Assembly (NCBI RefSeq): GCF_037126465.1
Contig: NC_088201.1
Location: 195,246,403-195,310,402 of the forward strand
DNA length: 64,000 nt
Reading direction: 5' to 3'
From: Ornithodoros turicata
Lineage: Eukaryota > Arthropoda > Arachnida > Ixodida > Argasidae
Part shown: piece by piece, positions 1-64,000 of the stretch
Numbering within the stretch: position 1 is the first letter of the stretch
Layout of the letters: each line of letters starts with the position of its first letter
The notes under the pieces: generated by a model
Database searches by the model: none
What the model was told of the DNA's origin: nothing
The model's input: only the letters and a program-made list of their open reading frames with translations
Made by a program: the position numbers and the translations under genes

Positions 1-1385
1 ATACTGGTATTTGTGTTTTATGTGATGTATGGCCCACATTTTCTTTTTGACCAGCTATGCCAGTGTGAGAGCTCCTACGCCAGATTAGCTAATTCCTCCT
101 CTTTGTCCTCTATGTGGTCACATATATGTTATGCTACAAGGAAGCTACCTGATACCACAGTACCAAAGAGGTGAATTTACATGAAGACAATCACATAGCA
201 GAGTGAATAACAACCACCATTATTGGCTTAGTTTGCTTGGTCGATGACAACTGAAGGTGGCATATTTCTTTCCTCAGATTTTTTTTATTGGTTTGTTCCA
301 GCTAAAAACAGAAGCCATACACTGAGCAGCAGGGCATAATAAAACCCTCCATAAGCATCACTTTGCCTCTTTGGCTTTGGCAAGCGCTTGGCTTTGGCTT
401 GGCTGGGCTTGGCTGGCCTTGGCTTTGACATAATTGCTTTGTGCCGTGATATAGGGTACTATGACTGTGTTCGCAGTACCATTTAAAACGTTGGCACCTA
501 TAGGGCTAGATTGTAGCCCCCTATAGTGTGCAGATATTCTGATGCCTGCAGAGCTGTAAGCTGTTCTTCCGGGTGAAAGAAAGCTTGAAGACTGCATACG
601 TTGTGGCTCACTGCCAAAGAGATGCGGTTGGAGAAGAAATTACTGGACATAAAGCACAGTGAGGCATGCTCCACCCAGGCCACAAGGAGGCACACAATTA
701 ATTTGAGCCACCTTCTGTTAATGCAGCAAAAATGCCTATTTCCACTGAAAGAAATACTTTTTTTTTCTGTTGTGGTTGAAGTGCTAACTGTGTGTCCGTC
801 GTCCTCGTGTTTTAGCGCTTTTATTCTGCCGTGGTTGAAGGGCACACGAGATCATAATAAATTGTTTCCAAAAGCTGTTACGTCGCATTCTGACATGATC
901 TGAGCCAATATGGTCAGCTGATGCTATAAGACCTACAGAAAACACATGCCAGCAGATTCTGAACATGCTATAGGAGAGGGTATGCCCTTGAAATGATGAG
1001 ATTTGTTCACTTTCCAGATGACTTCAGGTATGTGAAAACAATCATAAATGTTGACAAAGCTGTTATGAAGCAGCGACTGCAATTAATCTGTAGAACTGGG
1101 CAGAACGGTTGAATGCAGAATTTGTTCAAAGTGTGCTATAGCGTCATACAGATGGGATATGAATGAGATGACGAAACATTTTTCTTGTGTAAGAGCAAAT
1201 ACACCTGTAGGTTCTCAAAATATTTTTTTTTTGCTTCCTAGATGGCCTCAACTGACGAACAAGCTGCAGCACATTATGGTGACAATTTTTTAAAATTTTT
1301 CTTAAAGAAAAATAAACCTCTAGATTTTCAATATGTTGCAGGAGAGGACTAGTTATACAAATAAGGGAATATTTCTTTTAGACGA
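1..1385. other. Non-coding stretch, no gene recognised
   Basis: No open frame here resembles a known protein. A short low-complexity run built on TTGGC/TTGGCTT lies at about 366-430. The rest is AT-rich unique-looking DNA up to the hAT target-site duplication. Confidence 0.5.
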
Positions 1386-1393
1386 CCTATATG
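1386..1393. repeat. 8-bp target-site duplication (left) of hAT element
   Basis: CCTATATG here is repeated exactly at 3139-3146, just outside the two inverted ends CAGACATGTAC / GTACAAGTCTG. Eight-base duplications are the hallmark of hAT insertion. Confidence 0.8.
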
Positions 1394-1857
1394 CAGACAT
1401 GTACAAGATACTCAAAAATATATTTAAGATAAGATAATAAATACTAACGTTAGAATGTAATTAAGATAGAGCATAAATACATGAAAATTAAAGTAATTAA
1501 GATAGAGTACAAAATACTTCAACAAGTATTTGAAATACAATTAAGATACTATATTTATCCTTGAACGCAAAAAGTCACCGGTCAATGCGTCAATCGCCGC
1601 TATGTCACATGAATCGCCTAAACCTACGGTTGCCACCAGGCCGGTATTATACCGGCACGGCCGGTTATTTGCGTGCTCTGCCGGTTGCCGGTAGGAAGGT
1701 GATACCGGCAGCCTTTTGCCGGTATTTGTGGCTCAAGGCCTTTCATAAGGGCTTTTACAGGGTATCCCTTCAACGTTTGACTACAGCTTGAATAAATCTG
1801 GAGCACAGACCCAACTACGCAACCACCAGTCGTTTTCTTAGTTATTCATCGTTATTA

Positions 1858-2259
1858 TTATTGAAGCAGCTGTGATGGCTTACGGTCACCAAGGTCTTCT
1901 TCAGAAAGTAGCTGCTGAAACCGGGCACGTTCGGAAATTTCCAGGCGATCCAAAATGGCGCTCTTAAGAACGTCGTAGGCCTCAGTAAGCGAGACTGTGG
2001 CGAGGACATCATCCAGCTCGGCCGCAATTTCCGGAGGAAGGCCTGCAAGGACGTGGAAGTACTTCGACTGTTGGCTCTGTATGTGCCGAAGCGCAAATTG
2101 TGCCTCCACTTGCCGGAACCACGACCGAGGGTTCAGTCGCCAAAAAGGGGGAAGTCGCAGCTGTGGCGGGGCGGCGGCCGAAATGGCCGGGTCCGCTGTC
2201 GAAGTTGCGGGCAGCGGTGTGCCAGCAACGGGGACAGTTTGCGGCGGAAGAGGTTCCAT
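1858..2259 (-). pseudogene. gag (partial): Truncated Ty3/mag-like gag
   Basis: Reading leftwards from the ATG at 2259, the frame encodes a Pro/Ala-rich start, then PPFWRLNPRSWFRQVEAQF, then a predicted helical stretch ending LLSEEDLGDRKPSQLL. This is the capsid-type N-terminal gag pattern common in arthropod Ty3/mag elements (established family feature). The frame stops after about 133 codons where real gag would continue, and no protease, RT or integrase follows. It lies directly downstream of an LTR and primer-binding site on the same strand, so this is the 5' end of a retrotransposon broken at about 1855. It is very unlikely to be functional. Confidence 0.8.
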
Positions 2260-2288
2260 GAAACCAGACGAACGTTTGCGTATGTCCA

Positions 2289-2302
2289 GGTTCGGGTCAC
2301 CA
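2289..2302 (-). other. Retrotransposon primer-binding site
   Basis: On the minus strand this reads TGGTGACCCGAACC, beginning two bases after the LTR terminal CA. A TGG-initial tract just inside a 5' LTR is where a host tRNA 3' end primes minus-strand synthesis. I do not assign the tRNA. Confidence 0.6.
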
Positions 2303-2304
2303 AA

Positions 2305-2428
2305 TGTGGCGCAGGAAAGGACTGACAACCGTACCCGGTGACTGGCGGAGAACAACTAGTTTAATCGCGCTCTGCGCGCTCACGTTCAAACTGAGCTGCC
2401 ATCATCCGATGGCACTAGTGCTGCTACA
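2305..2428 (-). repeat. Short Ty3-type LTR (124 bp)
   Basis: On the minus strand it starts TGTAGCAGC and ends GCGCCACA, giving TGT...ACA termini. It is followed by the primer-binding site and gag. Only this 5' LTR is present. LTRs this short are known in mag-like Ty3 elements. No matching second LTR was found in the window. Confidence 0.7.
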
Positions 2429-3138
2429 TTATCATTGTTATTCACAAAGTCTTGTGTTCGGTGGGAACAAGAGCAGTGGTTATGCAAGGCTGTTGGTGGT
2501 TGTGTCGAGCCAGCTAGAACGTTCCTCACCCACTTTCCCTTTCCCACGAGCCTTTCCTCCTTCCCCTCTATTCCACCTCCTCTCCCTCAGCCAGTATCTT
2601 TCACTCCGAAAGGTGGCAACCCTACCTAAACCACGCGCAATACGCTAGCCGCCGCTGTGTGATAGGAGTCATCTAAACACAAGTCCCAAAAAGATGACAA
2701 AGAGATACCACATAACTCCACTAAGTATAAGTGACCCAGAACAAAGCAAACTTCTAGCAGGTCCCTGCTCGGCGAGGTCAGAATTCGGCGTCACCGCGTC
2801 AGGGCACACATAATAGAACCCTCACTGGCCAAGGAGTAGTACACACGGGGCAAGATCTCTAAAGGGAGACTTCCAAGAAGGACCAATGTCCGGGTCAAGT
2901 CCAAGGGACTCAGGAAATTTCCACTGAACAAGCAAGATAATGGAAAGACGAGACACAAAGTTTGACAGGGAGAACCAAAATATGTAATTAGAGTATTGAG
3001 TAGAAAATACCATAAAATGTATTTTAAATAGATTACAAATACACAAAACAAAAAGTATTGAGTAGAGTACCAAAATACCGCAAATTGTATTTAAAATACA
3101 GTATTTTAAATACAATACTCCAAATACGTACAAGTCTG

Positions 3139-3146
3139 CCTATATG
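3139..3146. repeat. 8-bp target-site duplication (right) of hAT element
   Basis: CCTATATG, identical to 1386-1393. Confidence 0.8.
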
Positions 3147-4837
3147 TGAATATACTATCTAAAAAAAAAAGTAATTTTTTGCAAGTGCTTGTTATTCTCA
3201 AACACATGGTTAAGCAATGAATACAGACCAGCTTGATATTTTTATGTGAAGCTAATCACAAGCAATCAGTTACAAGCATAAATAACCTGGGGCTCCTTCA
3301 AGAATGCTAATGTGTCAAAAATTTATTGTAAACTTGACTCCAAATGTGTTCCTTTGTCGAGTTCTCACCACGTCACCAGATTTATTCTCGTTCTACATAC
3401 CCTTTGGGATGGCAGAGCCGTGGTTCCCCTCTAACACCAGGCGAGGAAAGCGCACAAATGATGCATATGTAGATGTCAGAAGGAAGCTCGTAAGAGACAA
3501 CTTCATATTTCGTCACAGTTTAATGTGCCCCCATTGTTCAAGAAAACAAAATGATGAGTTACATTCGATATATGCATCATCTAAAAAATGCACACAATTT
3601 TTTTCAGTGATATTAAACAGAGTCAAGCTACATCTCTGGCTGGTTTTGGCTGGAATAGCCCAGGTTGACAGTTACACGAGCTGATGTATGTCAGCACTGA
3701 AAATATAAAGGAAAAAAGGCAATTTAAAATGCCTCACTCAATTTACTACTTTTCATAGCTTACACCTTGACAGGTGTTTTTTATCCTAAAATGGTTTCAT
3801 TGCCAAAATCAACTAGAATGACCGTCATCACATCAACAAGTTTCAACTGTATACCGAGTAATAACAAACATGTGCTTACTTTTTCTGCAATCAAGATGTA
3901 AATTACATCGTTGAGTTGCAGGCTTCAGTGAAAAATCACTGCTTGTGATGTCACTGCTGAGTGAGTACGGCACTGCTAGTGACGCAACATGTGATTCCAG
4001 TGTCTTTCACCCCACCCCACGTTATTTCATGAGCAGTTGGCGTCAGAATCAATCAGCTTGCATGATGCACTTATGAAGGGTAATTTCATGTGTGCCGATA
4101 AACATACTGCAGTGCTAATTTACAATGTAGTTTGTGGCTGTGGAGCACCCTCATATTCAGTATGCCATGTGAACTATGGGAGCATTTTCTGGCATAAACA
4201 TTAGATGAGTGAAGACCCCCAAAAAATGTAACCACTGTTTACGTGCATTTGACAACACGCATTTTTATTGCTGAGAGGCTCTCTTCGTAGCAAGAGGGAA
4301 AGGGTGCTGGCAATGTGGCGCATGTTCATAAGATGTAGAACCAGAGACACAGAAGAAAATTGACAGCATATCATGACCTCAATCATGTCATTGTGTCCGT
4401 GTTTCTGTCTCCTGTTCTGCATTTGTTAATCTTTTTGTGTAGTTGCTGGATTTTAGCCCAACAGCAGGGGTCAGCAATTAGAGCACATCCAGAACATGCA
4501 AGGCATACATTTCATCATTCTCCGCATTCCTCATTCAAGTAATGTTGAAGAATTAACCATGCGAAGAAACAATACAACAGTGAAGCTGGCTTCAGTATAC
4601 TACAACATGTAACAATATACAGTATGCCTCAGTGTTTCCCAAACCGTGTGTGAGGACCCCCATTGAGGCCGTGATAGCCCAAACGGGGCCCAAGAGAAAG
4701 CAGATGAAGTGAGGGCAATATGCCACAAAACCAAGGAAACTATCTCTCTACGACTGCATTATATTGAAGTTGTTTTACAAAAATGCAAGTTCAGATCAGC
4801 ACACAATCAATCGGGAAACAAGCTAACTCGCAGCAAT
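3147..4837. other. Non-coding stretch
   Basis: The open frames here are short and resemble nothing I recognise. The longest plus-strand frame (3304-3684) has no domain pattern. There is no splice-linked exon series that I can support. Confidence 0.4.
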
Positions 4838-4851
4838 GCTTTGAATCAAGT
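4838..4851. repeat. 14-bp TSD, 3' side of LINE-A
   Basis: GCTTTGAATCAAGT recurs exactly at 10578-10591 beyond the other end of the LINE, as expected for target-primed reverse transcription. Confidence 0.85.
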
Positions 4852-4873
4852 TGATGATGATGATAATTGGAGG

Positions 4874-4914
4874 TTTTTGGCGCAAAAGCGACTGAGACCA
4901 TAGAGCGCCAAAAA
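4874..4914 (-). other. 3'-terminal hairpin of LINE-A
   Basis: TTTTTGGCGC (4874-4883) and GCGCCAAAAA (4905-4914) form a perfect 10-bp stem with a 21-nt loop, just upstream of the tail. A similar hairpin with the same loop core sits at the same place in LINE-B (57562-57594). In several LINEs a 3' stem-loop is the RNA feature recognised by the element's own RT. That role here is inference. Confidence 0.65.
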
Positions 4915-5020
4915 CTATGGTTGTAAATGACTCAACTTAGAAGTAAAAGTAAAAATGATGGAATTAAGAGAGAGAAGCAAATCTAGACATAGAAGTGGAT
5001 ATAAAAAATTTAGCTAAAAG

Positions 5021-8000
5021 TTACAAGTTCCTAAGCATTCCTATATCTCTAAAGAAACTCAAAATGTTCTCGAAAGGAACAAAAGGCTCATCACCCAGCA
5101 GAAGAGTTGGGTGAAGAGGTAAAAAGTACTTGTAGCACTCAGTAAAGTGACGATTTCGATGAGGTTCGTGTTTTGGACACGATATCAAAATATGTACAAT
5201 AGAAATGGGCTCGTCACAGAGAGTGCACTGTGGCGGCTCCTCCCCACGAAGTAGAAAGCCGTGTGATAGGTAAGTGTGTCCAATTCTGAGCCTGTGCCAC
5301 AGGACATCACAGATGCGGTGTTCCAATGTGTGCGTGTGATGACTGATGTGTGGCTTTATCAGGTGAAGTTTGTTCTGTGTTTGTGAATCCCAGAATTCTT
5401 GCCATTTTGCGTTAATGGCGCATTTTAGCACCCGTCTGAAGTCGTGAAAGGGCATGTCAAATGGACTGATGTCTAAGGTAAGGGCTGCTGAAGCAGCTCG
5501 ATCTGCCTGCTCGTTTCCTGGGATACCCATATGGCTGGGCACCCAGCAAAACGTTAGTCTGTAACCTCTATTTATGACTCTACTTACCAAGGAAAGCGCT
5601 CTCTTAACCAACAGATTCTTGGTTCTCTGCAGACTGTGCAGGGCGTGTAGACAGCTCAGAGAATCTGTGTAGATTACAGCAGATCTAATGCTAGTTTGCA
5701 AGATAAAATTGAGGGCTAAGATAATTGCGTACACTTCGGCCGTAAAAATAGATGCGACTGGATTTAGGCGATGCGACCTTGTCACTGCTGCAGAGACCAT
5801 GGCACACGAAACGCTGCTAGAGGTTCGTGATCCATCTGTGTATATTTCCAAATGATCCCCAAAGGAGTGTTTCAATTCCTCAAACTCCTGTTGAAAAACC
5901 AGGGGCAAAGTAGCCTTCTTGTCATACTTTGTTAGGGAATAATTGTAGCCAGGTTTTGGCTGCCACGGGGGAACTTCCAGTCCGGATTCTAAGATCCAGG
6001 AATCCCGACAAGAGAAATCATAGAGTTCTTGATAGTGTGATACCCTCATGCTGAACGGACGTACAACTGATGATCTACTTATGAAAAGTCGACAAAACTG
6101 TGTGCCCTGGACACAAGACAATGCAGGGTGTTGATGATAGCTTTTAATTTTAAGGGCGTAGAGAATACTGAGGTAGCAACGACGTCTCTCCAAAGACCAT
6201 TCGTTGCACTCTACGTACAAACTCTCCACTGGTGAGGTTCGGAAGGCTCCAAGAGCTAACCGTAGCCCTTGATGATGTATAGGGTCAATTAATTTAAGGA
6301 CAGACGGTCGAGCGGAACCATATACTACAGAACCGTAGTCCATCTTGGACCTAATTACTGAGATGTATATTTTGTGCAGCATATCTCTGTCTGCTCCCCA
6401 GGTCTTGTGTGATATAACTTTCATCAAAGCCAACGATTTCATACATTTTGTCTTCAGTTCTTTGATGTGTGGCAAGAAAGTGAGTTTTTTGTCAAAGACC
6501 ATTCCCAGGAATTTGTGTTCGTCCTGGACTGCAAGGTCCCGACCATTTATGGACAGTGTTGGGCTTGGAAGTAGTCCTCTTTTCCTGGAAAATAGGACAC
6601 ACACAGTCTTTTCTGGGGAGAATTTAAATCCATTTTGGTCAGCCCATCCGACAAGTCTGTTTATCGTTAGCTGGAGCTGCCTCTCACATGTATTCAAATT
6701 TGTCGAGGAGTAGGAGATTTGCACATCGTCGACGTACAGCGAGTAAGACACAGAAGGAGGAATTGCGGTAGCTATTGAATTCATTTTCACAATAAAAAGA
6801 GTCACACTCAGAACTGAACCCTGAGGTACTCCGTTCTCCTGAACAAATGGCCTTGACAGGGTAGAACCCAACTGTACCCTGAAGGTTCTCCCGTGAAGAA
6901 AATTGACGACACAACGTAAAAGTCGGCCTCTTATGCCTAAGGAATGCAAATCTCGTATGATACCATACCGCCATGCAGTATCATACGCTTTTTCTAGATC
7001 AAAAAATACCGAGACACAGTGACTCCGCCTGACAAATGCCTCTCTGATTGCGGTTTCCAAGCGGACAAGATGGTCTGTCGTAGAACGCGCAGCTCGAAAA
7101 CCGCATTGATTATTGTCTAGGCAGTTATTCACTTCGAGGTAGTACACCAGCCTGTTATTGACCATTCTCTCAAAAGTTTTTCCAATACAACTAGTGAGAG
7201 CAATGGGCCTATAGCTTGTAGGGTTTGATGGGTCCTTTCCTGGTTTCAGGAGAGGAATTACTGTAGCGACCTTCCATGCTGACGGCATTTGCCCACTACC
7301 CCAGACGTCATTGAAAAACTTGAGCAAACCTTCTTTGGATTTTTCTGATAAATGGACAAGCATGGAGTAGGTGATTCGATCTGGGCCCGGAGCACTAACA
7401 TTTACTGATGATAGTGCCTGCAGGAGCTCACGGGCAGTGAAAGGTTGGTTATATGCACAGTTCTCATCTCCCGTTGTTGTGACAGTTCGCTGTTCTTCAC
7501 GTCGCTTGACACTTAAGAATTTGTCTGTGTAATGGGAGGAATTTGATATACTGTGAAAGTGCTGACCCAATACATCAGCTTGTTCATTTAGGCTCTGGCA
7601 TGGAATTCCATTTACCTCAAGCAGAGGGACAGAAAAACTTCTGTACTCTCCTTTGATCTTTCTGATTCTGTCCCACACTATCTTTGATGGGGTCTTGTGC
7701 GTTAAAGACGAGACAAAATTGCGCCAGGAGGACCGTTTGGCCTGGCGCCGTGTCCACCTTGCCTTAGCACGTGCCTTTTTGAAAGTTAAGAGGTTCTGTG
7801 CTGTGGGATACCTACGAAAGACACCCCAAGCGCGATTTTGTTGCTTCCGTGTGTCCTCACAGTCCTTTGTCCACCACGGCTTTGGATGCCTTGGTAGACG
7901 GGAGGAGGTCTGCGGGATACTCTGAACAGCAGCTTCCAACATAACATTGGTAATAAAATTATTGGTGTCGTCGATCGACATTCCATTAAAAGATACTGGA

Positions 8001-8740
8001 GTGAACTCTGATTGTTCTTTGAATAAACTCCAGTTGGCTTCTCGGAGCTTCCAGCGAGGCTGACGTGTTGTTATTGTGCTTGTACTTGGAACATACGTCA
8101 ACTTCACTGGGAAGTGATCACTGCCCATCGGATTTGTCATCGCTGCCCACGCAATGTCTGGGAACAGCGATGGGCTGCAAAAGGACAAGTCAATGGCGGA
8201 GCAAGATTGTGTGGCTGTATGGAGGTATGTTGGTGAACCTGTGTTAAGAATACATATGGGTCGAGCAAGTAAGATTCTCTCTAACATTTTCCCCCGACTA
8301 TCGACTTTAGCGCTCCCCCAAAGATAGTTCTGTGCATTAAAGTCTCCCAAGACAATGAAAGGAGGTGGGAGTTGCTCTAATACTTTCTCAATGTCCGCTT
8401 GTACTATTCTTTCTGAAGGAGGGAGGTACACAGAACAGACAGTTACAAGTTTGTTTAGACAGATTTGGACTGCAACAGCTTCTAGCTCACTTGCAACAGA
8501 TATTTCTTTAGCCGGAAGTGACCGTGGTACGATCACAGCCACACCGCCAGCTGTTCGTGCGTTGTTCATGCGGTCTTTCCTAAACATGTTACAGTGCCTG
8601 AGGGGATTCATGTTTTGTGCACTCAGATAGGTTTCTTGTAGGCATGCACAAATAGTGTTATTCTTGTCTAGAATGTCCTTAATATCTTCTAAATTGGAAT
8701 AGAATCCTCGACAATTCCACTGCCAGATAACCTGGTCCAT
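5021..8740 (-). CDS. LINE-A ORF2: APE endonuclease / reverse transcriptase / RNase H
   Basis: 1239 residues from the ATG at 8740. That start opens with MDQVIWQWNCRG, the usual first strand of the APE domain; the frame stays open further upstream to 9010, overlapping ORF1. Endonuclease residues are seen in LQETYL, VLGDFNAQN and GSDHFPV (roughly residues 1-215). The RT core includes SYRPIALTS, VFFDLEKAYD, GVPQGSVLS and the catalytic YVDD box (codons 6725-6736). RNase H acidic residues lie in IYTDGS, AEVYAI, IYTDSL and NEQADRAA. A C-terminal Cys/His patch (CTLCDEP...HILISC) follows. The protein nicks target DNA and copies the element RNA. No stop or frameshift is present. ORF1 ends at 8841, so ORF2 is probably translated by reinitiation. 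Confidence 0.92.
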   Translation of the reverse strand: MDQVIWQWNCRGFYSNLEDIKDILDKNNTICACLQETYLSAQNMNPLRHCNMFRKDRMNNARTAGGVAVIVPRSLPAKEISVASELEAVAVQICLNKLVTVCSVYLPPSERIVQADIEKVLEQLPPPFIVLGDFNAQNYLWGSAKVDSRGKMLERILLARPICILNTGSPTYLHTATQSCSAIDLSFCSPSLFPDIAWAAMTNPMGSDHFPVKLTYVPSTSTITTRQPRWKLREANWSLFKEQSEFTPVSFNGMSIDDTNNFITNVMLEAAVQSIPQTSSRLPRHPKPWWTKDCEDTRKQQNRAWGVFRRYPTAQNLLTFKKARAKARWTRRQAKRSSWRNFVSSLTHKTPSKIVWDRIRKIKGEYRSFSVPLLEVNGIPCQSLNEQADVLGQHFHSISNSSHYTDKFLSVKRREEQRTVTTTGDENCAYNQPFTARELLQALSSVNVSAPGPDRITYSMLVHLSEKSKEGLLKFFNDVWGSGQMPSAWKVATVIPLLKPGKDPSNPTSYRPIALTSCIGKTFERMVNNRLVYYLEVNNCLDNNQCGFRAARSTTDHLVRLETAIREAFVRRSHCVSVFFDLEKAYDTAWRYGIIRDLHSLGIRGRLLRCVVNFLHGRTFRVQLGSTLSRPFVQENGVPQGSVLSVTLFIVKMNSIATAIPPSVSYSLYVDDVQISYSSTNLNTCERQLQLTINRLVGWADQNGFKFSPEKTVCVLFSRKRGLLPSPTLSINGRDLAVQDEHKFLGMVFDKKLTFLPHIKELKTKCMKSLALMKVISHKTWGADRDMLHKIYISVIRSKMDYGSVVYGSARPSVLKLIDPIHHQGLRLALGAFRTSPVESLYVECNEWSLERRRCYLSILYALKIKSYHQHPALSCVQGTQFCRLFISRSSVVRPFSMRVSHYQELYDFSCRDSWILESGLEVPPWQPKPGYNYSLTKYDKKATLPLVFQQEFEELKHSFGDHLEIYTDGSRTSSSVSCAMVSAAVTRSHRLNPVASIFTAEVYAIILALNFILQTSIRSAVIYTDSLSCLHALHSLQRTKNLLVKRALSLVSRVINRGYRLTFCWVPSHMGIPGNEQADRAASAALTLDISPFDMPFHDFRRVLKCAINAKWQEFWDSQTQNKLHLIKPHISHHTHTLEHRICDVLWHRLRIGHTYLSHGFLLRGEEPPQCTLCDEPISIVHILISCPKHEPHRNRHFTECYKYFLPLHPTLLLGDEPFVPFENILSFFRDIGMLRNL

Positions 8741-8840
8741 AGCAGGGAAAAGGACAGGCAAAAGAAATAGAAGCGCATAACACTGAACAGTACCTCGGAT
8801 GTGTGCGGACATTGACTGTCTTCTCATGTTTGTATTGTGG

Positions 8841-10079
8841 TTAAGGGGGCTGTACTCTAGGTGCAGGTACCTTTTGCTGATCTTTGGGTTTTGTACCCCT
8901 GCCTCTGCCCTTTTCCCTTTTCTCCATAGCCTGGGAAAAAGAAGGAAGACTCGACGACGACTTCTGCGACGCGCAGTCATCGTCGTCGACGTCCATACTA
9001 TGGCTTGCATTTAGAGGCGAGCACTGAGTGCTGTCCTCCCAGATGGAGAGGTTGCCAGCAGCCTCTACGGAAGCTGTTGCCACCTCGTTAGTACTACCAG
9101 CCACTTGGCTGGCAGCAGATACTGGAGGAGGGGACATTTCCATGTCCTTCTCCTTTTGTTGGGGAGCGTGGAGTGGAGGCCCAACGGTTTGGGTCTCCAC
9201 GGACACTCTGAGGGGCGCCACTCCCCTGCGCACCACCTCAGAGAAAGAACCTTTCTTCTGGAACTCTAGTTGGGCCTTAGCTGCTTTGTATGAGATGTTC
9301 TGTTCCGTTCTAATCTTGAGGACTTGTTTTTCGTCTTGCCATCGAGGGCAGGACCTGGAATATACTGGGTGCCCACCCTGGCAGTTCACACATTTGAAGT
9401 CATTCTGACAGGTTTCTGACATATGATCCTTTCCAGAGCATTTCGGGCATGTCGACTGTCCCCGACAAGTCTGCGAGCTATGCCCAAAACGCTGGCATTT
9501 GAAACAGCGCTTCGGGTTGGGAATGAAAGGTCTAACGTGACAGTTGAGATAGCCGGCTTTTATGGTCGATGGGAGTGTGTGACGCCTGAAGGAAAGGATT
9601 ACATGTTTAGTGGGAATCTCTTTGCCCTCTCTGCGCATGGTTATTCTTTTTGCAGAAACAACACCCTCTTCCTTCAAACCGTCCTCAATCTCAGACTCTG
9701 AACAGTCCAGCAGCTCGTCTTGGGAGATCACGCCCTTCACTGTGTTTAGTGTTCTGTGAGGCGTTACCGTCACAGGTATATCGCCAATCTGTTTCAGTGA
9801 CTCTAAAGCTGTACTCTGCTGCTTGGTTTGAACCTCAATCTGGATATCCCCTGTACGAAGTTTCCTGGCCTGATACGACTTCCCTATTGCTTGTTCGATA
9901 ACTTTGGCTGTCACAAATGGTGATAACTTGCCTAAAGTACCAGTGTCATTTTCAGCATGAATTATCAAAAACTTTGGAAACCACGTTTCCGCAGGTGTTT
10001 CTAAAAAATCCACTACTCGTCCTTCGGTGCGGAACCGTTTTCGGTCCCGATCGTTTCTTTTGGGGTTACGTGATGCCAT
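8841..10079 (-). CDS. LINE-A ORF1: zinc-knuckle RNA-binding protein
   Basis: 412 residues from the ATG at 10079 (MASRNPKRNDRD); the frame is open upstream, but this start is matched by the same type of start in LINE-B. A basic N-terminus is followed by a region ending near residue 185 and then three CCHC-type knuckles: CFKCQRFGHSSQTC (192-205), CPKCSGKDHMSETC (211-224) and CVNCQGGHPVYSRSC (230-244). The C-terminal part is Ser/Pro/Gln-rich with an acidic DVDDDD stretch. This is the gag-like nucleic-acid-binding protein of X/I-type LINEs, expected to coat the element RNA. It is intact and is followed by ORF2 in another frame. Confidence 0.88.
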   Translation of the reverse strand: MASRNPKRNDRDRKRFRTEGRVVDFLETPAETWFPKFLIIHAENDTGTLGKLSPFVTAKVIEQAIGKSYQARKLRTGDIQIEVQTKQQSTALESLKQIGDIPVTVTPHRTLNTVKGVISQDELLDCSESEIEDGLKEEGVVSAKRITMRREGKEIPTKHVILSFRRHTLPSTIKAGYLNCHVRPFIPNPKRCFKCQRFGHSSQTCRGQSTCPKCSGKDHMSETCQNDFKCVNCQGGHPVYSRSCPRWQDEKQVLKIRTEQNISYKAAKAQLEFQKKGSFSEVVRRGVAPLRVSVETQTVGPPLHAPQQKEKDMEMSPPPVSAASQVAGSTNEVATASVEAAGNLSIWEDSTQCSPLNASHSMDVDDDDCASQKSSSSLPSFSQAMEKREKGRGRGTKPKDQQKVPAPRVQPP

Positions 10080-10204
10080 AAAATAATACACAATGTTCTG
10101 TGCAAATGCCCTGTCGTCCACCACGGAACCCAACCACGGGATCGCGCTCCACGCGATAACAGGTACGTTCGCACTATACCCAAGTGCAGCTTCGCAAGAG
10201 GTGA

Positions 10205-10577
10205 AAGAACTGCACACGGTTGACCCTTGCCGCCAAAGAAGGTGAAATAAGAAAGAAGAAGAGAGGAGAGTGCAGAAAGAAAAAGTAGTGAAAAGTAGAT
10301 GGCGACTAGCTGAATAGTCCTGGCCGGGCCTTCCAGGACCACCCGACTATGGGAAGCAGGGGCCAAAGCAGTGTGTTGTTTTCCCGGCGGGGCCCCGAAG
10401 GGTCCAAACCAACCTCCGAGTCCACTCAACTGCCAGGATCCCCGTTTCCCCAGACACGGGAAAGCCACGCACAGCTATACGTGGGGGTCTCCCTCCTGCG
10501 GCGACCCAACCGTGAGTGCAGGAGGGGGCTACTGCGGCTGCTGCCGGGCGATGGGGGCGCCAAGTTCCCGACGCCGG
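10205..10577 (-). promoter_or_regulatory. LINE-A 5' UTR, shared with LINE-B
   Basis: This GC-rich leader, containing GATGGCGACTAGCTGAATA and CCCGACGCCGGG near its 5' edge, is nearly the same as 62,840-63,236 in LINE-B by eye, although the coding regions differ much more. LINE promoters are normally internal to the 5' UTR, so transcription probably starts near 10577. I see no canonical TATA box. Confidence 0.6.
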
Positions 10578-10591
10578 GCTTTGAATCAAGT
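10578..10591. repeat. 14-bp TSD, 5' side of LINE-A
   Basis: GCTTTGAATCAAGT, identical to 4838-4851. Confidence 0.85.
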
Positions 10592-10669
10592 GTGCCGCAG
10601 CATTTCTCACTGTATCATGACGAGACCGTGGACCCACATCAGACGCTACTTGCACGCACTAGTATAACA

Positions 10670-13254
10670 TTCATATTTCTTTATTTATTTCGAGAACCCC
10701 AAGGGTCCGGAGGACATTACATGGGGGGTGGGAACTGGAGCGTAAGATACATTTACAGCAACTTGATAGAAACAAACAAGCAAGCAGAAAAGAACAACAC
10801 AATTAGCAGTAAGTAAACAGGAAAATAAAGAAACGACGACAGTACCATCTGTGAAACAGGGAGTTCGTTCACATAAGTACAGATAATTAACAAATATGAC
10901 AAGGGGGAGGTGAAAAATTTCATAGCAACTGACATACAAGTGTGGTGGTCTTGTGGGTGGAGTGAACGGGAGAGGGTGTTACAAAATAGTGTATGGTAGA
11001 TAATAGTTGCGAGAGGTGATGGGAGATTGTTCCATTCGATGGCAGTTGAACAAAAGAATGATCTGGATAATGCATTGGTATTACAATGAAAGCATGTGAC
11101 CTTATTAGTGTGGTGGATGCGAGGAAAAATGACACTCGGGCGGGTGATGGGCGATTGGTGCGGTGGCAAGATGAAAAAGAACCAATGGAAGAGGGCTAAC
11201 TTGGCAAGACGGCGACGATGTTCGAGTGAGTCGAGATTAAGGTTTGATTTTAACGCGGTTACAAGGGATCGAATTTGTAGTCGTTGGAAATGAAACGGGC
11301 AGCCCGATCCTGGATGGCTTCTAGGGCGTCGCCGAGATACTTTTGGGGAGGATCCCAAATAAGTGATGCATATTCCAGCTTGCTTCGTACACGAGCCGTG
11401 AAGGTTAGGAGCTTAAGATGGAGCCCGCCAACCTGAGGGTGCGTCTAACAAAGCCTAGGGAGCGAGAAGCGTTAGTTATCATGTAGTTGATGTGCTCGTT
11501 CCAAGTTAGGTTGGAGGAAAGGTGGATTCCAAGATATTTGTAAGAATCTGCTCGGGTTAATGTGATATCACTTAGAGTGTAGGGGAAGGCAGGAGACCCG
11601 TCTTCGAGAAAACGACAAAATGCGACACTTTGCTATGTTCAGAGGCGTGCCACTCATTGCACCAACGCCGGATTAGTTAAAGGTCGCTTTGTAAGGTTAG
11701 TTGGTCAGAAGGAGAGGGGATTTGCCTGTACACTACACAGTCGTCAGCAAAGAGACGAATCGCGGAAGATACACCTGAAGGAAGGTCATTTATATAGATA
11801 AGGAAAAGTAGAGGGTCGAGGACTGAACCCTGAGGGACACCAGAAAGCACAGGTACATCTGGGGATAGGTGGTTGTTGCAAGTAACAAATAACGTACGAT
11901 TAGTCAGAAATTGAGCTATCCAATGGACGACATACGGGTCGAGGTTAAGCAGATAGAGTTTGTATAGAAGCTTAGAGTGCGGCACCATATCGAAGGCCTT
12001 CCGAAAGTCTAAGAAAGCGGCGTCAGTCTGATGATTATTGTCCGCGTGGAGAAAGATGTCGTGAACAAAACTGACTACTTGAGTTTCACATGAAAAGAGG
12101 TTTCGAAACCCGTGCTGCAAGTGATAGAAGAAGCATTTTTCTTCAGGGTACTTAACTACGTTGGAGTATGCGTTCGAGAATTTTACATACTATAGATGTG
12201 TGTGAAATGGGGCGGTAGTTATTAACGATGTGGCAGCTGCCTGATTTGTGAATAGAGACAATCTTCGCCATCTTCCAGTCCTGCGGTATGGCAGAATCTT
12301 GGAGTGACTGAGTAAATATGCAACATAGAATCTTGCTGGAAATAGATCTCGTGTTGTATAGAACCTTCGGGTTAATACAGTCCGGACCAGCACTCGACGA
12401 CAGCTTAAGTGACTCAATGATTTTACAAATGCCATGAGTGCTGATATGAATGGGGACCATAGGTGACAAGGCCATTACTGATAATGGAGTTTGGGTGTAC
12501 TCGTTATCGTTGTTGAAAACGGATGAAAACAAGGAAGCGAAAGCGTTGGCGCAGTCGCTGTCGGCGGGTGTCAGTTAGACTGATACGGTGGGATTTTGGT
12601 GGAGATAAGATTTTCCAAAATTGTTTTGGTTTATTCGTCAAGAGAGACGGGAGGTCGATGGTAAAGAACTTATGTTTCACTTCCTTGATCGAGCACCTGT
12701 ATTCCCGTTCACAGTAGTGAAATTTACCCCATGATACGTTGTCGCCAAGACGCTTTTCTTTACTGAATAAGCGCTTTTTCTTGGTTAGCAAGATTTTAAG
12801 ACTTTTCGTGAACCGAGGATTGTGATCATAAGATTTCACTCTTATCTTTGGAACATTGTACTCGGTAAGGTAGTTTATGCTGTCACGAAAGAGGGACCAG
12901 TTATCCTCAATGTAGTGAGGCAAGGTGCCATGAAATGAATTTTCATACAAGACCCTCGTTGATGGCTTGGAAGTTAGCTCGAGCATAGTCGTATATGGTT
13001 TTATCGTTGAATTTATGAACATTTGAACTACTTGAAGAGATATCTTAGAAAATGGCCTTGTGGTCACAGAGACCATCAGTGACATGCAAAGAAGTGATGT
13101 GCTCAGGATGGGAGGTTAAAACCAAGTCAAGGGTTGACTGCGTGGCATGAGTTATTCGGGTAGGATGTGGAACGACATGCGATAGATTAAATGTAAGGCA
13201 TAAATCCACAAACAGTGTCTCTTGTGAACTCCGGGAAAGATTGCCGTGAAGCAA
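10670..13254 (-). pseudogene. Decayed 5'-truncated CR1/Jockey-type LINE
   Basis: Reading from 13254 down, frames in several registers carry successive parts of one ORF2. They are the end of the endonuclease (LDLVLTSHPEH...GLCDHKAI), a linker (13085-12504), RT N-terminal motifs (SSSAGPDCINPKVL, NNYRPISHTS; 12532-12152), the RT core (AAFLDFRKAFDMVPH, VLSGVPQGSVLDPLL, IRLFADDCVVYR; 12120-11677) and a C-terminal region (11358-10753). No RNase H follows. That and the FADD box separate it from LINE-A and LINE-B. Frameshifts and missing junctions make it dead. The 3' limit, near an AT-rich run at 10675-10690, is approximate. Confidence 0.85.
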
Positions 13255-13401
13255 GTCCCAATTTATTGACCGTATATGTATCAGCGTATATTGAAGGTGT
13301 ATATTACTGTATATGTATCAGGGCAGATTTCAAGCTTCCTGAGCGCGCACAGACGGTGATCTCAGTTGTCTCGCGACGTAACAGACGGAGAAAGACACCG
13401 G

Positions 13402-13680
13402 CTGTCACACACACAGACATCCCGAAGGCTATGCCCATCTTTGTTGATGCACCCACGAATCCACAGCAAGACTGCCGAAGCTCTCCCACCTGTATTAAGT
13501 ACCTGTAGCTTGAACTATAAACAGTTTAGTGCACACTCCACAAAACGAGAACAGCTCATTGCTGCTTTCATGGGCGCGGCCATGCGAGCGGCCATGCGAG
13601 CCGAGAAGGACCGTTCAACAGAGGAGCAATTTTAGGTAAGTTCGAACGTGGCGCCAGTCGTCGGTGCAACAATTTCCAGA
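13402..13680 (+). repeat. Unidentified dispersed repeat, copy A
   Basis: About 280 bp clearly homologous to 21440-21696, which lies in the opposite orientation. An open frame on the repeat's own strand is conserved in both copies, with shared peptides such as MHPRIH.KTAEA and KREQLIA.F.GAAMRA and TEEQF. Copy A has a 12-bp internal duplication (GCGGCCATGCGA twice, about 13575-13600) and a stop right after TEEQF. I do not recognise the family. It could be an uncharacterised transposon end or a retroposed exon. Confidence 0.6.
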
Positions 13681-15633
13681 GTGAACCGGGTTCGATCAGC
13701 TCAGATAACGCTTTTTTCATTCTTTTTCTTTCTAGTAATATTTATCATTCTTTTTGATTAATTTCCAATTCTAATTCCAATTCCAGCTCAACCGCTCAGC
13801 GCGCTGACACTAGTGCAACGTAGAGTCAATAAATCTTTCGCTTCCTCGCTTCCCTAAGGAGAAGAGTACTAAGGAGAAGTATATTCCTGTTGTGTGATTC
13901 CTTTTTTCCCTCTCTACGTTCCAGAAACATACGGTTTCTGAGCCAAGACAATATAGTTGCGAGGGCAGTTGACTTACAGAAGTATCCCATACAGATCCCG
14001 TTCCGTGAAGACCACCACCCCAAACGTGGTTGCCACGGTTTCGGTTTTGGCCATTTGCATGTCAAAATTCAGGGATTGATATTTTAATACACGTACGCGT
14101 TTCAAAATTTTTAAACGTGGATTTTAACTAGGACAGTCTCTCATATCGGTATCTGGCTTTTGTTCAAGATGTCCTTATTAGAGTTAATTAATGAATTTAA
14201 TTGATTAGTCATCCTTATTAGTCGTTATAGTCTCTCTTGGAAAAGATACGCGCCCGTAGAACTCAACTGTGAAAATAACGTGCTCTCGTAACTTTTTTAT
14301 AAAAGTTTGTCCCCCCCCCCCAAGCTGAAACACACACACATACAAAATAAACGGGGTGCCACAAATGCATACTTCGTGGTCGTAGCCATTTTAATGAAGA
14401 TTTTTTAAAGGTCAGCTACGCCGATTTCCCGATGTGTTGAAACGGTTGTGATATTCAGAACGAGCACATCCAACTGCCCCCGAAACGCACCTTCGTTTCT
14501 CAATTTTGTCTTCCTATTACGAAGATTAATTCATCAAAGAAACCAAAACAAGCCATGGGCGCAGCCATTTTTGTGACGTAGATGTGATAAACCTGCTCCA
14601 TCTACGTAGATAGAGAATCGTGCGTCTGATTGGATGAAAGCTGAGGCTTTCTCTGACTTCCCTGGCGTCTTCTCCCGTTTGCGAGGAAATCCAGTTATGG
14701 CCGCCGGCTACGATGAGCGTTTCGTCCGAGGTAATCCCGAGAACTATTGAACGATGGAAACAACAACGGCGAACTCACCTCAACATCATTTTCGGCGTGC
14801 CATTCACGTCAACCCGTTCGCTGCTTTTACTACAAGTGCAGGAATGGCAGCGATTGAGCAACAATGTGAGACTTGGTGATCGTTTGAGCATATACCTGCA
14901 GAGGACTGGTCTTCAAAGAAAGAAGGCCGTATTTCTGCCCCTGCACATCGTGCGATTGCCAGGCTTGTTATACGAGATACATATATTGTGCAGCATCATA
15001 GCGCGACTGCAGTGAACGACGTAGGAATGTATCGTGACCACTCGAACTGCACTCGTTCAACCATTCGTGGGTTATATGAAAGTGCTCAATAGAGTTGCCC
15101 CGCACAAATAGTGTTGGATGTAGTTTTGTAGTGTGTTGTTTATCTCGTAGAGCGCATCGCGGCATGTAGGTCGAGAGCCCTTATACGTATTTTTTGCATG
15201 TTTACTTGAGTGTGCGCATTGTTCTATACCACACAGGCCATATTTCATTCATAATAGTTTCGCAAATAAACACGTACGGGTCGATCTTATATTGCTTTTG
15301 AGTTAGGCATAGTGTCTTCAGATCAGGGTATGTGTATCCTGTTTGCTGGGCCCAACAGATGTTATTAAGGGTAGTGCAACATTTCCCACTTCTTGAACCA
15401 TGCTAACATTGCCAGGATAAGGAACATTACACTGTGCTGTGTATTCCACACTCAGGTGTCTCGCGACGTAAACCCCCAATTATTATATTGGGTACTCCAC
15501 ATGTTCAACCAGTCAGCACTTCCCATATCCTATTTTTTTTAAACATGTGCTTAAAATTCCACAACTGCCACTCAAGTAACTTTGCCACCAAATTAGTCAG
15601 TGACAAAAGGTATATGTACTTTATCACAAATTT
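13681..15633. other. Non-coding stretch
   Basis: No supported gene. A short ATG-led frame at about 14697-14750 (MAAGYDERFVRG) sits in a good Kozak-like context and runs across an AGGTAA splice-donor-like sequence. It could be a first exon, but I find no acceptor or downstream exon to support it. A C-homopolymer of about 10 lies near 14311-14320. Confidence 0.35.
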
Positions 15634-15644
15634 AATAACCTTGG

Positions 15645-15946
15645 TACCAGCGGCATGGCCGAGTGGGCTAAGGCGTCCACTCGTTGGTGGTAACCAAGGT
15701 CGTGCTGAAGACTGGGAGGTGGTGGGTTCGAATCCTACCACCGGCTGTGCTGTCTGAGGTTTTCCCTGGGTTTTCCGAAGACTTTCCAGACGAATGTCGG
15801 CACAGTTCCCCCTGAAGTCGGCCCAGGACGCATACTAATCCCCCTGTCCCCCACTCCTTCCTGCTGTCCTCTCTCCGTCCGTCCACATCTGTACGCCGCT
15901 CATAGCCACTGTTGCTTCGCGGCGCTAACACCCAATCAAAAAAAAA
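15645..15946 (+). mobile_element. tRNA-derived SINE, Ruka-like
   Basis: The head is tRNA-like: an A box TGGCCGAGTGG (about 15656-15666) and a B box GGTTCGAATCC (15725-15735) with class-II (Leu/Ser-like) spacing. A tRNA-unrelated body and an A-rich tail (about 15938-15948) follow. A likely TSD AATAACCT flanks it (15634-15641 and 15947-15954). The head with its Pol III boxes, the body and the tail fit the Ruka family described in ticks. I recall that family's general structure but cannot align it here. The boxes would drive Pol III transcription if active. Confidence 0.8.
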
Positions 15947-15954
15947 AATAACCT

Positions 15955-17920
15955 AGGTGGAAATGGTTGATGGTGTCCTCTGCCTTATACGGTTGCCATA
16001 TGTAGCAAAATACACAATGGTCCAAATGTTTTCCTTGTCCACAAATGCCCTGTCAAAGCTGAAAGACTCTTATCAAAATGGGGAAGCGGGCTTGCTTGTC
16101 CAGAGAAACAAATATGAAACTGCAGTGCTCAACGTAAATAACTGCATGCTCAGCAACTAAGGCTGGTGATGCCGAAGACCTAATATTTCTATGTTAAAAG
16201 GAACAAAAGAGAAAAGACCACTGCGGCGTATTAATGTTGTTTCAAAAGTATAACACCACAAAATTTGTGAGAGTCAGTTGGTGTATTTAGTTATGTTGGT
16301 CACCTCCTGCACCAATTTTTAATAAGATTCAAATGCGTTGCTACCAACCAGGACCTAAGCCTGACCTATGATCTAATAATAATAATAATAGTATCTATCT
16401 ATGACCTATATGGACCCTCACCACTAGTTTGGTCCAGGTTTCACACGTGGCTTCTAGTGAAGTTCGAAGCTGCTTTGTAGGGCTGACAGGAGACTTGCAG
16501 AGTAGAGAATTTTTTATTTATATTTTCCATAGAACATGTAAAAAACAATGTGCTGTACCAACTGTATTCAAAGAAATACAAATATACTTTGTTTTAGCTA
16601 TGTGCATACTAGCAGATTACAGGTGACCGATGACACACAATGGGCGTCAAGGGTGAGAACACAATAATACTACCATTGCAGGCACTGTCCTTAAATTCTA
16701 AGTCACCATTTGTCAGAAAGCAATGACCACGCACAGCCTAAGGATCATATTTAGCTCCTTCCATTATTCTTTTTATTGACAGCATGTTGGCTGCCATCCA
16801 GTCCATGAAAGTGACCCTTATCGTTGAAAGAACGGTTCAACAGCAAGCGAGCTGGTGATAGTGTCCATGATGGCGAAACCTGAAGAGGAGATACAAGAAG
16901 GGACATAAACACGCTATGTTGGGACATTGTGTATGTCCCTTCCTATCCCTCGTCTCAGGGTTTTTCACTATGGACCTTCATGATGTTTCCTTCCGGAAAC
17001 TTGACATATTTTTATGTAGAATTGTGAAGGTACAGCTAGGTGCTGTTAGCAAATCACACAGTACTTTTCTTGAAACGAGAATCCATAGAAGGTACACAAT
17101 CACCTTCAGCATTGCACACATCTATGGGACATGTTAATCACTTTGGAATGTCACAGACAGGTCATGGAGGCCGGCACATGATTAGTGGTGTTGAACAGAC
17201 AACTATTTGTCATATTTTAGGCACAAAAAGCAGTTTTGGCACCTGCATGTTGAAACAGATGTATCTCTACATACTTTGCCATGACACAAATATATGAAGC
17301 AACAAATGTACTCTCTAGTTCATTATGGTTTTTAGTCAACACTGCCAAGAATGTGGGAACACAGTCTTTTACCACCTACACTCTTCAAAATGACCTTCAC
17401 ACACGACACACTGTAGGTCAACGAGACTCCAGAATAATGTCCTCTCCCTCCCCATTAGCTGAAAACATTTTTCTACAACCTTGCATAAGGGGAAGTTAGT
17501 AAGAAACGCACACATTCCTTTTTTCAGCAAATTAGTATTCAGAGCGTTACCATACTGTGGTAGGCCTGCAGTGCATTACGTGGTACAGCACACACTGTTA
17601 AAAATTTCACCGTAGAACATGTCCCCCATTCTAATGACAGTCTTCTCCAGTTTTTCAAACTGCCATTTCCCATAGTGCTTTATGGTATGACACAGTATTT
17701 CTAAATCTTTACTGTAGTTTACTGGTTGTAGCAGAAAAAAGACATCACTGTTCTCGATCACAGGACGCAAGCCATAAATGCTATACGGAAACAGTACATG
17801 CTGCTCTCTAGCAGTTGTTCGTGTTTGGACATGGTATGGTGCATGCAGGGTAAATTCCATGGTTAAAATATCCAAACGTGAACAACTGTTAGATTACATG
17901 ATGTAGAATGCTCTATAGTA
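15955..17920. other. Non-coding stretch
   Basis: A short (AAT/TAA)n microsatellite lies at about 16374-16389. Otherwise I see no gene, inverted-repeat element or long repeat. Confidence 0.4.
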
Positions 17921-18612
17921 CAGTAAAACCTCCAAAGTCTGACACCTCCCTACCTCGGACAACTCCCCACGATTTCATTGCACGGGCAGGCTCCCATTGA
18001 AACTACATGGGGACAAAATTCTCTATGTCGGACACCTCCCTATCTTGGAAGTAGGATAGGTTTTTCCCTGCAAAGTCGGACAAAACCCTGGCCAAATTAC
18101 CTCAATATAGGCCCATCTTTGCACCAAAAAGACCCAAAATGAGCCAGTGGCCTTGACTTTTGCCCGTTTTTTCCCTATACTGGTCACAGCATTTTGTTGC
18201 TTTAGTTTTTAGAGTCCAAAAACAAGTGCTGTCAGTCTACATTGTAATTCTTTATGTGAGCACTTGTCTTCAGTTTGTCTAGAGCCTTTGAACGAGCACT
18301 GCACCAAAGCTATCAGAAGTGGGCTGACGCTTCAGAGACAAGTCCTTGCTGCTCGAAAAGCTCCAGAGGTAATGCCATTGAGTAGAATCTGAACGGAATT
18401 GAATATACTAAAATCAGTAATAATTATCAGTGAAGAGTGGGTAGAGGTACCACTACCAGGCACCACCAAAAGGTACCACTAAGGACCTTAAATTGAAGAA
18501 GGGGGACATTTCTCACAGCTGTGATCTCTTCCATTTTTTGTTGCCGTCATATTCTGTAACTCGGACACGCTTCGGCTGCACCGCGGGTGTACAAAATAGG
18601 AAGGTTTCACTT
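17921..18612. mobile_element. Tigger/pogo-like non-autonomous element
   Basis: The left end reads CAGTAAAACCTCC after a TA. The right end reads GGAAGGTTTCACTT before a TA, an imperfect inverted match. The body repeats words such as TCGGACACCTCCCTA (about 17938-18050). TA targets and CAGT-type termini fit the pogo/Tigger branch of Tc1-mariner. No transposase frame is present. Termini are imperfect, so boundaries are tentative. Confidence 0.5.
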
Positions 18613-19096
18613 TACGGTCTTTACTTGACTTTACTACCCCTGTGTCAATTGTTTCATGTTGTAATTGCGTAGCAGCTGGCCTGTACCTGAGAATAGGTTT
18701 GATGCATTGTACACGCACCATACACATGCAGTATGTGGTGTGTTGTGATAGTAATGCCACTGCCAATTGAAGAATAATGCTCCAGGTGGATTGTTTCGGT
18801 ACAATCTTGAACTATGCATACCAAGGGGTAGGGCATCTGCGTGACAGGTTTACCTGGAAGTAAGAAAGTAAATGTTAGCTGAAGTCATTGAATAATTAAC
18901 ATTATCAATATACTGCTGCAGATGATACAAACAATAGCACACATGATGCTCCGATATGTTCTGCAGGAATGTCTCTGTACTCACAATATTAGTACAGCAG
19001 CTACAGAAAGGCATAAAACAAGTTTTTGTATACATGATACCACTTGAATGCTACACAAGCTTCTGCTGCACTGCCAGAACACCACGGCGGACAGAT

Positions 19097-19420
19097 TTAC
19101 CTTACTTCACCTCAGAAAAAGTATGCACTGTTGCACACATGATGCTGTTTGAATGTCTCGAAAAACATAATTTATGACCAAAAGACATCAACTGGAAGAT
19201 TTCGATTTACCTTAGTCAAAACATGAGAAAAAGTATGTGCTGTTGCACACATGAAACTGCTTGAACTGCCCTCGAGCGCTCTGGAAAAACACCTTATGAC
19301 CAAAATACAACAGCTGAGCCAACATTGAATTTATACCTTACTCAAAATACACAAGATTTGCTGCCGTGCATATGATACGATGATACTGCTTAAATGTACT
19401 CTGAAAGCGCTGCCACCTCA
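19097..19420. repeat. Degenerate tandem repeat, ~110-126-bp unit
   Basis: About three units begin with TTACCTTA-type sequence (near 19097, 19207 and 19333). Each is followed by AAAAAGTATG-like, CACACATGA-like and GACCAAAA-like words. Divergence between units is high. Confidence 0.55.
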
Positions 19421-20710
19421 GGCATGGTTGCTCTAAGCTAGCGAGCAACAGCAAGGGTATGCGAACACAAGAAGTCGAGCACAAGTGATGGAATGCACTT
19501 GATTAATCAGAAAATGAAATGTCTCAGTACCAGGTGTCACTGTTCCGTCAACAAAAACAGATGAACTTTGAAGGGGCGTCTGGTTGGCACTGGTGACAGC
19601 CTTCAGCTTGAAACCCAGACGGTGATAGTTGAGACGTGGAGTGCAAGCTTTTCAGTGGTGCCAGCATGCCTGCGAAATCATTTAACAAGTAATGCAATTC
19701 CAAATCTGTACTGAGAATACACCCGCTGGGGCGTAATCTCTAAAGGATGAAGCAGTAACCGACAGATAGCGTATTTTTCTCTTCTACGTGATGCAATTTG
19801 CACCGCATGACTGACTTGTCTAACATATTACGCGTCTTACCTTTATCTGCTGCCTAGTCCTGCCCCTGCAATCTCCTGCTGCAGATAAGGTTGGCACAGG
19901 ATCCCGGACGAGACATCTTCGGCTTCTTGTGAAACAAGTTGCGCATTGCTTCCGTAACATTCGTATATGAGCCAGATGAACAGATCAAATCGCTCCTTTC
20001 GAAGGTGGCACCCAGTCGGAGTTGTAACCGATTGTTGCAGTCAATAGATTTCTCTTTCGCCTTTCGGAAAATTGTGGTTTGAAACATTGGAACTGCATGC
20101 TGAAGTGTTCTCGCAGACGGGAGCAAAACGCTCACACATTCTCGGCACGCAGCACAGAACACGAATCACACCAGGAAGTCTGTACTGGCCTAGCAAATGC
20201 TTTGCAGTCGAAGGAAACAAAACTCACGTTCCTCGTGGGTTTAGTGAAGTCCAGAAATATACTGGCTCCCTAATAGCGAACTGTTCATCACTTCCCCAAT
20301 GTGAATCTGCGCAGCAGCAGACGGCTCGGCAGAAGAAACTGGCCGGCTTGGCGGAAGAAACCAAGCCAAAAGTCATGCCAAGCCGGAGCGCGGGCAGACC
20401 ACGAATGTGTCGTCGACACAGGGTTTGCGGGCCACAAGACGGATGTCAGTGAAACTAAAAATTCACTTTTTCGAAAAACCGCGAGGAGTTTGGGATAACT
20501 ATTTTGCGTACATAATCAGTGTTCCCTTATGAACACATCGTGTGAGTACCATTCCATTCTGTGACACTCGAAAATCGGCGTAGCTGAGCTTTAAAATAAA
20601 ACAACTAGGACTATGTGTACATTAGTTTCGCACGTACGCGTACGCGAGTGGAGGAAAACCTTATCTGCAAGGTATTTTGGCATTCTAATTTGCATAATTC
20701 ACTAAGATGT

Positions 20711-20741
<31 letters not shown>

Positions 20742-20940
20742 AAGCTCTTTTTCTTTCTTCGAGAAACAGAAAGAGCAGAATTGCTGGCAATCGGTTTAGA
20801 TATGAGATGAATACTTCATCTATATGCTTCAAATTATTATCCCCAGAGGTGACATTTGTTTTTAGTGCATCGTTTCAGATTTTCCATTATCGAGATACTT
20901 CGCTCGCACTAACTCGGAAGTCGGCAGGGGGGAGCGAGCG
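19421..20940. other. Non-coding stretch with GT microsatellite
   Basis: A pure (TG)n tract of about 26 bp lies at 20716-20741. Frames at 19854-20162 (minus) and 20072-20452 (plus) have no recognisable domain. Confidence 0.4.
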
Positions 20941-20972
20941 CTAACCTAACCTAACCCAACCTAACCTAACCT
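20941..20972. repeat. Interstitial CCTAA telomere-type repeat
   Basis: Six CCTAA/CCCAA pentamers in a row, the complement of the arthropod telomere unit TTAGG. The run is short and lies between ordinary sequence, so it is interstitial and not a chromosome end. Confidence 0.6.
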
Positions 20973-21439
20973 GAAGGAGAGCACTGCTGGACATGGAGTT
21001 AGAGATTGAGAAGTACGGCATTTTCAAAGAGGTCCTCGGAGGGAAAATTCGGGGGTGGGGGGTGGGGGGCAGAGCCAGCACTGTGAAAATTCGAGGAGCT
21101 GTGGACTGTTCCCCCTGCCCCCACATTCCGATTTATACCGAAACTAAACAGGAGTAGCTTTCCAAGCTAGGGCTCCGGAACGAACCGACAACAGTAAAAA
21201 ACAATAAAAGAAAAAGAAAAACAAGAAAGAAAAAAGAGGAAGGAAGCACAAAAAAGATATATTCGCTTGAACCGCAACGGGTCAAAAAACATTGCAAACT
21301 CGTTTTTCTTGTGCCAGTCATCGGCATTTTTAGCAGCTTTTCTGAACCGTGATGTGGATTACAGGCCCAAATAATCACAAATGAGCAAGCACGCATCCTC
21401 GCTGCTTAATTTTTGATCACTTTACGTCGTTTGAAGTGC

Positions 21440-21696
21440 AAATTGTTGCGGCTACCACTAGCGCCACATTCGCGTTCAAATTGCTCCTCTGTTGAACTGT
21501 CCTTGTCGGCTCGCATGGCCGCGCCCACGAAATCGGCAATCAGCTGTTCTCGTTTTCTGGAGTGTACACCAAACTGTTCACAGTTCAAGGTACAGATACT
21601 TAATCCGAGTGGGAAAGCCTCGGCGGTCTTCCTGTGGATTCGTGGGTGCATCAACGAAGATGGGCATAGTTTTCGGGATGGCTGTGTGTTCGACAG
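21440..21696 (-). repeat. Unidentified dispersed repeat, copy B
   Basis: Inverted relative of 13402-13680. Its open frame (21654-21406, minus) shares RKREQLIADFVGAAMRA and STEEQF with copy A but continues past the point where A stops. Many of the differences are silent or conservative. Confidence 0.6.
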
Positions 21697-22323
21697 CTGA
21701 TATCTGTGCGCTGAACTAACTTCTATTTTTTAAAAACAACTTCAATATATTGCAGTTGTAGCGTGATAGTTTCCTTGGTTTTGTCGCATATTGCGTTCAT
21801 TTCATCTGCTTTTTCTTTTCGCCAACTGGTGTAACCCCTGCTTTGCTATTGCGGCCTCCCTAAGGTTTATGTGTCAGTTTTGGAAACACTGATATTGTTA
21901 CATGTGACACATTGTAGTGTACTGCAGCCAGCTTCACTGTTTGACTCATAATTTGCACGGTTACTTCTTTAATATTATTTGGATTACTTTCATCTGATAC
22001 TGTACCATTAAATAGGATAGAAATCCATTATGGTTCAGAATTATTTTTCCTTTGCAATGTTCCCACACTGATCTTGAGGACAAGTTGTCTCTTATTAAAT
22101 TCCTTTTGGGTTGTATTTCACACTGCTTACAGCATAATGTGAGAATGAGAAAATGTATGCTTGACATGTTCTCAGCATCCTCTACAGCAACTGCTCCTGG
22201 GCTTAAAATCCAGAAACTGCACACGAAAAAACAAAGCAAAAAAAAAAAAAAACTGTAGAACAGACGACACATCAAAAAGGACACGACAAAATGATTGGGA
22301 CTGTGTTATGCTATACTTTTTTT

Positions 22324-22340
22324 TGTGTGTGTGTGTGTGT
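22324..22340. repeat. (GT)n microsatellite
   Basis: Short uninterrupted GT tract. Confidence 0.8.
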
Positions 22341-22427
22341 CTCTGGTTCTGCATTTTTGTGAACATGTGCCATGTTGCCGGCACCCTTGCCCTCTTGTCA
22401 CAAAAACACCCTCAGACATAAAAATGC

Positions 22428-22707
22428 AGACAAAAAAGTAGAGAACTCCAACCTAACATAACAAGAGAGAACAAAGATGGGGACACAGGAAGCTTCTAGA
22501 GTCTCGGAACATACCCAGTGACCCCTCGGTTTTTAAGAAAAACCGTGGCCCTTCCCCGAACAATACTCCCATCTCCTTAAATAATGACCAGTTGTGCAAA
22601 CGCTCATTCAGTTTGGCACTGATGATCTCCGTAGCATGACGGATGAAACGTCTGAGTAAACCTTGTTATTTTGTTATGTTAAGTTGGAGTTCTCTACTTT
22701 TTTGTCT
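22428..22707. mobile_element. 280-bp foldback/MITE-like element
   Basis: The ends form a 37-bp inverted repeat with one mismatch: AGACAAAAAAGTAGAGAACT at the left and its reverse complement at 22669-22707. The centre is unrelated to the ends and carries a short open tail ending MTDETSE-stop (about 22636-22659). No transposase and no clear TSD were found. It may be a deletion derivative of a larger element. Confidence 0.65.
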
Positions 22708-24084
22708 AGTTATGTCGTCTCCCGGCTTTTGGAGTACTTTTGCATAAAGATGCAGGTTGTGAGAGGCACATAAACACTGCTTACATTGCTAACCTGTCTA
22801 TCACAAGACATGTGAGAGGATTGCCAAATTAAAATTCAGTAATACAAAAATGATTCTGAAATACATAATTCCAATAGAAGGGAGAGTAAACATTGGAATA
22901 ACAGGTAAAGGTAAAGCACTGAAGTGTTGGCATTCTTCTGATGTGTATGATATACTGCTCTATTTAACCCATGACATATATGTTGTCAAACATTAACTTC
23001 TTGCATTCAACATCAAGATGCTGTACCTATTCCATCTAAGCGACTCGTCTTTACACGGACACGTGGCACACCATTTTGGCACAAAGATTTGATATCTCTG
23101 CTTGTTGGACATATCAAGCAAATACTGTGCCAAAATTGTGTTACCTACATGACATACTGCTTTGCTGAGATATGTTACGGAAGAAATGCTCCAGAAGTGA
23201 TTAAAGGAAGTGCATACGAGTACATATGCTTTGCAAAGTTGTTCCAAAGTTCCAAGTGTTGAATTGGCAAAGCATTAGTCATCTCATAACAAAGTGACGA
23301 AAGAAACTAGTGAGAAATGCGAAGCCGCAAGCACTGTTGCATGGCCATGTTCACAATGGGCAATGACGCTTTTCACTTTGTGTACCGCGGACTGACTATG
23401 CTCAATGAGTGGTTTGCAGTATCTATGATTGATGTAGGCCATGGCAACTACCGATGCACTTTGCAGAGTGTGCAATGATGTCTTTTGTGAACGAGACAAA
23501 CCTCAATATATTCCCACGTAATTTTGATCCTACAATTAATTGAGTTGAGGGTAATTAAATTAATGAATAATTGAGAGATACATGCTGAATACCACGCAGA
23601 ATTGCATAAAGACTCATTATTCTGGAGTGTGACCTTCTTAAACACTGATTTTCTCACGTAAAACCATGCTTAACACTGGACTGCATAGACCCATTGTGAT
23701 TTATTTTGACAGTTTGAATTTTAAAGGATTGGAATTTGAAGGGTGGATTTCTTAGAGTGGATTTCAAAAGTTTTATTATTAAGAGTGGGTAACAGGGTAC
23801 ACCCATAACTTCTGGCTGGGGCCCACGATATTCCCCGCAGAAGGTAGTGCACGAGAAGCTAAATACTTATGACGTGCATCTATTGTAGTTACGTAGCCGC
23901 TAGATTCAATGATATCTTTCCCACCATCGGCTGGAGTATTCTGGCGAATGTCACTTGTGCATGGAATTCTGCATTTCGCTCTTGCCTACTATTCATTGAC
24001 AGTGACTGTTGTGTTCTAGTCTGCGGCAGCCGAGTAGATAGTTTACTGAAAAGGCTGTTTTCGTTTTCTCTTTTTACTTTCAAA
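22708..24084. other. Non-coding stretch
   Basis: I see no gene or clear repeat here. Confidence 0.4.
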
Positions 24085-24204
24085 TATATATAGACTACAA
24101 GTAATGAAGAGACTTGGGAAGCCGTATAAGGATTAAAAACAGTTGCTACTTTTATTCCATTATTAATTAAGGGGGAGATACTAGAAATAGATTTACTGTT
24201 ACAG
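24085..24204 (+). repeat. Direct repeat, copy 1
   Basis: About 115-120 bp starting TATATATAGACTACAAGTAA and including GAGACTTGGGAAGCCG. It recurs in the same orientation at 24315-24430 with scattered changes. Confidence 0.75.
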
Positions 24205-24314
24205 ATCGGCAGTCAGCGCTGTCTCCAACTTTTGATCCTCACGAATACGTATATTTGAAACGTCAATATATATAATGAGAAAAAAAAAGCCATTAAAGAA
24301 ACAACTAAATGACA

Positions 24315-24430
24315 TATATATATAGACTACAAGTAATGAAGAGACTTGGGAAGCCGCATAATGGTTAAAAACACTTGCCACTTTTATTACATTAATAATT
24401 AAGGGGGTACTAGAAACAGTTTTACAGCTA
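24315..24430 (+). repeat. Direct repeat, copy 2
   Basis: Second copy of 24085-24204, about 230 bp downstream. The 110 bp between them are AT-rich. The pair could be short terminal repeats of a small element or a simple segmental duplication. Confidence 0.75.
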
Positions 24431-25244
24431 ACTGTAAATCTATTCTGCGTGATTGGTGGTGCACAAGCAGAAAAAGAAAAGGGTTGGTGGACAAGGCAGC
24501 CAGAGATAAGGCTCGTATTTTTGTTCGTCTCTCTTTTTCGCTGGTGGAAAAGGAAGCGCTTTGAAGGAACGTAAGTTCTTTGGCCATTATATGGGATTAT
24601 GCGCCTTACCTTTAACAAGGGTTCAAGGCAGCCTACAACAACGCTTGCCGCGAGGGGATGGTGTGTCACCCGGGGACGCGCATCACCAGAGGAGTACATT
24701 AAAACGGAGTCTGGCCATTAATGGGTCATGCCTATTCCTGAAGCTCCACCCAACTTTTCAGCTTTCCGACCAATGAAGTCTTGAAGTATGGGGCGCTATC
24801 AATCAGCCTATCCTGACTATTTGCCCCTTTATCCAACAGGGGTAGCGCCATTTTGGGTGGCAAGTGGATTGGATGGCATTGAAACGGATACCTCTCGCAA
24901 TCTGCAAAAGTAGTGGATTGTTGGTGCAAATTTGATGAGCGCCACCTAGGGAGCATAAGGCACGTCTGGAATTGTCGTCTGCTTCCGTCTTTGTAGAAAG
25001 AAAATCGTACCTGAACTGAATTTTATCACTATGTGCATACCTGCAGTGCTTCAAGAGCAGAACGGAGGTAGGCGAAGAAACCAGAAAGAAAATGAAGAGA
25101 GTCGCGACACCGAACGACAAATCAAAGTGTCTGAAAAATATTTAGAACCTGATGACCTCAATACCAATAAAAAGTCTTTGAACACGAAGTCGTGCTACGG
25201 GCGCTCCGTGTTGTCCAATGCTTTCAGGTCCAATCTCTGGAAAC
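24431..25244. other. Non-coding stretch
   Basis: No recognisable gene. Frames such as 24699-24199 (minus) have no domain pattern. Confidence 0.35.
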
Positions 25245-25400
25245 CTCAGGCCCCGAGGTATCCGCAGGGACTCAAACTCTGACGTAACCGCAGGACCTCA
25301 AGCCCTGAGGTAACCTCAAAACCTCAAGCTCTGAGACAACCTCAAGACCTCAGATGTCTCATAGTACCTAAAGACCTGAGACTCTAAGGTCACCTCAGGA
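25245..25400. repeat. Degenerate tandem repeat of CCTCAAG.CCTGAGG units
   Basis: A run of degenerate ~30-bp units built from CCTCA, CTGAG and GTAACCTCA words. It abuts the start of the transposase-like frame at 25414. Confidence 0.55.
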
Positions 25401-25413
25401 ATTATTTTCAATA

Positions 25414-25925
25414 GAGGAGGATCCACACGAAGTGCAAAGTAGCGATCACAATGGTGGTGGCGCCTCTGCCAATGCGACAAGTGATGGGGATAACGATGGA
25501 ACGATTATAGAGTTTCAAGACATCTGTCCTGTGCCTCAGCTCGCCCAAAAACCAGCAACAAGGAGGTCTGAATATTGCACAGTTCTCACTTCGTCACCTC
25601 ACAGAGCGAAACTACCTCTCTCAAAGGAAGCGTGCAGGAGCAAGATCGCAGGTCACGCAAAAAGAGAAATGAAGCGCAAGACAACCACACAGAAGACTAA
25701 AGCAGTAAAACCTTCAAGAAAGGCAGGAAATTCAAGAGAGTTTCGCAGCAAGGCTAAGCGCAAACTACAGGACTGGGACTGCCTAGTCTGCAGTGGAGCA
25801 TGGAGCAAAACAACAACGGGTTCCGTACGGAGACAATGTTCTTCATGCGAAGAGTGGGCTCACGAAGATTCTATATTCACGCCCATGGATCACGATTCGT
25901 GTGTGTTTACTGTACAACAAGGTAA
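25414..25925 (+). pseudogene. C-terminal fragment of pogo/Tigger-type transposase (PHD-like zinc finger)
   Basis: The plus frame carries CTVLTSSPHRAKL, then a Lys/Arg-rich stretch, then CLVCSGAW...RRQCSSCEEWAHE. This order, a TSSP motif, a basic linker and then a C4HC-type finger, is typical of the C-terminus of pogo/Tigger DDE transposases and their domesticated relatives (family knowledge). The final F.C..C pair is in another register (FVCVYC followed by a stop at 25923-25925), so a single-base frameshift breaks the finger. The DDE core and the N-terminal HTH are absent, and no ATG starts the frame. The best reading is a dead fragment. A terminal exon of a domesticated gene is less likely. 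Confidence 0.65.
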
Positions 25926-27051
25926 CGTCCTATTATTCGAGGGGCGTCTCGTTTTGCCCCGTGCACTGTCGTGTTTTCCTCCGACCCTCGATTCAAAACG
26001 CGACAATGTGCATTTTCAAATATTATGTTTTTTCCTGTTCCAGTATGACATGATTTTTTATATTGGTAAACTGTGATGGCCAGGTGGTGACACATCTTCC
26101 TGGTACATTTGTTTATCCATACTTAAAGGAAATGAAGTGAAATAACGAATTGCAAATTTGTGGCGCGTTTTGCCCCGCTCTCCCCTATTTATCCTACAGA
26201 AACAGTGCACAGCATTGTGGGTAATATGGGCTGAGAATCTATATAAGTTCTATGTAGCCATTCTTTATGGTCAACATATTCCCTTTCAATATTTGGTGAC
26301 CAGCATGTATGGGAAACTGGTAGAGACCACAATTGTTTCTGGACGTAAAGCCCCGAATTATTAATAAACGGGTAAAGAAAGCTAGATACAGATTTTATAG
26401 ATCGCGATTAGACAATGTGTCCCTTTTAAGAAACGTTCTAGAGCATAGTGAAATTGTTTTCAGTACTGTCCCTTACAGAAAAGAAACAGAAAACGTATAG
26501 ATGCCGTAGAAGCAGTGCCCAGGAATGCAAGCAAAGTGGGCTGAATTTCTACACAAATTCTGTGTAGTCCCTCTTTACTTTGAACCATAGAAATCATGAG
26601 GACAGAGGCTAGAAGAATAGGTGGGATCGGGAGACGATGTCGCCGCGCGCGGGTTTCAGCGTCCCCTGCAAGGCTATTTCTTGTCGAACTGTAGCAATTT
26701 CTTGCTAAGGCTTTAAACCACCGGGGCTACAAGAGGTTACTGCTTGACAGTGCTATGTTGGTTTTTGTTTGACTGAAAAAAAAAGATCAAAGTTGACTGA
26801 AAGCGCAAAATTGCACGAATTTCGCTGCAGCTTTCCGGACGATGTGCACAACAGATAAGATTAAGCTTTACGCCATTTAAATTTTCATTCATGGGGCCGT
26901 CCAATGATATGTAATTTGTTGCTCTAGTCTAAAGGAACGTAAGCGATCCTTCCTTAAGTAGGAGCATATCTCCGAAAAATGACGAATTTCGTAAGCTTTT
27001 ATCTAAAAAAAAAAACACGAGAAACTGCCTTGAAAAAATTATATCTCATAG
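25926..27051. other. Non-coding stretch up to the palindrome edge
   Basis: A weak direct repeat links 26197-26270 and 26503-26580 (both contain GTGGGCTGA-type words and CTATGTAG/CTGTGTAG). Nothing coding is supported. The palindrome starts abruptly at 27052. This flank does not match the right flank beyond 57327. Confidence 0.45.
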
Positions 27052-27836
27052 GTCCTTTAGGCTCTTGTAGGCTGTATGTGTTGTGTTTGTCCGTAGATGG
27101 AGCCTGCCACAGCTCATTTGTCTATCGCTTACAGTTGAGGCTTGTGTCATGTTTGTCTCTTTGTGTGTCATGCCCGTGATTTGCGAACACGTCTTCCTAA
27201 AGTGTGCTTAGCCTAATAGCACGTGGTGCGTAAGTGACGCAACGCTACACTTGTACACGTGTATAGGCGAGAGAAGGCATGAAACTCGAAAGGAAGGAGA
27301 ACTGAAGAGAATGGGTCACTTGCTTTAGATTGGTGATATCGGGTACTGCGTGACCAGCTTGATGAGCATTATTCATACTGCTTCATTGCTTTCAAATGCC
27401 ATTCTCCTTTTCAGACGAGTATCGTTCGTACAATGGCGTAGTTGTAGAGGGGGTGTTCGATTCTCTGATCGGTCAATATGTACCTCCTCTGGGCTCTTTT
27501 TCTTTTTTTCCCGGTCTCAAAAAAATAAAAATAAAATAAAAATAAAAAATGAAAAACAAAGAAAACGCTACAGAGTTTTGCAGAAGGACGGCAGCACAAA
27601 TGTAGGGTTGTCAATCGAGATATCCTGGATCCCAAAATCCCGGGATCCCGGCAATTTTTGACGTCCCGAAGCCCCCTGATTTCTTCCGGGAAATCCCGGG
27701 ATTTCGTGAGTAAATATTACAAGCAAATCAGACCCGTGTAAGCCATCACGTACAGACTCACTTCTTTATAAGGAAATTACATTTTTCTTTTATGACTGGA
27801 GGTGGCAGAGGACCGGTACCTACACGTGCGTACAGG

Positions 27837-27989
27837 TGTTTGCTGACTGTTGTTTCTTATAGCACAGAAGCTGAACGGCCCTTCAGTTCGGCAGCCCGTA
27901 TTTGCACAATAGTTCGCTCCGAAATTGGGGACGCCACCCTCATCGTTCTGTGCTTTCTCACGTCGTGTTTCAATCATTGTACAACGTGA
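27837..27989 (+). pseudogene. hAT transposase C-terminal dimerisation domain (left arm)
   Basis: The frame reads STEAERPFSSAARICTIVRS and then EIGDATLIVLCFLTSCFN, the hAT C-terminal dimerisation signature (S..ERxFS.AG......R..L......LLFL). The rest of the transposase is missing. A nearby block with ATCCCGGGATCCCGG words (about 27625-27705) may be a terminal region of the same or another hAT. Non-functional alone. Confidence 0.8.
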
Positions 27990-28042
27990 TAAGGAAGCTG
28001 CGGCGGTGTTCAAGGCCTTCCACCTACCCGTCCACTCCTATT

Positions 28043-28072
28043 GCACTCGACTTTCAGTACATCGTCCTGCCT
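28043..28072 (+). repeat. MITE-type terminal sequence downstream of hAT end (left arm)
   Basis: Thirty bases beginning GCACTCGACTTTCAGTACAT match the right TIR of the MITE at 30344-30488 with two changes. The ~20 bases before it also match that MITE. It lies 54 bp past the hAT stop codon. Mirror copy at 56307-56336. Confidence 0.65.
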
Positions 28073-28306
28073 GGGGCTTCAATTGTAGCGGGACTCGCCT
28101 TCTTTTGACGTGAAGCAGTAAAACTGAGATAACTAAAAAAGGAGCGGCATTATTATCGAAAAAAAAAAACAAAAAAAAACATTTTGCCGTCACTATTTTA
28201 CCGGTGTGGTTACACTGCGATATCTCGAGCGTTTTCCTTCGGGTAAACGTTGAATTAACGAAACACAGGTTGAACAACTTCGCAGAATACACCGATATAC
28301 TCACGG

Positions 28307-28915
28307 TAGGGTCCTGCACGGCCCGCGGGACCTGCGGGCACCCGCGCGTAGCCCGCACGCTGCTGCGGGTGAAGGTTTTTGGTGTAGCGGATAGCGGCGG
28401 GTCGGGGCGATGAGTCATTGTTGAGTGCGGAGCAGGGCAGCGGGTCGGGTACCTTCGATGCATTTTTCCAAAACACTATTAGAAAGTACATTGAGTCCCT
28501 CAATCCCTTAGGCGTCTGCGCTGCAGTCGCTTGAAATATAAAGTAAAACGTCGCTGACAAGGGCGGATCAAACGCTCACACCGTTAGTGTACAACAGCTC
28601 CTGTGTGTCACTTTTGTCGATGTCGTGTTCCCTATCACCATGCCTGAAGCCAGAAACCAATACACATTTGCACCTTTTCCCCCTACAGTAGCCATCACAC
28701 AGACACATCTAATCATCACCAGGGAGTACTTTCAGTTTACTCATCAACGTTCATCGGGTAGCGGGCCTGGTGTGGGTGAGCTTTTGGAAAAAAAATATGC
28801 GAGCTGCGTGCGAACCCGGGTCTCAGTTTCTAACGGGACGTGGTTTGCGTGTGGGCTGCAGATTTCAACCTGCGGGTAGGGTCGGATGCGGGTCAGATGA
28901 TGCTCACCCGCGGAG
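28307..28915. mobile_element. GC-rich hAT-like element ends (left arm)
   Basis: The left side starts TAGGGTCCTGCACGGCCCGC and is full of CCCGCGGG words. The right side (about 28755-28915) carries inverse-type words CGGGTAGCGGGCCTG and GGGTAGGGTCGGATGCGGGT. This is the style of some hAT terminal regions, but I cannot show a TSD. Boundaries are approximate. Confidence 0.35.
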
Positions 28916-30343
28916 GACTATACTTCGAAGCGTCATCTGAACTCGTCACAATCCCGAAATCCTGTCCCGGAAATGAATCTCATCATGAGCGAGATCGGCT
29001 GCGTTGTACTGCTACATCGCTCTCGACTGTGTCCTTCCACAATACCCGAATAATTTTGAGCTATGAAGGAATCAACCAAGACCAAGTTGTTTATGAACGA
29101 CATCCAGCATGTTGGTCTCTTTGCCCTACACATTGACAGCTGAACAGCGCAGCCACAAAACATGTCGCCATTCATAATCGCATTGTACTTTATCTAATAT
29201 GTTCGCCGTGCCATTTCACTGCTGATATTGTGCAAACGTACACACTGGAAGACACTGGAAGCACACAATTACTTCACCTCAGGCGAGCTGGTTCGTATGT
29301 CAGCGTCATTTATTTGCACACAGGTATCGTGAGGGAACGTCACAAATGCGATGTCAAGAAATTCTCCCGTTTGAGTGATCAGAACTTTTCCAGCACACAA
29401 AAAACGTCTCCCACTCAAACGATTTCTTCGTTTTGAGTTCAGGACGATGTCGCGTCTGGTGTGGCCAAGTGAGAATTGGCTCTTATGTTATGATAGTACT
29501 TTGTGGAAGGTGAAACACAACGTCACCTCGAGTGTTTGCAACAATCGCCCAGGGTGCACTATTTTACGCGCAAAACATGCCGCTAAAATAAGCAGGCTGT
29601 TGCAAAGAATTATATGCATGCCTTCGAGCATTTGCTTGAAGGAAGGATTTCTGCAGGAAGGATGCTTTCTGCACAGGTACGTCGCCACAATCAGCTTGAA
29701 GTCAAGAAAACATTGACGCAACAGGATTATATGCGCCAGATCATAGTTGTATTCGATGCATTTGCGCACTTAATTAAGTTGAACATAGAGGCATATGACT
29801 TACTTAGATGACATTTACATTTTGTTCGTGAATGACGCTGCCATCCAGAGCAGGGGAATGCACAATTGCACAATTTATGCATGTTGTCGCAGATACAAAT
29901 GTACACATGATGCCTTGCGTTCGGTTCTCCTAAACCGAGTTATATAACACCGCTGGACAAAATATAGATGCTCACAGCATTAAGGAACCCATCAAATTTC
30001 GTACTAGAGGGAACCAAGCCTCTCGGTGGTGCTGCGCAGAAATATTAAAAAGTGAACAAAAACTAAAAATAAGCATACATTACATACATGTAAAACACAC
30101 GACGGTCACAGATAAGGTAAAGATTAAAGGGAATCTTTGGCAGACAGACCACGTGACAATAACAGTACACTACAGCTATAATAACTTTTGAACATCTTTT
30201 TACCGCCTAATTACAATGTGTAAAAGAGTTTAAGAAATGACACTATTTTGAAGAGAGCGTTCGATTTCCCAGAACGCGAACCTCGGGGCAACGCTGCATC
30301 TGCAGCGTTGTATTTTTTGTTTTTAGAGCCGCAGTCACCACAC
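28916..30343. other. Non-coding part of left arm
   Basis: Short frames only, none recognised. The mirror stretch is 54036-55463. Confidence 0.4.
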
Positions 30344-30488
30344 AGGCAGCACAATGTACTGAAAGTCGAGTGCAAAGGAGTGGACGGTATGTGTCTTATT
30401 AATATCCTGTAGTTTCCCGTGTTTGTTCAAGTCCTTCCATTTTCCCGTTCGCCCCCATGCACTCGACTTTCAGTACATTGTGCTGCCT
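30344..30488. mobile_element. 145-bp MITE with perfect 30-bp TIRs (left arm)
   Basis: AGGCAGCACAATGTACTGAA starts the left TIR (30344-30373). Its exact reverse complement closes the element at 30459-30488. The right half resembles the sequence downstream of the hAT C-terminus at 28020-28072, so the MITE may be a deletion derivative of that hAT. No TSD is obvious. Confidence 0.75.
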
Positions 30489-33400
30489 AGGAGGAATGTT
30501 CTTCAGCCTCTTTGGCAGTGAAACCACACCGTTACTTTGTAGATGTTTTTCTGAAACCTATCTTGCACTCCTGTCTGTCAGAGGAGAATACGCGCTGAAC
30601 GCTAAAAAATTCCCCTCCCTGCCGAGTTTCATTCCTCCTCCCATTTACACGTGCTTAAACACACAGACGGCTTGCTACATGCGGAAGTGTCGTTAGGCTA
30701 AGCATTCTCTAAGTGTGGCGTCTCACATTTTAGTGGCACTTTCGTGCCCTCGGGTACAAAATTTTCTCACTCTATAACCAAGACAATCACTTTAGAGTCG
30801 ATGGTCCCACTGATTGTGAAACCGCAGTGAAACTTTACCTAACGGGGACAGCTTTCGATGTAAAAACTGTGAAATCACAATGGAGCGCCTTCTACTTCTA
30901 AAATCTACTTCTGTCATACTGAGTACAATGTGTAAGGTTTCAAATGCCGGGGAACAAAAGCTTGTATAGATATACGGCTAATTCTTTCTCGGCATAATTT
31001 CTTGTATGTAGGGTGTTTCACGAGAATCCCCCGGCTGAATACATCGTGAACAGGCAGGCCATCGAAGAAATTTCTTTTTGGTGGAGATCCTTGGGACATC
31101 GGCCATGAACTGAGTAGTGAGCGGCTCCTTTGCATACGCTCACTAAATAAGTAAACATGCTAACGTTTAACATTTACTTAGCAGGATTACGGAAGATCTG
31201 TTTTACGCATCGAGACGTTCAGCGCAAAATATTCCGAGAAGAAAAGACGCATCGACACTTAGTAATTTTTTCGAGTAATTAATTGGTTTCGGTTTACATA
31301 TTTCTTGCGCATAGCAGCGCACCAATGCGCTGTTTGGATCAGCGATCCGGCCGTCGATTTCGTGCTCATCCGCCTGGTTGACACACGGGGGGACAGAAAA
31401 TAAGGAACAGCCGAAAGGGACTCTTTGGTATTCGTTCTCAAAGCGACTGGTAAACAGCGCTGGCGGTTCTATCGTTCCGTTGGTGAGATAACGTGCTCTT
31501 ATCATGGATGATGACGAATACCCAGCGAGGGCTGCGAACTAGTAGGGTACACGCATCATCTTCACCAGCTCGCTTGCTTCCTAGCCATTTTTTCATAGTA
31601 GGGTACACTCTTAAAAATTAGCTGCACCACATACCACGCTCCTAGCCAACCATCATCCCGAATGACAACGTTCTCTCCCTTGATTTGAGGAAAATGGGAG
31701 GGTTACGGTTTCTTTGGACTGTCAATTATTCCGAACATAAGGGGAAAAAAGGTCATTGACAGAATGGCGTAAATGCAGGCTAAATTTGAGACTTCGTGTT
31801 TGTGTTTGTTTACGTGTCTTGCCCATCGCTCAGGCTTGCCTATCAGGGAAAAAAAAGGTCCTGCCTCCCGTTTTCAATAAATCGAGCGAGAACGTCTAAG
31901 GAGCGTGCAATGCCAGACAGTTGCACCTTGCACGACTGTGCAAGTGCTGATGGCATATTTTGGCAAGTGTTGATGTGTTGTACATTTAGCTACTTATTTT
32001 ATTTGTTTACTTTCGTGTGCGTGCGCGCCTGTGTGTATGCGTGTGTGTGTGTGCGCGCGCGTCTTTTTCTATCCGTGACCCTTCCTTTTCCTCCCTGATG
32101 CTGATGCACATTTCAGGGATATGATCTAGAACAGGTTGTTCAAGACAAGTGAAAATTGCCTATGATGCGGGGAGGTATGTACAATGCAATCATCTGATAC
32201 TATTTATAAATCCGTGTTTCGTACTGCTTTGACATGGGTTGGGCCAATAGTAGCTGATAGCCACAATGAAACGCAAGGAGCCAAGGACAGAATTTTGACG
32301 CCCTGTGGAAACTTGGCAATACATTCTAGGAATGTGGACGGTCCCCAAATTTCCACAGCACGGAAATCAAACCTGCGTTTAACCAAGAAGTATATAAAGA
32401 TATAAAAAACTTTTGTCATGAAAGAGCTCGCTACAGAGTGCGTGAAAGAAAAAAAGGTTCGGAGCCCCAAGCTGATCATGAGAAATTAACGGTTTTATTT
32501 CGCGGGCCCCGCGCAGCTGAAGTATAACCGATACGGCACGAAGGTGTCGACGTCTGTGGAACAACAGGAGTACCCTGGCAGACCACAGGTCACTGAGAAC
32601 GGCCGAGCCAACGCCGCTCAGATAAGGAAAGCCTACGGATTGCCCCTTCTCCCTGCCTCGCTATGTGGACATATGAAGCCAGAATTCGTCTGCTATTACG
32701 ATTCGCAGTTCTGCGAGTTCAAGAACTCGCAAATGATTGCACATCACCTGGAACCTGCAGACCTAAATATTAAGACAAAAAGCGCAAGTTCAATCAGTTT
32801 TGAGAAAGACTGAGACCGTTTGCCGCTTTATTTCCAAGTTTAACCATTTTGTACCCGGGGACTTTCAATGACAACTCGCAGACGACGGTGGTTCTTCTCC
32901 ATGGCCACAACCGCTGAAACCACGTGCGTGACTGACTGCGGCCGTTGAAAACACGATCCTGACTGCCTGATCCCTAATTCTTACGTCACGTGAACGAGCG
33001 CACTGGCTTTCTGCATCTAGGTGGTGTTGCCCGAGGGAGCGGACGAGGTGAGAGTGACGGCCCACGTCACGGACTCGCTGGGAGGCTTAGAGACTGCCTG
33101 GCGCCGATAAGTACGTTCGCCTAGAGTTTGGCAGCGCTACACTCGCGCTGTCTCTCTCTCGTGATGGTACGGGAAGTAAAAGTTTCAGAGTGCACTCGTC
33201 AGACGAAGAATACTATTACATGCGCTGTGCACGATATTCCACTTGTTTCTGTGCAATATCTGAGAATGTACAGCCCGGGGAACGGTAAAAATAAAAACCT
33301 AAATCACGTCACTGTTATAAAATGCACGAACTGCACAAAGGGCACCGGAGCGCACCTGTATTATATCTGTTTTTATTCTCTTTTTTTTTTTACATTCAAA

Positions 33401-34388
33401 CTGAAGCTGATAGATGTGTGATTCTGTAAGCTTGTAAACTTGAGCTGGTCTGCCTTTGTATCTTCTTCGTGCCGCACGCTCAGGTTTTTTTCATCATAAA
33501 TTTCGTCATGCCACCAGCTCGCCTGTGTCTACGCCATTCTGTCATACACGTAGAGCTATGTCTCGGTTGCGTAGCACTATGTGAAAATCATCCGTAATGT
33601 GAATATGCATTTATTTTTTAATTATTAATTACATATTCTACAGATATAGGTGGAACAAATTCCTAAATAGCAAGTGTTTGGCAAGCATAGAAGTATAAGA
33701 TGTCGCGAGTGCATGTAATTCCCAAAATCATCATACTCACGGGGGATCTAGTGGGAGTCATTACAATTGGTACTTGGATTATGAAAGTTGTGTTGTACTT
33801 GAGATATGTCTCTCATTAAGTTAGTTATCATCCGCACTGTGTCAAAAGAGTCTCAACGTTAATAATCTCAGCCGCAGGGGCATCTGAATTCTTGTTCTGA
33901 TGACTGTTGTGATCTGACTCCCATATTCCTCTCTTCCCAAACAGTCACGGATATGTGACAAGCGGTAGCTTTGGTTGGAGTAAGCAAAAAGGAAAAAGAA
34001 ACAATGTGACGCCCATAAGAAGAGCCAACAACTGGCTGCTGACAAACATTCGAAGCGCTCGCTCCATTCATTTCAGGTTTCGCTCAGAGCTAGTACATCT
34101 ACGGCACCTGGGAGGCACATTTTACCCGTATTTCGAGACTGTCTGATAATATTCTGCCTTGCGCCGAAAACGCGCGCTGTTGACGGTTTCCCTTCTTCCG
34201 ATTTGATGGGGAAACAGTCCTAGGTCACTTACGCCTTATTCAAAGACGCAACACAACTTGGTCATTCTGACACAGCACACACAATGGGCGTGATGAGAGA
34301 ACACGCTACTTTGGAAAACTTAGCACAGTCGCCACAAGTGGCGCTGACTGCCGTAAACAGGAGCGCCTTCTTGCCCTACCGAACAGCC
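30489..34388. other. Non-coding part of left arm
   Basis: Contains a GT/GC alternating tract (about 32012-32061), and the word TAGTAGGGTACAC twice near 31540 and 31600. Near 31010 the GGGTGTTTCACGAGAATCCC word looks like a transposon end but has no partner that I can find. No coding frame is recognisable. The mirror stretch is 49991-53890. Confidence 0.4.
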
Positions 34389-35160
34389 CTATGAGCGGAC
34401 GGGGGCGATGATGCGTGAAGGTGGGTGGCCTTGGAAGGCGGGCTTAAGACGGTCAATGGAGGCCGACTAGGTTGTACCAAGAACGTCGATAATGAAGGTC
34501 TTGGGGCTACGTCGGATCACTTTATAGGGTCCTGAATGGGGAGCCTCTAGAGAGCGGCGAATGCGACACTTTCGCAGAAAAATGTGTGCCGATGAGTGCA
34601 GGCTGGGCTGTACGAATGAGGACTGTGAAGTTGAGGCGCGGGTCGGCGTGAAGCGGTGGCGGCAAAAGCTCGGCGAACGCGGGTGAGAAAAGAAGAAGCA
34701 TTCTTGGAAGAGACGGCAGGCGTGAAGTCGAGGAGGAGAGCCGTATACCAACTGAGCCGAAGAGCAGGCGAGGTTGGGCTTCACGGCGGAACGTATGCCG
34801 AGGAGGACGACGGGCAGCATATCGGCACATCGGGTGCGCTTGTCCTGAGCCATGATGACCTGCTTCAAGTGCCGATGAAAGCGCTCGACCAAGACATTGC
34901 TGCAAGCCGAAGTTCAGATACCTGTGCTACCCACAAAGAGAGTTAAGGCATGGAAGAATCGACTTTTGAATTTTTGGCCCTTGTCCTTCACAACCTCTTG
35001 AGGGACGCCAGAGCGGGAAATCCATATGCAGAGGAATGTGCGCGCGACGGTATCTGCGTACGTCAGTAGGTAGCGTGCCCACGATGTTCAGGTGTACCCT
35101 TGAGAAACGGTCCGTGCAAGATAGAAGAGTGCCAAGAGGCGTGACAGTGTGGCGATGACA
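34389..35160 (-). pseudogene. pol (remnant): Ty3-type integrase/pol 3' remnant (left arm)
   Basis: Mirror of 49219-49990. It differs from the right copy by at least two substitutions (34367 just outside, 34649 inside, a His/Pro change). See the right-arm entry for the motifs. Confidence 0.75.
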
Positions 35161-35174
35161 TGGAAGTAGTAGTG

Positions 35175-35350
35175 TATCAGCTCAAGTATCCGGAAACTCA
35201 CATCTTCGTCTGGACGCCATTAATTAGCAATTAGAGCTAATTGGGACCCCCCACATTACTCAGGACCCACCAGGGAGTCATTTCACTAATTGGGGATCAT
35301 CTAAGACACGTCCAGACCACTGTGTGAGTTTCCGGCTACTTGAGCTGATA
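35175..35350. mobile_element. 176-bp TA-flanked MITE (left arm)
   Basis: The ends are inverted: TATCAGCTCAAGTATCCGGA at the left and its near-perfect reverse complement at 35325-35350, with TA at both edges. The core contains AATTAGC/GCTAATT words that pair further. TA targets fit a Tc1/mariner-type MITE. It directly abuts the integrase remnant. Confidence 0.75.
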
Positions 35351-35419
35351 AAAAATAAAAAAATAGGTAGAAAATAAAATAAAAAGATAGAAATAGAGTG
35401 GAGAGAAGGACTTTAGTTG

Positions 35420-37850
35420 AAGATCAACGACGTCATCTTGAAGAAAGCGGCCCGGAACGGCCGCTGACCGTCGCTGGGCGACGGAGCACTGAGGCAGGTT
35501 GCAAAGCATCGCAGCACCAGTTCCGCACATCCTGTGACGTCACCTGTGACGTCATCATGGCATGTCTGGGCAACTTAGGACAGCTCTGGACATGCAAGGA
35601 GAAAAACACTCCTAATACAGAGGCTGGGAAAGCAAGAGTATGCAAACCATCAATAGCTAACAAGAAAAAACAATTAGTTACACAACAAATGAGCCTACCA
35701 GAACAGGAGCGCAGAACGATGCGACTGCTCCATCCGAGAGGCAGGCAGAGAACTGACTCGTAATGTTTTTTTTTTCTCCTGTATAAAGCCCAGCAGGTGC
35801 ATCCCCTAGCGGTTACTTTCTCAACTAATCTCACAACAAAATTATTAAGAATCACGCCAGCGCTACTCCCGTTCCCAAGGCAGAAGATGATAGAAAATGC
35901 CGGGGATGCCCGGACAACAGCAACCAGCACTGGCACGAAAATCGCAAACAAAGCGGGAACAAAGTTGGCGAAAGCATTAGTTACACAACAAATCACCTCA
36001 CCACAGCAGGAGCGCAGACCGATGCGACTGCTCTCCGTGACAGCCCGCCAGAAACTGAGCGAGCGCAGGGAGCGCACGTCTGCTTTCCGCGACAGCCGGA
36101 GAGAAACTGACTGGGGCGCCGCCCCGCGGCCGCTACGCATACGCGCTCCTAGCGCCCTCTGGGGCGACCACCTCCGAGAGGCTAAGAGTGAAGAGCATTC
36201 CTGCGCCCCCTGCTGCCCGTTCTCATTGGTCGTGAGGCTAAGAGAGAAGAGCATTCCTGCGCCCCCTGCTGGCCGTTCTCATTGGTCGTGACGTCATCCT
36301 ATTGTCTCAGGGCTACCCTGTTTTTTTCCACTAATGCTCCTTTGGTCAATCTACAATGAAGCCACAGTATGACGTCATCATGCACCTGCGTGGCTCAAGG
36401 ACGCGTACGCTCTAGACAGGGGACCTATTATTTATTGAATCACTATCCCATGATTAGTTCCTTTATTCTTCTATAACGATTGAATAGGAAACTATTGCAG
36501 AAGAGCACCATGCATGAAAGCTGATCGTAGGAATTCCAAAGTCTTACTAAATGAGACTTGCAAAAGAACAAAATATCCTAACATGTAACTCCATCAACGG
36601 CAAATAAGAGGACTAGGTACTCAAGAAATCAACAAAGAGTACGGGTAAACAGGAGCGCAGAACTCAGGGCAGCACTATCGTCAAGACAACAATGTTCCTT
36701 GTTAAAAAATAAAAAAATAAAAAACGTCAACACAGGAAAGCATGCATATCGGGGCATGTCAGAACACGTCAGCACAAATTGTACGACTGCTGGGCAACAG
36801 AGGAAAACAAAGAAACACTTGAACAGAGTGAAAAAGACACTCACCATCATTTTTCCCATTCACAGCATTCCCTCATTGTAAATCCGCTCGTCACAAAATC
36901 CACCTGCATCGTTGAACACCATTCACCAGTGACGAACCACACATCCGCACCCCATGAGAGGCAGACAGAACCCCACCAAAGCTACGCTCTTCTACTGACG
37001 GCCAACGCCAGGAGCAGAATTTGCGTATCGAGACCCGTCAGTGTCCAAGAGAGAAGTGAAACCTTGCGCCCCCTGCAGGCCGTTCTCATTGGTCGTGACG
37101 TCATCCTATTGTCTCAGGGCTACACAGTTTTTTCCCACTAATGCTCCTCTAGACAAGGTCAACCTGAAACAATAGTCTCTTGGTATGCGGTCATCATGCA
37201 GGTGCGTGGCTCAAGGACGCGTACGCTCTAGACAGGGCACCTGTTATTTATTGAATCACTATCCCTAGATCATTTCCTTTATTCTACTATAATGATTGCG
37301 TAGGGAACTATTGCAGAAAAACACCATAGACAAGAGGAGATTGTAGCGTTTCATTCCCAAAGTCTTACTGTACAGGAAAAAAAAAAAAGGTTCAGCAAGA
37401 CATAAAGTCACACACCTGTCCCCCTCGCGGTAACTCTCTGAACTAAATGAATCGCAAAATTATTAAGATTTGTACTTTACCCATTCAAGGCAGCACTATC
37501 GTCAAGAATATGCCTTGTACAAAAGGAAAAAAACTACATGCAGAAGGAAAGCATGTCAGAACAAGCCCAGGCATGTCTGCACATGTTTGTCAGACAAGGG
37601 GGGAAAAAGCGAAAAGAAACAAAGAAGGAAACCAGCATCAAACTATTTCTTCTTATTCAAAAACAGTGCTCATCATAAATCTGCCCAAGACAATACACAC
37701 TATTTTTCTATTGCCACACTTTTTTCCAGTAACGGTCAATGCATTGCTACAGACTGCGTGACGTCATCACATCCTGTCTGAAGAAGAAGACACCGACAAA
37801 GACTCCTATTATTTATTGAATCGCAAGGTTATTTCCTTTGTCCTACTCTT
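35420..37850. repeat. Satellite-like block 1, ~0.8-kb degenerate tandem units (left arm)
   Basis: Recurring modules include GGCCGTTCTCATTGGTCGTG at 36271 and 37079 (808-bp period), GTGGCTCAAGGACGCGTACG at about 36390 and 37205, TTATTTATTGAATC at about 36428, 37246 and 37808, and GGCAGCACTATCGTCAAGA at about 36667 and 37489. A 56-bp tandem duplication lies at 36180-36291. TGACGTCA recurs six times. The mirror block is 46529-48959. Confidence 0.8.
35433..36254 (-). other. 273-codon open frame of uncertain status (left arm)
   Basis: A long frame starting MLFSLSLTTNENGQQG. It contains two similar segments (SSRIGLRSCCGEVICCVTN and SSRIVLRSCSGRLICCVTN, about 100 residues apart) and hydrophobic stretches (e.g. 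FANFVPALFAIFVPVLVAVV). The internal similarity mirrors the DNA-level tandem repeats, and the opposite strand is also fairly open. I recognise no family. It may be fortuitous in GC-richer DNA. Mirror at 48125-48946 (plus). Confidence 0.25.
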
Positions 37851-38449
37851 AATGACATTGATTCTCTCATTAAAATTCAACAAAAAAGCACCCCGCATAT
37901 TAACGATTTTCACCCCAAAGGCTCATCTTGGTCATTAGAATTACAGTAAACTGCCACTGCTCTTTTAAAATAATAAGTGAGACCACTCCACATCACCTCC
38001 AGGCTTATGTAATACATGACCCTTTCTATGCTGATACATTCGTTGTCTGAGGCTACACCTGCGAGCAAAAAAGGCGCGGAAGCCGGGTGGGCAAAGTTCC
38101 ATTCGCGCATGGCGAGCAAAAAGGCGCGAAAGCACAAGACAGAACGCCTTTACGGGAACACGATAGCATTCCTATACTATATTAATGATTATTGCACTGC
38201 AGTTTAGAAAAACTACAACTAAACTATAATTTTAGGAGCCCAACTTTCTATGGAAACTATAATTGCCCTATTACTTGGATCGCTACTAATGAAGCGCTCC
38301 AATTTTTTCTCTCTTCCCATTTCAGCCTTGTCATGCAGGGAAGCAGACTCATATCCAAAATAATTAATTTACACTGAGGGTGCCGTGCTTCAGGAATTCC
38401 TATCCTGCGCTCAGACGCAAGCATTTCTTCACGGATACCTTTAACAGCT

Positions 38450-41310
38450 GACTTCCTCATCATATCGAACACCCAACAAAATCAAACAAACAATCAGAGA
38501 AACCCTCTTCTCAGCTGCACCATGCGACTTTCTTCTGCGTAAAATCGGTGATTTGAAGAAGAGAGCAGCGAAAAATTGCGCGCGCTTGTGCTCGACCTGA
38601 AGCATATGCCAATAAACCAAGAAAAAGGCACTCATGTCTGGTATCTGATAGTGCCACATACTCAGACGCATTTTCCTTGCGTAAAGAAAGCACAGGATAC
38701 GGATGCACAAATTTCCTTAGGTGAGCAGGGAAAAGGCTTAAGACCACAGGTCACGACACATCGCCACGCGGCTAGCACAACATGACACCAACAAGATACT
38801 AGCAGCGGGAAGAACTGCAACACTGCTAAACAAGTCCAGACATGCCGCGATGGCGTCACAAATCAGGAAGAAAGAAAAAAAAAGCACACGCACGCACGCA
38901 CAGAGGACAACGCATTAAACACACGGAGCGCTCAGGAATAATCGTAGCGTCACCGCACATCGCTACGAAGCTAAACGTCTAACACAAGACGACACCAACA
39001 AGATATTAGCGAAGGGTAAAAATTGCAACACTACCGAACAAGTCCAGACATGCGACATCGCATACAAAACACTGCTCATCGGGGAAAAGGCCTAAGCCTG
39101 CGGCGGATCATCATAGAGCGTACACAACTTCATTTTTTCTATTTTGCGTAAACTAAACGCGGTCTGCTTGGAAAACGACGTACAAATTTTCTTAAGGAGC
39201 AGAGAAATATTTCTACTCCGTGCTCAGATACCAGCATTTCTGCTCAAAAACCTGCAAAATTAAACACTGCTTACTTCGTCAAGATATCGAACAAAATCAA
39301 ACAAACAACCCCACTTCCACTGGTAGAACACTATTCAGCTTTTACGCAGGAGGCTTTCTTCTACATAAAAAGTAGAGAAAATAAGAAAAGAGTAGCGAAA
39401 TATTACACGCACATTTGCTTGACTTAAAAAACCTGAAGCATATGCCAATAAACCAAGAAAAAGACATTCATGTCTGGTATCTGATAGTGCCACATACACA
39501 GACGCATTGCCCTTGCGTAAAGAAAGCACAGGACAGGGATACACAAATTTCCTTAGGTGAGCAGGGAAAAGACTGAAGACCTCAGGTCACCACACATCGC
39601 CACGCGGCTAGCACAACATGACAGCAACAAGATACTAGCAGCGGGAAGAACTGCAACACTGCTAAACAAGCCCAGACATGCCACGATGACGTCACAAATC
39701 AGGAGAAAAAAAAGCACACGCATGCACGCACAGAGGACAACGCATTAAACACACGGAGCGCTCAGGAATAATCGTAGCATTACCGCACATCGCTACGAAG
39801 CTCAACGTCTAACACAAGACGACGACACCAACAAGATATTAACGAAGGGTAAAAATTGCAGCACTGAACAAGTCCAGACATGCGACATCGCATACAAAAC
39901 ACTGCTCATCGGGGAAAAGGCCTAAGCCTGCGGCGGATCATCATAGAGCATACACAACTTCATTTTTCTATTTTGCGTAAACTAAACGCGGTCTGCTTGG
40001 AAAACGACGTACAAATTTTCTTAGGGAACAGAGAAATATAGAAATTTGTACTCCGTGCTCAGATACCAGCATTTCTGCTCAAAAACCTGCAAAATTAAGC
40101 TCTGCTTACTTCGTTAAGATATCGAACACCCAACAAAATCAAACAAACAACCCCACTTCCACTGGTAGAACACTATTCAGCTTTTACGCAGGAGGCTTTC
40201 TTCTACATAAAAAGTAGAGAAAATAAGAAAAGAGCAGCGAAATATTACACGCACTTTTGCTCGCACAGCTATAAGAGAAAAAAATAAATAAAGTAACGAC
40301 GCACACGCTGATAAACTGTGACAAAGACACCCATTTCTGCTATCAGATAATTATTGCATAATGCTAAATACTCATTTGCATTGGCCCTGCGTGAAGAAAC
40401 CACAGGACAGGGATACACAATCTATCTTAAGCGAGCACGGAAAGTCACTTCTACTCTAACAGCTTAATACCATAAAGTCTGAATTTTTGCAAAGAAAATA
40501 AAGCCTGAACAGCGCTACGAAGGTGACAGACACATACTAACAAACAAACAAACACTTCTTCGAGTCTGTATTATCTTTTAAAAAATAACGAAAGCACACA
40601 TAAAAAAAAATCAAATCGGCTAGGTAGCCTACCAGACGTTGTGCCTTAAAGTTGGCTGCACGCAATGTGCGGAAGCATGCTGTGAAGCCAACTTGCGGTT
40701 TTGCTGGATGCACATGAAGTCCGATTCCAATTGGAAATCGCGCTAAGGACGTGCCAAACGTGGAATTTTCGCAAGATTAATCCCAATACCTGGAATTCTG
40801 TTCATTTTAGCGGGAATGCTGGCGCTTGTGCTCCATTATTCGAAATTTTCGAATATTCGAATTTCTCGATTATCAAATTTTCGAATACGAATAGGGTTCG
40901 AATATCAACAATATTCGAACAATATTCGAAATTTCGAATATTCGCACACCTCTAGTGAATACTGACACTCAACGATATATAACAAAAAACAAACAAATTC
41001 CATTCTCATGAACTCTCCTCTGCCGAGCGGCTTTCTCCTGCTCTACCTGGATGCTGACTTTTTCCCCCCTCACCTACATTCTGAGTAAAAACAGTGACAG
41101 AAGAAAAGAACCGCGAAAAATTACACGCATTTGTGTCACAGGACAGGGATACACAAATTTCCTTAAGTGAGCAGGGAAAAGGCTTAAGTCGGTACCGCTC
41201 AGGAATAATCGGAGAATCACCGCGTATCGCTACGCGGCTAGCGCTTGAACAGCGCTACGAACGTGACAGATACATACTAACAAACAAACAAACAACAGCA
41301 GGACCGGCGT
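38450..41310. repeat. Satellite-like block 2, ~836-bp tandem units (left arm)
   Basis: CCTGAAGCATATGCCAATAA occurs at 38596 and 39432 (836-bp period), followed in each unit by the same series of modules: CTGATAGTGCCACATAC, CACAAATTTCCTTAGGTGAG, GCTCAGGAATAATCGTAGC and GGGGAAAAGGCCTAAGCCTG. A third diverged unit starts near 40130, and a short fourth lies at about 41100-41300. The mirror block is 43069-45929. Confidence 0.85.
40838..40955 (-). mobile_element. Solo hAT-like terminal region (left arm)
   Basis: On the minus strand it begins CTAGAGGTGTGCGAATATTC and continues with repeated TTCGAA/GAATATTCG words. This outer terminus style is common in arthropod hAT elements. No second end or TSD is seen. 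It interrupts the satellite block. Confidence 0.5.
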
Positions 41311-41521
41311 CGGGCACTCATAAAATACCCTGGCCAAAACAAAGACTTCGCCAGGTTCGCGAGGCAATTCCATTAAAAACGCTCGTCCTATCCTACAGAT
41401 AGCAATGCAAACGCGACTGCCCTTATTTTTTAAACCACTATTTCACGCAATAGTACATAAATGTATCACTCGTGCCACACGAAAAGGCAAACACTTACTT
41501 GTCAAGTGGGGTCCCAGCGCG

Positions 41522-41560
41522 TGCGCGCGCGCACACACACAGGCACACACACACACACAA
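41522..41560. repeat. GC/CA microsatellite differing between arms
   Basis: A (GC)n then (CA)n tract. The CA run has eight units here and seven in the right arm (about 42819-42858). Confidence 0.8.
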
Positions 41561-42126
41561 ACATTTTCACACTCACAAACACAGTCTATTTTCACAACCA
41601 CATAAATCCATATTATTCCTCAGGTCAATAATTATCCTGCCATCGTCAAAAGACGGCACAGACATGTATGCTTACGCAAGACAATCGGTCCTCGTTCCGG
41701 ATGTAATAGGATATCGTCACTCGGCCGGCGCGAACCAATAAAGAAAGAAAGGAATGCATGTTCGCTATACGAAGAAAACGGTGCCGTGCTACTACGCAGC
41801 GATCACTATACAGACGCGTAAATGTGAACATCATTCGCTACACACTGTAGCTCTCATCATTTTTAAACCAAACCGTGTTCATAGGTCTTCACTAAATAGG
41901 TGAGCCGATAATGACTCCAAATAAAATAAAATAAAATAATCATTCCAGCATCGCTGGCTGCAAGCTTGAGTACCCAACAGAGCAGCGCGCTCCTATCAAC
42001 ACGCCTTGGGCTGACCTTACACACCCGAAGCCTTTTCTGAATGCATTCTGCCGGCGCTGGAATAAAAGATTTATCGCGAGGGTACTACGATGTCAGCTCT
42101 GTTGCTGTTTAAGTGATAAAACAGTG

Positions 42127-42252
42127 CGCTTACTCGGGCAATCGCGCGCGTCCAAACCGCGAGAACGGGTCCGCGTTGCGCTCGCGCCGCGGGGAATCGC
42201 ACGCGTCGCGAGTCCAAACCGCGAGACCGGGCCCGCGCGCGCGCTTCGGGCA
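42127..42252. other. GC-rich spacer at the centre of the palindrome
   Basis: 126 bp that are not self-complementary about the axis. Strongly GC- and CpG-rich. It contains a direct repeat, TCCAAACCGCGAGAACGGGT plus CCGCG at 42151-42175, recurring at 42213-42237 with two changes (62-bp period). A partial third unit may be represented by the similar GCGCTT(ACT)CGGGCA words at both edges. Confidence 0.9.
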
Positions 42253-43068
42253 CACTGTTTTATCACTTAAACAGCAACAGAGCTGACATCGTAGTACCCT
42301 CGCGATAAATCTTTTATTCCAGCGCCGGCAGAATGCATTCAGAAAAGGCTTCGGGTGTGTAGGGTCAGCCCAAGGCGTGTTGATAGGAGCGCGCTGCTCT
42401 GTTGGGTACCCAAGCTTGCAGCCAGCGATGCTGGAATGATTATTTTATTTTATTTTATTTGGAGTCATTATCGGCTCACCTATTTAGTGAAGACCTATGA
42501 ACACGGTTTGGTTTAAAAATGATGAGAGCTACAGTGTGTAGCGAATGATGTTCACATTTACGCGTCTGTATAGTGATCGCTGCGTAGAAGCACGGCACCG
42601 TTTTCTTCGTATAGCGAACATGCATTCCTTTCTTTCTTTATTGGTTCGCGCCGGCCGAGTGACGATATCCTATTACATCCGGAACGAGGACCGATTGTCT
42701 TGCGTAAGCATACATGTCTGTGCCGTCTTTTGACGATGGCAGGATAATTATTGACCTGAGGAATAATATGGATTTATGTGGTTGTGAAAATAGACTTTGT
42801 GTTTGTGAGTGTGAAAATGTTTGTGTGTGTGTGTGCCTGTGTGTGTGCGCGCGCGCACGCGCTGGGACCCCACTTGACAAGTAAGTGTTTGCCTTTTCGT
42901 GTGGCACGAGTGATACATTTATGTACTATTGCGTGAAATAGTGGTTTAAAAAATAAGGGCAGTCGCGTTTGCATTGCTATCTGTAGGATACGACGAGCGT
43001 TTTTAATGGAATTGCCTCGCGAACCCGGCGAAGTCTTTGTTTTGGCCAGGGTATTTTATGAGTGCCCG

Positions 43069-45929
43069 ACGCCGGTCCTGCTGTTGTTTGTTTGTTTGTT
43101 AGTATGTATCTGTCACGTTCGTAGCGCTGTTCAAGCGCTAGCCGCGTAGCGATACGCGGTGATTCTCCGATTATTCCTGAGCGGTACCGACTTAAGCCTT
43201 TTCCCTGCTCACTTAAGGAAATTTGTGTATCCCTGTCCTGTGACACAAATGCGTGTAATTTTTCGCGGTTCTTTTCTTCTGTCACTGTTTTTACTCAGAA
43301 TGTAGGTGAGGGGGGAAAAAGTCAGCATCCAGGTAGAGCAGGAGAAAGCCGCTCGGCAGAGGAGAGTTCATGAGAATGGAATTTGTTTGTTTTTTGTTAT
43401 ATACCGTTGAGTGTCAGTATTCACTAGAGGTGTGCGAATATTCGAAATTTCGAATATTGTTCGAATATTGTTGATATTCGAACCCTATTCGTATTCGAAA
43501 ATTTGATAATCGAGAAATTCGAATATTCGAAAATTTCGAATAATGGAGCACAAGCGCCAGCATTCCCGCTAAAATGAACAGAATTCCAGGTATTGGGATT
43601 AATCTTGCGAAAATTCCACGTTTGGCACGTCCTTAGCGCGATTTCCAATTGGAATCGGACTTCATGTGCATCCAGCAAAACCGCAAGTTGGCTTCACAGC
43701 ATGCTTCCGCACATTGCGTGCAGCCAACTTTAAGGCACAACGTCTGGTAGGCTACCTAGCCGATTTGATTTTTTTTTATGTGTGCTTTCGTTATTTTTTA
43801 AAAGATAATACAGACTCGAAGAAGTGTTTGTTTGTTTGTTAGTATGTGTCTGTCACCTTCGTAGCGCTGTTCAGGCTTTATTTTCTTTGCAAAAATTCAG
43901 ACTTTATGGTATTAAGCTGTTCGAGTAGAAGTGACTTTCCGTGCTCGCTTAAGATAGATTGTGTATCCCTGTCCTGTGGTTTCTTCACGCAGGGCCAATG
44001 CAAATGAGTATTTAGCATTATGCAATAATTATCTGATAGCAGAAATGGGTGTCTTTGTCACAGTTTATTAGCGTGTGCGTCGTTATTTTATTTATTTTTT
44101 TCTCTTATAGCTATGCGAGCAAAAGTGCGTGTAATATTTCGCTGCTCTTTTCTTATTTTCTCTACTTTTTATGTAGAAGAAAGCCTCCTGCGTAAAAGCT
44201 GAATAGTGTTCTACCAGTGGAAGTGGGGTTGTTTGTTTGATTTTGTTGGGTGTTCGATATCTTAACGAAGTAAGCAGAGCTTAATTTTGCAGGTTTTTGA
44301 GCAGAAATGCTGGTATCTGAGCACGGAGTACAAATTTCTATATTTCTCTGTTCCCTAAGAAAATTTGTACGTCGTTTTCCAAGCAGACCGCGTTTAGTTT
44401 ACGCAAAATAGAAAAATGAAGTTGTGTATGCTCTATGATGATCCGCCGCAGGCTTAGGCCTTTTCCCCGATGAGCAGTGTTTTGTATGCGATGTCGCATG
44501 TCTGGACTTGTTCAGTGCTGCAATTTTTACCCTTCGTTAATATCTTGTTGTTGTCGTCGTCTTGTGTTAGACGTTGAGCTTCGTAGCGATGTGCGGTAAT
44601 GCTACGATTATTCCTGAGCGCTCCGTGTGTTTAATGCGTTGTCCTCTGTGCGTGCATGCGTGTGCTTTTTTTTCTCCTGATTTGTGACGTCATCGTGGCA
44701 TGTCTGGGCTTGTTTAGCAGTGTTGCAGTTCTTCCCGCTGCTAGTATCTTGTTGCTGTCATGTTGTGCTAGCCGCGTGGCGATGTGTGGTGACCTGAGGT
44801 CTTCAGTCTTTTCCCTGCTCACCTAAGGAAATTTGTGTATCCCTGTCCTGTGCTTTCTTTACGCAAGGGCAATGCGTCTGTGTATGTGGCACTATCAGAT
44901 ACCAGACATGAATGCCTTTTTCTTGGTTTATTGGCATATGCTTCAGGTTTTTTAAGTCAAGCAAATGTGCGTGTAATATTTCGCTACTCTTTTCTTATTT
45001 TCTCTACTTTTTATGTAGAAGAAAGCCTCCTGCGTAAAAGCTGAATAGTGTTCTACCAGTGGAAGTGGGGTTGTTTGTTTGATTTTGTTCGATATCTTGA
45101 CGAAGTAAGCAGTGTTTAATTTTGCAGGTTTTTGAGCAGAAATGCTGGTATCTGAGCACGGAGTAGAAATATTTCTCTGCTCCTTAAGAAAATTTGTACG
45201 TCGTTTTCCAAGCAGACCGCGTTTAGTTTACGCAAAATAGAAAAAATGAAGTTGTGTACGCTCTATGATGATCCGCCGCAGGCTTAGGCCTTTTCCCCGA
45301 TGAGCAGTGTTTTGTATGCGATGTCGCATGTCTGGACTTGTTCGGTAGTGTTGCAATTTTTACCCTTCGCTAATATCTTGTTGGTGTCGTCTTGTGTTAG
45401 ACGTTTAGCTTCGTAGCGATGTGCGGTGACGCTACGATTATTCCTGAGCGCTCCGTGTGTTTAATGCGTTGTCCTCTGTGCGTGCGTGCGTGTGCTTTTT
45501 TTTTCTTTCTTCCTGATTTGTGACGCCATCGCGGCATGTCTGGACTTGTTTAGCAGTGTTGCAGTTCTTCCCGCTGCTAGTATCTTGTTGGTGTCATGTT
45601 GTGCTAGCCGCGTGGCGATGTGTCGTGACCTGTGGTCTTAAGCCTTTTCCCTGCTCACCTAAGGAAATTTGTGCATCCGTATCCTGTGCTTTCTTTACGC
45701 AAGGAAAATGCGTCTGAGTATGTGGCACTATCAGATACCAGACATGAGTGCCTTTTTCTTGGTTTATTGGCATATGCTTCAGGTCGAGCACAAGCGCGCG
45801 CAATTTTTCGCTGCTCTCTTCTTCAAATCACCGATTTTACGCAGAAGAAAGTCGCATGGTGCAGCTGAGAAGAGGGTTTCTCTGATTGTTTGTTTGATTT
45901 TGTTGGGTGTTCGATATGATGAGGAAGTC
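43069..45929. repeat. Satellite-like block 2 (right arm)
   Basis: Mirror of 38450-41310. Nine of the 16 arm-to-arm substitutions that I found lie in or next to this block. Confidence 0.85.
43424..43541 (+). mobile_element. Solo hAT-like terminal region (right arm)
   Basis: Mirror copy of 40838-40955. Confidence 0.5.
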
Positions 45930-46528
45930 AGCTGTTAAAGGTATCCGTGAAGAAATGCTTGCGTCTGAGCGCAGGATAGGAATTCCTGAAGCACGGCACC
46001 CTCAGTGTAAATTAATTATTTTGGATATGAGTCTGCTTCCCTGCATGACAAGGCTGAAATGGGAAGAGAGAAAAAATTGGAGCGCTTCATTAGTAGCGAT
46101 CCAAGTAATAGGGCAATTATAGTTTCCATAGAAAGTTGGGCTCCTAAAATTATAGTTTAGTTGTAGTTTTTCTAAACTGCAGTGCAATAATCATTAATAT
46201 AGTATAGGAATGCTATCGTGTTCCCGTAAAGGCGTTCTGTCTTGTGCTTTCGCGCCTTTTTGCTCGCCATGCGCGAATGGAACTTTGCCCACCCGGCTTC
46301 CGCGCCTTTTTTGCTCGCAGGTGTAGCCTCAGACAACGAATGTATCAGCATAGAAAGGGTCATGTATTACATAAGCCTGGAGGTGATGTGGAGTGGTCTC
46401 ACTTATTATTTTAAAAGAGCAGTGGCAGTTTACTGTAATTCTAATGACCAAGATGAGCCTTTGGGGTGAAAATCGTTAATATGCGGGGTGCTTTTTTGTT
46501 GAATTTTAATGAGAGAATCAATGTCATT

Positions 46529-48959
46529 AAGAGTAGGACAAAGGAAATAACCTTGCGATTCAATAAATAATAGGAGTCTTTGTCGGTGTCTTCTTCTTCA
46601 GACAGGATGTGATGACGTCACGCAGTCTGTAGCAATGCATTGACCGTTACTGGAAAAAAGTGTGGCAATAGAAAAATAGTGTGTATTGTCTTGGGCAGAT
46701 TTATGATGAGCACTGTTTTTGAATAAGAAGAAATAGTTTGATGCTGGTTTCCTTCTTTGTTTCTTTTCGCTTTTTCCCCCCTTGTCTGACAAACATGTGC
46801 AGACATGCCTGGGCTTGTTCTGACATGCTTTCCTTCTGCATGTAGTTTTTTTCCTTTTGTACAAGGCATATTCTTGACGATAGTGCTGCCTTGAATGGGT
46901 AAAGTACAAATCTTAATAATTTTGCGATTCATTTAGTTCAGAGAGTTACCGCGAGGGGGACAGGTGTGTGACTTTATGTCTTGCTGAACCTTTTTTTTTT
47001 TTCCTGTACAGTAAGACTTTGGGAATGAAACGCTACAATCTCCTCTTGTCTATGGTGTTTTTCTGCAATAGTTCCCTACGCAATCATTATAGTAGAATAA
47101 AGGAAATGATCTAGGGATAGTGATTCAATAAATAACAGGTGCCCTGTCTAGAGCGTACGCGTCCTTGAGCCACGCACCTGCATGATGACCGCATACCAAG
47201 AGACTATTGTTTCAGGTTGACCTTGTCTAGAGGAGCATTAGTGGGAAAAAACTGTGTAGCCCTGAGACAATAGGATGACGTCACGACCAATGAGAACGGC
47301 CTGCAGGGGGCGCAAGGTTTCACTTCTCTCTTGGACACTGACGGGTCTCGATACGCAAATTCTGCTCCTGGCGTTGGCCGTCAGTAGAAGAGCGTAGCTT
47401 TGGTGGGGTTCTGTCTGCCTCTCATGGGGTGCGGATGTGTGGTTCGTCACTGGTGAATGGTGTTCAACGATGCAGGTGGATTTTGTGACGAGCGGATTTA
47501 CAATGAGGGAATGCTGTGAATGGGAAAAATGATGGTGAGTGTCTTTTTCACTCTGTTCAAGTGTTTCTTTGTTTTCCTCTGTTGCCCAGCAGTCGTACAA
47601 TTTGTGCTGACGTGTTCTGACATGCCCCGATATGCATGCTTTCCTGTGTTGACGTTTTTTATTTTTTTATTTTTTAACAAGGAACATTGTTGTCTTGACG
47701 ATAGTGCTGCCCTGAGTTCTGCGCTCCTGTTTACCCGTACTCTTTGTTGATTTCTTGAGTACCTAGTCCTCTTATTTGCCGTTGATAGAGTTACATGTTA
47801 GGATATTTTGTTCTTTTGCAAGTCTCATTTAGTAAGACTTTGGAATTCCTACGATCAGCTTTCATGCATGGTGCTCTTCTGCAATAGTTTCCTATTCAAT
47901 CGTTATAGAAGAATAAAGGAACTAATCATGGGATAGTGATTCAATAAATAATAGGTCCCCTGTCTAGAGCGTACGCGTCCTTGAGCCACGCAGGTGCATG
48001 ATGACGTCATACTGTGGCTTCATTGTAGATTGACCAAAGGAGCATTAGTGGAAAAAAACAGGGTAGCCCTGAGACAATAGGATGACGTCACGACCAATGA
48101 GAACGGCCAGCAGGGGGCGCAGGAATGCTCTTCTCTCTTAGCCTCACGACCAATGAGAACGGGCAGCAGGGGGCGCAGGAATGCTCTTCACTCTTAGCCT
48201 CTCGGAGGTGGTCGCCCCAGAGGGCGCTAGGAGCGCGTATGCGTAGCGGCCGCGGGGCGGCGCCCCAGTCAGTTTCTCTCCGGCTGTCGCGGAAAGCAGA
48301 CGTGCGCTCCCTGCGCTCGCTCAGTTTCTGGCGGGCTGTCACGGAGAGCAGTCGCATCGGTCTGCGCTCCTGCTGTGGTGAGGTGATTTGTTGTGTAACT
48401 AATGCTTTCGCCAACTTTGTTCCCGCTTTGTTTGCGATTTTCGTGCCAGTGCTGGTTGCTGTTGTCCGGGCATCCCCGGCATTTTCTATCATCTTCTGCC
48501 TTGGGAACGGGAGTAGCGCTGGCGTGATTCTTAATAATTTTGTTGTGAGATTAGTTGAGAAAGTAACCGCTAGGGGATGCACCTGCTGGGCTTTATACAG
48601 GAGAAAAAAAAAACATTACGAGTCAGTTCTCTGCCTGCCTCTCGGATGGAGCAGTCGCATCGTTCTGCGCTCCTGTTCTGGTAGGCTCATTTGTTGTGTA
48701 ACTAATTGTTTTTTCTTGTTAGCTATTGATGGTTTGCATACTCTTGCTTTCCCAGCCTCTGTATTAGGAGTGTTTTTCTCCTTGCATGTCCAGAGCTGTC
48801 CTAAGTTGCCCAGACATGCCATGATGACGTCACAGGTGACGTCACAGGATGTGCGGAACTGGTGCTGCGATGCTTTGCAACCTGCCTCAGTGCTCCGTCG
48901 CCCAGCGACGGTCAGCGGCCGTTCCGGGCCGCTTTCTTCAAGATGACGTCGTTGATCTT
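46529..48959. repeat. Satellite-like block 1 (right arm)
   Basis: Mirror of 35420-37850, with one substitution noticed (left-arm 36592). Confidence 0.8.
48125..48946 (+). other. 273-codon open frame of uncertain status (right arm)
   Basis: Mirror of 35433-36254; the encoded residues are the same. Confidence 0.25.
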
Positions 48960-49028
48960 CAACTAAAGTCCTTCTCTCCACTCTATTTCTATCTTTTTAT
49001 TTTATTTTCTACCTATTTTTTTATTTTT

Positions 49029-49204
49029 TATCAGCTCAAGTAGCCGGAAACTCACACAGTGGTCTGGACGTGTCTTAGATGATCCCCAATTAGTGAAATG
49101 ACTCCCTGGTGGGTCCTGAGTAATGTGGGGGGTCCCAATTAGCTCTAATTGCTAATTAATGGCGTCCAGACGAAGATGTGAGTTTCCGGATACTTGAGCT
49201 GATA
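49029..49204. mobile_element. 176-bp TA-flanked MITE (right arm)
   Basis: Mirror copy of 35175-35350. Confidence 0.75.
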
Positions 49205-49218
49205 CACTACTACTTCCA

Positions 49219-49990
49219 TGTCATCGCCACACTGTCACGCCTCTTGGCACTCTTCTATCTTGCACGGACCGTTTCTCAAGGGTACACCTGAACATCGTGG
49301 GCACGCTACCTACTGACGTACGCAGATACCGTCGCGCGCACATTCCTCTGCATATGGATTTCCCGCTCTGGCGTCCCTCAAGAGGTTGTGAAGGACAAGG
49401 GCCAAAAATTCAAAAGTCGATTCTTCCATGCCTTAACTCTCTTTGTGGGTAGCACAGGTATCTGAACTTCGGCTTGCAGCAATGTCTTGGTCGAGCGCTT
49501 TCATCGGCACTTGAAGCAGGTCATCATGGCTCAGGACAAGCGCACCCGATGTGCCGATATGCTGCCCGTCGTCCTCCTCGGCATACGTTCCGCCGTGAAG
49601 CCCAACCTCGCCTGCTCTTCGGCTCAGTTGGTATACGGCTCTCCTCCTCGACTTCACGCCTGCCGTCTCTTCCAAGAATGCTTCTTCTTTTCTCACCCGC
49701 GTTCGCCGAGCTTTTGCCGCCACCGCTTCCCGCCGACCCGCGCCTCAACTTCACAGTCCTCATTCGTACAGCCCAGCCTGCACTCATCGGCACACATTTT
49801 TCTGCGAAAGTGTCGCATTCGCCGCTCTCTAGAGGCTCCCCATTCAGGACCCTATAAAGTGATCCGACGTAGCCCCAAGACCTTCATTATCGACGTTCTT
49901 GGTACAACCTAGTCGGCCTCCATTGACCGTCTTAAGCCCGCCTTCCAAGGCCACCCACCTTCACGCATCATCGCCCCCGTCCGCTCATAG
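49219..49990 (+). pseudogene. pol (remnant): Ty3-type integrase/pol 3' remnant (right arm)
   Basis: In successive registers I read TPLGTLLSCTDRFSRVHLN, an early integrase motif; then YADTVARTFLCIWISRSGVP with QEVV.DKG..FKSRFF after it; then MVERFHRHLKQVIMAQ; and finally GPYKVIRRSPKTFIIDV and SIDRLKPAFQGHPPSR with a stop at about 49988. This is the order of a Ty3 integrase catalytic core and C-terminal domain. A stretch holding the first catalytic aspartate appears deleted between the first two blocks, and there are several frameshifts. No LTR is visible beside it. It is dead. Confidence 0.8.
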
Positions 49991-52900
49991 GGCTGTTCGG
50001 TAGGGCAAGAAAGCGCTCCTGTTTACGGCAGTCAGCGCCACTTGTGGCGACTGTGCTAAGTTTTCCAAAGTAGCGTGTTCTCTCATCACGCCCATTGTGT
50101 GTGCTGTGTCAGAATGACCAAGTTGTGTTGCGTCTTTGAATAAGGCGTAAGTGACCTAGGACTGTTTCCCCATCAAATCGGAAGAAGGGAAACCGTCAAC
50201 AGCGCGCGTTTTCGGCGCAAGGCAGAATATTATCAGACAGTCTCGAAATACGGGTAAAATGTGCCTCCCAGGTGCCGTAGATGTACTAGCTCTGAGCGAA
50301 ACCTGAAATGAATGGAGCGAGCGCTTCGAATGTTTGTCAGCAGCCAGTTGTTGGCTCTTCTTATGGGCGTCACATTGTTTCTTTTTCCTTTTTGCTTACT
50401 CCAACCAAAGCTACCGCTTGTCACATATCCGTGACTGTTTGGGAAGAGAGGAATATGGGAGTCAGATCACAACAGTCATCAGAACAAGAATTCAGATGCC
50501 CCTGCGGCTGAGATTATTAACGTTGAGACTCTTTTGACACAGTGCGGATGATAACTAACTTAATGAGAGACATATCTCAAGTACAACACAACTTTCATAA
50601 TCCAAGTACCAATTGTAATGACTCCCACTAGATCCCCCGTGAGTATGATGATTTTGGGAATTACATGCACTCGCGACATCTTATACTTCTATGCTTGCCA
50701 AACACTTGCTATTTAGGAATTTGTTCCACCTATATCTGTAGAATATGTAATTAATAATTAAAAAATAAATGCATATTCACATTACGGATGATTTTCACAT
50801 AGTGCTACGCAACCGAGACATAGCTCTACGTGTATGACAGAATGGCGTAGACACAGGCGAGCCGGTGGCATGACGAAATTTATGATGAAAAAAACCTGAG
50901 CGTGCGGCACGAAGAAGATACAAAGGCAGACCAGCTCAAGTTTACAAGCTTACAGAATCACACATCTATCAGCTTCAGTTTGAATGTAAAAAAAAAAAGA
51001 GAATAAAAACAGATATAATACAGGTGCGCTCCGGTGCCCTTTGTGCAGTTCGTGCATTTTATAACAGTGACGTGATTTAGGTTTTTATTTTTACCGTTCC
51101 CCGGGCTGTACATTCTCAGATATTGCACAGAAACAAGTGGAATATCGTGCACAGCGCATGTAATAGTATTCTTCGTCTGACGAGTGCACTCTGAAACTTT
51201 TACTTCCCGTACCATCACGAGAGAGAGACAGCGCGAGTGTAGCGCTGCCAAACTCTAGGCGAACGTACTTATCGGCGCCAGGCAGTCTCTAAGCCTCCCA
51301 GCGAGTCCGTGACGTGGGCCGTCACTCTCACCTCGTCCGCTCCCTCGGGCAACACCACCTAGATGCAGAAAGCCAGTGCGCTCGTTCACGTGACGTAAGA
51401 ATTAGGGATCAGGCAGTCAGGATCGTGTTTTCAACGGCCGCAGTCAGTCACGCACGTGGTTTCAGCGGTTGTGGCCATGGAGAAGAACCACCGTCGTCTG
51501 CGAGTTGTCATTGAAAGTCCCCGGGTACAAAATGGTTAAACTTGGAAATAAAGCGGCAAACGGTCTCAGTCTTTCTCAAAACTGATTGAACTTGCGCTTT
51601 TTGTCTTAATATTTAGGTCTGCAGGTTCCAGGTGATGTGCAATCATTTGCGAGTTCTTGAACTCGCAGAACTGCGAATCGTAATAGCAGACGAATTCTGG
51701 CTTCATATGTCCACATAGCGAGGCAGGGAGAAGGGGCAATCCGTAGGCTTTCCTTATCTGAGCGGCGTTGGCTCGGCCGTTCTCAGTGACCTGTGGTCTG
51801 CCAGGGTACTCCTGTTGTTCCACAGACGTCGACACCTTCGTGCCGTATCGGTTATACTTCAGCTGCGCGGGGCCCGCGAAATAAAACCGTTAATTTCTCA
51901 TGATCAGCTTGGGGCTCCGAACCTTTTTTTCTTTCACGCACTCTGTAGCGAGCTCTTTCATGACAAAAGTTTTTTATATCTTTATATACTTCTTGGTTAA
52001 ACGCAGGTTTGATTTCCGTGCTGTGGAAATTTGGGGACCGTCCACATTCCTAGAATGTATTGCCAAGTTTCCACAGGGCGTCAAAATTCTGTCCTTGGCT
52101 CCTTGCGTTTCATTGTGGCTATCAGCTACTATTGGCCCAACCCATGTCAAAGCAGTACGAAACACGGATTTATAAATAGTATCAGATGATTGCATTGTAC
52201 ATACCTCCCCGCATCATAGGCAATTTTCACTTGTCTTGAACAACCTGTTCTAGATCATATCCCTGAAATGTGCATCAGCATCAGGGAGGAAAAGGAAGGG
52301 TCACGGATAGAAAAAGACGCGCGCGCACACACACACACGCATACACACAGGCGCGCACGCACACGAAAGTAAACAAATAAAATAAGTAGCTAAATGTACA
52401 ACACATCAACACTTGCCAAAATATGCCATCAGCACTTGCACAGTCGTGCAAGGTGCAACTGTCTGGCATTGCACGCTCCTTAGACGTTCTCGCTCGATTT
52501 ATTGAAAACGGGAGGCAGGACCTTTTTTTTCCCTGATAGGCAAGCCTGAGCGATGGGCAAGACACGTAAACAAACACAAACACGAAGTCTCAAATTTAGC
52601 CTGCATTTACGCCATTCTGTCAATGACCTTTTTTCCCCTTATGTTCGGAATAATTGACAGTCCAAAGAAACCGTAACCCTCCCATTTTCCTCAAATCAAG
52701 GGAGAGAACGTTGTCATTCGGGATGATGGTTGGCTAGGAGCGTGGTATGTGGTGCAGCTAATTTTTAAGAGTGTACCCTACTATGAAAAAATGGCTAGGA
52801 AGCAAGCGAGCTGGTGAAGATGATGCGTGTACCCTACTAGTTCGCAGCCCTCGCTGGGTATTCGTCATCATCCATGATAAGAGCACGTTATCTCACCAAC

Positions 52901-53890
52901 GGAACGATAGAACCGCCAGCGCTGTTTACCAGTCGCTTTGAGAACGAATACCAAAGAGTCCCTTTCGGCTGTTCCTTATTTTCTGTCCCCCCGTGTGTCA
53001 ACCAGGCGGATGAGCACGAAATCGACGGCCGGATCGCTGATCCAAACAGCGCATTGGTGCGCTGCTATGCGCAAGAAATATGTAAACCGAAACCAATTAA
53101 TTACTCGAAAAAATTACTAAGTGTCGATGCGTCTTTTCTTCTCGGAATATTTTGCGCTGAACGTCTCGATGCGTAAAACAGATCTTCCGTAATCCTGCTA
53201 AGTAAATGTTAAACGTTAGCATGTTTACTTATTTAGTGAGCGTATGCAAAGGAGCCGCTCACTACTCAGTTCATGGCCGATGTCCCAAGGATCTCCACCA
53301 AAAAGAAATTTCTTCGATGGCCTGCCTGTTCACGATGTATTCAGCCGGGGGATTCTCGTGAAACACCCTACATACAAGAAATTATGCCGAGAAAGAATTA
53401 GCCGTATATCTATACAAGCTTTTGTTCCCCGGCATTTGAAACCTTACACATTGTACTCAGTATGACAGAAGTAGATTTTAGAAGTAGAAGGCGCTCCATT
53501 GTGATTTCACAGTTTTTACATCGAAAGCTGTCCCCGTTAGGTAAAGTTTCACTGCGGTTTCACAATCAGTGGGACCATCGACTCTAAAGTGATTGTCTTG
53601 GTTATAGAGTGAGAAAATTTTGTACCCGAGGGCACGAAAGTGCCACTAAAATGTGAGACGCCACACTTAGAGAATGCTTAGCCTAACGACACTTCCGCAT
53701 GTAGCAAGCCGTCTGTGTGTTTAAGCACGTGTAAATGGGAGGAGGAATGAAACTCGGCAGGGAGGGGAATTTTTTAGCGTTCAGCGCGTATTCTCCTCTG
53801 ACAGACAGGAGTGCAAGATAGGTTTCAGAAAAACATCTACAAAGTAACGGTGTGGTTTCACTGCCAAAGAGGCTGAAGAACATTCCTCCT

Positions 53891-54035
53891 AGGCAGCACA
53901 ATGTACTGAAAGTCGAGTGCATGGGGGCGAACGGGAAAATGGAAGGACTTGAACAAACACGGGAAACTACAGGATATTAATAAGACACATACCGTCCACT
54001 CCTTTGCACTCGACTTTCAGTACATTGTGCTGCCT
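53891..54035. mobile_element. 145-bp MITE (right arm)
   Basis: Mirror copy of 30344-30488. Confidence 0.75.
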
Positions 54036-55463
54036 GTGTGGTGACTGCGGCTCTAAAAACAAAAAATACAACGCTGCAGATGCAGCGTTGCCCCGAGGTT
54101 CGCGTTCTGGGAAATCGAACGCTCTCTTCAAAATAGTGTCATTTCTTAAACTCTTTTACACATTGTAATTAGGCGGTAAAAAGATGTTCAAAAGTTATTA
54201 TAGCTGTAGTGTACTGTTATTGTCACGTGGTCTGTCTGCCAAAGATTCCCTTTAATCTTTACCTTATCTGTGACCGTCGTGTGTTTTACATGTATGTAAT
54301 GTATGCTTATTTTTAGTTTTTGTTCACTTTTTAATATTTCTGCGCAGCACCACCGAGAGGCTTGGTTCCCTCTAGTACGAAATTTGATGGGTTCCTTAAT
54401 GCTGTGAGCATCTATATTTTGTCCAGCGGTGTTATATAACTCGGTTTAGGAGAACCGAACGCAAGGCATCATGTGTACATTTGTATCTGCGACAACATGC
54501 ATAAATTGTGCAATTGTGCATTCCCCTGCTCTGGATGGCAGCGTCATTCACGAACAAAATGTAAATGTCATCTAAGTAAGTCATATGCCTCTATGTTCAA
54601 CTTAATTAAGTGCGCAAATGCATCGAATACAACTATGATCTGGCGCATATAATCCTGTTGCGTCAATGTTTTCTTGACTTCAAGCTGATTGTGGCGACGT
54701 ACCTGTGCAGAAAGCATCCTTCCTGCAGAAATCCTTCCTTCAAGCAAATGCTCGAAGGCATGCATATAATTCTTTGCAACAGCCTGCTTATTTTAGCGGC
54801 ATGTTTTGCGCGTAAAATAGTGCACCCTGGGCGATTGTTGCAAACACTCGAGGTGACGTTGTGTTTCACCTTCCACAAAGTACTATCATAACATAAGAGC
54901 CAATTCTCACTTGGCCACACCAGACGCGACATCGTCCTGAACTCAAAACGAAGAAATCGTTTGAGTGGGAGACGTTTTTTGTGTGCTGGAAAAGTTCTGA
55001 TCACTCAAACGGGAGAATTTCTTGACATCGCATTTGTGACGTTCCCTCACGATACCTGTGTGCAAATAAATGACGCTGACATACGAACCAGCTCGCCTGA
55101 GGTGAAGTAATTGTGTGCTTCCAGTGTCTTCCAGTGTGTACGTTTGCACAATATCAGCAGTGAAATGGCACGGCGAACATATTAGATAAAGTACAATGCG
55201 ATTATGAATGGCGACATGTTTTGTGGCTGCGCTGTTCAGCTGTCAATGTGTAGGGCAAAGAGACCAACATGCTGGATGTCGTTCATAAACAACTTGGTCT
55301 TGGTTGATTCCTTCATAGCTCAAAATTATTCGGGTATTGTGGAAGGACACAGTCGAGAGCGATGTAGCAGTACAACGCAGCCGATCTCGCTCATGATGAG
55401 ATTCATTTCCGGGACAGGATTTCGGGATTGTGACGAGTTCAGATGACGCTTCGAAGTATAGTC

Positions 55464-56072
55464 CTCCGCGGGTGAGCATCATCTGACCCGCATCCGACCC
55501 TACCCGCAGGTTGAAATCTGCAGCCCACACGCAAACCACGTCCCGTTAGAAACTGAGACCCGGGTTCGCACGCAGCTCGCATATTTTTTTTCCAAAAGCT
55601 CACCCACACCAGGCCCGCTACCCGATGAACGTTGATGAGTAAACTGAAAGTACTCCCTGGTGATGATTAGATGTGTCTGTGTGATGGCTACTGTAGGGGG
55701 AAAAGGTGCAAATGTGTATTGGTTTCTGGCTTCAGGCATGGTGATAGGGAACACGACATCGACAAAAGTGACACACAGGAGCTGTTGTACACTAACGGTG
55801 TGAGCGTTTGATCCGCCCTTGTCAGCGACGTTTTACTTTATATTTCAAGCGACTGCAGCGCAGACGCCTAAGGGATTGAGGGACTCAATGTACTTTCTAA
55901 TAGTGTTTTGGAAAAATGCATCGAAGGTACCCGACCCGCTGCCCTGCTCCGCACTCAACAATGACTCATCGCCCCGACCCGCCGCTATCCGCTACACCAA
56001 AAACCTTCACCCGCAGCAGCGTGCGGGCTACGCGCGGGTGCCCGCAGGTCCCGCGGGCCGTGCAGGACCCTA
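55464..56072. mobile_element. GC-rich hAT-like element ends (right arm)
   Basis: Mirror copy of 28307-28915. Confidence 0.35.
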
Positions 56073-56389
56073 CCGTGAGTATATCGGTGTATTCTGCGAA
56101 GTTGTTCAACCTGTGTTTCGTTAATTCAACGTTTACCCGAAGGAAAACGCTCGAGATATCGCAGTGTAACCACACCGGTAAAATAGTGACGGCAAAATGT
56201 TTTTTTTTGTTTTTTTTTTTCGATAATAATGCCGCTCCTTTTTTAGTTATCTCAGTTTTACTGCTTCACGTCAAAAGAAGGCGAGTCCCGCTACAATTGA
56301 AGCCCCAGGCAGGACGATGTACTGAAAGTCGAGTGCAATAGGAGTGGACGGGTAGGTGGAAGGCCTTGAACACCGCCGCAGCTTCCTTA

Positions 56390-56542
56390 TCACGTTGTAC
56401 AATGATTGAAACACGACGTGAGAAAGCACAGAACGATGAGGGTGGCGTCCCCAATTTCGGAGCGAACTATTGTGCAAATACGGGCTGCCGAACTGAAGGG
56501 CCGTTCAGCTTCTGTGCTATAAGAAACAACAGTCAGCAAACA
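56390..56542 (-). pseudogene. hAT transposase C-terminal dimerisation domain (right arm)
   Basis: Mirror copy of 27837-27989; the encoded residues are the same. Confidence 0.8.
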
Positions 56543-57327
56543 CCTGTACGCACGTGTAGGTACCGGTCCTCTGCCACCTCCAGTCATAAAAGAAAAATGT
56601 AATTTCCTTATAAAGAAGTGAGTCTGTACGTGATGGCTTACACGGGTCTGATTTGCTTGTAATATTTACTCACGAAATCCCGGGATTTCCCGGAAGAAAT
56701 CAGGGGGCTTCGGGACGTCAAAAATTGCCGGGATCCCGGGATTTTGGGATCCAGGATATCTCGATTGACAACCCTACATTTGTGCTGCCGTCCTTCTGCA
56801 AAACTCTGTAGCGTTTTCTTTGTTTTTCATTTTTTATTTTTATTTTATTTTTATTTTTTTGAGACCGGGAAAAAAAGAAAAAGAGCCCAGAGGAGGTACA
56901 TATTGACCGATCAGAGAATCGAACACCCCCTCTACAACTACGCCATTGTACGAACGATACTCGTCTGAAAAGGAGAATGGCATTTGAAAGCAATGAAGCA
57001 GTATGAATAATGCTCATCAAGCTGGTCACGCAGTACCCGATATCACCAATCTAAAGCAAGTGACCCATTCTCTTCAGTTCTCCTTCCTTTCGAGTTTCAT
57101 GCCTTCTCTCGCCTATACACGTGTACAAGTGTAGCGTTGCGTCACTTACGCACCACGTGCTATTAGGCTAAGCACACTTTAGGAAGACGTGTTCGCAAAT
57201 CACGGGCATGACACACAAAGAGACAAACATGACACAAGCCTCAACTGTAAGCGATAGACAAATGAGCTGTGGCAGGCTCCATCTACGGACAAACACAACA
57301 CATACAGCCTACAAGAGCCTAAAGGAC

Positions 57328-57527
57328 TAAGTGAAGCAGTACTTCGCGAAAAGTCAATGAGTGCCTAAAATGTAACATCCCTGACTGGTAACAGAGGGGT
57401 CCATGTTCAACCTCTTGTGCTGGCACCGAAGGATTGTCTTTTTCGTGAATTACTTCCTCTATGAACCTGAGTACATGAACCATTTATGAACAACTGATTC
57501 GTCATGAGAAGATGAGATGACCCCCTG
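57328..57527. other. Right flank of palindrome
   Basis: 200 bp of unique-looking DNA between the palindrome edge and the LINE-B target site. It is not homologous to the left flank. No gene. Confidence 0.6.
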
Positions 57528-57539
57528 TGTTGCATATAT
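57528..57539. repeat. 12-bp TSD, 3' side of LINE-B
   Basis: TGTTGCATATAT recurs at 63237-63248. Confidence 0.82.
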
Positions 57540-57561
57540 TTTGATTTGATTGTAAGTTTAA

Positions 57562-57594
57562 TGGCGCAGCGACAACTGAGATCATAGTGCGCCA
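57562..57594 (-). other. 3'-terminal hairpin of LINE-B
   Basis: TGGCGCA (57562-57568) pairs with TGCGCCA (57588-57594). The loop shares AACTGAGATCATAG with the GACTGAGACCATAG loop in LINE-A. Position and loop are conserved while neighbouring UTR sequence is not. Confidence 0.6.
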
Positions 57595-57710
57595 AATACG
57601 ATGATGATACATGAATGGGTTATGTTAAGAGCATAGTGATTTAATTAAAAGGACAGCTGTGTAACTACACTTCTGTGTAAATTGGAAGGTAAAACTGGTG
57701 AACTAAAACT

Positions 57711-60700
57711 TCACAACTGGTTGATTACATTCATCTCTCTAAAAAAATTTAAAACATTTTCAAAGGGAACGAGAGCCTCATCACCCAGCAAAAGTGATGG
57801 GTGAAGAGGCAAATAGTGGTCATAAAAGAAAGGGAAACACTGCTTACGATGTTTCTCAAACAAAGGGCAAGTGATGAGCAGGTGTAAAACGGAAAGGTCA
57901 GCTCCGCACCTTGTGCACACGGGTGCTTCCTCTCCCCGTAAAAGATGTGCATGAGTGAGAAAGGTGTGCCCTAGCCTCAGTCGACTCCATAGGACCTCAT
58001 GATGTCGCTTTGGAAAAAGTTGAACACATGCGCCAACATGAGGTTTGACTGTATGAAGTTTGTTGTGTGTTTGTGTTGCCCAGAAACCCTGCCATTTCTT
58101 GTTGATGTCTTTCTTGAGTTGCAGCATCAGGTCACTAGACGGAATTTCAAAAGGTGTGATATCATTTCCTTGGGCAGCTGCAGCTGCACGATCAGCTTTC
58201 TCATTTCCGCGAATGCCGACGTGGCTTGGCACCCAGCATAGCCTCAAGCTGTACCCTTTTCCTTGTATGAGACTCATTAGGTACCGTGCCCGCCTGACCA
58301 GTAGGTTCTTGTGTGTTGCAAGACTACTGATTGCACGCAGAGAGCTGAGGGAGTCTGAGTATATCACTGACGTCACAACGTGTTCCTGAAGAATGTGATT
58401 GAGTGCTACAATAATAGCGTACATCTCACCACTAAAGATCGATAAAACAGTACTTAAATTGTGTGACTTTGTGCATGTGCCAGAGATCATGGCGCATGAC
58501 ACCCCAACGCTGGATTTTGATGCATCCGTGTAAATCTCAACATGATCACCAAAGCTTTCTTTCAGGTCTTCAAATTCATGCATGATTTCTGCTGCAGGGG
58601 TTTCCTGTTTGTTGTACTTTAGAAGAGTTACATCACACGCAACGGGTTGTTGCCAAGGGGGAACCATCTTGCTACAGTCTACTGAAGGTAAGCTAAAACA
58701 GGTGAAAGCATAGTTCTCAACATCATGTTGGAGTCGCATGCTGAACGGGGCTACCGCATGGGGCTTGTTCTCAAAAAGCTGCTTAAAGCGAGTTCCTTTT
58801 ATGCAGGCCAAAGCAGGATGTTGAGAGTGCCCCCTAATTCTCACGCTATATGAAGCTCCAAGATAAAAACGGCGTGTTTCCAGAGACCACTCGTTTGACT
58901 GTACGTAAAGGGACTGGACTGGAGTGGTTCTGAAAGCCCCAAGCACTAGCCTTAACCCGAGGTGGTGCACAGCGTCTAGAGCCTTCAAGACGGATGGGCG
59001 TGCCGATCCGTAAACGAAGCACCCGTAATCTAACTTGGCACGAACAGTGCTGCTATATATACGGTGAAGGGTTTGACGGTCTGCACCCCATGATCTGTGG
59101 GATACAATTTTAAGTATGTTCAGAGACTTTAAGCATTTTGCTTTCAAGTTCTTCACGTGGGAAGAGAAGGTTAGCTTTTTATCAAAGTTAACGCCAAGAA
59201 ATTTATGCTCGTCCTGAACAGTGATATCCTGACCATTCATTTTAAGTTCTGGCTCAGCAAAGAGGCCCCTGCGTCGTGAAAAAGGTACGCAAACAGTCTT
59301 GCTGGGTGAAAATCTAAATCCATTTTCGCATGCCCATTTGCACAGCTTGTTAACGGCAAGTTGTAGCTGACGCTCACAGACAGAAAGACTGGAAGAAGAG
59401 CAAGATATCTGCAAGTCATCTACATAAAGTGAATATGAAATGGATGGAGGTAGGACACGGACAAGAGAGTTCACTTTGATTATGAATAGGGTGACACTGA
59501 GAACAGCTCCTTGGGAAACACCATTCTCTTGTGTGAATGCTTGAGAGATTGTAGTGCCTAACTGAACCCTGAATGTCCGTCCTTCAAGAAAATTGGCGAT
59601 ACAGCGAAACAGACGACCACGAATTCCTAGAACATGCAAGTCTCTAAGTATGCCATACCGCCACGCTGTGTCGTAAGCCTTTTCTAGATCGAAAAACAAT
59701 GACACACAGTGTTGTCTCCTGATAAAGGCTTCTCTTATTGTGGTTTCCAGCCTCAACAGGTGATCTGATGTTGATCGTGCAGCCCTAAAGCCACACTGAT
59801 ACCTGTCTAAGCACTGATTTTCTTCGAGGAAGTACATAAGACGACCATTTACCATCCGCTCAAATGTTTTACCCAGGCAACTGGTCAGTGCGATTGGCCT
59901 GTAACTCGATGGATCCGATTCATCTTTTCCTGGCTTTAGGAGAGGGATGATGGTTGCCATTTTCCACTGGGAAGGAAGCTGACCTTCTCGCCAGACTAGA
60001 TTAAAGAAGTCAAGAAGACTGGATAGAGAGTCGCGTGGCAAGTGCACTAGCATTGAATAGGTGATTCTGTCTGGTCCTGGTGCTGTGTTTTTTCGAGCAG
60101 ACAAGGCCCTCAACAGTTCTGTCATTGTAAATGGCTTGTTATAAGCACACCTGTCGCCTGATCTACAAGGGATGTGCTGCTTCTCAGCACGTTCTTTAAG
60201 CTTTAAGAAGTCACTACTGTAGTGGGACGAGCTCGACACGTTGCAAAAATGCTCGCCAAGGACATTAGCTTGCTCGTCCGCACTCTGACAGACTGCCCCA
60301 TTCACTTGAAGCAAAGGGATAGAAAAACTAGTATAGTCACCTTTAATTTTCTTAAGCCTGTCCCATACTACTTTAGATGGGGTGTTTGTGTTTAAAGATG
60401 ACACAAAAGTGCTCCAAGACTGTTTTTTGGCTTGTCGCCGTGTCCAACGTGCCCTAGCACGAGCTCTTTTGAAAAGAAGGAGGTTTGTCCCAGTGGGGTA
60501 CCTCCTAAAGATACCCCACGCTCTGTTCTGTGCTTTGCGTGCCTTTGCGCATTCATCTGTCCACCAGGGTTTGGGACGCCTGGGAAGACGGCCAGATGTC
60601 TGAGGAATGGACTGCTCAGCAGCGTGTACGATTATGCTGGTAATAGTGTTATTTGCCTCTTCAACAGACATGCGTTCAAGGGACGAAGGCGCAAGACTGG

Positions 60701-61430
60701 CCTCAGTTTGGAACAAGTTCCAGTCTGCCTCGGAATGTTTCCATCGTGGTGGTCGTGTCATCAGCGAGTTTGTGTGACCACGGAATTTTATAACCACGGG
60801 GAAGTGATCACTTCCATGCGGGTTTTGTTCAACTGTCCAGTCAAGAGAATGAAAGAGAGAGGGACTGCACAGTGAAATATCTAAGCAAGAAAAACTTTGA
60901 GTCGAAGAATGTACATATGTGGGTAAGCCTGTGTTCAGTAGACAAATAGGCCTTGAAAAGAGCACCCTCTCCAACATTTTTCCTCGCCTATCCACTCTTG
61001 CACTACCCCACAAGGGGTTGTGTGCATTCAGGTCACCAAGGATCATAAATGGCTGAGGAAGTTGATCAATTAAGTTCTCCAAAGCTCTCTGTTCTAGTAC
61101 AACTGATGGTGACAGGTAGAGCGAACATATTGTGAGGACCCTGTCGAGGCATACTTGAACTGCTACTGCCTCGAGGTCCGTAACAAGTGGGACATGTTTT
61201 GTGGGTATTGAATGTGGTAAAACCACAGCCACACCTCCAGATGCACGTGTACTGTCTGCACGATCCTTCCTGACAATGGTGTGTCTGCGAAAAGGATTTA
61301 GGTTGTGTTCATGTAGGTATGTTTCCTGTAAACAAATACACACTGCCCTGTATTTCTCTAAAAGATCGTGCACGTCGTCAATGTTTGGGAAAAGGCCCCG
61401 GCAGTTCCACTGAAGGATAACTTGTCCCAT
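57711..61430 (-). CDS. LINE-B ORF2: APE endonuclease / reverse transcriptase / RNase H
   Basis: 1239 residues from the ATG at 61430 (MGQVILQWNCRG), the same length as LINE-A ORF2. A short hydrophobic extension is possible from an upstream ATG at 61472. Endonuclease motifs are LQETYL, ILGDLNAHN and GSDHFPV. RT motifs are SYRPIALTS, LFFDLEKAYD, GVSQGAVLS and YVDD (codons 59415-59426). RNase H acidic motifs are IYTDAS, GEMYAI, IYSDSL and NEKADRAA. A C-terminal CTRCGADLSVLHLLITC patch is present. It differs from the usual GVPQGSVLS (Pro to Ser, Ser to Ala) and GDFNA (Phe to Leu). These may reduce activity, but no stop or shift is present. Confidence 0.9.
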   Translation of the reverse strand: MGQVILQWNCRGLFPNIDDVHDLLEKYRAVCICLQETYLHEHNLNPFRRHTIVRKDRADSTRASGGVAVVLPHSIPTKHVPLVTDLEAVAVQVCLDRVLTICSLYLSPSVVLEQRALENLIDQLPQPFMILGDLNAHNPLWGSARVDRRGKMLERVLFSRPICLLNTGLPTYVHSSTQSFSCLDISLCSPSLFHSLDWTVEQNPHGSDHFPVVIKFRGHTNSLMTRPPRWKHSEADWNLFQTEASLAPSSLERMSVEEANNTITSIIVHAAEQSIPQTSGRLPRRPKPWWTDECAKARKAQNRAWGIFRRYPTGTNLLLFKRARARARWTRRQAKKQSWSTFVSSLNTNTPSKVVWDRLKKIKGDYTSFSIPLLQVNGAVCQSADEQANVLGEHFCNVSSSSHYSSDFLKLKERAEKQHIPCRSGDRCAYNKPFTMTELLRALSARKNTAPGPDRITYSMLVHLPRDSLSSLLDFFNLVWREGQLPSQWKMATIIPLLKPGKDESDPSSYRPIALTSCLGKTFERMVNGRLMYFLEENQCLDRYQCGFRAARSTSDHLLRLETTIREAFIRRQHCVSLFFDLEKAYDTAWRYGILRDLHVLGIRGRLFRCIANFLEGRTFRVQLGTTISQAFTQENGVSQGAVLSVTLFIIKVNSLVRVLPPSISYSLYVDDLQISCSSSSLSVCERQLQLAVNKLCKWACENGFRFSPSKTVCVPFSRRRGLFAEPELKMNGQDITVQDEHKFLGVNFDKKLTFSSHVKNLKAKCLKSLNILKIVSHRSWGADRQTLHRIYSSTVRAKLDYGCFVYGSARPSVLKALDAVHHLGLRLVLGAFRTTPVQSLYVQSNEWSLETRRFYLGASYSVRIRGHSQHPALACIKGTRFKQLFENKPHAVAPFSMRLQHDVENYAFTCFSLPSVDCSKMVPPWQQPVACDVTLLKYNKQETPAAEIMHEFEDLKESFGDHVEIYTDASKSSVGVSCAMISGTCTKSHNLSTVLSIFSGEMYAIIVALNHILQEHVVTSVIYSDSLSSLRAISSLATHKNLLVRRARYLMSLIQGKGYSLRLCWVPSHVGIRGNEKADRAAAAAQGNDITPFEIPSSDLMLQLKKDINKKWQGFWATQTHNKLHTVKPHVGACVQLFPKRHHEVLWSRLRLGHTFLTHAHLLRGEEAPVCTRCGADLSVLHLLITCPLFEKHRKQCFPFFYDHYLPLHPSLLLGDEALVPFENVLNFFREMNVINQL

Positions 61431-61487
61431 ATTTAAGATGCTGAGCAACAGAAGAAGAGAGTGTATCTGCATTGTCTGTGTGTATGT

Positions 61488-62735
61488 TCAGGGGGGCTGT
61501 ACTCTTGGGGGTGGTTGCTTTGCCTTTTCCTTCGAGTTACATCCCCTTCCTCTGCCAGTTCTACGTTGTCTTTGTTCTTTCATTTCAGAAGAACTGTTGG
61601 GGAGGCTCGACGTTGACTTCTGCGACGAGCAGTCATCGTCGTCAACCTCTATACTCAGATTCGTAGTTTGAGATGAGTCCCTTGGGACACCGTCCCAAAC
61701 TGAGGGGGCACCGACAACCTCCTTCGAGGCCGTCGCGGCCTGTTGGTGACTGGCTACAGAAGCAGCCGGAGCCACTGGAGAAGAACTCTCCACTGGCTTC
61801 TCTTTTGTTTGGGGAGTGTGGGGTAGAGGCTCAGAAGTCTGAGTCTCTACGGATTTTGTCAGTGGCACCACTCCCCTGCGCGCCACTGCGGCATAACCGC
61901 CCTTGTTTGCAAATTCATACTGTGTCTTCGCGTCTTTGTACGAAATGTCTTGTGTTACTTTTATTCTAAGTATGTCCTTTTCTTCCTTCCATCGAGGGCA
62001 GGATCGAGAGTAGGCGGGGTGGTTGCCCTTGCAGTTTGCACAGGAGAGCTCCTTTTGACAGGCTTCAACAACATGGTCTTGCTCGGTACCGGCGCACTTT
62101 GGGCAAGTGGTCTTCCCACGGCAAGCCTGTGATCCGTGCCCAAAACGCTGGCATTTGAAGCAGCGTCGTGGGTTTGGAACAAACGGTTGGACGTGGCAGT
62201 TGATATATCCTGCCTTTACGGTGGAAGGAAGTCTGTGTAGCTGAAAAGAAAGGACTACATGCTTGGTTGGGATTTCCCTACCATCACGCATGACAATTCG
62301 CCTGGCTGCTGTTACACCCTCATCTTTAAGCCCTTCTTGGATCTCAGTGTCAGAACAGTCAAGGAGTTGTTCCTCAGATATTACCCCTTTCAAAACATTC
62401 AGAGTCCGGTGTTTCGTAACACTGACTCCCACGTCTCCAATTCTGCTGAGAGAAAGGAGTGCCAAGCTTTGCTGTCTATTGCTGACTTCGATTTGTAAGT
62501 CTCCTGTTGGCAACTTTTTAACATTGTATGTTTTCCCAATGATCTTTTCTAGTTCCTTTGCTATTAGGAAAGGAGATATCTTAGACAGTGGCTTTGTTCC
62601 ATCCTCTGCATGCAGAACAAGGAACTTTGCATACCACGGTTCAGAGGAGAAAAATTGAAGTGAGTGCTGTTGATGTGCCTCGGTGCGGTGCCTCTTGGGG
62701 CCCCGATCATGGTTTTTGGGTTGTGTTGAGTCCAT
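61488..62735 (-). CDS. LINE-B ORF1: zinc-knuckle RNA-binding protein
   Basis: 415 residues from the ATG at 62735 (MDSTQPKNHDRG), chosen by analogy with LINE-A; the frame stays open to 62810. It has three knuckles: CFKCQRFGHGSQAC, CPKCAGTEQDHVVEAC (two extra residues before the His compared with LINE-A) and CANCKGNHPAYSRSC. The C-terminal Ser-rich region has an acidic VDDDD motif like LINE-A. It is the gag-like partner of the ORF2 that starts 58 nt downstream. Confidence 0.87.
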   Translation of the reverse strand: MDSTQPKNHDRGPKRHRTEAHQQHSLQFFSSEPWYAKFLVLHAEDGTKPLSKISPFLIAKELEKIIGKTYNVKKLPTGDLQIEVSNRQQSLALLSLSRIGDVGVSVTKHRTLNVLKGVISEEQLLDCSDTEIQEGLKDEGVTAARRIVMRDGREIPTKHVVLSFQLHRLPSTVKAGYINCHVQPFVPNPRRCFKCQRFGHGSQACRGKTTCPKCAGTEQDHVVEACQKELSCANCKGNHPAYSRSCPRWKEEKDILRIKVTQDISYKDAKTQYEFANKGGYAAVARRGVVPLTKSVETQTSEPLPHTPQTKEKPVESSSPVAPAASVASHQQAATASKEVVGAPSVWDGVPRDSSQTTNLSIEVDDDDCSSQKSTSSLPNSSSEMKEQRQRRTGRGRGCNSKEKAKQPPPRVQPP

Positions 62736-62839
62736 AAAAGAAAGTGGGTGCTTCAGTGCAGGTGGCGTGTCGGCCACCACCGACCCCAACAACGGGAACG
62801 TGCTCTGCACGTTAACACTTCCCCTGCACTATACCCTAG

Positions 62840-63236
62840 TGCAGCTTCTGGAGAGGGAAAGACTGCCCAAGGTTGACCCTTGCCGCCAAAGAAGGTGAAA
62901 AGAGGAAAAGGAGAGAAGGGAAGGAGACCAAGGAAGAGAAAGTAATGAAAACGAAGATGGCGACTAGCTGAATAATCCTGGCCGGGTCTTCCAGGACCAC
63001 CCGACTATGGGAAGCAGGGGCCAAAGCGGTGTGTTGCTTTCCCGGAGGGGCCCCGAAGGGTCCAAAACAACCTCCGGGTCCACTCAACCGCCAGGATCCC
63101 CTTTTCCCCAGACACGGGAAAGCCACGCACAGCTATACGTGGGGGTCACCCTCCTGCGGCGACCCAACCGTTGGTGCAGGAGGGGGCTACTGCGGCTGCT
63201 GCCGGGCGATGGGGGCGCCAAGTTCCCGACGCCGGG
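62840..63236 (-). promoter_or_regulatory. LINE-B 5' UTR, shared with LINE-A
   Basis: Nearly the same as 10205-10577 (GATGGCGACTAGCTGAATAA, GGGGCCCCGAAGGGTCCAAA, CCCGACGCCGGG), with a purine-rich variable patch at about 62890-62955. It is the probable internal promoter. Confidence 0.6.
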
Positions 63237-63248
63237 TGTTGCATATAT
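63237..63248. repeat. 12-bp TSD, 5' side of LINE-B
   Basis: TGTTGCATATAT, identical to 57528-57539. Confidence 0.82.
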
Positions 63249-64000
63249 CCTCGAGATTGTTCACCACTGCAGTAAAGAAAGAGAGTTTAGTGACAGGAAA
63301 TGGATAGCCATAACTACCTTGTAATTTTTCATGCAAGATTATGTAATTCTGATAAAAGGCAACACTATATATACCACTTACGTATTTTTTCTAGTGAACA
63401 ACATGTATGTAGTACGCCCACAATATTTGTGCAATAGACCCTCTACAACGTAAATAATGCGGCTTTAGTCGCGACAGTAATTCACCAAGTGCAACACAAA
63501 TATTGTAGATTGTACGCATTTAGCGTACATGGCAGCTGGACTGCATGTGACGTGCCCGCAATTTCTTCATGTACCTGATTCCAGGGAGACCCAGCTTCAT
63601 TCAACCTTCATCACCCGCCTGTGGTAATCCTCGAGTTAGATTCCTCATACTATTGTGTTGCATTAACTAATTACAACCGCAATAACTAACACACAGCTGC
63701 ACAATGCATTCATGAGACCTCCTATTTTCATATAACGCTTAACGTCTTAACGCGAATGTTCTGCTGTAGGAGCCATATTTTTGATAAGCATGAACTTAAA
63801 CCCCGACTTACCTCCATATTGCTCTCTTTCTCTCTCTCTCTCTCTCTTTTTCTTTTTTTGCCTTGGTCCTCGGGAGCACTTTCAAAATTTGTGTGTACGG
63901 CATCTAGCTTCGTACGATTACATACCGGGACTCCAGTTCGCCTGTGGAGTCGCGCTTTGCATATAATAGTATTCATGAACTAAATCCTTTGAATAAATCG
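63249..64000. other. Non-coding stretch with CT microsatellite
   Basis: A (CT)n tract lies at about 63822-63849. No coding frame is recognised. Confidence 0.5.

What the first reader, a model, noticed from the sequence alone, without database searches (positions are those of the whole stretch)
27052..57327. A near-perfect 30.3-kb palindrome with 15-kb arms
Seen directly: features in the left arm recur in reverse complement in the right arm with a constant coordinate sum of 84,379, so net arm lengths are equal. By eye identity is about 99.9%. Only a 126-bp spacer separates the arms. Arms this long and similar are known mainly from sex-chromosome palindromes kept alike by gene conversion, from gene-amplification inverted duplications, and from assembly errors. 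Here the arms carry no host genes, only transposon fragments and satellite-like DNA, which would be an unusual cargo.
Basis: partly seen in the sequence, partly recalled or inferred. Interest (0 to 1): 0.92.

Follow-up and report, generated by a model that had tools for sequence, protein, structure and literature searches.

The report
Giant palindromic satellite of a Polinton
The 30-kb mirror-image DNA is a 14-kb palindromic mobile element, one of many in this genome and apparently a dependent of a virus-like Polinton transposon, with one neighbouring stretch later copied in mirror image beside it.

Summary
The palindrome is in the sequence as described: arms 27052-42126 and 42253-57327, 15,075 bp each, 27 ungapped mismatches, 126-bp spacer. 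It is two things nested.

(1) 35165-49214 (14,050 bp) is a dispersed transposon that is itself a near-perfect palindrome; 5 of 5 other copies read whole are too. The spacer motif has 221 genomic matches. Its ends are AGTAGTA plus a terminal stem-loop; 14 of 17 insertions with AGTAGTA ends have perfect 6-bp target duplications. The same end motif bounds non-palindromic elements carrying a Polinton-type integrase and DNA polymerase B. So it is best read as a non-autonomous Polinton (Maverick) with 7-kb arms. Differences between copies are mostly present in both arms, and a 3,648-bp relative is an exact palindrome folded at another point. This favours fold-back copying before insertion.

(2) 27052-35164 is a recent inverted copy of the native right flank, joined inside a truncated repeat at 27051. 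Break-induced copying fits best; misassembly is not excluded.

Sex-chromosome palindrome or gene amplification gains no support.

The parts
35165..42126 (+). Left arm (6,962 bp) of the palindromic transposon
   Evidence: Five other genomic copies share it and are palindromes; end hits of other elements begin at or within 8 bp of 35165
42127..42252 (.). 126-bp GC-rich (74%) non-palindromic spacer at the centre
   Evidence: Nearly unchanged in six copies; 221 genomic matches of a 29-base spacer motif, reversed control 0
42253..49214 (-). Right arm of the palindromic transposon
35165..35350 (+). Left terminus: AGTAGTA followed by a terminal stem-loop
   Evidence: Fold; pairing kept with two-sided changes in 10 aligned ends
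49029..49214 (-). Right terminus, mirror of the left
49215..57327 (-). Native right flank: part of a regional C1 duplicon
   Evidence: A paralogue at C1:198.45 Mb runs collinearly across 57327; 11 other regional matches
27052..35164 (+). Inverted copy (8,113 bp, 3 mismatches) of the right flank: the secondary extension of the palindrome
26632..27053 (.). Dispersed repeat truncated at the left junction 27051/27052
   Evidence: About 80% identical copies elsewhere; four of four copies read continue past this point
36593..39463 (.). Stretch within which the young outward copy probably begins (inferred)
   Evidence: 12 point differences at and inside 39464, one in the rest of the element arm against 19.4 expected
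57328..57535 (.). Native continuation of the right flank, up to a LINE inserted at about 57536-63227

Best explanation
The core is a non-autonomous Polinton (Maverick) whose body is a giant palindrome. SHOWN: it is a dispersed family with Polinton-type ends and 6-bp target duplications, and its end motif is shared with resident elements that carry an integrase and a type-B DNA polymerase of the protein-primed family. INFERRED: those proteins replicate and insert it; during strand-displacement copying a strand folds back on itself so that one arm becomes the template for the other (or mismatches in the long hairpin are repaired), which makes the arms identical before insertion; after insertion they drift apart. 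In this window a break on the left was then repaired by copying from the right arm outward into the right flank for 8.1 kb, and the new end was joined inside a dispersed repeat, which lengthened the palindrome from 14 to 30 kb.
For: Five of five other copies read whole are palindromes with their own flanks. AGTAGTA ends with 6-bp duplications perfect in 14 of 17, as given for Mavericks in passages of PMC8097293. Same end motif on non-palindromic elements with integrase and PF03175 polymerase (E 4.1e-6, above cut-off); 10 of 43 facing end pairs listed on C1 hold one or both gene pieces and 16 others hold the spacer. Symmetric differences outnumber asymmetric ones in 10 of 10 copy pairs without K3; all 13 substitutions between the arms of the window element are private to one arm. 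An exact 3,648-bp palindrome folded at a new point, with target duplication. Terminal stems with 37 two-sided against 6 one-sided changed cells. Right flank native, left junction inside a truncated repeat, young copy boundary inside the element.
Against: No replication intermediate or transposition was seen. The arm interior gave no match to the four 4-kb gene-bearing Polinton pieces searched, so its origin is unknown. Not every element with these ends is palindromic: 3 of 5 pairs tested at 3 kb were not and 27 of 43 lack the spacer at up to one mismatch. K3 has unlike arm ends and no target duplication. No element with the window's end motif among the 91 scored PF03175 places; the link came from a separate piece. 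Window flanks give no direct target duplication, and three bases at the insertion site differ from the paralogue read.
Confidence: 0.68

Rival explanations
1. The palindromic transposon is real, but its arms are kept alike after insertion by ordinary arm-to-arm gene conversion in the chromosome, as in sex-chromosome palindromes; no fold-back replication is involved.
For: Arms within copies agree at 99.4-99.9% (K3 98.3%) while copies differ by 1-9%. The outer part of the window palindrome was homogenised recently.
Against: A 3,658-bp insertion sits in one arm of K2 only. K4 has 40 substitutions between its arms, 37 of them seen in one arm only. An exact palindrome with a new centre and no spacer needs a fold-back step, not conversion.
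Confidence: 0.2
2. The outer 8.1 kb (27052-35164) is a misassembly or chimera: the assembler left the element through the wrong, identical arm, or joined a folded molecule.
For: The outer arms differ at only 3 positions in 8,113 bp, and a 30-kb palindrome is longer than many reads (read data not seen).
Against: None of the 15 other elements checked at both flanks shows mirrored flanks. The path returns to unlike sequence 8.1 kb out, inside a repeat, with no gap letters in the window. The identity gradient points to copying from within the element.
Confidence: 0.25
3. The whole is a sex-chromosome-type palindrome or a gene-amplification inverted duplication.
For: Arm length and identity only.
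Against: The core is dispersed over many contigs with target duplications; the outer part was seen beside one copy only.
Confidence: 0.02
4. The element is a terminal-inverted-repeat or foldback transposon of some other superfamily that only happens to have AGTAGTA ends and 6-bp duplications.
For: It was not found to encode a transposase of its own, and its interior did not match the Polinton pieces searched.
Against: A 21-base end motif is shared with elements holding integrase and polymerase B; reversed control 0; ends and duplication length agree with Mavericks.
Confidence: 0.05

Closest known systems
Polinton / Maverick self-synthesizing transposons
   Same: AGT-AGT ends, 6-bp target duplications, terminal inverted repeats; end motif shared with resident elements holding integrase and PF03175 polymerase
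   Different: No Polinton gene recognised in it; inverted repeats of about 7 kb fill all but 126 bp of the element, against 46-1,447 bp in intact vertebrate Mavericks (passage of PMC8097293); terminal stem-loops
Foldback elements and MITE-like non-autonomous transposons (recalled)
   Same: Palindromic or nearly so, moved by proteins of a partner
   Different: About 14 kb, arms nearly identical, Polinton ends
Self-complementary defective genomes of protein-primed viruses such as adenovirus, and hairpin-replicating parvoviruses (recalled; not supported by a paper seen here)
   Same: Fold-back copying gives long inverted duplications
   Different: Here the palindromes are inserted genomic copies with target duplications and a conserved spacer
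Inverted repeats near a break that shift repair into break-induced replication (PMC6103520, abstract)
   Same: The process proposed for the outer extension
   Different: Yeast with designed repeats; here only the end product is seen

Membership tests
Polinton/Maverick (as a non-autonomous member) | 6-bp target site duplication | tested here: met
   14 of 17 perfect, 2 with 1-2 mismatches, 1 none. Sorting the 17: 11 palindromes (9 perfect), 3 gene-bearing, 2 short with another core, 1 unassigned. The window copy cannot show one because its flanks are mirrored.
Polinton/Maverick (as a non-autonomous member) | (AGT)2 ... (ACT)2 ends, one of two end motifs reported for vertebrate Mavericks | tested here: met
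   AGTAGTA...TACTACT in the copies read; motif from passages of PMC8097293
Polinton/Maverick (as a non-autonomous member) | Ends shared with elements encoding protein-primed DNA polymerase B and RVE integrase | tested here: met
   10 of 43 listed C1 end pairs hold one or both gene pieces, from lists capped at 150 scored places
Polinton/Maverick (as a non-autonomous member) | Encodes its own Polinton genes (needed for an autonomous member) | tested here: not met
   Longest stop-to-stop frames of the window arm are 281 and 175 aa; the two arm ORFs scanned (175 and 142 aa) have no Pfam match
Polinton/Maverick (as a non-autonomous member) | Capsid genes in the partner family | not tested
   The partner with the window's end motif was read only in short pieces
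Polinton/Maverick (as a non-autonomous member) | Protein-primed replication | not testable with these tools
   Needs bench work
Chromosomal palindrome kept by gene conversion | Unique or locally amplified sequence, not mobile | tested here: not met
   Core dispersed with target duplications
Break-induced copying (outer part) | One-sided copy starting in homology and ending at a junction with unrelated sequence | tested here: met
   Copy boundary inside the element arm, junction inside a truncated repeat; structure only, misassembly not excluded

The most novel reading that the evidence does not exclude
A hairpin-replicating satellite of a Polinton: each cycle passes through a fold-back strand in which the near-invariant GC-rich spacer is a functional turn-around or origin site and one arm templates the other, so that the element, terminal stem-loops included, is made symmetric again every generation; inserted copies then act as seeds that mirror neighbouring host DNA, as at this locus.
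Probability: 0.35. Interest if true: 0.85.

Novelty: new variant of a known kind. Interest (0 to 1): 0.7.

Why it matters
How Polintons copy themselves is, to my knowledge (recalled), inferred mainly from their genes. A natural family of palindromic dependents, with a record of which changes are shared by both arms, gives fold-back copying a countable signature. It also shows a mobile family whose spacer motif occurs at 221 places of one genome, most likely as long inverted repeats, and a locus where one of them seems to have caused an inverted duplication of its flank.

Tried and rejected
Sex-chromosome palindrome and gene amplification: rejected, because the core is a dispersed element with target duplications. 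A 30-kb element ending at 27052 and 57327: rejected, because the paralogue read runs across 57327. I first took the repeat at 26632-27053 to end naturally at the junction; four of four other copies continue past it. Rfam: 0 matches at gathering score. IMG/VR viral contigs: 0 exact matches to a 26-base spacer pattern. One protein look-up with a 66-aa polymerase piece: no homologue. Pfam on four 66-aa pieces gave only DUF3791 for two of them at E 0.026-0.027, far below its cut-off, taken as chance; a longer piece was needed. One search aligned wrongly chosen stretches and was discarded. In one search the script missed two target duplications because AGTAGTA overlaps itself; one search repeats the test. 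Paper searches for palindromic or non-autonomous Polintons were seen as listings (20 of 30, 1, 2, 0 and 10 papers); no listed title names such an element, which does not show that none is in print. No call names the organism; a tick-like arthropod is my guess from recall of its LINE proteins, and (tick genomes, listing only) did not settle it.
Full report
THE OBSERVATION. The window holds one inverted repeat from 27052 to 57327, with arms of 15,075 bp and a 126-bp spacer. Without gaps the arms differ at 27 positions, 11 of which lie in one shifted CA-rich stretch. The window lies at 195.25-195.31 Mb of the 235.6-Mb contig C1 of an unnamed 1.07-Gb assembly.

THE CORE IS A DISPERSED PALINDROME. 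A 401-bp query from the centre matched 40 scored places at 96-100% on many contigs (817 candidates, 40 scored). I read five other copies with 20 kb on each side. In 5 of 5, matches to the window longer than 300 bp are confined to about 35160-49219, and each copy is itself a palindrome of 13.7-14.4 kb (K2 apart from a one-arm insert). Smaller matches outside exist in K4 (85-292 bp). The two arms of one copy agree at 99.4-99.9% in W, K1, K2, K4 and K5 and at 98.3% in K3; arms of different copies agree at 91-99%. A 29-base spacer motif has 221 matches with up to two mismatches, reversed control 0. A 21-base end motif has 352, control 0. Of the first 100 end matches listed, all on C1, 86 form 43 facing pairs (median 13.6 kb) and 14 are unpaired. 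Sixteen of the 43 pairs contain the spacer at up to one mismatch, 10 of these within 65 bp of the midpoint and 6 off by 140-1,007 bp; 27 lack it.

IT IS A TRANSPOSON WITH POLINTON ENDS. Ends are AGTAGTA...TACTACT. Perfect 6-bp target duplications flank 14 of 17 insertions; two have 1-2 mismatches and K3 has none. The 17 share AGTAGTA ends but are not all palindromes: are (9 perfect duplications), 3 hold a gene piece (C4:71.04, C1:183.99, C1:228.40), 2 are short with another core and 1 is unassigned. Passages of PMC8097293 give 6-bp duplications and (AGT)2//(ACT)2 ends for vertebrate Mavericks; a passage of PMC4028283 gives 15-20 kb and the gene set.

THE PARTNER IS IN THE SAME GENOME. PF03175, the polymerase family to which Polinton polymerases belong, has at least 91 places here (1,253 candidates), many with open frames of 1,161-1,282 aa. 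Six of six elements read from one such family also end in AGTAGTA, with other sequence inside. None of the 29 PF03175 places on C1 lay inside a pair with the window's end motif; the nearest was 24 kb from an end. But three of five further such pairs (87.07, 206.78 and 184.56 Mb) were not palindromic 3 kb inside; the other two were mirrored at 100%. A piece from 184.56 is 33% identical (E 7e-8) to an ORF that matches the integrase family rve. At the other side of that element an open frame of 1,286 aa has 140 residues matching PF03175 at 4.1e-6, above its cut-off. Both gene pieces have at least 150 places each (150 scored of 1,720 and 1,944 candidates); on C1, 20 integrase-polymerase combinations lie 8.4-11.1 kb apart on the same strand. 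Ten of the 43 pairs contain one or both pieces, and none of these ten contains the spacer. Of the other 17 some are known: 87.07 holds an integrase piece, 45.47 is mirrored, and three short ones were read. So palindromes and a gene-bearing Polinton family share ends.

ARMS WERE SYMMETRIC AT INSERTION. For copy pairs without K3, sites where both arms of one copy differ from both arms of the other number 61-546, against 12-52 asymmetric sites, 10 of 10 pairs in the same direction. K3 departs (for example 21 v 158 with K4): its ends belong to different subfamilies, it has no target duplication, and a 100-base gap lies 375 bp beyond its right end, so it looks recombinant or misassembled. All 13 substitutions between the element arms of the window are private to one arm, 7 left and 6 right. 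K2 keeps a 3,658-bp insertion in one arm, which speaks against efficient conversion in place.

TRACES OF FOLD-BACK. A 3,648-bp relative at C1:58.97 Mb equals its own reverse complement, has no spacer, carries target duplication CAGTTC and corresponds to the outer 1.8 kb of the arm folded at a new point. Two more short relatives have inverted repeats of about 694 and 1,339 bp around another core (L061 holds unread bases); the core of L059 matches the gene-bearing pair 87.07 at 98.5% over 200 bp. Each end forms a stem-loop. In 10 aligned ends 14 of 36 stem pairs have changes on both sides, with 37 two-sided and 6 one-sided cells and 95.8% of cells paired, against at most 35.8% in slid controls. 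The sequences are related and the structure came from one of them, so the controls are not independent. K2 was left out because its stem sequence is unrelated, though it folds alike.

CONSERVATION. Among six copies the spacer shows little but one variable base and changes in a GC run. The inner 2.2 kb differ by 0-1.2% and the outermost kilobase by 11.5-26%. This may mean function at the centre or exchange of ends between subfamilies; I cannot separate the two.

THE OUTER EXTENSION. The outer 8.1 kb belongs to a duplicon with 11 other scored matches, all at C1 193.8-200.0 Mb. The one paralogue read runs across 57327 into the sequence right of the palindrome, interrupted only by a LINE at about 57536-63227. 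At the other end it passes the insertion site without the element into sequence that the window lacks, apart from two matches of 119 and 90 bp. Seven of seven paralogues listed for a query across 35165 stop matching at 35161. So the right flank is native and the left arm outside the element is its inverted copy. The left junction cuts a dispersed repeat that continues in four of four other copies. There are 4 difference events in 27052-39463 and 13 inside; from the inner rate 19.4 substitutions are expected in the outer part of the element arm and one is seen. The young copy therefore begins inside the element arm, as expected if a broken left side invaded the right arm and copied outward. The abstract of PMC6103520 reports that inverted repeats near a break shift repair towards break-induced replication in yeast. 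Misassembly is the main rival: 15 of 15 other elements whose two flanks were compared show no mirrored flank, but only reads can decide. Two loose ends: the window copy shows no direct target duplication (expected if one side was replaced), and three bases beside the element differ from the paralogue.

VERDICT. A giant palindromic, non-autonomous Polinton (confident), made and kept symmetric by fold-back copying (likely), with a local mirror copy of its flank (probable). Of the papers only listings, one abstract and passages were seen.

Noticed in passing
window 57536-63227 (-): A LINE with two long open frames (61488-62828 and 57711-61487; endonuclease, reverse transcriptase, RNase H) inserted in the right flank; the paralogue alignment overlaps by 17 bases there, as expected of a target duplication.
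   Followed up: partly
window 5021-10346 (-): A second, related LINE with endonuclease, reverse transcriptase and RNase H domains in an open frame of 1,329 aa.
   Followed up: no
L034 (C1:195310403-195320402), about window 64620-69105: A tandem array of units of about 263 bp just right of the window, one unit part of which is shared with the C1:198.45 Mb paralogue.
   Followed up: no
C1:193.8-200.0 Mb: A cluster of duplicated copies of the outer-arm sequence in both orientations, confined to about 6 Mb among the scored matches; two of them are 97.9% alike over 3.4 kb.
   Followed up: partly
C1:158155558-158169688: This element seems to be inserted inside another copy of the same family: its left flank reads like window 37340-37376.
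   Followed up: no
window 35162-35164: Three bases beside the element end differ from the empty-site paralogue read, and seven of seven paralogues stop matching at 35161; unexplained.
   Followed up: partly
genome-wide: Several Polinton families with many long open polymerase frames, which suggests recent activity.
   Followed up: partly
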